Assembly: GCA_019359675.1 (NCBI GenBank)
Contig: JAHHGX010000037.1
Span: forward strand, 1 to 33,550
Source: Calothrix sp. FI2-JRJ7
GTDB taxonomy: Bacteria; Cyanobacteriota; Cyanobacteriia; Cyanobacteriales; Nostocaceae
Direction: 5' to 3'
Length of the DNA: 33,550 bases
Shown piece by piece: positions 1 through 33,550 of this stretch. Position 1 is the stretch's first letter; every line of letters starts with the position of its first letter. Both the position numbers and the translations under genes were made by a program. The notes below the pieces were generated by a model. The model worked only from the letters and a program-made list of their open reading frames with translations, was not told the DNA's origin and searched no databases.

Positions 1-69
1 TGGTAGAATGTTGGTAACATTTTCAATAGGTAGGTCTTATTGCAAATAGAAGACCTATCTTTTCTACCA
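1..69. repeat. Nested inverted repeat (three-way-junction shape)
   Basis: The outer arms TGGTAGAA (1-8) and TTCTACCA (62-69) are perfect complements. They enclose a small hairpin, ATGTT-ggt-AACAT (8-20), and a longer one with arms AGGTAGGTCTT and AAGACCTATCT (about 28-59). A transcript could fold as a closing stem with two branches. It touches the window edge, so it may be the 3' end of a longer structure or a terminator of a gene to the left. No function is assigned. Confidence 0.5.
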
Positions 70-544
70 TGAAATGTTACACACTTTACCAGTACAGCTT
101 TTCAGGCGCCTTTGTCACCCCTTCAGTGTTCGTACTCGGCGCCTCGATAACTTAGACATCTTACTCACAAGAGGTTGCGACTGGTTGCTTCCTTACCTCG
201 CTACCCATCCTACTGCGCGCGAAAGATTAAAAGTGTGTAATACAAAATCTAAGGTGTAGCTACAAAATATAAATTAACTATAAATCTTGTGGGATGGGCA
301 TCAAAAGCCCGTCCCTTAATAATTTCTCATATAATAGCGGGCAAGGATGCCCGTTCCACAAGAGCAGGATAAACAAAACAACTCGCGCGCTACTTGGAAA
401 TGGTTTGAGTATGCTTGTAATAGAGGTAAAAGTAACACTAACGTTCAAGTTAATAATTTTGAACTATACCCTTAAAAACGTGACACTTTAAGCTTTTGCG
501 AGATAATAACAAACATATGTACTCCGAAGGAGGCAGGTAAACAA
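70..544. other. Non-coding leader region with repeats
   Basis: No credible gene is seen upstream of the Uma2 gene. The stretch holds two GGCGCC sites (105 and 138), the hairpin repeat at 291-364, and AT-rich sequence. Short open frames here have no ribosome site or recognisable protein features. A strong Shine-Dalgarno (AAGGAGG, 527-533) closes the region just before the next gene. Confidence 0.5.
291..364. repeat. Dispersed hairpin repeat ending GTTCCACAAGAG
   Basis: The first hairpin has arms GGGATGGGC and GCCCGTCCC (291-315). A second, GCGGGCAAGGATGCCCGT, starts near 338 and is followed by GTTCCACAAGAG (353-364). The last 12-mer recurs at 1541-1552 and, inverted, at 4081-4092. It looks like a member of the short interspersed repeats common between genes in Nostocales. 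Confidence 0.6.
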
Positions 545-1303
545 ATGTCACCAGAAACCGCTGTAACTGAACAAACTTTAGAAGTTGTGGACGAATCTGT
601 GGACTGGCAACCACCAATGCCACCCACGGATTTGATATTTGACGACGGGGAACCCTTGGAAAGTAATCGCCATCGCATCGCCATGAACACCCTGATTCGG
701 TCATTGTTACAGCTTTGGGCTGACCGCAATGATTTTTTCGCAGGGGGTAATATGTTTGTTTATTACAGCAGCACACAAGCAATGAATCGAGATTTTAGAG
801 GTCCTGATTTCTTTGTAACGCTTGATGTTGACGGCACAAAAGAGCGTCAAGGTTGGGTGGTATGGCAAGAAAACGGACGCTATCCAGATGTAATTGTGGA
901 GTTGTTATCTGAAAGCACAGCAAAAGTAGATAAAGGTGTAAAGAAAGAACTTTATGAAAAAGTTTTTCGTACACGTAACTACTATATTTATGACCCGTTT
1001 GATAATAACTCACTTACTGGGTGGCGTTTGAATGCTTCTCAAAAATATGAACCAATTACACCTGATAGTCGAGGTTGGCTATGGAGCGAAGCTTTAGGAT
1101 TATGGCTTGGTACACACCAAGGTACTATTGACCGAGAAACTGCCGACTGGCTACGCTTTTATGATGAAACTGGTAATTTAGTACTTTTACCAGAAGAAGC
1201 GGAAAAACAGCGCGCGGATACCGAAGCTCAAAAAGCCGAGGCTGAACACCAGCGCGCGGAACGTCTTGCTGCAAGATTACGAGAGCTTGGAGAAGAAGTT
1301 TAG
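545..1303 (+). CDS. Uma2 family endonuclease (DUF820)
   Basis: The 252-residue protein matches the Uma2/DUF820 group of PD-(D/E)XK-fold proteins, which is hugely expanded in cyanobacteria. The core runs from about residue 40 to 190. Visible motifs are GPDFFV with the candidate metal-binding D88, then PDVIVELLSEST with candidate acid E119, and GVKKELYEKV followed by RNYYIYDP, all typical of the family. The last 55 residues are a charged, Glu/Ala/Arg-rich heptad-like helix, probably a coiled coil, a common tail on these proteins. Start: ATG with AAGGAGG 11 bases upstream. A good terminator follows at 1319-1363, so it is probably monocistronic. Nuclease fold is inferred from the family; the substrate and cellular role are unknown. 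Confidence 0.88.
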   Translation: MSPETAVTEQTLEVVDESVDWQPPMPPTDLIFDDGEPLESNRHRIAMNTLIRSLLQLWADRNDFFAGGNMFVYYSSTQAMNRDFRGPDFFVTLDVDGTKERQGWVVWQENGRYPDVIVELLSESTAKVDKGVKKELYEKVFRTRNYYIYDPFDNNSLTGWRLNASQKYEPITPDSRGWLWSEALGLWLGTHQGTIDRETADWLRFYDETGNLVLLPEEAEKQRADTEAQKAEAEHQRAERLAARLRELGEEV

Positions 1304-1318
1304 CTTTATAACTTAATT

Positions 1319-1363
1319 AAAATTCCCTTAACAGAGCATTCTATTGAGGGGATTTTATTTTTT
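1319..1363 (+). terminator. Intrinsic terminator after the Uma2 gene
   Basis: The arms AAAATTCCC (1319-1327) and GGGGATTTT (1348-1356) extend inward through TTAA/TTGA and AGA/TCT to a GCAT loop. This gives a stem of about 16 pairs with a single internal mismatch and one wobble or two. A T run follows at 1358-1363. The position 16 bases after the stop codon fits. Confidence 0.82.
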
Positions 1364-1814
1364 ACGTTATTTAATGATGACGTTTACATACAAACATTTG
1401 CATAATAAGTATCAAAATTTACTTTAACATCTCATTGTGTTCAAATATTTTAAAACTAAAGTATTACTTCATCCGCAAATTCAAAGTATTGCGGCACTAG
1501 CGTTATACTTTTATTTATTATTATTTATATCCCCATGCCTGTTCCACAAGAGGCTAATATTTAATTGCAGATAGTTTTATACTTATTATTAAATAATAAT
1601 TAAATCAATCACTAACACTACATTAAACCTACAAGATGTTACATTAGAATTGTAGTTACTTTAAGTAAGCGCCTTCTTTTAAATCTCTCTAACTTTTATT
1701 TCTGTGCCCTCTACGTCTTTGTGGTAATAATCAATTTTAAGCACTGAAGTGCTTAGTACGAGTACGAACTACAAACTACGAACTATAAATATTTAATTTT
1801 CGGAGATAGAGCCG
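1364..1814. other. AT-rich spacer with degenerate repeats
   Basis: No gene is seen. The spacer includes the GTTCCACAAGAG copy at 1541-1552. Near 1700-1727 is a stretch resembling the TCTGTGCCCTCTACGTC-type intergenic filler often seen in Nostocales. Low-complexity ACGAACTAC-like repeats follow at about 1758-1790. The ribosome site CGGAGATAG of the next gene starts at 1801. Confidence 0.45.
1541..1552 (+). repeat. GTTCCACAAGAG dispersed motif
   Basis: This is an exact copy of the 12-mer at 353-364. It is preceded by CATGCCT instead of GATGCCC, so the flanking hairpin has largely decayed. Confidence 0.5.
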
Positions 1815-4076
1815 ATGACTTGTAATATAGTAAATCCTGGACTTTTTGCAAAAGGTAGTAAAGAAATATTTCCACTTAAGCATACAGAAGTAGGCGCCAA
1901 AATTTCTGGAAACATTGCGCGTGTAGAAGTTACACAAAGTTTTGAAAACCCTTTTATAACACCATTAGAAGCTGTATATGTATTCCCACTACCTGATGAG
2001 TCAGCAGTGGATGAGATGGAGATTAAAATTGGTGACAAAATAATTAAGGGAAGTATAAAAAAACGCTCAGAAGCACAGCAAATTTACGATAAGGCGAAGA
2101 AAGAAGGACGTACTGCGGGGTTGTTAGAGCAGGAAAGAGATAATATTTTTACTCAGTCTTTGGCTAATATTCTGCCTGGTGAACAAATTAATGTGACGAT
2201 TCGTTATACGGATAGTTTGAAGTTTGATACGGGAAGTTATGAGTTTGTTTTCCCGATGGTAGTAGGGCCAAGGTATATTCCTGGAGAGTTAATCCCCTCA
2301 ACTACTGATACTGATTTAGTGCCTGATGGTTCGCGAATTACTCCACCTGTGCTTCCACCTGGAATGCGTATTGGGCATGATATAAATGTGACTGTGGAAA
2401 TTAATGCAGGTGTGGTTGTTACTGAGATTAAATCACCTTCACACCAGTTAGAAACAGAATATGTTGGTGAAGTTGTACGGGTGAAGCTGGGTGTTGAAGA
2501 TACTATCCCGAATAAGGATTTTATTTTACGGTACCAAGTTGCTCAAAGTGAAACGCAATCAACTGTGTTAACCCAAGTTGATGAGCGTGGTGGGCATTTT
2601 GCTATTTATTTAATTCCAGCTTTGGAATATCAACCTAGTCAAATCGTTCCTAAAGATGTTGTATTTTTAGTTGATACATCTGGTTCACAGTCCGGCGCCC
2701 CTTTGCTACAGTGTCAGGAATTAATGCGACGCTTCATTAATGGCTTAAACCCTGATGATACTTTTGCTATTCTTGATTTTTCTGACAAGGTTAGGCAATT
2801 ATCTAAGGCGCCGTTAAACAATACTCCTGAAAATCTCACTTTAGCTATCAACTATATTAATAAGCTCAAAGCAAGTGGTGCCACGTCCATGCTCACTGGC
2901 ATTACTGCTGCTATTAATTTCCCGGCGCCTGTTGGACGTTTGCGAACAATAGTACTGTTGAGTGATGGTTATATCGGTAACGAGAATGATATTTTGGCAG
3001 AGGTGCAAAATAACCTTAAACCAGGAAATCGTTTATATAGCTTTGGTGCGGGTAGTTCAGTTAATCGTTATTTACTCAACCGCATCGCAGAAATAGGACG
3101 GGGTGTTTCATATATTATTCGCCATGATGAAAAAACTGACGAAGTTACAGAAAAGTTCTTTCGCCAAGTTAGTAATCCAGTACTGATGAATATTGAGATT
3201 ACGTGTAACGGTGAAGGTGAAGCAGCCGTTATTTATCCTGCACAGGCGCCTGATTTATTTGCTGAACAGCCTTTAGTTGTGTTTGGACGCAAAAAAGATG
3301 GTAATTCTGTAAATCTTAGTATCACAGGAACGACCGCAAGCTGTGAAACATATAAAAAGGTGTTTGATATTAATTTTGATGCAAATGGAAATTCAGCAAT
3401 TGCCCAGTTATGGGGACGTGCTTGTATCAAAGCTTTGACAAACAAAATGTTTACATACGAAACAACTGCAAAAACTCAAGCTGTAACAGATATTGCTTTA
3501 ACTTATAAATTATTGTCGAAGTACACTGCTTTTGTGGCAGTTAGTGAGGATGTAAGAGTTAATCCTGATACTGGTAAGTTAATTACAGTTGAAGTACCCG
3601 TAGAAATGCCTGAAGGTGTTGAATATGAAGGTATTTTTGGTGGTTTTGCAGAAGCTGGGTCTGCTGAATCTGCTCGTGGAGCAGGTATATTCTACCTTGC
3701 ATCTGGGGCGCCTGCTTCCTATGAACAACCAGATTTTCTAAGAAGACAACGCAATATCTCTACTAATTTACCCCCTCAACGCACAACGCCAATAAATCCT
3801 CAACTAGAAGTTATTAGCATTACTGGTTTAGAACCGTCGATAGCTGCTATGCTGACCAACTATTTACAAAGCAAAGAGTTACCTACTGGTTTTAATGGTG
3901 AAGTTGTTGTAGAACTTCAACTTAGTAAGGGACGTGTTCAACAAGTAAGTTTCCATGAAGATGCTTCAACTTTAAATTCTGCCAAAATTTTAGTTGCCAT
4001 TAGGCGCCTGCTCATATCTTGGCAATCACCAAACCTCACAGCAATAGTGCATCTAATTATACAAATCAATTCTTAA
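1815..4076 (+). CDS. VIT and von Willebrand A domain protein
   Basis: The 753-residue protein resembles the heavy chain of inter-alpha-trypsin inhibitor. An N-terminal VIT domain (about residues 5-140) shows the typical run GNIARVEVTQSFENPF, then VYVFPLPDESAVDEME. A von Willebrand A domain spans about 280-450. Its metal-ion adhesion site looks intact: D287, S289 and S291 in DTSGS, T357 in GATSML, and D384 in LLSDGY. A linker follows. The C-terminal 85 residues (from about 665) contain a beta-rich stretch, GEVVVELQLSKGRVQQVSF, faintly like TonB/AgmX C-terminal domains, which is a guess. No signal peptide is obvious at the N terminus, so export is uncertain. Family members act by metal-dependent protein binding; the partner here is unknown. 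Start: ATG with CGGAGATAG upstream. Confidence 0.87.
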   Translation: MTCNIVNPGLFAKGSKEIFPLKHTEVGAKISGNIARVEVTQSFENPFITPLEAVYVFPLPDESAVDEMEIKIGDKIIKGSIKKRSEAQQIYDKAKKEGRTAGLLEQERDNIFTQSLANILPGEQINVTIRYTDSLKFDTGSYEFVFPMVVGPRYIPGELIPSTTDTDLVPDGSRITPPVLPPGMRIGHDINVTVEINAGVVVTEIKSPSHQLETEYVGEVVRVKLGVEDTIPNKDFILRYQVAQSETQSTVLTQVDERGGHFAIYLIPALEYQPSQIVPKDVVFLVDTSGSQSGAPLLQCQELMRRFINGLNPDDTFAILDFSDKVRQLSKAPLNNTPENLTLAINYINKLKASGATSMLTGITAAINFPAPVGRLRTIVLLSDGYIGNENDILAEVQNNLKPGNRLYSFGAGSSVNRYLLNRIAEIGRGVSYIIRHDEKTDEVTEKFFRQVSNPVLMNIEITCNGEGEAAVIYPAQAPDLFAEQPLVVFGRKKDGNSVNLSITGTTASCETYKKVFDINFDANGNSAIAQLWGRACIKALTNKMFTYETTAKTQAVTDIALTYKLLSKYTAFVAVSEDVRVNPDTGKLITVEVPVEMPEGVEYEGIFGGFAEAGSAESARGAGIFYLASGAPASYEQPDFLRRQRNISTNLPPQRTTPINPQLEVISITGLEPSIAAMLTNYLQSKELPTGFNGEVVVELQLSKGRVQQVSFHEDASTLNSAKILVAIRRLLISWQSPNLTAIVHLIIQINS

Positions 4077-4080
4077 ATCC

Positions 4081-4092
4081 CTCTTGTGGAAC
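4081..4092 (-). repeat. GTTCCACAAGAG dispersed motif, inverted
   Basis: The plus strand reads CTCTTGTGGAAC, the exact reverse complement of the motif at 353-364 and 1541-1552. It lies 4 bases after the stop of the VIT/vWA gene. Confidence 0.5.
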
Positions 4093-4117
4093 AGACAGGA
4101 AAACCTGTTATTACATT

Positions 4118-4176
4118 TAGGGTGGGTTTACTTATATCTTAATAAATAGTACAAAATTTAGGTTTAACCCGCCCTA
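4118..4176. repeat. Long hairpin repeat TAGGGYGGGTT
   Basis: The arms TAGGGTGGGTT (4118-4128) and AACCCGCCCTA (4166-4176) pair over 11 positions with one wobble. A related repeat, with arms GGGGCGGGTTAA and TTAACCCGCCCC, lies at 17254-17307. The right arm ends 4 bases before the start codon of the SRPBCC gene, so the hairpin could sequester its translation start. Confidence 0.65.
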
Positions 4177-4180
4177 CCAG

Positions 4181-4630
4181 ATGTTGCAATTTAAATATTC
4201 TTCATTAATTGAGGCGCCTGTTGAAGTTGTTTGGCAATTCCATGAGCGCGCGGATGTATTACAACTACTTACTCCACCTTGGCAACCTATTCAAGTCGTG
4301 CGTCGCGAAGGTGGTTTGGGTATTGGTGCAATTACGGAGTTCCGAATGTTTTTGGGACTACTACCTTTAACTTGGTTAGCACGACATACTGAGTATGAAC
4401 AGTACCGTTCTTTCACTGATGAACAGCTTTCAGGCCCATTTGAGTTTTGGCAACACCGACATTTGTTTGATACTGAACGTAATAAAACTAGATTAACTGA
4501 TGCTATTTCGTTTTCTATGCCTGGTGGTGAAACTATTGAATTTATGAGTGGTTGGATAGTACAAGCTCAACTCGAAGCTACGTTTCGCTATCGCCATGAA
4601 ATAACTAAACGAGAATGTGAAGCGAAATAA
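4181..4630 (+). CDS. SRPBCC family protein
   Basis: The 149-residue protein has the START/Bet v1-like (SRPBCC) pattern. It begins FKYSSLIEAPVEVVWQFH, the usual first strand plus the helix-opening A-P-x-x-V-W, and ends in a C-terminal helix (ATFRYRHEITKRE). Members bind hydrophobic ligands or act as small cyclases or oligoketide-handling proteins; the ligand cannot be read here. The length is normal. No Shine-Dalgarno is seen: the ATG directly abuts a hairpin repeat, so translation may be weak, leaderless or regulated by that fold. Internal starts would remove the first strand, so ATG at 4181 is preferred. Confidence 0.75.
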   Translation: MLQFKYSSLIEAPVEVVWQFHERADVLQLLTPPWQPIQVVRREGGLGIGAITEFRMFLGLLPLTWLARHTEYEQYRSFTDEQLSGPFEFWQHRHLFDTERNKTRLTDAISFSMPGGETIEFMSGWIVQAQLEATFRYRHEITKRECEAK

Positions 4631-4639
4631 TCTTATCTT

Positions 4640-4667
4640 GTAGAGACACGATTAATCGTGTCTCTAC
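4640..4667. repeat. Perfect 28-bp palindrome, GTAGAGACACG family
   Basis: The left half, GTAGAGACACGATT, is an exact reverse complement of the right half. It is the simplest of three members of a GTAGAGACGYG repeat family here; the others are 5580-5631 and 12928-12989. It lies 9 bases after a stop codon, and all three members lie just downstream of genes. Confidence 0.8.
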
Positions 4668-4715
4668 TTAATCGAAAAATTATATTTTATTTCCTTTTGT
4701 TAAAGAATATATGAA

Positions 4716-4753
4716 CGTCTGGGGTATTTAGTTGCTCTAGACGCTTTTTTTTA
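4716..4753 (+). terminator. Intrinsic terminator
   Basis: CGTCT (4716-4720) pairs with AGACG (4739-4743). C plus nine T residues (4745-4753) follow. The stem is short but the T tract is strong. It lies downstream of the SRPBCC gene and before the next plus-strand gene. Confidence 0.6.
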
Positions 4754-4864
4754 CGATACTTATCCAATCATCACAACAGTAAAAACACTTATAAAGCCTG
4801 AAGTTATTTAATCTTTATTTGAATTCGCTCCGTAACATTACTTAAATAAATCTTAAAAATTAAT

Positions 4865-5575
4865 ATGTTGAATAAATCCGCTTGGCGCCTCGGATTCAAT
4901 CTGACTTATGCTGCTATATTGGCTTCGCAGTTTTTTCCTGTGACTCGAACTAGGGCTGAGTCATCTATATTACAGTTCAATGGAGCAACGGGAATTTGTC
5001 CGATTCAGAACTCGTTTCCTAAGCGCAGCTTTGAAACTTCAAAATATAAGCTTTATATCTGTCTAGGAGATACTAAAAATCCTTTAGGTTATTACGTGCG
5101 TGTTACAAAGACAGATGATATTAAAATTACACTCCCCATCGTCCGTAAGAACGGTGAGACTTATATTGCGAAACTAGGAGAAATTAGTCATATCGTTTCG
5201 CCTTATGAGTTTATGGTAAGTAAGATGGGACGTATTTTAAACAGGGAAAGAGTAACTAGTGCAATTTCAGGTGATGGGCAACTTCTTGTCAGCGCTTGTC
5301 CACAAGGGGAAAATGTTCTTATCGAGGCTGTGACTAAAAGCTTTATCGTATATATATGTGGCAACGATAAACCCGGAAGTTATGTTGGTGTAGCAAGAAT
5401 AGGTAATGAAAAAGTCACCATTCCTTTACATAATCTCAAACCTGATGGTGCCTTTGAAAAACAAAACTATTTAGCAGTTAAGGGTAATACTCGTTTTATT
5501 TTAACTCGCGAGACTTTGGAAATTATGGTAGGTAATGCCACTGTTTTTAAAGAAAAAGTCATTAGGTGGCAATAA
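4865..5575 (+). CDS. Secreted two-repeat protein of unknown function
   Basis: I do not recognise this 236-residue protein. The N terminus (residues 1-31) looks like a signal peptide: basic start, hydrophobic stretch AAILASQFF, then a possible cleavage after TRA-31. The mature part seems to be an internal duplication of about 90-100 residues. Unit 1 has C45-P46 and later LYICLGD (C66). Unit 2 has C145-P146 and later VYICGND (C165). In both, the second cysteine is followed by a Gly-Tyr/Ser-Tyr strand (YYVRV, YVGVARI) and a Leu-Pro or Ile-Pro-Leu strand (ITLPIV, VTIPLH). One disulfide per unit is plausible. There is no Shine-Dalgarno. The gene follows a strong terminator and is probably monocistronic. 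Confidence 0.72.
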   Translation: MLNKSAWRLGFNLTYAAILASQFFPVTRTRAESSILQFNGATGICPIQNSFPKRSFETSKYKLYICLGDTKNPLGYYVRVTKTDDIKITLPIVRKNGETYIAKLGEISHIVSPYEFMVSKMGRILNRERVTSAISGDGQLLVSACPQGENVLIEAVTKSFIVYICGNDKPGSYVGVARIGNEKVTIPLHNLKPDGAFEKQNYLAVKGNTRFILTRETLEIMVGNATVFKEKVIRWQ

Positions 5576-5579
5576 CTAG

Positions 5580-5631
5580 TGTAGAGACGTGATATATTCC
5601 CTTCGGGACACTACGTGAACACGTCTCTACA
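5580..5631. repeat. Hairpin repeat, GTAGAGACGTG family
   Basis: TGTAGAGACGTG (5580-5591) pairs perfectly with CACGTCTCTACA (5620-5631). The loop includes TTCGGGACACTACGTGAAC, which is shared in part with the member at 12928-12989 (GGGACACTACGTTAAC). It sits between two convergent genes, with 4 bases to one stop codon and 2 to the other, so it can serve as a bidirectional terminator. Confidence 0.75.
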
Positions 5632-5633
5632 TT

Positions 5634-6461
5634 TTATTTATCTTTGTTTTTGAGCGCTTGTCGCGAAGCCCATTGCACGAAACCTGGCAAAAGACGATAC
5701 ATGAGTTGCGAAACGTTGGCAGAACCTACCATTACCTCTGATTTTTGGTTGCTTACTGCATCCCAAATTGCATTTGCTACATCTTTGGGTTTCTCTACGA
5801 CTGGAACATTTGTAATTTGACCTAATTGTTCACGACGTTTCCGCGTGTCTTCATCGTCCTTACCGCGAAAGATTGCTCGCTCTAATAAACTACTAGCTAT
5901 TAAGTTTGGGTAAATACCACAAACCTGAATACCTTTTGGTTTCAGTTCTGCTTGCAGTGCTTCGGTTAATCCTGTTACAGCAAATTTACTGGTGCAGTAT
6001 GCTGCCATATAAGGTGTAGGTACTTTCCCACCTATCGAACTCAGATTGACTATTGTTCCTTTTCCGCGTTCGAGGAAATGCGGTAGTAGCGCGTTTATTG
6101 TATGGATATATCCCCACAAGTTGGTATCGATGATTTGATGCCAGTCATCTAATGAAAAATCCTCTACTGTTCCTGTCGCGAATATACCAGCATTATTTAC
6201 TAGTACATCAATAGTGCCAAAATGCGCTAATGCTTTGTCTACTAACGTTTTAACTTGCTCGGAGTCACGAACATCACAACTAACAGTCAAAACATCGTTG
6301 TTGTTACCAAGATTTTTTATTTCTTGCGCTGCTGCTTCCAGTACCTCAGGTCTGCGTGCAGCTAGTACTAAGTTATATCCTTTGCGTGCGAACAGAAGGG
6401 CGGTTTGTTTACCTATTCCTTGCGAGGCGCCTGTTATTAGTATTGTTGGACTCATAACCAT
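5634..6461 (-). CDS. Short-chain dehydrogenase/reductase
   Basis: The 275-residue protein is a classical SDR. The nucleotide-binding TGASQGIG lies at residues 10-17, with D63 in the CDV strand and NNAG at 89-92. Catalytic residues are N114, S142 (in NLSSIGG), Y155 and K159 (YxxxK). R36-R37 after the second strand suggests NADPH preference. The C-terminal region, with RKRREQL and the PGFVQWASRQAL end, resembles the group often annotated as SDR family oxidoreductase in cyanobacteria. The substrate is unknown. M3 (ATG at 6455) is an equally possible start. It is transcribed divergently from crtW with a 428-base spacer. Confidence 0.9.
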   Translation of the reverse strand: MVMSPTILITGASQGIGKQTALLFARKGYNLVLAARRPEVLEAAAQEIKNLGNNNDVLTVSCDVRDSEQVKTLVDKALAHFGTIDVLVNNAGIFATGTVEDFSLDDWHQIIDTNLWGYIHTINALLPHFLERGKGTIVNLSSIGGKVPTPYMAAYCTSKFAVTGLTEALQAELKPKGIQVCGIYPNLIASSLLERAIFRGKDDEDTRKRREQLGQITNVPVVEKPKDVANAIWDAVSNQKSEVMVGSANVSQLMYRLLPGFVQWASRQALKNKDK

Positions 6462-6889
6462 TTTTCTAAAAGTGTATCTTTTATAAGTTTGGTGAACTAG
6501 CTTATAGAAACCTTCTTACTAAAGTTAGATAAAATCTAAGAAACCGGGTTTCTTCACTGAAACCCGGTTTCTTAGTTAAAGTTTTGCGGAGTTTCGCGAA
6601 GCATCATATATTTGTGTTAAATATGTTTGATATTTTGAATACTTATTAAATTTGTACTATATAGTTCCCATCAGCTTTAAGAATGACAAACTAGTATCCA
6701 AAAGTTACAAATATGTGATTTTTTTTAAGATAAATCTTGAAACTACAGACAGAGAGTTAAATTCTGATAAATACTTAGTATTAGAGTAAATGTTATTTGT
6801 TTTTTATAGTGGGTTATACAAAATACTTAGCCCAGCCGTAAAAGAATGTTAATATTTTTACTTTCGTACTCAATAACTCCCGTAGAGAA
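6462..6889. other. Divergent spacer between the SDR gene and crtW
   Basis: No gene is seen. It carries the hairpin repeat at 6536-6575 and is otherwise AT-rich. TATAGT near 6806 could be a -10 element for crtW, but no matching -35 is convincing. Confidence 0.4.
6536..6575. repeat. 17-bp perfect hairpin, AGAAACCSGGTTTC family
   Basis: CTAAGAAACCGGGTTTC (6536-6552) and its exact complement (6559-6575) flank a 6-base loop. Half of it (GAAACCCGGTTTC) recurs at 22766-22778. The MITE copies carry the similar AGAAACCAGGTTT, so these may share ancestry. Confidence 0.75.
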
Positions 6890-7717
6890 ATGCTACAAAA
6901 ATCAATTGTATACCCATCACAAATACCTTTTGAAAATAGTATACATCCTTACCGAGGGATAACTACAGCTATTGCTATTATTGGTATATGGGCGGTTAGT
7001 TTAATTTTATTAATGACTGTAAATGTTCAAGATACTAATAAAATTGCTATAGTTGCTGCTGTGTTATGCCAAACTTTTTGTTACACAGGACTTTTTATTA
7101 CAGCACACGACGCAATGCATGGAGCAGTTAGCTCTTATAATCTTAAATTAAATCATTTTATCGGTTCGCTATGTCTATTTTTATACGGTGGGTTAACGTA
7201 TAAAACACTGCTAAAAAAACACTGGCAACACCATCAACATCCTGGTACAGAAAATGACCCAGATTTCCACGATGGAAAACACCAAAATGTGATTGCATGG
7301 TATTTACATTTCATGAAGGGATATTGGAGTTGGAAGCAAATTATCATAATAATGGTTGTTTATAACTCACTTGCTTTCCTTGCTCATGTACCACAAATAA
7401 ATCTTATTTTATTTTGGATAACACCTTCACTACTAAGTTCATTACAATTATTTTATTTTGGTACTTTTGAACCTCATAGTGAACCAATTACTGGATATAC
7501 AGATTCCTCTCATACCCGTACAATTTCTCGTCCTGCGTGGTTATCTTTCTTAACTTGCTATCATTTTGGATACCACGAAGAACATCATCAATACCCCAAT
7601 GTCCCTTGGTGGCAGTTACCTAAAGTTCATAATGCTGACTCGCTGCAATTGTCGGATATAAACTCGGACGTAGACAAAGATAAGCAAGAGGCCCAAACAG
7701 CGGCGCCAGTGCAATAA
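6890..7717 (+). CDS. crtW: Beta-carotene ketolase, CrtW type
   Basis: This is a membrane di-iron ketolase that adds 4-keto groups to beta-ionone rings, giving echinenone or canthaxanthin. The 275-residue protein shows the three histidine boxes: H73-DAM-H77, then H111-WQ-HH (111-115) followed by QHPG, and H229-EE-HH (229-233) followed by QYPNVPWWQLP. FFGTFEPH-like and DFHDGKHQN segments also match CrtW. Hydrophobic segments lie at about 24-44, 52-72, 90-102, 150-168 and 172-190. The family normally ends shortly after WWQLP. Here about 30 extra residues (VHNADSLQ onward, rich in D, K and Q) run 98 bases into the antisense neighbour, so the tail is probably a read-through extension. No other carotenoid gene is nearby. 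Confidence 0.9.
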   Translation: MLQKSIVYPSQIPFENSIHPYRGITTAIAIIGIWAVSLILLMTVNVQDTNKIAIVAAVLCQTFCYTGLFITAHDAMHGAVSSYNLKLNHFIGSLCLFLYGGLTYKTLLKKHWQHHQHPGTENDPDFHDGKHQNVIAWYLHFMKGYWSWKQIIIIMVVYNSLAFLAHVPQINLILFWITPSLLSSLQLFYFGTFEPHSEPITGYTDSSHTRTISRPAWLSFLTCYHFGYHEEHHQYPNVPWWQLPKVHNADSLQLSDINSDVDKDKQEAQTAAPVQ

Positions 7718-8297
7718 ATAGATATAATTGTCCCATCTGCTCTTTATTCCAGTTGCGACGAGCTATATCATCATCAAGAATACTCGTTGGAAACAATAAG
7801 TAAAATAAGCAGAAAGCAAGACTCATTCCATGAATAAATTTATCGTGCATGAACTGGTTAATAAAATCATCCCAGTTGCCAAAAATAAAAGCGTAAAGAA
7901 ATAAACCAAGAGTTGTAACCGTTAGGGAGTAAGCAAAAAAGCGCGAGTCGAGAAAGTTTAAAAATTTATCTTTCTCACCAGTAAAGCTTTGATTCGATTC
8001 GCGTAACGCCAAATATGGTATTAAACCTATAACACCCGATGCTACCGAAGCAATGGCAAAAGGATAAAATCGTATCGATTGCATTCGACCATCAAAAAAT
8101 AACAGACTACTATATATAAATAGCCAAATCCCCACAAGAGAGAATAATGATAAAATAACGGGGTTTACCTGCGTCCATTGAAGCGTAAGAATACTAACTA
8201 GTAATTTTATAGTCGCTTCTAGATGCAGTGGTGGGGCAAGAAAAACTACATAAAGAATAAATCCTGCCCATAATAACCACAATGCACTTCTATTCAT
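7620..8297 (-). CDS. Membrane protein of unknown function, paralogue B
   Basis: I do not recognise this 225-residue protein. About six hydrophobic segments are visible, and it is clearly homologous to the gene directly upstream (8321-9004). Shared positions include the LW-x-GF start with APP, GxW-IY, DGR, PYL-LR, DSR, GNWDDF (GNWGDF in the partner), FIHxMSL-FCL, LxDDxARR, and PLFGxLxYLCLR near the end. The charged DDxARR and FIH motifs are candidates for function. The spacing to the partner's stop is 23 bases, so they form an operon. Its 3' end overlaps the crtW tail by 98 bases on the opposite strand. The conserved PLFG-YLCLR motif lies inside that overlap, which supports this gene as the older occupant. 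Confidence 0.8.
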   Translation of the reverse strand: MNRSALWLLWAGFILYVVFLAPPLHLEATIKLLVSILTLQWTQVNPVILSLFSLVGIWLFIYSSLLFFDGRMQSIRFYPFAIASVASGVIGLIPYLALRESNQSFTGEKDKFLNFLDSRFFAYSLTVTTLGLFLYAFIFGNWDDFINQFMHDKFIHGMSLAFCLFYLLFPTSILDDDIARRNWNKEQMGQLYLFIALAPLFGPLAYLCLRPSLYPTIAASQHYEL

Positions 8298-8320
8298 AAC
8301 ATTCTTTATTTATATTTATT

Positions 8321-9004
8321 TTATGTTGTAGCTGGTTTTTGTTGACTTTGATTAATACTGCTACCGACTTCGGGTAAAGGTTTTCTTAGACATAAGTATA
8401 TCAAGGCGCCGAATAACGGAACTAATGCGGTTAACCAAAATAATCCTTTATTATCCGTCATTCCCCGACGTGCCATGTCGTCTTGAACTAAACTAGAGAA
8501 CAACAAACACAGCAAGCAAAAGTCTAAACTCATAACATGAATAAACCGACTTGTTTGCCATTGCTGTACAAAGTCACCCCAGTTCCCTTGGCTAATTCCA
8601 TAAAAAACTAAAATAATTGCACCAATAGATAACAAAATTGCTGTGATACGAGAGTCTAATATTTTAATAAAAGTATTTTTATGACCGACAAATTCGGGGT
8701 TCGCTGTACGCAAACCAAGGTAGGGTAGTAAAGCAAAGGCGCCTACTCCAAATGAAAACGTTGCAAATGGCCAAGCTGGTACTTTCTGACCCCTACCATC
8801 AATAAATACCAAACACGCATAAATCATGGGCCATACTCCCATGATATTGAATAAAGCAATTACCAAAGGATTGATTCCTTCCCATTGACCAGTCGATAGA
8901 TTTTTGATTAATTCAAATGTGTCGGGTTGGTCAGGGGGTGCGAATATAAAGGCGTAGGTAGTAAATCCTAGCCAGATTAACCAAAATGTTATTTTTCTTA
9001 GCAT
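8321..9004 (-). CDS. Membrane protein of unknown function, paralogue A
   Basis: This 227-residue polytopic protein is the first gene of a two-gene unit with its paralogue at 7620-8297, very likely a tandem duplication. It starts MLRKITFWLIWLGF with an amphipathic, membrane-entering N terminus. It contains IDGRGQ, PYLGLRTANPEFVGHK, LDSR, GNWGDFVQQW, FIHVMSLDFCLLCLLF and VQDDMARRG, each with a counterpart in the neighbour. The polar C-terminal tail (about 15 residues rich in S, Q and T) is not shared. The function is unknown; the proximity to crtW is convergent, not co-operonic. A C-rich hairpin repeat lies upstream, between it and the hrcA 3' end. Confidence 0.8.
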   Translation of the reverse strand: MLRKITFWLIWLGFTTYAFIFAPPDQPDTFELIKNLSTGQWEGINPLVIALFNIMGVWPMIYACLVFIDGRGQKVPAWPFATFSFGVGAFALLPYLGLRTANPEFVGHKNTFIKILDSRITAILLSIGAIILVFYGISQGNWGDFVQQWQTSRFIHVMSLDFCLLCLLFSSLVQDDMARRGMTDNKGLFWLTALVPLFGALIYLCLRKPLPEVGSSINQSQQKPATT

Positions 9005-9066
9005 ATATAGATAATACCTTTTAGTAATGAAGGCTTATCTATCTTAAGTGATATTTTTAAATGTTA

Positions 9067-9175
9067 AATCCCCCCAACCCCCTTAATAAGGGGGCTAAGA
9101 ATTAGTTTATTTTCAAAATAAATATTAATGCTTTAACTCCAGTTCCCCCCTTAGTAAGGGGGGTTAGGGGGGATC
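9067..9175. repeat. C-rich/G-rich hairpin repeat
   Basis: The sequence begins AATCCCCCCAACCCCCTTAA and ends GGGGTTAGGGGGGATC. Two internal hairpins (CCCCCTTAATAAGGGGG and CCCCCCTTAGTAAGGGGGG) lie within larger inverted arms. A second copy lies at 13959-14085. It begins a few bases beyond the hrcA stop codon and is likely its terminator. Confidence 0.75.
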
Positions 9176-9178
9176 TAT

Positions 9179-10258
9179 TTAACTAATCGCTTCGCTAAGA
9201 TATTCAGAAGCAGCAGTTACTACCGCAATAGCATTTTCGTAATCTAATCTTGTTGGTCCAAGTACCCCTATACTTCCAACTGGCACAGAACCGCGTCGGT
9301 AGGTGGATGATATTAATGTACAGCCACGTATTGGTTCTAATGGATTTTCGGCGCCAATGCGAATTGTGATTTTTGGTTTACCTGGTTCTTCTAATCCGTC
9401 GGTTTCTTCAAAAATTAGGCGCCAAAGTTGCTCTTGTTCTTCTTCTAAAAGCTGAATAATCGTTTGTACTTGCTGTAATTGCGAAAATTCAGGTTGTCGT
9501 AAAACCTCAGAAACTCCACGCACCATAATTTGTGTACGTTCAGAAGCAACTTTACGATGGTTTAATTCTGATAGCGATGTTTTTAAGAATTCTCCGTAAT
9601 GATGAAATTCACGGTCGAGTTGTGTCCAGTCTAGGTTTGCTAATTCAAAGGTGCTTTTTCCACGCAAATGACTGTTCAAGAAATTAGAAACTATCTGCAA
9701 CTCACGGTCTATTAACTCCGTATCGCGTTTATTTCCATCCGGTGCTGGTGGTATGTCTAATAAAGTGGAGTGCGTCTCATACCCCTCTGTCACCACTATT
9801 AACATTACTTTCCCAGCTTCGATTTGCACTAGTTGCAAGTGACGCAACACGGCGCCGCCATTTTGTGGCATCGTAATTAATGTTATGCAACCGCTCAAAG
9901 TCGAAAGTATTTGCGCTGCACCATGCAATAGCGCTTCTAAACTCCAATCTTCCCACTTCAAACGTGTTTGCAGCGCTTGCTCAACTTGCAAAGTTATCGC
10001 TTCACTTGGCGCCGTTAAATTATTTACGTAAATTCGATATCCTGAATCTGAAGGGACTCTACCCGCTGAGGTATATGGTTGATACAGCAACCCAGCTTTC
10101 TCAAGCACCCCCATCACATTCCGAATTGTCGCAGAGCTAACACCAAGATTATACTCTTCTAGCAAGGCTTTTGAACCAACTGGCTCGGCTGTGGCAATAT
10201 AGTGTCGCACCGTTGCCCAAAGTATATGCTGTTGTCGATTTGTTAATTGAACTGGCAT
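9179..10258 (-). CDS. hrcA: Heat-inducible transcription repressor HrcA
   Basis: HrcA represses groESL/dnaK-type heat-shock genes by binding CIRCE inverted repeats, with GroEL acting as a modulator. The 359-residue protein begins with the winged-helix region [17 protein letters not shown], then [26 protein letters not shown] and [20 protein letters not shown], which is diagnostic for the family. The C-terminal part ends with [20 protein letters not shown], also typical. The length is normal for a cyanobacterial HrcA. No CIRCE element (TTAGCACTC-N9-GAGTGCTAA) is visible upstream, so autoregulation through it is not supported here, and no chaperone gene lies in the window. Confidence 0.95.
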
Positions 10259-10785
10259 AGGATGTGTTTACTGAAGGCAAATCTTAATTAAAAGTTTTAA
10301 AGCTTAAATCTATCTGACAATAATTTCGGGTACATAGAATCTAAAATACTAATCCCAAGATTAATATTTTATTAAGGAAGATACCAAATCTATCCCCGAT
10401 TTTTAAGAAAAGTTAAATAAAGTTACATTTCTATATAGTAATTTAGTTTTTACTTCGATATTAGGTATAATATAATACCATGCCTCTTGCTAATTCATTA
10501 GTACTAGCAGATGCGTCAGTTTTACTAGTCCCTAAGTTTAATCTACATATATAGATGAATAAATGACCATCTACTGAAAGTAAGGTCTTTTCACTTACTG
10601 CTATTTAATTGTGCGAATTGAGACTTTATTCGTTGATATACTATATATAATTTCATAAGTAGTTACAAAACGCTGTATTGTTAAATACTAAAATACACGT
10701 CTGTTTATGCTTGCTGCCTCAGTAATAACGCTGGGTATGACGCTTTAAAGGTAAATATTGCATAAGTTTAACGTAGATAAAATCA
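10259..10785. other. 527-bp AT-rich spacer
   Basis: I see no gene. It lies upstream of hrcA and downstream of the rhodanese gene. TATAAT at about 10467 could be a -10 element, but no gene follows on the plus strand. A short hairpin with arms AGTAAG and CTTACT lies near 10580-10600. No Rfam-type RNA is recognised. Confidence 0.4.
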
Positions 10786-11142
10786 TTAGTATTGAGGAAT
10801 AGAGGGGTCAACTAAGCTTGAATAAGCTGCTATACCACCTGTAATATTTTTTACATTGGTAAAACCTTGATTTACAAGCCATTGGCACATTTGAGCGGAA
10901 CGAATACCATGATGGCAGAGCACAAGGGTTTCCGATTCGCAATCAAATTGTGTATGTATCTGCTCTCCCCAAGCTGCAAATTCACTCAAAGGCAGGTTGA
11001 CAAAACCTTCAATTCGAGCGATATCTATTTCTTGAGGTTCACGAACATCAATCAGCTGAATCTTGTCGGCGCCTGATAACAACCGTTCTTGTAATTGTTC
11101 GACGCTAACTTGAGAAAAGGGTGAGTCTGGATATTGCGCCAT
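10786..11142 (-). CDS. Single-domain rhodanese-like protein
   Basis: The 118-residue protein is one rhodanese domain, a persulfide-forming sulfurtransferase. The core reads IQLIDVREPQEIDIARIEGFVNLPL, the usual entry. The active-site loop is C76-HHGIRS, so the catalytic cysteine is present, and the end has NITGGIAAYS. The start is taken at MAQYPDSPF (ATG ending at 11142). Upstream in-frame sequence gives a Lys/Gly-rich, low-complexity extension that also overlaps the start of the divergent DUF3352 gene. The cytoplasmic substrate is unknown. It shares a 161-base divergent region with that gene. Confidence 0.9.
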   Translation of the reverse strand: MAQYPDSPFSQVSVEQLQERLLSGADKIQLIDVREPQEIDIARIEGFVNLPLSEFAAWGEQIHTQFDCESETLVLCHHGIRSAQMCQWLVNQGFTNVKNITGGIAAYSSLVDPSIPQY

Positions 11143-11303
11143 CTTGTTACTTAACTTTTTATTAACCAATATATTTCTTATCTTTACACAAAGAGCTTCG
11201 TTACTTCGTATCTTTTCCCTACATTTTCTGCTTTGAATACCCCCTTTCCCCTTTTTCCTTTCCCCTTTACCCTTAAAGTTGTTGGCAGTGAGAAATAGAA
11301 TAT

Positions 11304-12926
11304 ATGACGAAATCATTTGTTCGTCTTTTTGCAGTCAGTTTGGTTATGCTGCTTTTGAATGTTACGTGCAGTGCTTCTGTATTGGCAGCAAGTCCATTTG
11401 GTAAGGGTAGTGTAACAGAAGCATCTCTCTCAATATTCGTATCAAAGCAGGCGCCTGTAATGATATCTATATTGAATCCAGAAAAGTTACAGTCGTTGGA
11501 TAAAGGTGAGAACTCGTTCCTAAAAAGCGATTTTTTCAAGAATTCTGGGATTGATTTTCGCAAAGACATCCAACCTTGGCTAGGAAACGAAGTTACACTT
11601 GCTGTCACTAGCTTAGATTTTGACCGTGACCCCGATAACGGTAAGTCACCTGGATATTTGCTCGCAATAGCAACTAAATCACCAGAAAAAAGCCGCGAGT
11701 TTGTACAGTTATTTTTCTCGAAACGAGTTTTAGCAGGCGCAGACTTAAGTGTGGAAGAGTTTGCAGGTATAAAACTTATCTCTGATGCCCCAAAAGATAA
11801 GGGAACGTTAGCGGGTGCAGTAGTTGGTGATAAATACGTTTTGTTTGCGAACGACGCCAAAGTGCTGCGTGAAGCGATAAATAACGCTCAAGCACCCGAT
11901 TTAAGTTTAACTTCGTCGAAGAAATATCAAGATATTAGTCAACTATCAGCAAAATCCTATGGTGCAGCGTTTTTAAATCTTCCAATTGTGGCAGAATGGC
12001 TTGGTTTGAAACTACCTATACAAAAGTTTGATGAGCAACTTGTAACGTTGGTGCCAGTTTCTAAAGGTTTACTTGCTCAAACAGTAGCATTACCTACTCA
12101 AGAATTGAAGGCGCCGTTAGAGTTATTATCAAAACCTGTAAATGCGCTCAAATATATTCCAGCAAACGTTGGTATTGCTGTTGGGAGTAAAAACTTAAGC
12201 ACTTTACCCGAAAGTAATTTAGCTTTATTTGGGCAGCAACTGGGAAGCGCGTTAGGAATTAAGGTTAATATCAACGATTTTGGGCAACAAGACTTCAAAA
12301 CTCAGAAGCGTTGGGGAATAGACTTACCAAAAGATATCTTTGATTGGGTACAAGGTGAATATGCTATTGGCTTGATATCATCACCTCAACAATCACCTGA
12401 ATGGATTTTTATTACCGAAAAGGCGCCTTCTACACAAGACGGTATCGCAAAACTCGATGCAATAGCAGCTAAAAACGGGTTAAATGTTACTGAGTTCAAC
12501 CTACTTGACCAACATATTGTTGCTTGGACACAGTTAAAAGCTGCCAACTCCAGTAAAAATGGAACTAAACCATCTTTTAATATTGAAGCAAAAGCTTACG
12601 GAGTACATACAACTTTAGATAACTATGAAATTTTTACTTCATCCTTAGAGACTATGTACGAAGTTCTTTCAATTAAGGATAATACATTATTAGAAAACCG
12701 CAATTTTAAGAATTGTATCGCCGCGCTTCCTGAAACAAACGCTGGCTATGTCTACATAGATTGGGCAGCTAGTCAAGATATTTTAGAGCGTCAGCTGCCT
12801 GTACTCAAACTGCTCAAAGTAGTCGCTAAACCTTTGTTCAATAATTTGCGCTCATTAACCGTCACTAACTATGGTGATGATGCTAACTCACTTAAAGGTG
12901 ATGTGTTTTTTCAACTTGAAGAATAA
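11304..12926 (+). CDS. DUF3352 domain exported protein
   Basis: The 540-residue protein fits the cyanobacterial DUF3352 family, whose function is unknown. The first 29 residues look like a signal peptide: basic KSFVR, then a hydrophobic AVSLVMLLLNV, then a site near VLAAS. The rest is a long soluble protein with family-like landmarks: QAPVMISILNPEKL, DIQPWLGNEVTLAV, GYLLAIATKSPEKSREFV, and PANVGIAVGS later. The repeated pattern of strands ending in a Gly-Ala step suggests two similar halves. The start lies 161 bases from the divergent rhodanese start. No Shine-Dalgarno is clear. It is probably periplasmic or membrane-associated. Confidence 0.82.
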   Translation: MTKSFVRLFAVSLVMLLLNVTCSASVLAASPFGKGSVTEASLSIFVSKQAPVMISILNPEKLQSLDKGENSFLKSDFFKNSGIDFRKDIQPWLGNEVTLAVTSLDFDRDPDNGKSPGYLLAIATKSPEKSREFVQLFFSKRVLAGADLSVEEFAGIKLISDAPKDKGTLAGAVVGDKYVLFANDAKVLREAINNAQAPDLSLTSSKKYQDISQLSAKSYGAAFLNLPIVAEWLGLKLPIQKFDEQLVTLVPVSKGLLAQTVALPTQELKAPLELLSKPVNALKYIPANVGIAVGSKNLSTLPESNLALFGQQLGSALGIKVNINDFGQQDFKTQKRWGIDLPKDIFDWVQGEYAIGLISSPQQSPEWIFITEKAPSTQDGIAKLDAIAAKNGLNVTEFNLLDQHIVAWTQLKAANSSKNGTKPSFNIEAKAYGVHTTLDNYEIFTSSLETMYEVLSIKDNTLLENRNFKNCIAALPETNAGYVYIDWAASQDILERQLPVLKLLKVVAKPLFNNLRSLTVTNYGDDANSLKGDVFFQLEE

Positions 12927-12927
12927 A

Positions 12928-12989
12928 TGTAGAGACGCGGTAGAGACGCGATTATTAAGAGCGGGACACTACGTTAACGCGTCTCTACA
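12928..12989. repeat. Hairpin repeat, GTAGAGACGCG family with doubled left arm
   Basis: TGTAGAGACGCG (12928-12939) is followed at once by a second copy of the arm (GTAGAGACGCG, 12940-12950). The right arm CGCGTCTCTACA is at 12978-12989. The loop shares GGGACACTACGT with the member at 5580-5631. It starts one base after the stop codon of the DUF3352 gene. Confidence 0.75.
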
Positions 12990-13015
12990 TTGTGTCAGAT
13001 TAGTATCTGTCACAA
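12990..13015. repeat. Short hairpin after the GTAGAGACG repeat
   Basis: TTGTGTCAGAT pairs with ATCTGTCACAA around a TAGT loop with a single mismatch. It lies between the repeat above and the next gene, about 75 bases before that start codon. It could be a terminator, or an operator for the small exported protein. Confidence 0.5.
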
Positions 13016-13089
13016 CCCTTAAGTTCTTCAAGGTGTTTTCTAGTTATTATATGTATATAACTTTACTCATACACCGTTGAAGGGCTGCT

Positions 13090-13620
13090 ATGAACAAACG
13101 TCAATATCGACTATTGTCAGCCTCGCGAATCAACCAATTTCTGCACAGAAATGCTTGGTCAAAAGGCGGATGGCTTTTGGGTATACTTACGGTCATTATC
13201 TCACTTCCAGTAATGGCTGATACGGCAAACTTTGGTACTATTAGTTTGGCGCCAGGTTTTGATAGCACCACAGCTTCATTGTCAGGGTATACAGGTGGCT
13301 CTTATTCGCTATCCGCAATAACCAAACGGGACGCCAACAACAAAGCTTGTATTGGGTTTGCCGACCCAACACCCGACCATATAGTAGTTTTACAAAAAGA
13401 TTTTTCTAATTTAAGAATTACTGTAGATAGTGATGGTTCAGACACCACACTTTTAGTTCAGGCGCCAGACGGTAAAATTTACTGCGGTGATGACACTGGT
13501 AGACGTAAAGATGCCAGCGTCGCATTAAACCAATGGAAACAAGGAAATTACAAAATTTGGGTAGGCACTTTTAACCCAGGTGTCAAACTCAATTACACCT
13601 TAACTATACAACAACCCTAG
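13090..13620 (+). CDS. Small exported protein with PPC-like C-terminal fold
   Basis: The 176-residue protein has a long, basic N-terminal stretch. A hydrophobic segment follows at about residues 27-42 (GWLLGILTVIISLPVMA), with a likely signal cleavage after MA-43. The mature part is beta-rich. Its last 80 residues (NLRITVDSDGSDTTLLVQAP, then a YCGDD turn, then GNYKIWVGTF) resemble bacterial pre-peptidase C-terminal (PPC) beta-sandwich domains. Two cysteines (in KACIGF and IYCGDD) could form a disulfide. The function is unknown. Start: ATG with GAAGGG about 8 bases upstream. Confidence 0.78.
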   Translation: MNKRQYRLLSASRINQFLHRNAWSKGGWLLGILTVIISLPVMADTANFGTISLAPGFDSTTASLSGYTGGSYSLSAITKRDANNKACIGFADPTPDHIVVLQKDFSNLRITVDSDGSDTTLLVQAPDGKIYCGDDTGRRKDASVALNQWKQGNYKIWVGTFNPGVKLNYTLTIQQP

Positions 13621-13623
13621 TAG

Positions 13624-13640
13624 GGTGGGCACTGCCCACC
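13624..13640. terminator. Compact GC-rich hairpin after the small exported protein
   Basis: GGTGGGCA and TGCCCACC form a perfect 8-pair stem around a single C, 3 bases after the stop codon. No T run follows directly, only TTACTTAT, so termination is plausible rather than certain. Confidence 0.5.
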
Positions 13641-13759
13641 TTACTTATGACTGTGGACTTAGCTTTGTTAAAATCAGCAAAGGCGCCTGTGACCTCATTA
13701 TTTTTCAAGCGAAAGTTACCCATTGGTAATATCTATATAGTTACTTGCTTTCTTATTTT

Positions 13760-13878
13760 TAGGACTTACGCTGCATAAACCTGGTTTCTACGCATTCATT
13801 GTCGCAGACAAATCGTCATTTTTATTACATGTTATCAACGTATATTCAAGGGTTCTAGGTTTTCATGCGTAAGTCCTG
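13760..13878. mobile_element. MITE-like element, copy A (119 bp)
   Basis: The terminal inverted repeats are AGGACTTACGC at the left end and GCGTAAGTCCT at the right end. A 5-bp target duplication ATTTT occurs on both sides (13755-13759 and 13879-13883). Positions 13777-13840 are identical, in reverse orientation, to 27743-27806 of copy B. No coding capacity is present. It lies in a gene-free spacer. Confidence 0.85.
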
Positions 13879-13958
13879 ATTTTAAGAAACTCTAATAAAA
13901 TGATAATAATTAGATGTATTTTTAAAAACAATCTAATTTAATGATTTACAATATTTAA

Positions 13959-14085
13959 AATCCCCCCTAACCCCCCTTAATAAGGGAGATAGAGGTGTTT
14001 TTAGCATAGTTAAGGAAAAGGTATTTTTAGCTTATTTGTAAAAGAACCATTTAAAGCCCCCCTTATTAAGGGGGGTTGGGGGATT
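13959..14085. repeat. C-rich/G-rich hairpin repeat, second copy
   Basis: It begins AATCCCCCCTAACCCCCCTT and ends AAGGGGGGTTGGGGGATT, with a spacer between two hairpin halves like that of the copy at 9067-9175. It sits between the MITE and the putA start region. The rest of the 13621-14254 spacer has no recognised gene. Confidence 0.72.
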
Positions 14086-14254
14086 AAGTATTTATATACA
14101 CAATGTCAATAGAGTTTTTACTTAAATTGCATGAGAAAAACAATAAGATTATTTTTCTTGAACAACTGTGGTGCGAAATCGATAGAGAAGCCAAAATAGA
14201 AGAACAAGCTTTAATATACAAAGTCTTAGCCCAAATACTGGAGTCTGTACAAAA

Positions 14255-17233
14255 GTGGTTTTACAAGCACAAACAAGCAATTACGAGACTAAAACTCAAG
14301 AAATTGCTAAACAGCTTCTCGCAGCTACCCAAGAAAATCGTTCATTTTTGGCAAATCTCCGCGACCAGATGCGCTGGGATGATAAATTGCTAGCTTGGGC
14401 AATGAGTAATCCCGGTTTACGGGTGCAGTTATTCCGTTTTATTGATACTCTACCTGCGTTACACGATAAATCTGAAATTGCCGCGCATTTACAGGAATAC
14501 CTTGGTGATGAGTCGGTAGAACTACCTGCGGCGCTCAAAGGCATGTTAAACTTTGCTAATCCCAATTCGGCGCCAGGTCAGTTAGCAGCAACTACAGTTA
14601 TTACAGCTACCGAAACATTAGCGCATAAGTATATTTCTGGTGAAAACACCAAGCAGGTGTTGAAAACCATTGAACGTTTGCGTAAAGATAAAATGGCGTT
14701 CACGGTAGATTTACTCGGTGAAGCTGTTATTACCGAAACTGAAGCAGTATCTTATCTTGAACGTTACATCGACTTGATGCAGCAGTTAACCGAAGCATCT
14801 AAGAGTTGGAGTAAAGTTCCATTAATCGACGAAGCTGATTCCGTACCAATACCCCAGGTACAAGTATCGGTAAAATTAACCGCGTTTTACTCGCAGTTTG
14901 ACCCGTTGGATGCTACGGGTAGTGAAGAAAAAGTTAGTGAGCGCATTAGAATTTTACTACGACGTGCAGCACAACTAGGCGCCTCTGTTCACTTTGATAT
15001 GGAACAGTACGCTTATAAGGATATAACTTTTAGTATCCTCAAGAAAATTTTGATGGAAGATGAGTTTTGCACCCGAACTGATGTTGGGATGACGGTTCAA
15101 GCTTACCTTCGTGACAGTGAGCAAGATGCACGTGATTTAATTGCTTGGGCAAAACAGCGAGGATATCCGGTTACAATTCGTTTAGTTAAAGGCGCCTATT
15201 GGGATCAAGAAACGATAAAGTCGATGCAAAAGCATTGGCAACAACCAGTTTACAACGATAAAGCTGCAACCGATGCCAATTTTGAAGCAATAACTCAGTT
15301 ACTGCTCGAAAATCATCAATATATATATGCTGCTATCGGTAGTCATAACGTTCGCTCACTTTCCCGTGCCATAGCTATTGCCGAAAATTTAAATGTAAAC
15401 AAACGCAGCTTTGAAATGCAGGTTCTTTACGGGATGGGAGATAAAATCGCCAAACCCCTCGCTGATAAAGGCTATAGAGTACGAGTGTATTGTCCTTATG
15501 GTGAATTACTGCCTGGAATGGCGTATTTAATTCGTAGGTTACTAGAAAACACTGCGAATAGTTCGTTTTTACGCCAAAACATGGAAAACCGTCCAGCAGA
15601 GGAATTATTAGCGGCGCCTAAAGTTAATCTAGAAAAAGACACAATACATAATACCAACACAAACGGGTTTGTTGGCGCCGCAGATACAGATTATTCTCTT
15701 GTAGATACCAGACAACGTGCGTCATCGGATTTAACTAAAGTCAAAAACAACCTTGGAAAAACTTATTTACCTTTAATTAACGGTGAGTACGTGCAAACCG
15801 ACGAAGTTGTTGACTCGATAAACCCATCGAATAAAAGCGAAGTTGTTGGTAAAATTGGACTTGCCAGCGTTGAACAAGCTGAAGATGCAATGAAAGCTGC
15901 CGCAAATGCATTTAAAGTGTGGCGAAAAACAGCAGTAAGTGAGCGTGCAGCAATATTGCGGAAAGCAGCAGATTTAATGGAAAATCGGCGCCCAGAATTA
16001 TCAGCATGGATAGTCTTGGAAGTCGGTAAACCCGTTCGAGAAGCTGATGGTGAGGTTTCAGAAGCAATTGATTTCTGCCGCTACTACGCGCTAGAAATGG
16101 AGCGGTTAGATAAAGGTGTTAATTATGACATCGCAGGTGAAACAAATAGATATATCTATCAACCACGTGGTATTGCAGTAGTTATTTCACCGTGGAATTT
16201 TCCACTTGCCATTGCCGCAGGAATGACATTAGCTGCGCTAGTAGCAGGAAATTCAACCATACTCAAACCAGCAGAAACATCTTCAGTAATTGCTGCTAAA
16301 TTCGCCGAAATTATGGTTGAAGCAGGAATTCCTAAAGGTGTATTCCAATATTTACCTGGTAAAGGTTCTAAAGTTGGTGCCTATTTAGTCAATCATATGG
16401 GTACACACATCATTGCTTTTACTGGTTCACAAGAAGTCGGGTGTCGTATATACTCAGACGCTGCAATTGTAAAACCTGGGCAAAAGCACATGAAGCGTGT
16501 TATCGCTGAAATGGGGGGCAAAAACGCCATTATTATCGATGAAAGTGCCGACTTAGACGCAGCCGTCGTTGGTGTCGTACAATCAGCATTTGGTTATAGT
16601 GGACAAAAGTGTTCTGCTTGTTCACGAGTCATAGTCCTAGAACCTGTATACGAAACTTTTGTACAGCGGTTTGTTGAAGCCACAAAATCATTAAACATCG
16701 GCGCCGCAGAATTGCCAAGTACCCAAGTAGGCCCAGTCATCGACGCAAATGCTCAAGCGCGTATCCTAGAATATATCGAAAAAGGTAAAGCCGAATCGAA
16801 CATCGCACTAGAAATGCAGGCGCCGGATAATGGATACTACATAGGTCCCGTCATCTTTAAAGACGTACCTGCTAATGGTACTATTGCCCAACAAGAAATA
16901 TTTGGGCCAGTAGTAGCTGTTATTAAAGCCAAAGACTTCCAAGAAGCATTACAAATAGCCAACGGTACCGACTATGCTTTAACAGGTGGAATATACTCAC
17001 GTACACCCTCACATATTGAGCAAGCACAAACCGACTTTGAAGTAGGAAACTTATACATCAACCGCACCATTACAGGAGCAATAGTAGCAAGACAACCCTT
17101 CGGAGGATTCAAACTTTCTGGAGTTGGTTCCAAAGCAGGAGGCCCCGATTACCTATTACAATTTCTAGAACCAAAAACCGTAACCGAAAACATTCAACGT
17201 CAAGGTTTCGCACCAATAGAAGGAGCAGATTAA
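14255..17233 (+). CDS. putA: Bifunctional proline dehydrogenase / P5C dehydrogenase
   Basis: PutA oxidises proline to glutamate in two steps: an FAD-dependent PRODH barrel, then an NAD-dependent aldehyde dehydrogenase. The 992-residue protein has an N-terminal helical part, then the PRODH domain (about 85-440) with TIRLVKGAYWD and RVYCPYGELLPGMAYLIRRL. The ALDH domain (about 505-980) follows, with PWNFPLAIAAGM, FTGSQEVG, E752 in AEMGGKNA, catalytic C786 in GQKCSACSRV, and EIFGPVVAV. There is no DNA-binding N-terminal domain, so it is not an autorepressor. The start codon is GTG, chosen because the conserved protein begins MVLQ. A weak CTGGAG lies about 11 bases upstream. Confidence 0.94.
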   Translation: MVLQAQTSNYETKTQEIAKQLLAATQENRSFLANLRDQMRWDDKLLAWAMSNPGLRVQLFRFIDTLPALHDKSEIAAHLQEYLGDESVELPAALKGMLNFANPNSAPGQLAATTVITATETLAHKYISGENTKQVLKTIERLRKDKMAFTVDLLGEAVITETEAVSYLERYIDLMQQLTEASKSWSKVPLIDEADSVPIPQVQVSVKLTAFYSQFDPLDATGSEEKVSERIRILLRRAAQLGASVHFDMEQYAYKDITFSILKKILMEDEFCTRTDVGMTVQAYLRDSEQDARDLIAWAKQRGYPVTIRLVKGAYWDQETIKSMQKHWQQPVYNDKAATDANFEAITQLLLENHQYIYAAIGSHNVRSLSRAIAIAENLNVNKRSFEMQVLYGMGDKIAKPLADKGYRVRVYCPYGELLPGMAYLIRRLLENTANSSFLRQNMENRPAEELLAAPKVNLEKDTIHNTNTNGFVGAADTDYSLVDTRQRASSDLTKVKNNLGKTYLPLINGEYVQTDEVVDSINPSNKSEVVGKIGLASVEQAEDAMKAAANAFKVWRKTAVSERAAILRKAADLMENRRPELSAWIVLEVGKPVREADGEVSEAIDFCRYYALEMERLDKGVNYDIAGETNRYIYQPRGIAVVISPWNFPLAIAAGMTLAALVAGNSTILKPAETSSVIAAKFAEIMVEAGIPKGVFQYLPGKGSKVGAYLVNHMGTHIIAFTGSQEVGCRIYSDAAIVKPGQKHMKRVIAEMGGKNAIIIDESADLDAAVVGVVQSAFGYSGQKCSACSRVIVLEPVYETFVQRFVEATKSLNIGAAELPSTQVGPVIDANAQARILEYIEKGKAESNIALEMQAPDNGYYIGPVIFKDVPANGTIAQQEIFGPVVAVIKAKDFQEALQIANGTDYALTGGIYSRTPSHIEQAQTDFEVGNLYINRTITGAIVARQPFGGFKLSGVGSKAGGPDYLLQFLEPKTVTENIQRQGFAPIEGAD

Positions 17234-17253
17234 CAAACATCGCCATTACCGTA

Positions 17254-17307
17254 GGGGCGGGTTAACCCATATCCTCCAATAATACTAACATCTCCTTAAC
17301 CCGCCCC
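17254..17307. repeat. Long hairpin repeat GGGGCGGGTTAA
   Basis: GGGGCGGGTTAA (17254-17265) and TTAACCCGCCCC (17296-17307) are perfect complements. It is related to the repeat at 4118-4176. It lies 20 bases after the putA stop and about 45 before the next gene, and may end putA transcription. Confidence 0.7.
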
Positions 17308-17353
17308 CATCACAAGGCGGGTTTACAAACATATAACATCCCCTTCAGCACAA

Positions 17354-17791
17354 ATGACCAACATCATCATCAAACAAGCAAATTCCCCCAAAGAATTTGA
17401 AGCAATTCGTCAAATTAGAGAAATAGTGTTTCAAAAAGAACAGGGGGTTGACGCCAAATTAGATTTCGACGGTAAAGACGAAACTTCCGACCGATTAATT
17501 GCGTCATTGAACGGTAACTTTATCGGTACTGTTAGAATTCGATATTTAGGCACCAATCTTGCCAAAATCGAAAGATTAGCAGTATTAGAAACAGCACGAG
17601 GATACGGAATTGGGAAGAAACTAATGTTACACGCCCTCGATCTTATCAAGAGTAAAAATATACCTGAAGTTGTAATTCATGCTCAAGAATATATTAAAAC
17701 TTTGCATGAACAAATCGGATTTCAACAAGAAGGTCATGTCTTTGAAGAAGCGGGCATTCGTCATGTAAAAATGACAAAATTGCTCGAATAA
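17354..17791 (+). CDS. GNAT family N-acetyltransferase
   Basis: The 145-residue protein has the acetyl-CoA binding signature RGYGIG (82-87) followed by KKLMLHAL. It is preceded by the beta strands FIGTVRIRYL and KIERLAVL. The N-terminal FEAIRQIREIVFQKEQGV, with HEQIGFQQEGHVFEEAGI near the end, resembles the ElaA/YjcF-like subgroup. The substrate is unknown. No Shine-Dalgarno is clear. The glycosyltransferase start lies 23 bases downstream, so the two may be co-transcribed. Confidence 0.87.
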   Translation: MTNIIIKQANSPKEFEAIRQIREIVFQKEQGVDAKLDFDGKDETSDRLIASLNGNFIGTVRIRYLGTNLAKIERLAVLETARGYGIGKKLMLHALDLIKSKNIPEVVIHAQEYIKTLHEQIGFQQEGHVFEEAGIRHVKMTKLLE

Positions 17792-17814
17792 ATGTAATCA
17801 TCCTAGGTGATGCA

Positions 17815-20382
17815 GTGATTAAACGTTTTGTGATTCCTAGAAATGCCTTAATATTGGTAATTATTTGGGGTTTAGGTGCCATTTGTGACGGAGTATGGTT
17901 ATCATTAGACACCTCAATTCCAGGATGGGATCAATCTGAATATTTGACGGGAACGTTAAATTATTTGCGCGCATTACAAAATATTCATTTGGACAGTAGT
18001 GAATGGTGGCAAAGCTTCTGGCTACTTTCTTCTAAAATTCCACCGCTCACTTATATTATTACAGGCTTTACACAAATCATTTTCGGCGCCGGACAAGACC
18101 AAGCGATGCTAGTAATGCTGCTGTTTAGCGCAGTATTAATTGTTTCAGTATATAGTTTGGGTAAAGTATTATTTAATGCCACTATTGGACTTTGGGCTGC
18201 TGCTTTATGTCAACTTTTACCTGGACTATACAGACTCAGACTTCAATTTCTTCTAGATTACCCTGTTGCTGCGGCTGTTACTTTTTGTTTCTTTTGCTTG
18301 ACTTGGTGGAATCATCCATCAAAATCTGAGAAAGTAACTGTTTTATCGCTTGCTAAAAGCTGGTGTAAAGTCATTTTATTTGGCGCCTCACTCGGAATTG
18401 CATTATTAATCAAACAAACTGCACTATTATTTCTAATTGTTCCAATTATATGGGTAGTAATTGGCGCCTTACGTAAGCGTCAGTGGGGTAAATTAATCGA
18501 ATTAGTTGGTGGAATCTGGGTATCTAGCTTGATATTTGGTGGTTGGTATCGTACTAACTGGTTGATAATTTTGACAGCAGGTAAACGCGCAACTGTTGAC
18601 TCAGCACTCGCAGAAGGTGACCCACCATTAAATACGCTTCAAGCTTGGATTTTTTACTGGCAACAATTACCATATCAGGTATCACTACCTTTATTACTAG
18701 TACCGATATTCTGTTTATTACTTTACTGGGCAAGGTTTGCAGAAAAAAGTATTAAAGACTCGGAAAGGGAAAAAATAGGTTATTCGCTACGTTGGTTAAG
18801 TGTCTTTATAGTAGCTGGATATTTGCTGACTTCTTTAAACGTCAATAAAGATGAACGCTATATAGTACCTTATTTACCTGTACTATCTATATTTTTGGCA
18901 TATGGGTTGACGAGAACTCGAAGTATTTTAGGAAAGCGTATTCGTTGGGGAACTTTGGGTTTAGCAGTTTTACTAATGTTGTGTAATTTATTTCCTGTTG
19001 TTAGTACTTCAGTGCTAATTACAACTTTGAGTCCAAAGGGTAAATATCGTCCTGACTCCCAACCTCCATTACCCCATAAAGAAGTAATTGCAGAAATTAT
19101 CCGCACTGAACCATATTTACGTTCAACCTTGGGAGTGTTGCCTTCGACATCCGAAATAAACCAACATAATCTTAACTATTATGGCGCCTTAGCAAAATTT
19201 CAAGTATATGGGCGCCAAGTAGGAGTAAGAAAAAAACAAATAGAGCAAGATACTCGCTCCCTGACATGGTTTATTACAAAAACAGGTGAGCAAGGTTCTG
19301 TACCGTCATCACAAAAAGATATTGTTCAGGCAGTAGAAACATCACCAGACTTTGAACTGCACTCACAATGGCAGTTGAGTGACGGCAGTTTGCGACTATA
19401 TCATCGAAAATCTCCATCCGTCGAAGTCATATCGCGACCACTTGAATATTCATCGCTAGATATATATCGCGAAAAAAGTGTTGCTCCAGTTCCCGTAACT
19501 CTAACGAATGTAACGCTCCCTAAAACTGCTCCTCCTGGAGTGAGTGTACCAGTTACTTACAAATGGTCAGGTTCTTGGGACGAATTCAAAAACGGATTAG
19601 TATTACTGACTTGGCACAAGCAAGATAAAACCATCAATACAAATACAAGCTTTTCACATGACCATGCTTTAGGTATGGGAAATTTATATACAGCAGTGAA
19701 AAAACCCGAAGGTACTTTCCAAGTTATTGAGCGTACAGCAATGTTGCCACCAGCTGGTATTGAACCAGGTAATTACATTCTGCAAGCGACTTTCTTAAAT
19801 AGAATTTCTGGAGAAACTTATCCAATTTATACACCTGGTATTAATTTCAATATTGACCCCAACTCTCAAAGTACACAGGCACCTGAATTAGATTTAGTAA
19901 CACAACTAAATAATCTTTCAGCAAATTTACCTAAAGGTACTCAAGCAATAGAAAAAATCTTCGCTGAAGTTGCACGTATCAATCAATACGATCCCATACA
20001 AGATTACTTATCGCAAGCACGACTTGCTGCTGAGTATCGATTAGAGCATATAGGCGCCAATTCAGACTTAGCGTATTCAGTTGCCCTTGCGGACGTGCTA
20101 CAAAGAAGGGTAAAAGGCGCCATTTCATCTTTACAAAGGGTAACTCAAATCGACGCACAAAATCCATTTGCATGGGCATATCTAGCATTTGTACGTCTAT
20201 ATAATTGGCAACCGAAACAAGCAGAAGCAGCATTGAAACCAGCATTAGAAATGAATCCCAACCAACGCGAATTTAAAGCATTAGCAGGAGTCGCAGCACT
20301 TATGCGACTCAACATCATCAAAGCTTGGCAAGAATTAAGTAGGGTGCGTGACACTTACAACAATTCCCAAACGAAACGCTAA
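17815..20382 (+). CDS. GT39-like glycosyltransferase with a TPR-like C-terminal tail
   Basis: The 855-residue membrane protein has about ten hydrophobic segments in residues 1-400. The first extracytoplasmic loop contains WDQSEYLTGTLNY, an Asp-x-x-Glu-like pair as in GT39/ArnT-type enzymes that use lipid-linked sugars. Next come a long extracytoplasmic beta-rich segment (about 510-680) and a soluble C-terminal region with helical repeats, such as AISSLQRVTQIDAQNPFAWAY followed by WQPKQAEAALKPALEMNPNQ, that look like two or three TPR units. The start is GTG with AGGTGA six bases upstream. The last dozen codons lie within the left arm of a hairpin repeat at 20343-20401, so the C terminus is repeat-derived. 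The donor and target are unknown. Confidence 0.8.
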   Translation: MIKRFVIPRNALILVIIWGLGAICDGVWLSLDTSIPGWDQSEYLTGTLNYLRALQNIHLDSSEWWQSFWLLSSKIPPLTYIITGFTQIIFGAGQDQAMLVMLLFSAVLIVSVYSLGKVLFNATIGLWAAALCQLLPGLYRLRLQFLLDYPVAAAVTFCFFCLTWWNHPSKSEKVTVLSLAKSWCKVILFGASLGIALLIKQTALLFLIVPIIWVVIGALRKRQWGKLIELVGGIWVSSLIFGGWYRTNWLIILTAGKRATVDSALAEGDPPLNTLQAWIFYWQQLPYQVSLPLLLVPIFCLLLYWARFAEKSIKDSEREKIGYSLRWLSVFIVAGYLLTSLNVNKDERYIVPYLPVLSIFLAYGLTRTRSILGKRIRWGTLGLAVLLMLCNLFPVVSTSVLITTLSPKGKYRPDSQPPLPHKEVIAEIIRTEPYLRSTLGVLPSTSEINQHNLNYYGALAKFQVYGRQVGVRKKQIEQDTRSLTWFITKTGEQGSVPSSQKDIVQAVETSPDFELHSQWQLSDGSLRLYHRKSPSVEVISRPLEYSSLDIYREKSVAPVPVTLTNVTLPKTAPPGVSVPVTYKWSGSWDEFKNGLVLLTWHKQDKTINTNTSFSHDHALGMGNLYTAVKKPEGTFQVIERTAMLPPAGIEPGNYILQATFLNRISGETYPIYTPGINFNIDPNSQSTQAPELDLVTQLNNLSANLPKGTQAIEKIFAEVARINQYDPIQDYLSQARLAAEYRLEHIGANSDLAYSVALADVLQRRVKGAISSLQRVTQIDAQNPFAWAYLAFVRLYNWQPKQAEAALKPALEMNPNQREFKALAGVAALMRLNIIKAWQELSRVRDTYNNSQTKR

Positions 20383-20401
20383 TATAATAGTGTCACGCAC
20401 C
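20343..20401. repeat. Hairpin GGTGCGTGACACT
   Basis: GGTGCGTGACACT (20343-20355) and its perfect complement (20389-20401) form a 13-pair stem. The left arm and loop lie inside the 3' end of the glycosyltransferase gene, and the stop codon TAA is at 20380-20382. It borders the tandem array. Confidence 0.8.
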
Positions 20402-20528
20402 AACGCGACATTTATAATTGATGGCGCCATGTACCTACGCGATGTTTATAATTGATGGCGCCATGTACCTACGCGATGTTTATAATTGATGGTGCCATGT
20501 ACCTACGCGATGTTTATAATTGATGGTG
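20401..20528. repeat. 34-bp tandem repeat array (about 3.8 units)
   Basis: The units begin at 20401, 20435, 20469 and 20503 (last partial, 26 bases). Each carries CTACGCGATGTTTATAATTG then ATGGCGCCATGTAC. The first unit differs as CAACGCGACA. In units 1 and 2 the centre is the palindrome ATGGCGCCAT. In unit 3, and in the tail of unit 4, it is GGTG. There are no spacers, so this is not CRISPR. Confidence 0.9.
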
Positions 20529-20584
20529 CGTGAAAGCAGTTTATTTTGCGTTACGTTGATTGGTTGTAATAGCTTTCACGCACC
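20525..20584. repeat. Hairpin GGTGCGTGAAAGC
   Basis: GGTGCGTGAAAGC (20525-20537) and GCTTTCACGCACC (20572-20584) form a perfect 13-pair stem. It abuts the stop codon of the minus-strand histidine kinase gene (20585-20587). The GGTGCGTGA portion is shared with the stem at 20343-20401. Confidence 0.8.
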
Positions 20585-22579
20585 CTACAGATACTTAACT
20601 AGGACTGACTCTAATTCAAAAATACCGATAGGTTTGCTCAAACAGTCCATAGCACCTGCTTGTAAAAATCTTTCCCTATCCCCCATTTCCATTGGTGTCA
20701 TTACAACTACAGGAATTTCTTGTAAACCTTGCTGTCGCTTTAAACTTATTAGCAAATCAAGTCCGTTTACATCTCCAGGTAAATGCACATCAAGTAAAAT
20801 TAAATTGGGTTTAAATATATGAACTCGTGTAATAAATCTTTCTGCTGTCAGCATTAATTCGACTTCATAGCCTATTGTTTGTAAATAATCTTGCATTAAT
20901 ATAGCTGTATGCCCATCGTCTTCTACTAACAAAATACGTTTAACAGCTTGTTCTGAAGATGTATTTGGGTAAACATAATCTTTATGTGCTGAATCTGATT
21001 CCAATCTTACATCAGAAATTGAGTCATTTTGCACATTGCTTTGTTGTGGTTGTGCTGGTAGTAATAAAGTAAACCTACTTCCTACACCTAAAGTTGATTC
21101 TACCGTCAGGTCTCCACCATGTAAACGCGCTAGCTTTTGTGTTAATGCTAATCCTAAACCAGTACCTTCATACTGGCGATTAAGTTGATTATCTAGTTGT
21201 CTAAATGGTTCAAACAACGACTGAAAATTGCTAGGTTCTATACCTATACCAGTATCAGTAACAGTAAATGCAATTCCATGCTCTACTTGTTTGACTTCTA
21301 ATGATACTGTACCTTCTTGAGTAAACTTAATTGCATTTGTTAATAAGTTTAACAGCATTTGCTTGAGGCGCCGTTCATCTGCAAAACAAGTTTCTAAACC
21401 TGCTTCTATATTATCGGCAAGTTGTAATTTTTTAATATTAGCACTTTCTAACACCGTTGAAATAACGTTTCTGACAATATCGGGTATAGATATAGAAATC
21501 AACATCAATTCTTCTCTACCCGCTTCGACTTTCGACAAATCTAAAATATCATTAATTAACGCAAGCAAATGTTGACCGCTTGTATATATACAATTAATAT
21601 ACTCATGCTGTTTCTTATTTAATGTACCTACCACTTCTTGTTGAAGTAATTGTGATAACCCCATAATTGCATTTAAAGGAGTTCGTAACTCATGACTCAT
21701 CGTGGCTAAAAAAGCACTTTTTGCCTTACTTCCAGCTTCAGCAGCTTCTTTACTTTCTCTAAGCTTTAAGTCAGTTTTTTTGCGCTCTGTAACATCTTCA
21801 ACCATTGCCAGAAAAAAACTTGCTTCGTTCGTTGTCGTGTTAACTAAAGAAACATTAAGATGTGCCCAAACTAAGCGACCATCTTTATGTAAAAACTGTT
21901 GCTCCATTTCAAAGCGTTCTTGACTATTTGTAAACAATTGATAATTTAGCCCAGTTTCTGCCGTAATTTCTTCTTCGCAAATAAAATCTACTAATTGTTT
22001 GGAGCAAATTTCTTCGTAGTTATATCCTAATATGTGGCAAAGCGCGGGATTTACATCAATTATCCGTGCGTTCATATCTAATAAACCTATTCCAATCGAA
22101 GAACGGTCAAAAATAGCTCTTAACTGCGCTTCATTTTTAGATAAAAATTTTGATGATTTTGAAGAGCGTTGTTCAACAGCACGTAATAAACTACGTCGCA
22201 AAGATTGTGGAGTTATCTCACTTTTAATTAAATAATCATTTGCTCCTGCCGCAATTGCTGCTTGTAACACATTTTCATCATCCTTATTACTTATAACAAT
22301 AATTACTATATTTGTATTCAATCCATTTATTTGACCTATATAATCTAAATCAGAAATGTTATTTAAATATAAATCTAATATGACAGCATCAATATTTAAA
22401 TGCCTATTTTCTAATGTTGATAAAATGTTACTAAAATTATCGTCTTTGTCTATCATGTCTATGTAATTATTGGCGCCTGCTTGTTTTAGAATATCTTCCA
22501 ATATATTAGATTGGGTGCGAGAATCTTCAACGCAAGTAAACAATATTATCTTTATTGGTTGATACACCATGCTTTTCAC
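20585..22579 (-). CDS. Hybrid histidine kinase: REC-PAS-HisKA-HATPase-REC
   Basis: The 664-residue soluble kinase starts with a receiver domain (acid pair E18-D19, phosphoacceptor D69, K119). A PAS domain follows (about 150-270), ending in the VEDVTERKK signature. The HisKA domain carries H296 in SHELRTPLNAI. The HATPase_c domain has the N box (LLNLLTNAIKF), DTGIGI and GTGLGLAL. A C-terminal receiver follows, with D597 in LLDVHLPG and K649. All key phosphorelay residues look intact, and no membrane segment is present, so it likely takes a cytoplasmic input. The signal and output partner are unknown; no response regulator with DNA-binding domain lies nearby. M4 is an alternative start. It is convergent with the glycosyltransferase gene across the repeat array. 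Confidence 0.93.
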   Translation of the reverse strand: MKSMVYQPIKIILFTCVEDSRTQSNILEDILKQAGANNYIDMIDKDDNFSNILSTLENRHLNIDAVILDLYLNNISDLDYIGQINGLNTNIVIIVISNKDDENVLQAAIAAGANDYLIKSEITPQSLRRSLLRAVEQRSSKSSKFLSKNEAQLRAIFDRSSIGIGLLDMNARIIDVNPALCHILGYNYEEICSKQLVDFICEEEITAETGLNYQLFTNSQERFEMEQQFLHKDGRLVWAHLNVSLVNTTTNEASFFLAMVEDVTERKKTDLKLRESKEAAEAGSKAKSAFLATMSHELRTPLNAIMGLSQLLQQEVVGTLNKKQHEYINCIYTSGQHLLALINDILDLSKVEAGREELMLISISIPDIVRNVISTVLESANIKKLQLADNIEAGLETCFADERRLKQMLLNLLTNAIKFTQEGTVSLEVKQVEHGIAFTVTDTGIGIEPSNFQSLFEPFRQLDNQLNRQYEGTGLGLALTQKLARLHGGDLTVESTLGVGSRFTLLLPAQPQQSNVQNDSISDVRLESDSAHKDYVYPNTSSEQAVKRILLVEDDGHTAILMQDYLQTIGYEVELMLTAERFITRVHIFKPNLILLDVHLPGDVNGLDLLISLKRQQGLQEIPVVVMTPMEMGDRERFLQAGAMDCLSKPIGIFELESVLVKYL

Positions 22580-22903
22580 AAATGGAACAATAGTATAAAG
22601 TAATTTAGAGTTATATTAATAATTCTTCATTAAAATAATTTGTTAACCAACAGTTAGTATAAATAATTACATTAAAACTATACTGTATAAAAGCCACAAT
22701 AGTATGTAGTACAAAAAATACTTATAGTAAATTAGTAGCATAAAATATATTAAAACTTACTTAAAGAAACCCGGTTTCTAGGATTTTGATAGAATCGCGG
22801 CGCCACAGCTTGATATTTTTGAAGTAACATACCTGAAGAAAGATATACAAAAAATATAATTTTGCCACAATTAAATAAATAATAGTTGTCGTGGAGTGTT
22901 GCA
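22580..22903. other. Divergent AT-rich spacer
   Basis: The spacer separates the kinase gene (minus) from the BtuF-like gene (plus). It has a decayed repeat with GAAACCCGGTTTC at 22766-22778 and one GGCGCC at about 22799. No gene is seen. A GTGGAG ribosome site lies at 22891-22896. Confidence 0.45.
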
Positions 22904-23833
22904 ATGAAGGAAAGCGTTAGAATCGTATCGCTAATCCCTAGTGGTACAGAAATACTGGCTTCACTTGGACTTACAGATAAAATTGTTGGCAGATCCCACG
23001 AGTGCGACTATCCAGAAGAAGTGCAAAACCTTCCTGTTTGTACCCAAGCACGGCTAAATACGAATGCTCAGAGTCAAGAGATTCACTCAGAAGTCAATAA
23101 TTTGCTACAAAATGCTCTGAGTATTTACCAAATTAAGACAGATATTTTAGAAAAATTACAGCCTACTCACATTGTGACTCAAGACCAATGCGATGTTTGT
23201 GCTGTCAGTTTGAACGATGTAGAGAAAGCAGTTGCAAACTTAACCAACAGTCCACCAAAAATTATTTCGCTACAACCCAATGTTCTTAAAGATGTTTGGA
23301 CTGATATTGAAAATGTAGGACATGTGTTCGATGTCGATTCGCTCAAAGTTATTGAGAATTTAGAAGCGCGCGTCAAAATAGTTCAACAACGTACCAAAGG
23401 TCTTTCTGCGACTGAAGTATTACCAAGTGTCGCATGTATTGAATGGACAGACCCACTAATGGTAGCCGCAAACTGGATTCCTGAATTAGTTGAATTAGCT
23501 GGTGGAAGACCATTATTTGGTGTAACGGGTCAAGATTCTACTCAGCTAAAGTGGGAGAATTTAATAGGAAGTAACCCAGATATAGTTATTTTCATGCCCT
23601 GTGGATTTGATTTGAATCGAACTCGAACAGAAGCACAGTTACTTACAAGTCGTCCCGAGTGGGAAAAATTACACTGTGCAAAATCTGGAAGAGTATATAT
23701 TACAGATGGAAATGCTTACTTCAACCGTCCTGGTCCAAGGTTAGTTGAGTCGTTAGAAATTTTAGCTGAAATATTACACCCGGAAATATTCCAATATGGC
23801 TATAAAGGAAAAGCCTGGGATGTATTAGAGTAA
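22904..23833 (+). CDS. BtuF-like cobalamin-binding protein without signal peptide
   Basis: The 309-residue protein belongs to the periplasmic-binding-protein-2 fold used by BtuF and iron-siderophore binders. The landmarks RIVSLIPSGTEILASLG, RSHECDYP, HIVTQDQCDVCAVS and NAYFNRPGPRLVES are the pattern of the cyanobacterial cobalamin-binding protein family. It starts directly with the first strand and has no signal peptide or lipobox, so it is probably cytosolic and not a transporter component. No ABC transporter genes are adjacent. The ATG at 22904 is preferred over an upstream TTG because GTGGAG lies 7 bases before it. The DQCDVCAVS segment has two cysteines. Confidence 0.85.
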   Translation: MKESVRIVSLIPSGTEILASLGLTDKIVGRSHECDYPEEVQNLPVCTQARLNTNAQSQEIHSEVNNLLQNALSIYQIKTDILEKLQPTHIVTQDQCDVCAVSLNDVEKAVANLTNSPPKIISLQPNVLKDVWTDIENVGHVFDVDSLKVIENLEARVKIVQQRTKGLSATEVLPSVACIEWTDPLMVAANWIPELVELAGGRPLFGVTGQDSTQLKWENLIGSNPDIVIFMPCGFDLNRTRTEAQLLTSRPEWEKLHCAKSGRVYITDGNAYFNRPGPRLVESLEILAEILHPEIFQYGYKGKAWDVLE

Positions 23834-23843
23834 ATCTAACTCT

Positions 23844-23871
23844 GTTGGGTTTCGCTTACGCGAAAGCCAAC
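23844..23871. terminator. Hairpin between two convergent genes
   Basis: GTTGGGTTTCGC and GCGAAAGCCAAC pair over 12 positions with one mismatch around a TTAC loop. It starts 10 bases after the BtuF-like stop and ends 10 bases before the emfourin-like gene's stop, so it may act in both directions. No clear T run follows. Confidence 0.55.
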
Positions 23872-23881
23872 CTACTAATTT

Positions 23882-24190
23882 TTAACTGAAGTTTTGACTA
23901 ACTGCTGCGGTATTGACCCATTCAATTAAAGGTTTTAAGTTATTTGGGACAGCGGATTCACCGACACTTACAGTGTGAGTTTCTCCGTTGTTTTCTACTG
24001 TTAAACGATAAAAAAAGCTATCTGGTTTAGGGGAACAAGAATCAATATAATCAGGCAAGTTATAAAAATCTGAGTCTTGCAGTAGTTGCAGAAGTTGCTT
24101 TGCTGTGTCTTGGGGGATAGCTGTTGTATCAACTTTTGTGGTTTTGGACATACCAGCGAAGCCACCAGTACGCTCTAAATAAACTCGCAT
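23882..24190 (-). CDS. Emfourin-like M4 metalloprotease inhibitor
   Basis: The 102-residue protein begins MRVYLERTGGFAGM and continues with an acidic helix-rich stretch (AKQLLQLLQDSDFYNLP). It ends with a beta pair (FYRLTVENNGETHTVSVGE) and a C-terminal helix (LKPLIEWVN). This matches the emfourin family, small inhibitors of protealysin-like M4 proteases encoded next to their target. The upstream same-strand gene is exactly such a protease, which is the main support. It has no signal peptide, consistent with a cytosolic enzyme-inhibitor pair. No Shine-Dalgarno precedes the ATG, and an intrinsic terminator lies between protease and inhibitor. Inhibition is inferred from homology and context, not shown. 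Confidence 0.8.
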   Translation of the reverse strand: MRVYLERTGGFAGMSKTTKVDTTAIPQDTAKQLLQLLQDSDFYNLPDYIDSCSPKPDSFFYRLTVENNGETHTVSVGESAVPNNLKPLIEWVNTAAVSQNFS

Positions 24191-24216
24191 ATTATATAAT
24201 GACGGTGTTTTATGAT

Positions 24217-24250
24217 AAAAAACTGGGAAGATAGTCTTATTATCTCCCAG
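24217..24250 (-). terminator. Intrinsic terminator between the M4 protease and emfourin-like genes
   Basis: Read on the minus strand, CTGGGAGATA pairs with TATC-T-TCCCAG (one bulged T) and is followed by TTTTTT. The stem lies about 48 bases after the protease stop and 26 bases before the inhibitor start. It would reduce read-through into the inhibitor gene, or be part of a fold that tunes the protease to inhibitor ratio. Confidence 0.7.
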
Positions 24251-24297
24251 CTAAATAACGCAAAGCAAACACAATAATAAAATTTAGCAATTCCGAT

Positions 24298-25389
24298 TTA
24301 TTTTAAAGATACACCTACTTGTTCCCATGCATTTTGTACAGCTTTTTGTTCGTTGCTGCCTTCTCCATAAAGTTCTCCCGCAACTTGACATATCAGAAGT
24401 GCTGCACTTTTAAAATCTGAACTTGAGCCAAGACGGTCACGCAAAGCAACATACCAAATTTTTCCTGTTTTTTCCCAAGCATAACCACCAATAGCTGTTG
24501 CCGCTAGATAAAATGCTCTATTAGGAATTCCAGAATTAATGTGTACTCCACCATTATCTTTGACACCAGAGTAAAGGTCTTTATAGTGGGCAGGTTGAGG
24601 GTCTTTGCCTAAAACTGGGTCATCATAAGCTGTTCCAGGTTCTTTCATCGAGCGAATGCCAACACCCTTAACTTTTTCGGTAAATAAACCCTCACCAATA
24701 ATCCAATCTGCTTGGTCCGCGGTTTGTTTTTTCACCCATTGTTTAACTAAGGCGCCAAAAACATCTGACATTGACTCATTCAAGGCGCCTGATTCGCCAA
24801 AATACTTGAGACTAGCTTCATATTGCGTTACACCATGCGTTAACTCATGAGCTATAACATCTATACATTTAGTAAAACGCTGAAATACTTCCCCATCACC
24901 ATCACCATACACCATTTGATCGCCATTCCAAAAAGCGTTATCGTACTTTACACCATAGTGTACCGTTGAATCAAGCCGTAAACCTTTATCATCAATCGAG
25001 TTACGCTCTAACACCTCGTAGAAAAAATCGTAAGTTGAACCTGCTGAATCATACGCTTCGTTTACAGCTTCATCGTTACTTGGTGGGTCTCCCTCTGCAC
25101 GTACCAGTTTACCTGGAAGTAGTTGCATTGTTGCTGCATCATATATAGTACGGCGTTTTTCTCCAGGTGATACTGCAAAATTGACGTTACCTACAACTCG
25201 GCGCCGTCCACGAAATTCTGATGATAAATTTAATGTATGAAATGCCCAGTCACGCATTTGCTCACTACCGTTAACCACTAAATTTTCCAGCATGTGTGGT
25301 GGAACAACACAGTAGATAGAGCAATATGTATTATTTTTATGCTTTTGGCACCCAATCCAACCAAATCCTAATTTTTTACTTTTAGCCAT
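24298..25389 (-). CDS. Protealysin-like M4 metallopeptidase
   Basis: The 363-residue zinc endopeptidase belongs to the thermolysin family. Zinc ligands are H181 and H185 in HELTH (E182 catalytic), with E205 in GALNESMSD. The proton-donor histidine is H283 in GGVHINSGIPNRAFY. The N terminus has no signal peptide. It starts MAKSKKLGFGWIGCQ and then CSIYCVVPPHMLENL, matching the short propeptide with PPxxL of protealysin-type enzymes, which are made in the cytosol. The C-terminal helical domain is complete. AAGGAG lies 10 bases or so before the ATG. The emfourin-like gene follows on the same strand. The substrate and release mechanism are unknown. Confidence 0.93.
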   Translation of the reverse strand: MAKSKKLGFGWIGCQKHKNNTYCSIYCVVPPHMLENLVVNGSEQMRDWAFHTLNLSSEFRGRRRVVGNVNFAVSPGEKRRTIYDAATMQLLPGKLVRAEGDPPSNDEAVNEAYDSAGSTYDFFYEVLERNSIDDKGLRLDSTVHYGVKYDNAFWNGDQMVYGDGDGEVFQRFTKCIDVIAHELTHGVTQYEASLKYFGESGALNESMSDVFGALVKQWVKKQTADQADWIIGEGLFTEKVKGVGIRSMKEPGTAYDDPVLGKDPQPAHYKDLYSGVKDNGGVHINSGIPNRAFYLAATAIGGYAWEKTGKIWYVALRDRLGSSSDFKSAALLICQVAGELYGEGSNEQKAVQNAWEQVGVSLK

Positions 25390-25524
25390 TTGATTAAATT
25401 CTCCTTATCATCCAAACTAAATTAACAGCCTGATTTTAGGCACAGGTGTCGCCTAATACCAAGCTTCGGTTAGAAAACGTAATTATAAACCTGACCTTAA
25501 CTGGGCGCTTGGGGGTTAGACCCA

Positions 25525-27006
25525 TCAGTGTAAAAGCCTTTTCTTTAAATCGTCATATTTATCTTGACTAAGACGATATACCTCTGGTTGAGGTTTTCCA
25601 ACCAAATGCCCTTGGATATAACTAACACCGACTTCTCTAAGTGAGCGTAAACCAATAGGTGTAGTTTCATCAATTCCTTCTACAATAACTTTAGCTGGGT
25701 TCAAATTATTTGCTCCAACTAAATCGTGAACAAAGCGGATAATAATATCGCTGGAATGGTTATAAAGAAGTTCACGGTCAATTTTAACGTGGGATGGATT
25801 TAAACCTGCTAATCTGGATACAGAAGCATAACCAACACCAAAATCATCGATTGCAAAGCGAATTTTGAGTTCGCTTACATATTCTAGTAATTGTTTTTTA
25901 AAGTTTTGAAGTGGATTTTTTAGTCTTATTCCATCAGCGAATTGTGGTAAATCTGTTTTCTCAGAAATTTCTAAAACTAAATTTCTTGGGGATATTACTT
26001 TATCTTTAATGATTTTTCTTACGGTTTCAAAATATTCCATTCGCATTAACGACTCTGGGTAAACATTTACTGATAAAGGGACAACATCACCTGCACGTCT
26101 TTGCAGTGATTTTCGAGCATGACGATAACGTTCTGTAGCAACATCTAGAAAGTACTGGTCAAGCGCAATAGTGAAATTAGAACCCCATATTTCCGCTGCT
26201 GTAAACAAATCTGAAGGCGCCGTATGATTAATTGGGTTGCGTGCTAAAGCTTCCCAACCACTTATAAATAAATCCTCTGGTTCAATGTGTAAAACTGGCT
26301 CAAAATACATCACCATTTGTTTTAATCGCTGACTAAATAAGTCAAATCTTCTGTGATATAATGATGATGATACAAAGCCGTAATTAAACTTTAAGCTATC
26401 TAATATAGTAGCTTCAAGAAGTTCGACTTCGTTATATAATAAACTAGCTTGATAAAAACTCGAAATAATTTTACCGAATACTTGTGTTAAATATTCAGAT
26501 ACAACTAATCCACAGACTACCATTATTTCAGCTTTAGGTACTGTTTTAATAGGTAATGCTATAAATACTTTTGAGGCGCCTTGATTGTCATTATACCTAC
26601 TATATATGCCGAATTGGGCTGGATTAAAAATACACTCGTCATTAATTACAGGTAAAATGCTATTAGTTACAACATCTTCACAATCTTCTGCTTTTATCTC
26701 TGTATAATTACTTTGCGACTTAACACCCCAAGTTGATTCATGATTTTCAAGTATTAAACATTTTGAGGCACCGGAAGCAGCAACAATAGCATTAAGGGCT
26801 GTAATTGACGCACTCGAATCGGTATTAGATTTAAATTTAGTAATCAATTTATCAATAAAGTCTTCGTAATACTCTAGATGGCTATGTAAATATTTAGCTT
26901 GCTGGTTAAAAATACTTACCTCTTCTGATTCGTCAAGAAAGTCTAACCTTATATTACCCAAATACTGTTTATCCGTAGAGTGTTGAGAATGTTGCAATTG
27001 AGTCAT
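25525..27006 (-). CDS. EAL-domain cyclic-di-GMP phosphodiesterase
   Basis: The 493-residue protein has an N-terminal region (about 1-235) of GAF-like character, then an EAL domain (about 240-490). The catalytic set appears complete: EAL (252-254, in GWEALARNP), N in NVYPESL, E in VLEISEK, D387-D388 in DDFGVGYAS, K and D in KIDREL, E in VIVEGIDE, and the closing YIQGHLVGKP. It should therefore hydrolyse c-di-GMP to pGpG, not merely bind it. The N-terminal sensory part has no membrane segment. No partner GGDEF gene is nearby. It is divergent from the broken integrase gene, with a 279-base AT-rich spacer. Confidence 0.92.
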   Translation of the reverse strand: MTQLQHSQHSTDKQYLGNIRLDFLDESEEVSIFNQQAKYLHSHLEYYEDFIDKLITKFKSNTDSSASITALNAIVAASGASKCLILENHESTWGVKSQSNYTEIKAEDCEDVVTNSILPVINDECIFNPAQFGIYSRYNDNQGASKVFIALPIKTVPKAEIMVVCGLVVSEYLTQVFGKIISSFYQASLLYNEVELLEATILDSLKFNYGFVSSSLYHRRFDLFSQRLKQMVMYFEPVLHIEPEDLFISGWEALARNPINHTAPSDLFTAAEIWGSNFTIALDQYFLDVATERYRHARKSLQRRAGDVVPLSVNVYPESLMRMEYFETVRKIIKDKVISPRNLVLEISEKTDLPQFADGIRLKNPLQNFKKQLLEYVSELKIRFAIDDFGVGYASVSRLAGLNPSHVKIDRELLYNHSSDIIIRFVHDLVGANNLNPAKVIVEGIDETTPIGLRSLREVGVSYIQGHLVGKPQPEVYRLSQDKYDDLKKRLLH

Positions 27007-27285
27007 ACTTTTTATAAGTGCTAGGACTATTTTATACCATCTCTCTTAATTAACACAGGAAACGTAAGGGGTAAAGTATCGCTTGAAAGAATCTGCTTAA
27101 TAGAAAAATTGAACCTATCGCCATATAGCGTACTGAGTTGTAATAATCTCTTACACTATTAAGTATTGAATTAAATTTGACTAACTTTACTTTCAAAAAA
27201 GCAACAAAATGTAATCTTATTTGAATAAAAAATCTTTAAATTGAATTTATAATCTCAATTATGGTTTATTCGAGATTTTAGCTTT

Positions 27286-28632
27286 ATGTACAGTAAAGAT
27301 ACAGAAGAACGAATTACTCTCACAATTCACGAAGGTTTAATTTGTTTGTTACTACCCGAACAATGGAATAACGGTAAACAAGTAACGTTAGCTTTAGGTT
27401 TGCCTGATAATCCATCCGGGCGCCGTCAAGCTCAGTTAATAGTTCAAGAAATGGAGCTAGATTATGCTAAAGGGCAGTTGAAAGAGTGGGAACATTATCA
27501 GAAAGCTAATAATAAGCCAGAAGTAACTCTTGAAGTAACCTCAAACTTAGAAGTCGAATTTCTAAGATTGTGGGATGAATTTATTAATTCTTACCGTACT
27601 CAAATAGAAGAAACGTCGCTAATTTTCACTTATAACAGAGCTAGAAATCATATTATCAAAAATCCTTATAAATTATTTAGCCAAGCGTCAGAGATGCTCT
27701 ATCTCAGGACTTACCCATGAAAACCTAGAAACCTTGTTTCTTCGTTGATAACATGTAATAAAAATGACGATTTGTCTGCGACAATGAATGCGTAGAAACC
27801 AGGTTTGTTTGCGTAAGCCCTATATCTTATAGATAGTACTTCTCCCACTATTGCTAAAAGAATTTTAATGTTTTGGAATAAGTCTTGTAACTGGGGAGTG
27901 AGCGCGAACAAAATACCGAGCAATCCTTTTAAAGGAATGAAAGATTTAATAGTAATACCAAGCAATAAGAGTAAGCTTGAAATTACAGAAAATTCTGGTT
28001 ATAACAGCATCGATCCATTTTCTGAAGCAGAAGCTAAAGTCATTTTAAAAGCCTTTGAAAATCACCATCAATATTGTCATTATAAACCACTAGTACATTT
28101 CTTATTTTTGACTGGGTGCAGAAGTTCTGAAGCAGTTAGCTTGAGTTGGGAACATATATCCAGTGACCTAAAAATTATTACTTTTCAAGATGCTATTGTA
28201 TCTGCTTCAGGAAATTTAATAAAGAAGAGATTGAAAAATAAAGACGTTCGGAAGTTCCCTTGTAATCAACAACTTCAAGATTTACTAAGTAGTATAAAAC
28301 CCAATGATAAAGCAGAGGGAATAGTTTTCAAATCATTAGACGGCAAAATCATTAGAACACGTGTATTTAATGCTCTTGTATGGAATCAATGCACTATTCA
28401 TGGAAAAAAGTATATAGGTCTAGTAAGACAACTAGCTAATGACGGAAAAATTCATCATTATAGACCACAATATCAAACGCGCCACACGTTTATTACCTGT
28501 ATGATTAATGCTGGGATGGAAGTAAGGTATTTGGCTCAACTGGTAGGTAATTCACCAGAAATCATTTATAAATATTATGCTGGGCTGAAACCTGGAGGCT
28601 TTATAATTCCTTCACTAGATTTAGATGTTTAA
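27286..28632 (+). pseudogene. Tyrosine recombinase/integrase split by a MITE
   Basis: The N-terminal part (27286-27704) encodes an arm-binding-like domain (TIHEGLICLLLPEQWNNGKQ, then LGLPDNPSGRRQAQLIVQ) and the start of the core-binding domain. A 118-bp element (27705-27822) follows and supplies a TGA stop at 27718. The reading frame resumes at 27823 with YLIDSTSPTIAKRILMFW and continues to a TAA at 28630. The C-terminal part has the catalytic arginine in TGCRSSE, the YQTRHTF box, LVGNSPEIIYKYYAG and the final tyrosine (near 28573-28578). Removing the element plus one 5-bp duplication (123 bp) rejoins a 407-codon frame, usual for this family. The catalytic half may still be made from the ATG at 27868, but it lacks most of the core-binding domain. 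Confidence 0.9.
27705..27822. mobile_element. MITE-like element, copy B (118 bp), inserted in the integrase gene
   Basis: It begins CAGGACTTACCC and ends GCGTAAGCCCTA, with one mismatch in each TIR compared with copy A. A 5-bp target duplication TATCT lies on both sides (27700-27704 and 27823-27827). Its internal 64 bases (27743-27806) are identical to the inverted copy A at 13777-13840. It is non-coding, and the four residues RTYP and a stop come from its left end. Confidence 0.9.
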
Positions 28633-28678
28633 CATCTAGCTAGAACTATTTGAGATAGTTAGTTTTATCTAGAATACT

Positions 28679-28699
28679 GCACAGGCAAAATGCCTGTGC
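28679..28699. repeat. GCACAGGC hairpin repeat
   Basis: GCACAGGC and GCCTGTGC form a perfect 8-pair stem around AAAAT, followed by TACAG. Sequences like it are common intergenic repeats in Nostocales. It lies between the integrase stop and the tRNA-Ser 3' end. Confidence 0.6.
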
Positions 28700-28729
28700 T
28701 ACAGTGTATCAGAATAAATTCTATAAATT

Positions 28730-28816
28730 CGGAGAGAGAGGGATTCGAACCCTCGTTAAAGTTTCCCCTAAACAACATTTCCAGTGTTGCGCCTTCAACC
28801 ACTCGGCCATCTCTCC
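28730..28816 (-). tRNA. tRNA-Ser (GGA)
   Basis: The 87-base tRNA has acceptor arms GGAGAGA and TCTCTCC with discriminator G, and the D-arm motif TGGCCGAGTGG. The anticodon stem CAACA/TGTTG encloses the loop CTGGAAA; anticodon GGA is at 28780-28782. It has an extended variable arm of class II and the T-loop GGTTCGAATCC. CCA is not encoded. The 3' end faces the split integrase gene, a classical integration target arrangement, but no second copy of the 3' end is seen in the window. Confidence 0.95.
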
Positions 28817-28922
28817 AAGATGCCACAAGTTAATACTATACAATTGTTTTTAAAAAACTGCAATAATATTTTGACAGAAATACAAAAATTTTCGCTCAAA
28901 TCGCTTAAAGCCCAAGATTACA

Positions 28923-29291
28923 ATGTCGCAAAAACACACCATTACGGTACATGACCGCCAAAAAGGCGTTACTCATACCTTTCAGGTTCCCGATGACCGT
29001 TATATTCTTCACACTGCTGAACACCAGGGTAATTCACTGCCGTTTTCTTGTCGTAACGGCGCCTGTACAACTTGTGCAGTGCGTGTATTATCAGGAGATA
29101 TTCATCAGCCAGAGGCAATAGGTTTATCGCCGGAGCTACAAAACAAAGGTTATGCTTTGTTATGTGTTAGCTATGCACGTTCTGATTTGGAAGTTGAAAC
29201 TCAAGATGAGGATGAGGTATATGAGCTTCAATTTGGACGCTTTTTTGCCAAAGGTAAAGTACGTGCAGGTTTACCTTTAGATGAAGACTAG
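28923..29291 (+). CDS. Plant-type [2Fe-2S] ferredoxin with C-terminal extension
   Basis: The 122-residue electron carrier has cluster ligands C43, C48 and C51 (FSCRNGACTTCAVRV) and C81 (ALLCVSYA). This is the normal pattern of photosynthetic ferredoxins. After the core it carries about 24 extra residues (VYELQFGRFFAKGKVRAG, then an acidic end), which points to the FdC2-like extended group rather than PetF. FdC2-type ferredoxins are thought to serve partners other than FNR; the partner here is unknown. It heads a tight co-directional cluster with 5 bases to the next start. No Shine-Dalgarno is visible at the ATG. Confidence 0.88.
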   Translation: MSQKHTITVHDRQKGVTHTFQVPDDRYILHTAEHQGNSLPFSCRNGACTTCAVRVLSGDIHQPEAIGLSPELQNKGYALLCVSYARSDLEVETQDEDEVYELQFGRFFAKGKVRAGLPLDED

Positions 29292-29296
29292 TACGC

Positions 29297-29821
29297 ATGA
29301 GTATTATCAAAAGATTACTTTTAGTTTGCCTTTTACTTTTGGTTGTAGGATGTCAGCCAGAGAAAAAAGCTGAAAGTTCACCAATACAGGTTAGAGTTGT
29401 ACGGGTGGTTAGCGGACAAACTTTTGAAGTATTGGGAATGGGGGAACAGCCGAATTTGATTTCTCAAGTTCGTTTGATAGGTATTGATGCTCCCGACTTG
29501 CGTCAGCGTCCTTGGGGCTCTAATGCTAAGGAACATTTTGAAGCGTTGATTGGTGAGGCGCCAGTCAATTTAGAATTTGATATTGAAGCGAAAGATAAGA
29601 TTGGTCGTGTTCTTGCTTATGTATGGAAGGACAAAATCTTGTTGAACGAGCAAATGATTAAAGATGGTCATGCTTTATATGCTCCACGCTTCCCAAACCA
29701 TAAATATGACTTAAAACTCGAACGCGCTCAACAATGGTCACGATTAATGGGACTTGGCATTTGGAACCCTGAAAAGCCTCTGCGTACTTATCCATCTGAA
29801 TTTAGGCGTGCTAACAGGTAA
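29297..29821 (+). CDS. Staphylococcal-nuclease-like lipoprotein
   Basis: The 174-residue protein has a lipoprotein signal (hydrophobic 7-17, lipobox VVGC with C19), so it is probably membrane-anchored. The SNase fold is seen in VRLIGIDAPD (R59, D64, D67), then DKIGRVLAYVW (R104), and NEQMIKDGHALY. The classical catalytic set is R35, E43 and R87 in the S. aureus enzyme. Here the two arginines are present but the glutamate position is Asp (D67 of APD), so nuclease activity may be reduced or altered. The gene follows the ferredoxin stop by 5 bases and precedes the IMPase gene by 15 bases, so it is likely co-transcribed. Confidence 0.85.
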   Translation: MSIIKRLLLVCLLLLVVGCQPEKKAESSPIQVRVVRVVSGQTFEVLGMGEQPNLISQVRLIGIDAPDLRQRPWGSNAKEHFEALIGEAPVNLEFDIEAKDKIGRVLAYVWKDKILLNEQMIKDGHALYAPRFPNHKYDLKLERAQQWSRLMGLGIWNPEKPLRTYPSEFRRANR

Positions 29822-29836
29822 TTATGAAGGGATATA

Positions 29837-30646
29837 ATGAACGATTTACAAGTTTTTCTTGATATTGCTACAGAAGCGTCACTCTCTGCTGGCGCCGTTT
29901 TACAATCTTTTCTAGGTAAAATAGAGGATTCGGTTGTTGAAAAAGGGCGCCCTGGTGATTTAGTTACTGCTGCTGATAAAGCTGCTGAAGATGTAATACT
30001 GGCTCATTTTCAGCGCCATCTACCCGAACATGGGATTCTTTCAGAAGAGTCTGGGGAATTGGGAAATCAAAAAGATAAGTATCTTTGGGCAATTGACCCA
30101 CTTGACGGTACAACTAACTTCGCTCATCAATATCCCATGTTTGCTGTTTCAATTGGGCTTTTAGTTGATGGTGTACCTGAAGTTGGCGTAATTTATGATC
30201 CGTGGCACAATGAATTGTTTCGTGCGGGTACTGGTTTAGGAGCAACGCGCAACCGTCATGCAATTCGGGTTTCCAACACTTCGGAATTGAGTAAAAGTTT
30301 ATTAGTAACTGGTTTTGCTTATGACCGTCGTGAAACTACTGATAATAACTACGCAGAGTTTTGTCACTTTACTCACTTGACTCAGGGTGTTAGACGTAGT
30401 GGCGCCGCTTCGATTGATTTAGCATACGTAGCCTGCGGACGTGTTGACGGTTACTGGGAACGTGGTCTTTCGCCTTGGGATATGGTGGCAGGTGTGGCTA
30501 TATTGCGTGAGGCTGGAGGAAAGGTTACAGCATATGATGGTTCAGAGTTCAAAGTTGTGTCTGGAAGGATTCTTGCGACTAACGGTCGTATACATGATGC
30601 AATGAGTGATTCCCTTAAGAACGCGCCTGCTTTATCCGCATGGTAA
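29837..30646 (+). CDS. Inositol monophosphatase family protein
   Basis: The 269-residue Mg-dependent sugar-phosphatase-fold enzyme has E70-E71 in LSEES, D87 and D90 in WAIDPLDGTTNF, and D215 in GLSPWDMVAG. These are the three metal-site blocks. The GVRRSGAASIDLAYVACGRVDGYWE block is also typical of SuhB-like and plant IMPL1-like proteins. Substrates in the family include inositol phosphate, histidinol phosphate and fructose-1,6-bisphosphate, and the sequence does not settle which. GAAGGGA lies 6 bases before the ATG. hisZ is two genes downstream, which makes a histidinol-phosphatase role a possibility, though not supported by motif. Confidence 0.92.
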   Translation: MNDLQVFLDIATEASLSAGAVLQSFLGKIEDSVVEKGRPGDLVTAADKAAEDVILAHFQRHLPEHGILSEESGELGNQKDKYLWAIDPLDGTTNFAHQYPMFAVSIGLLVDGVPEVGVIYDPWHNELFRAGTGLGATRNRHAIRVSNTSELSKSLLVTGFAYDRRETTDNNYAEFCHFTHLTQGVRRSGAASIDLAYVACGRVDGYWERGLSPWDMVAGVAILREAGGKVTAYDGSEFKVVSGRILATNGRIHDAMSDSLKNAPALSAW

Positions 30647-30732
30647 CGAGAAACCGTGTCAAATTTATAGCCATTTGTGAGAAGGGAAGTAAACTAGAAA
30701 GATTAATGTAAACTTTTTTCTTATGGCGCTAT

Positions 30733-31683
30733 ATGTCTATAAAAATAGAACGTGGCTTATTTAAATTTGACTCTATAGACTACCATGCTGTGTTATGTGT
30801 TCCGGTTGATGCGGATATTAAAGAGATTCGCAAACGATACTTAAACATTGCACGACGGTTGCACCCAGATAGCTGTGCATCTGCTAGTACTGAAGAAAAG
30901 CAATTAGCAAGTGAGTTATTGTCGAAGCTGGTAAATCCTGCTTACGAAAAGTTATCGCAAGAACGAACTCGGACTGAGTACATGGTTGTCCTATCGCAGA
31001 TGAGTAAGCGTTTAGTACAAGAGTCTGCTTCTGTTGATTTGAGTAGCGACCCAGCACGTCAACTTGCAGGCTCTCCTAACGTTGAACAACTGTATAGAAC
31101 AATGATATTAAAAATCGCCGAAACTCAATATGATTCATTAACTAAAGCTGTACAGATTATTGGTTATGTCAGCGAGCTAAATTTAGTATATTTAATGCGG
31201 ACTGCGGGTAAAAAATTTGATAAGGCGCCACCACCACCTCCACCGTCGAGTAAAGTAACAAGTAATAGTAGTGAAAATACTGATGCAACAATTTTGCAAA
31301 GTGCTGTGAATAAAGAAGACACAAGCATCAATAATTATTTACGTCGTGCCCAAGAGTTAATGACAAAGAATCAATTCGCACAAGCAAGGGTAGAACTTCA
31401 AGATGCGATTAAACTTGCTCCAAATAATAGTCGCTGTCATAGCTTGATCGGAGTGGTCTATTTAAAGCAAAATCAAACAACGATGGCGAAAGTCCATTTT
31501 GACCGTGCCTTGCAGTTAGACCCAAAAGACCAAATGGCATCTGAGGGTAAACGCAAAATCGAACAACTCATGGGGCAGAAATCTGGGACAGCGGTAAAAA
31601 CAGCGCCAACTCAGGCTTCTAAGCAACCAGAAAAGTCCGGGGGCGGTTTGTTTGGTGGTTTGTTTGGTGGGAAGAAAAAATAA
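30733..31683 (+). CDS. J-domain protein with TPR repeats
   Basis: The 316-residue protein has an N-terminal J domain (about 14-80). It includes DYHAVLCVPVDADIKEIRKR and an intact HPD in RRLHPDSC, so it can stimulate an Hsp70 ATPase. A helical region follows, then a Pro-rich linker (APPPPPPSS). TPR-like units follow at about 200-275 (NYLRRAQELMTKNQFAQARV, then LIGVVYLKQNQTTMAKVHFD). The end is Gly-rich and basic: GGGLFGGLFGGKKK. The zinc-finger and substrate-binding parts of classical DnaJ are absent, so it is a specialised co-chaperone. The stop is 3 bases before the hisZ start, so the two are likely co-transcribed. Confidence 0.9.
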   Translation: MSIKIERGLFKFDSIDYHAVLCVPVDADIKEIRKRYLNIARRLHPDSCASASTEEKQLASELLSKLVNPAYEKLSQERTRTEYMVVLSQMSKRLVQESASVDLSSDPARQLAGSPNVEQLYRTMILKIAETQYDSLTKAVQIIGYVSELNLVYLMRTAGKKFDKAPPPPPPSSKVTSNSSENTDATILQSAVNKEDTSINNYLRRAQELMTKNQFAQARVELQDAIKLAPNNSRCHSLIGVVYLKQNQTTMAKVHFDRALQLDPKDQMASEGKRKIEQLMGQKSGTAVKTAPTQASKQPEKSGGGLFGGLFGGKKK

Positions 31684-31686
31684 TTT

Positions 31687-32892
31687 ATGGTTTACCAACC
31701 AGCAGCGGGAGCTAGGGATTTACTCCCCCTTGATGTAGCTCAAAAACGCTGGATTGAAGATAGGTTACAGCAGGTTTTTCACCGTTGGGGCTATCACCAA
31801 ATTATCACTTCGACGCTGGAGCGTATGGATACGCTGATGGCTGGAGGTGCGATTGGGCGCCGCGCGGTGTTGAAACTGCAAAATGAGGAACAGGAAGAGT
31901 TAGGGTTGCGTCCGGAATTAACTGCTTCGATTGCTCGCACTGCCGTAACACGTATGGCAGGTGCGGCATATCCGCAGCGTTTGTATTACAATGCAAATGT
32001 ATTTCAGCGACGAGAATCGAAACATAATCGGCAGCAAGAGTTTTACCAATCGGGGGTAGAGTTACTTGGCAGCAGTGGATTATTGGCAAATGCGGAAATA
32101 CTATTGCTGGTATCAGAAAGCCTTGCTGCGTTGGGTTTAAACAATTGGCATTTAGTTTTGGGTGAAGCGGGGATTACACGCTCTTTACTCGAAGCATTTC
32201 CTGCTAAGTTGCTTGATAGTGTTCGTAATGCTATTGCAAATCTTGACCGAGTAGCGCTTGATGAACTGCCTTTAACTGATGAACTGCACGAACGCGCGCG
32301 GTTGATGCTTGATTTACGTGGGCGCCCAGAGGTAGTGTTTGGTCTTCTGACAAATTTAGTATTAGAACCAGCGCAACAAGAAGCGGTCGATGGGTTGAAA
32401 TCTTTAGTTGAGTTGCTTAAGTCGAGTGGGAATTTTTCCATTATTCTTGATTTAAGTTTGATTCAGACTTTTGATTATTACACGGGTATTGTGTTTGAAG
32501 TTGTTACAAATACAGACGGTCAATCCATTTCGATTGGTCGGGGTGGTCGCTATGACAATCTTTTGGGGCTGTATCATCCGCAAGGAGAAAATATCCCTGG
32601 TATTGGTTTTGTTTTTTTACTAGATGGTTTATATCAGATATTATCAGTGTCGCAACAGTTGCCACAGACAACACCAGCGGCGAACTGGTTGGTAGTGGCT
32701 TTAAGTCCGCAAGCATACAATACAGCTTTTGCTTACAGTGCCAAACTTCGTAACTCCACGCATTTGGTACGAGTTGAGATGGACTTAGGGGAACGAGATG
32801 AAAAAGCAATTAGAGAATATGCGGTACGTCGAGGCATTGGGCAGATTGCTTGGATAAAAGCTGATGCTCCACCTGTTATTGAGTCGGTGTAA
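31687..32892 (+). CDS. hisZ: ATP phosphoribosyltransferase regulatory subunit HisZ
   Basis: HisZ is a HisRS-like paralogue that activates the short form of HisG at the first step of histidine synthesis. The 401-residue protein starts VYQPAAGARDLLPLDVAQKRWIEDRLQQVF. Family landmarks follow: LGLRPELTASIARTAVTRM, RLYYNANVFQRRESKHNRQQEFYQSGVELLG, FDYYTGIVFEV and GGRYDNLLG. It lacks the C-terminal anticodon-binding domain of true HisRS, and the region after about residue 315 is short, so HisZ is preferred. The 3-base gap to the J-domain gene suggests translational coupling. hisG is not in the window. Confidence 0.93.
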   Translation: MVYQPAAGARDLLPLDVAQKRWIEDRLQQVFHRWGYHQIITSTLERMDTLMAGGAIGRRAVLKLQNEEQEELGLRPELTASIARTAVTRMAGAAYPQRLYYNANVFQRRESKHNRQQEFYQSGVELLGSSGLLANAEILLLVSESLAALGLNNWHLVLGEAGITRSLLEAFPAKLLDSVRNAIANLDRVALDELPLTDELHERARLMLDLRGRPEVVFGLLTNLVLEPAQQEAVDGLKSLVELLKSSGNFSIILDLSLIQTFDYYTGIVFEVVTNTDGQSISIGRGGRYDNLLGLYHPQGENIPGIGFVFLLDGLYQILSVSQQLPQTTPAANWLVVALSPQAYNTAFAYSAKLRNSTHLVRVEMDLGERDEKAIREYAVRRGIGQIAWIKADAPPVIESV

Positions 32893-32979
32893 AACATGAA
32901 CAAGATTTTACATAATCTTGCTAATGTATAAAAGCTTTAGTACAGCTTTATCGCCTAAATAGTTCGGAGAGGGAACATT

Positions 32980-33204
32980 ATGCCGCATACAATTGTTACA
33001 AATGTCTGTGAAGGTGTCGCTGACTGCGTAAATGCTTGTCCAGTTGCTTGTATTCATGATGGTCCTGGAAAAAATACCAAAGGTACTGATTGGTACTGGA
33101 TTGATTTTGCTACCTGTATCGACTGCGGTATTTGTCTACAGGTTTGTCCAGTTGAAGGCGCCATTCTTCCTGAAGAGCGTCCAGAGCTACAAAAAACACC
33201 ATAA
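32980..33204 (+). CDS. Two-cluster bacterial-type ferredoxin
   Basis: The 74-residue protein has eight cysteines: C10, C16, C20 (CP), C24, then C46, C49, C52 and C56 (CP). The second set is a clean CxxCxxC-x3-CP 4Fe-4S motif. The first has the uneven C-x5-C-x3-CP spacing of 7Fe/8Fe ferredoxins, so either a 3Fe-4S or a 4Fe-4S cluster fits. The middle insert (DGPGKNTKGTDWYWIDFAT) is typical of the cyanobacterial short form. GGAGAGG lies about 8 bases before the ATG. A hairpin terminator follows at 33215-33267. It is probably a low-potential electron carrier; the partner is unknown. Confidence 0.9.
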   Translation: MPHTIVTNVCEGVADCVNACPVACIHDGPGKNTKGTDWYWIDFATCIDCGICLQVCPVEGAILPEERPELQKTP

Positions 33205-33214
33205 CCTCTAACTA

Positions 33215-33267
33215 AATAACCGTTAATCAATTTTCAGATCACTCTCGACTATTGATTAACGGCTATT
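33215..33267 (+). terminator. Hairpin terminator after the ferredoxin gene
   Basis: CCGTTAATCAAT (33220-33231) pairs perfectly with ATTGATTAACGG (33251-33262). The stem extends outward through AATA/TATT with one mismatch. It starts 11 bases after the stop codon. There is no long T run, so termination is likely but not of the strongest kind. Confidence 0.6.
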
Positions 33268-33408
33268 TATAGGTTGGTGTCGAGGAATGTAAACGTAGTT
33301 TTCCGCAGAGAGACCCAACTAGAATATTCTATTTTTTCAGACATATCAACGAAAGCGCTTCAGCAGCAAAGGGTTTGAAGGCGCCTGTAAGCAGCATTTA
33401 CGACGTGC

Positions 33409-33470
33409 AAAAAAAAAAAATGGAATTTTTTCCAAAAAGGCTTGACATTCTCTTGTAGACTCGTTATCTT
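33409..33470 (+). promoter_or_regulatory. Strong promoter with A-tract upstream element
   Basis: TTGACA at 33442-33447 is followed by a 17-base spacer and TATCTT at 33465-33470, an almost ideal housekeeping sigma promoter. Upstream are 12 A residues (33409-33420) and TGGAATTTTTTCCA (33421-33434), as in UP elements. A short hairpin (GCGGC/GCCGC near 33481-33500) and a leader continue to the window end. The driven gene lies outside; a stable RNA operon is one possibility. Confidence 0.7.
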
Positions 33471-33550
33471 AAATAAGTCGGCGGCGAGAAAGAAGCCGCA
33501 AACAACCGAACCGAGAAAAAATAATAGTTTGAAAGCCAAGTAACAAGTCA

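What the first reader, a model, noticed from the sequence alone, without database searches (positions are those of the whole stretch)
105..33385. GGCGCC is extremely over-represented and HIP1 appears absent
By eye I count about 62 GGCGCC sites over 33.5 kb, in both genes and spacers. At about 40 percent GC one or two would be expected by chance. HIP1 (GCGATCGC), normally the most frequent octamer in heterocystous cyanobacteria, is not found. GGCGCC seems to have taken HIP1's place as the iterated palindrome. In genes it often encodes Gly-Ala or Ala-Pro. This hints at a lineage with a different DNA methylation or maintenance system.
Basis: partly seen in the sequence, partly recalled or inferred. 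Interest (0 to 1): 0.85.

Follow-up and report, generated by a model that had tools for sequence, protein, structure and literature searches.

The report
GGCGCC has replaced HIP1 genus-wide
In this group of filamentous cyanobacteria the short DNA word GGCGCC is sprinkled through the whole genome about every 600 bases and is kept from mutating away, apparently together with a stand-alone DNA methylase, in place of the word (HIP1) that nearly all their relatives use; the swap was already published for one strain, and here it proves to be shared by a whole genus.

Summary
The window has 62 GGCGCC (2.9 expected) and no HIP1; the genome has 14,889 GGCGCC (one per 581 bp) and 31 HIP1. All 7 genus genomes examined share the swap; 0 of 210 others of the family do. 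It is an alternate "highly iterated palindrome", published by Elhai (2015) for Calothrix PCC 7103. New here: (i) it marks a genus, though that paper argued such cases are sporadic; (ii) 7 of 7 carry a cytosine-5 methylase that in 17 of 23 loci of other genera adjoins a HindVP-type restriction gene, absent from the genus (0 of 7); (iii) GGC and GCC third bases change 3 to 5 times less often inside sites than outside; (iv) the commonest loss is C to T at the inner cytosine, as 5-methylcytosine would leave, though clear in one lineage only; (v) sites do not coincide with HIP1 of three relatives (small test). Best explanation: a domesticated solitary methylase and its site form a maintenance mark. 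Methylation is not shown, and a methylase without the enzyme is not sufficient: 17 other genomes (4 with fragments only) lack the effect.

The parts
105..33385 (.). 62 copies of the palindrome GGCGCC, mean spacing 546 bp, largest gap 1952 bp; first bases at 105, 138, 1893, 2694, 2807, 2924, 3245, 3707, 4003, 4213, 4884, 6426, 7702, 8405, 8738, 9350, 9418, 9851, 10008, 11068, 11450, 12110, 12422, 13248, 13461, 13682, 14569, 14978, 15191, 15613, 15674, 15987, 16700, 16819, 18085, 18382, 18463, 19183, 19211, 20053, 20116, 20423, 20457, 21367, 22472, 22799, 24751, 24784, 25200, 26216, 26575, 27419, 29058, 29557, 29891, 29946, 30401, 31224, 31856, 32321, 33157, 33380
   Evidence: spacing
14255..17233 (+). 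example gene with many sites: PutA (proline dehydrogenase plus aldehyde dehydrogenase) holds 8 of the 62 (14569, 14978, 15191, 15613, 15674, 15987, 16700, 16819); two of them (14569, 16819) are intact in all six sister genomes
31687..32892 (+). housekeeping gene carrying sites (histidyl-tRNA synthetase-like): 31856 and 32321

Best explanation
GGCGCC is the highly iterated palindrome (HIP) of this cyanobacterial genus and stands in for HIP1. The genus ancestor lost HIP1. It also kept the methylase of a former GRCGYC-type restriction-modification pair (HindVP-type enzyme plus m5C methylase) after losing the enzyme. The solitary methylase now probably puts 5-methylcytosine on the inner C of GGCGCC (GG-mC-GCC) on both strands, about every 600 to 900 bp. 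Sites are old and are kept against mutation, synonymous bases included (the four outer bases most strictly, the inner C and G less so), most likely because the methylated sites serve genome maintenance (for instance strand or self marking for mismatch repair). Deamination of the inner mC is the main way in which sites are lost. Shown: density, genus-wide sharing, low HIP1, a methylase of this family in 7 of 7 genomes, absence of the HindVP-type enzyme, site-specific conservation, C-to-T decay bias in part of the comparisons. Inferred: ancestral order of events, specificity of the methylase, methylation in the cell, the maintenance role.
For: GGCGCC 1,150 to 1,719 per Mb in 7 of 7 genus genomes; highest of 210 others 110.8 per Mb. 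HIP1 3.6 to 22.6 per Mb in 7 of 7. A roughly 317-aa m5C methylase (PF00145) in 7 of 7, dN/dS 0.05 to 0.15 over the 15 pairs of 6 genomes. In 17 of 23 examined loci of other genera an adjacent upstream ORF of one cluster, in some split, precedes it; the two members tested are RE_HindVP, E 2e-154 and 1.7e-151. In 6 of 7 genus genomes the upstream ORF belongs to another cluster, whose one member tested is RuBisCO-like. PF09519 in 43 of 217 genomes (42 over the cut-off) but 0 of 7 of the genus. Outside the genus, methylase plus enzyme goes with GGCGCC avoidance: median 0.71 per Mb (39 genomes) against 5.09 (150 with neither), P 1e-6, so the pair probably recognises a set that includes GGCGCC. Codon-matched conservation G060 to G061: third base of GGC changed 9 of 100 inside sites, 57 of 214 outside; GCC 4 of 100 against 54 of 255; CGC 1 of 40 against 82 of 321; flanks 80 of 456 against 1740 of 8702 elsewhere. 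Changed sites G060 to G061: 35 of 50 are GGTGCC or GGCACC. That is the only one-off neighbour raised over the outgroup: 350 and 186 per Mb against 95. Inner C/G at codon positions 1 and 2 changed 15 of 232 against 166 of 4883 for other CpG, P 0.026.
Against: No methylation data. The methylase family has no tested member here, and GRCGYC for HindVP is recalled. Of the other 210 genomes 17 have a methylase hit without the enzyme (13 near full length and open, 4 fragments or broken: G019, G097, G105, G124) and no GGCGCC excess (median 6.1 per Mb, maximum 42.6), so the methylase alone is not sufficient. A restriction enzyme of another family was not looked for. From G061 to G060 only 8 of 29 changed sites are GGTGCC or GGCACC and inner C/G changes are not above other CpG (12 of 182 against 408 of 3956); of 9 directed comparisons one (G060 to G061) shows a significant excess and one (G061 to G065, 1 of 53) a significant deficit. 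At third codon positions the inner C/G changed less than other CpG (20 of 152 against 553 of 2300), and the GCG codon, whose third base is the inner G, is little conserved (11 of 52 against 85 of 328). Sites are not evenly spaced: the coefficient of variation is about 1.05 and gaps reach 4.3 to 4.5 kb in the samples, no sign of a spacing rule. 13 private losses against 0 private gains at 62 positions suggest slow net erosion rather than balance. Other m5C families, one of them 7 of 7 (but widespread outside the genus), could contribute; m4C and m6A methylases were not surveyed.
Confidence: 0.6

Rival explanations
1. Biased repair without function (Elhai's ratchet): a hypothetical nicking activity that reads G-mC directs mismatch repair so that mutations creating GG-mC-GCC are kept, and sites accumulate as a by-product.
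For: Proposed in PMC4390886 for this very motif. Its requirement that the inner C be methylated fits the decay footprint found here. GACGCC/GGCGTC, the half-way forms, are low (O/E 0.37 and 0.29 against 0.74 in the outgroup). Restoring repair would also give the observed site conservation.
Against: 0 private gains against 13 private losses at 62 positions in five close genomes: no sign of present-day creation of sites in this stretch. GGTGCC, one step away, is in excess instead of being consumed. No spacing rule is seen.
Confidence: 0.25
2. Very-short-patch repair: a Vsr endonuclease turns T:G mismatches in GGTGCC back into C:G and so enriches GGCGCC, as suggested for CCWGG in E. coli (recalled).
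For: A 5mC methylase and decay to GGTGCC would give the right substrate.
Against: No Vsr (PF03852) match in 7 of 7 genus genomes, while 5 of 14 control genomes ring, 4 over the cut-off. GGTGCC should be depleted and is enriched.
Confidence: 0.04
3. Composition or codon usage: GGCGCC is frequent because of preferred Gly-Ala or Ala-Pro codons.
For: 43 of 54 coding sites read Gly-Ala or Ala-Pro.
Against: 62 against 2.9 in shuffles; reversed word CCGCGG 8 genome-wide; sites outside called ORFs too (8 of 62) and in all three frames; GGC and GCC codons outside sites are not specially conserved.
Confidence: 0.01
4. A recognition word for DNA uptake, recombination or another sequence-reading machine (uptake-sequence-like or Chi-like), with methylation incidental.
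For: Genome-wide spread, conservation, and absence from one of twenty 20-kb blocks of G061 (0 sites, L203), which may be recently acquired DNA.
Against: A fully symmetric palindrome that coincides with a conserved methylase fits a methylation site better (inference); no candidate reader was looked for.
Confidence: 0.08

Closest known systems
GGCGCC alternate HIP of Calothrix PCC 7103 (and 19,301 nt of Calothrix D253), Elhai 2015, PMC4390886
   Same: Same hexamer, HIP1 nearly absent, GACGTC strongly and GACGCC moderately low, GRCGYC-type methylases, two in that strain; G061 (11.6 Mb, two methylases of this family) may be PCC 7103, not shown.
   Different: There one genome, judged sporadic and 'not in clades'; here 7 of 7 genomes of a genus. 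There methylation at the inner C is a requirement of the model, and site conservation between sister genomes is not reported in the parts read; here both are addressed by comparing sister genomes, and absence of the HindVP-type enzyme is shown for the genus.
HIP1 (GCGATCGC) with solitary GATC and CGATCG methylases
   Same: GC-rich palindrome, about one per 600 to 1000 bp, in genes and spacers, solitary methylases.
   Different: Different word and methylase; sites show no positional overlap with HIP1 of three relatives beyond the GC-rich background.
HindVP-type type II restriction-modification system (RE_HindVP PF09519 plus m5C methylase)
   Same: The methylase is homologous, 57 to 71 percent identical to near-full-length copies in other genera.
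   Different: No PF09519 enzyme in 7 of 7 genus genomes, and the site is over-represented instead of avoided.

Membership tests
Highly iterated palindrome (HIP class, Elhai 2015) | GC-rich palindrome, extreme outlier over expectation | tested here: met
   O/E 18.6 (193.6 kb of G000) and 22.3 (400 kb of G061) under an order-1 model; top of the 6-mer palindromes in both
Highly iterated palindrome (HIP class, Elhai 2015) | about 1000 to 2000 sites per Mb, in genes and spacers | tested here: met
   1,150 to 1,719 per Mb in 7 of 7; in the window 54 in called ORFs and 8 outside
Highly iterated palindrome (HIP class, Elhai 2015) | alternate HIPs occur only where HIP1 is low | tested here: met
   HIP1 31 to 163 per genome in 7 of 7
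Highly iterated palindrome (HIP class, Elhai 2015) | genome encodes a methylase able to modify the site | tested here: inconclusive
   methylase of a family paired elsewhere with HindVP-type enzymes in 7 of 7; specificity inferred from avoidance and recalled names, not measured
Highly iterated palindrome (HIP class, Elhai 2015) | site is methylated in the cell | not testable with these tools
   no methylome data held; only the C-to-T footprint
HindVP-type restriction-modification system | methylase with an adjacent RE_HindVP gene | tested here: not met
   PF09519 0 of 7 genus genomes; the upstream ORF is of another cluster in 6 of 7, RuBisCO-like in the one tested
HindVP-type restriction-modification system | avoidance of the recognition site | tested here: not met
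   GGCGCC over-represented about 20-fold, although GACGTC stays low (O/E 0.05 and 0.03; outgroup 0.10)
Vsr-driven enrichment | Vsr endonuclease present, T form depleted | tested here: not met
   PF03852 0 of 7; GGTGCC raised

The most novel reading that the evidence does not exclude
A genus-wide, selectively maintained swap of the genome's maintenance mark: a restriction system lost its enzyme, its solitary methylase was domesticated, and the whole genome was refitted with a new methylated palindrome that purifying selection now keeps, site by site, in place of HIP1. A second lineage (G435, another family of the same order, 1 HIP1 in 109 kb, GGCGCC 2,198 per Mb in that sample, a relative of the same methylase) may have taken a related road independently.
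Probability: 0.35. Interest if true: 0.72.

Novelty: new member of a known kind. Interest (0 to 1): 0.5.

Why it matters
The function of HIP1, the most frequent word of most cyanobacterial genomes, is open. A genus of seven sequenced species in which the word was swapped, with a candidate methylase gene in all seven, turns the question into a testable one: delete the methylase, read the methylome, count mutations. It also corrects the published argument that alternate HIPs are sporadic and do not persist in clades, which was used to argue that HIP1 itself is specially selected. The site-by-site conservation measured here says that an alternate HIP, too, is held against mutation.

Tried and rejected
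Composition or codon bias: rejected by shuffles, the reversed-word control and codon-matched conservation. Vsr repair: rejected as far as the Pfam family goes. Site-by-site replacement of HIP1: not found, but the test is weak: 3 relatives, 5 to 8 aligned HIP1 sites each, and GC-rich control 6-mers overlap HIP1 in only 3.0 to 5.2 percent, so about 0.5 overlaps per relative were to be expected by chance. The 370-aa m5C methylase family (7 of 7 in the genus) as the GGCGCC enzyme: set aside because one search found it in many Nostocales outside the genus. Other enriched genomes: the samples of G448 (38 kb) and G561 (14 kb) are headed by CGATCG and HIP1-like words, and neither has a close homologue of the methylase; G512 has no match and was not sampled. 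NCBIfam gave only general m5C names. Script one search failed on a parsing error and was corrected. GACGTC depletion is not informative, because the outgroup shows it too. Regular spacing was looked for and not found.

Limits: gene calls for codon positions are simple longest-ORF calls. Pairwise comparisons share genomes and are not independent. Rank tests over 210 genomes ignore phylogeny. The methylase search scored at most 10 candidates per genome, so absences are not proof; the loci examined are the 30 best of 63 genomes with a match. Methylase and enzyme presence includes partial genes. One search used rounded genome sizes. Synteny allowed 27 to 31 kb of the window for four close genomes and 120 kb for the pair G060/G061.
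Full report
OBSERVATION. The window holds 62 GGCGCC sites between 105 and 33385; 100 dinucleotide shuffles give 2.92 on average and 7 at most. Base composition alone (38.2 percent GC) gives 1.6; the next palindromic hexamer by observed/expected, CGCGCG, has 9 against 1.6. HIP1 is absent, which 33.5 kb alone could not make significant. The window is part of an 8.66-Mb genome in 91 contigs. That genome has 14,889 GGCGCC and only 8 of the reversed control CCGCGG; HIP1 occurs 31 times against 51 for its reversed control.

WHO SHARES IT. Among 217 genomes of the family, the 7 of the window's genus (G000, G060 to G065) have 7,475 to 20,380 GGCGCC each, that is 1,150 to 1,719 per Mb or one per 581 to 869 bp; the other 210 have at most 110.8 per Mb. 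HIP1 is 31 to 163 per genome in the genus (3.6 to 22.6 per Mb), while 206 of the other 210 have more than 1,000 (exceptions G182 with 30, G184, G191 and G194). In 388 genomes drawn across the class, which include no other member of the genus, G000 alone combines more than 1,000 per Mb with a near-empty reversed control; G435 (9,489 in 3.8 Mb, control 2,450) and genomes of family f16 with controls in the hundreds or thousands also pass 1,000 per Mb.

ALREADY IN PRINT. Elhai 2015 (PMC4390886; seen: abstract, outline, passages, sections 12, 18 and 19) describes GGCGCC as the alternate HIP of Calothrix PCC 7103 and of 19 kb of Calothrix D253, with HIP1 nearly absent, two GRCGYC-type methylases and a truncated CGATCG methylase gene. 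It proposes a G-mC-dependent mismatch-repair ratchet, and argues that such cases are sporadic and not in clades. A full-text search for GGCGCC with cyanobacteria and palindrome found only that paper. Searches with HIP1, Calothrix, methylome, Dulcicalothrix and related terms listed no follow-up on this motif (listings only: 10 of 10, 20 of 30, 4 of 4 and 15 of 333 papers seen); subscription papers are mostly outside that library. The genus-wide sharing found here contradicts 'not in clades'.

THE METHYLASE. PF00145 hits in the 7 genomes were fetched and clustered. At 70 percent identity two families are in 7 of 7: a roughly 317-aa one and a 370-aa one. The 370-aa family is widespread in other Nostocales and so cannot mark the genus. 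The 317-aa family occurs in 63 of 217 genomes. I examined the 30 loci fetched. In 17 of the 23 from other genera an upstream ORF of one cluster, split in some, precedes it, often overlapping or abutting; the two members tested are RE_HindVP (PF09519, E 2e-154 and 1.7e-151). In 6 of 7 genus genomes the upstream ORF is of another cluster, RuBisCO-like in the one tested; in G062 the copy scored is another one, and pieces 97 and 93 percent identical lie at the starts of two contigs. PF09519 is found in 43 of 217 genomes but in 0 of 7 of the genus. That HindV-type enzymes cut GRCGYC is recalled; Elhai's finding of two GRCGYC methylases in PCC 7103 fits the two members of this family in G061. Independent support that the pair sees GGCGCC: outside the genus, genomes with both genes have a median of 0.71 GGCGCC per Mb (n 39), those with neither 5.09 (n 150; P 1e-6), those with the methylase alone 6.08 (n 17; P 0.57) and those with the enzyme alone 1.16 (n 4). 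So restriction, not methylation, goes with the avoidance. The 17 (13 of them near full length and open) also show that a methylase without the enzyme is not enough to create a HIP. Four of them, G076 to G079 of one genus, keep abundant HIP1 and have 20 to 43 GGCGCC per Mb. In the tree of 35 proteins the six orthologous genus copies form one clade (support only 0.65); dN/dS between them is 0.05 to 0.15.

WHICH BASE. One-off neighbours of GGCGCC were counted in 193.6 kb of G000, 400 kb of G061 and 400 kb of the HIP1-type G003. GGTGCC/GGCACC is the only neighbour that is raised (186 and 350 per Mb against 95); the others are lower than in G003, which also reflects the lower GC of the genus. Of 50 changed sites from G060 to G061, 35 are GGTGCC or GGCACC; in the reverse direction 8 of 29. 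Polarised with outgroups, 7 of 13 private losses are of this kind. Inner C/G at the constrained codon positions 1 and 2 changed 15 of 232 against 166 of 4883 for other CpG (P 0.026); at third positions they changed less than other CpG (20 of 152 against 553 of 2300). This mix, raised input and partial retention, is what 5-methylcytosine at the inner C of a maintained site would leave. Against it: of 9 directed comparisons one (G060 to G061) shows a significant excess of TG/CA at sites over other CpG, seven no significant difference and one (G061 to G065) a deficit.

SITES ARE HELD. G061 to G060, 152 of 181 aligned sites are identical against 234 of 373 other all-GC 6-mers (P 2e-7). Codon-matched, G060 to G061: third base of GGC changed 9 of 100 inside sites against 57 of 214 outside; GCC 4 of 100 against 54 of 255; CGC 1 of 40 against 82 of 321; GCG, whose third base is the inner G, only 11 of 52 against 85 of 328; G/C third positions in 15-bp flanks changed 80 of 456, elsewhere 1740 of 8702. 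The reverse direction and the two window comparisons agree in direction for all four codons. Outside called ORFs the outer bases changed 0 of 47 against 640 of 6395 (P 0.012). So the hexamer itself is kept, its outer bases above all, and not its neighbourhood or only its amino acids. In the window, 23 of 77 positions carry the site in all five close genomes; of 62 positions with full data 13 show a private loss and 0 a private gain. That speaks for an old, slowly eroding, conserved set rather than present-day creation by a ratchet.

NOT VISIBLY IN HIP1'S PLACES. Aligning the window with orthologous stretches of three HIP1-type genomes, 0 of 12, 0 of 12 and 1 of 13 GGCGCC sites overlap HIP1; GC-rich control 6-mers overlap in 3.0, 5.2 and 3.6 percent. 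The density was replaced; a site-by-site replacement is not seen, in a small test. Spacing is random-like (coefficient of variation 1.05 in G000 samples, 1.04 in G061; largest gaps 4,315 and 4,451 bp).

MECHANISM. I commit to a domesticated solitary methylase whose site is kept because the mark is useful in genome maintenance (0.60 for the whole chain; the role in repair is inference). The ratchet is the main rival. Vsr repair is excluded as far as the Pfam family goes (0 of 7), and by the excess of GGTGCC.

A SECOND LINEAGE? G435, of another family of the order, has 240 GGCGCC and 1 HIP1 in 109 kb, and a methylase 54 percent identical to the genus one over 301 residues. Two members of its genus have HIP1 in their samples (G423 31 in 40 kb, G461 16 in 20 kb); the third, G281, has none in 20 kb. 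Its GC is 53 percent, O/E is only 4.0, CCGCGG is common too (62), and AGCGCC/GGCGCT is even more abundant (O/E 5.9), so its word is wider than GGCGCC and a GRCGYC methylase would not explain it. It is a lead, not a case.

Noticed in passing
window 13745-13890: A 146-base stretch with long terminal inverted repeats (arms near GGACTTACGC/GCGTAAGTCC; DNA fold z-score -3.45). Its core of about 120 bases has dozens of copies (77 to 98 percent identical in the listed part) across the own genome, G062 and, fewer, other sisters (one on the minus strand at window 27704-27822): a MITE-like family.
   Followed up: partly
G435 (L291-L297, L283): Another cyanobacterium of the order almost without HIP1 and with an over-represented GGCGCY-like word (GGCGCC 2,198 and AGCGCC/GGCGCT 4,240 per Mb in 109 kb), plus a relative of the same methylase.
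   Followed up: partly
L306 (G281:C1:1-20000): Same genus as G435: no HIP1 in 20 kb, and GGCCCTGG-like words head the 8-mer list; perhaps yet another iterated word. Only 20 kb seen.
   Followed up: no
L203 (G061:C7:100001-120000): No GGCGCC in this 20-kb block, while the other 19 blocks have 22 to 72; possibly recently acquired DNA. GGCGCC density could serve as a foreign-DNA marker in this genus.
   Followed up: no
window and G000/G061 samples: Many other palindromes are strongly avoided (CGATCG, AGATCT, TTCGAA, CTGCAG, GACGTC, ACCGGT; O/E 0.12 or less in G000), as expected after exposure to several restriction systems; the GATC-containing ones fit Elhai's report of a GATC enzyme in PCC 7103.
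   Followed up: no
G061 genome: GGTGCC/GGCACC is about twice as frequent as in G000 (350 against 186 per Mb) and 6 of 13 private site losses are in this lineage: site maintenance may be weakening there.
   Followed up: partly
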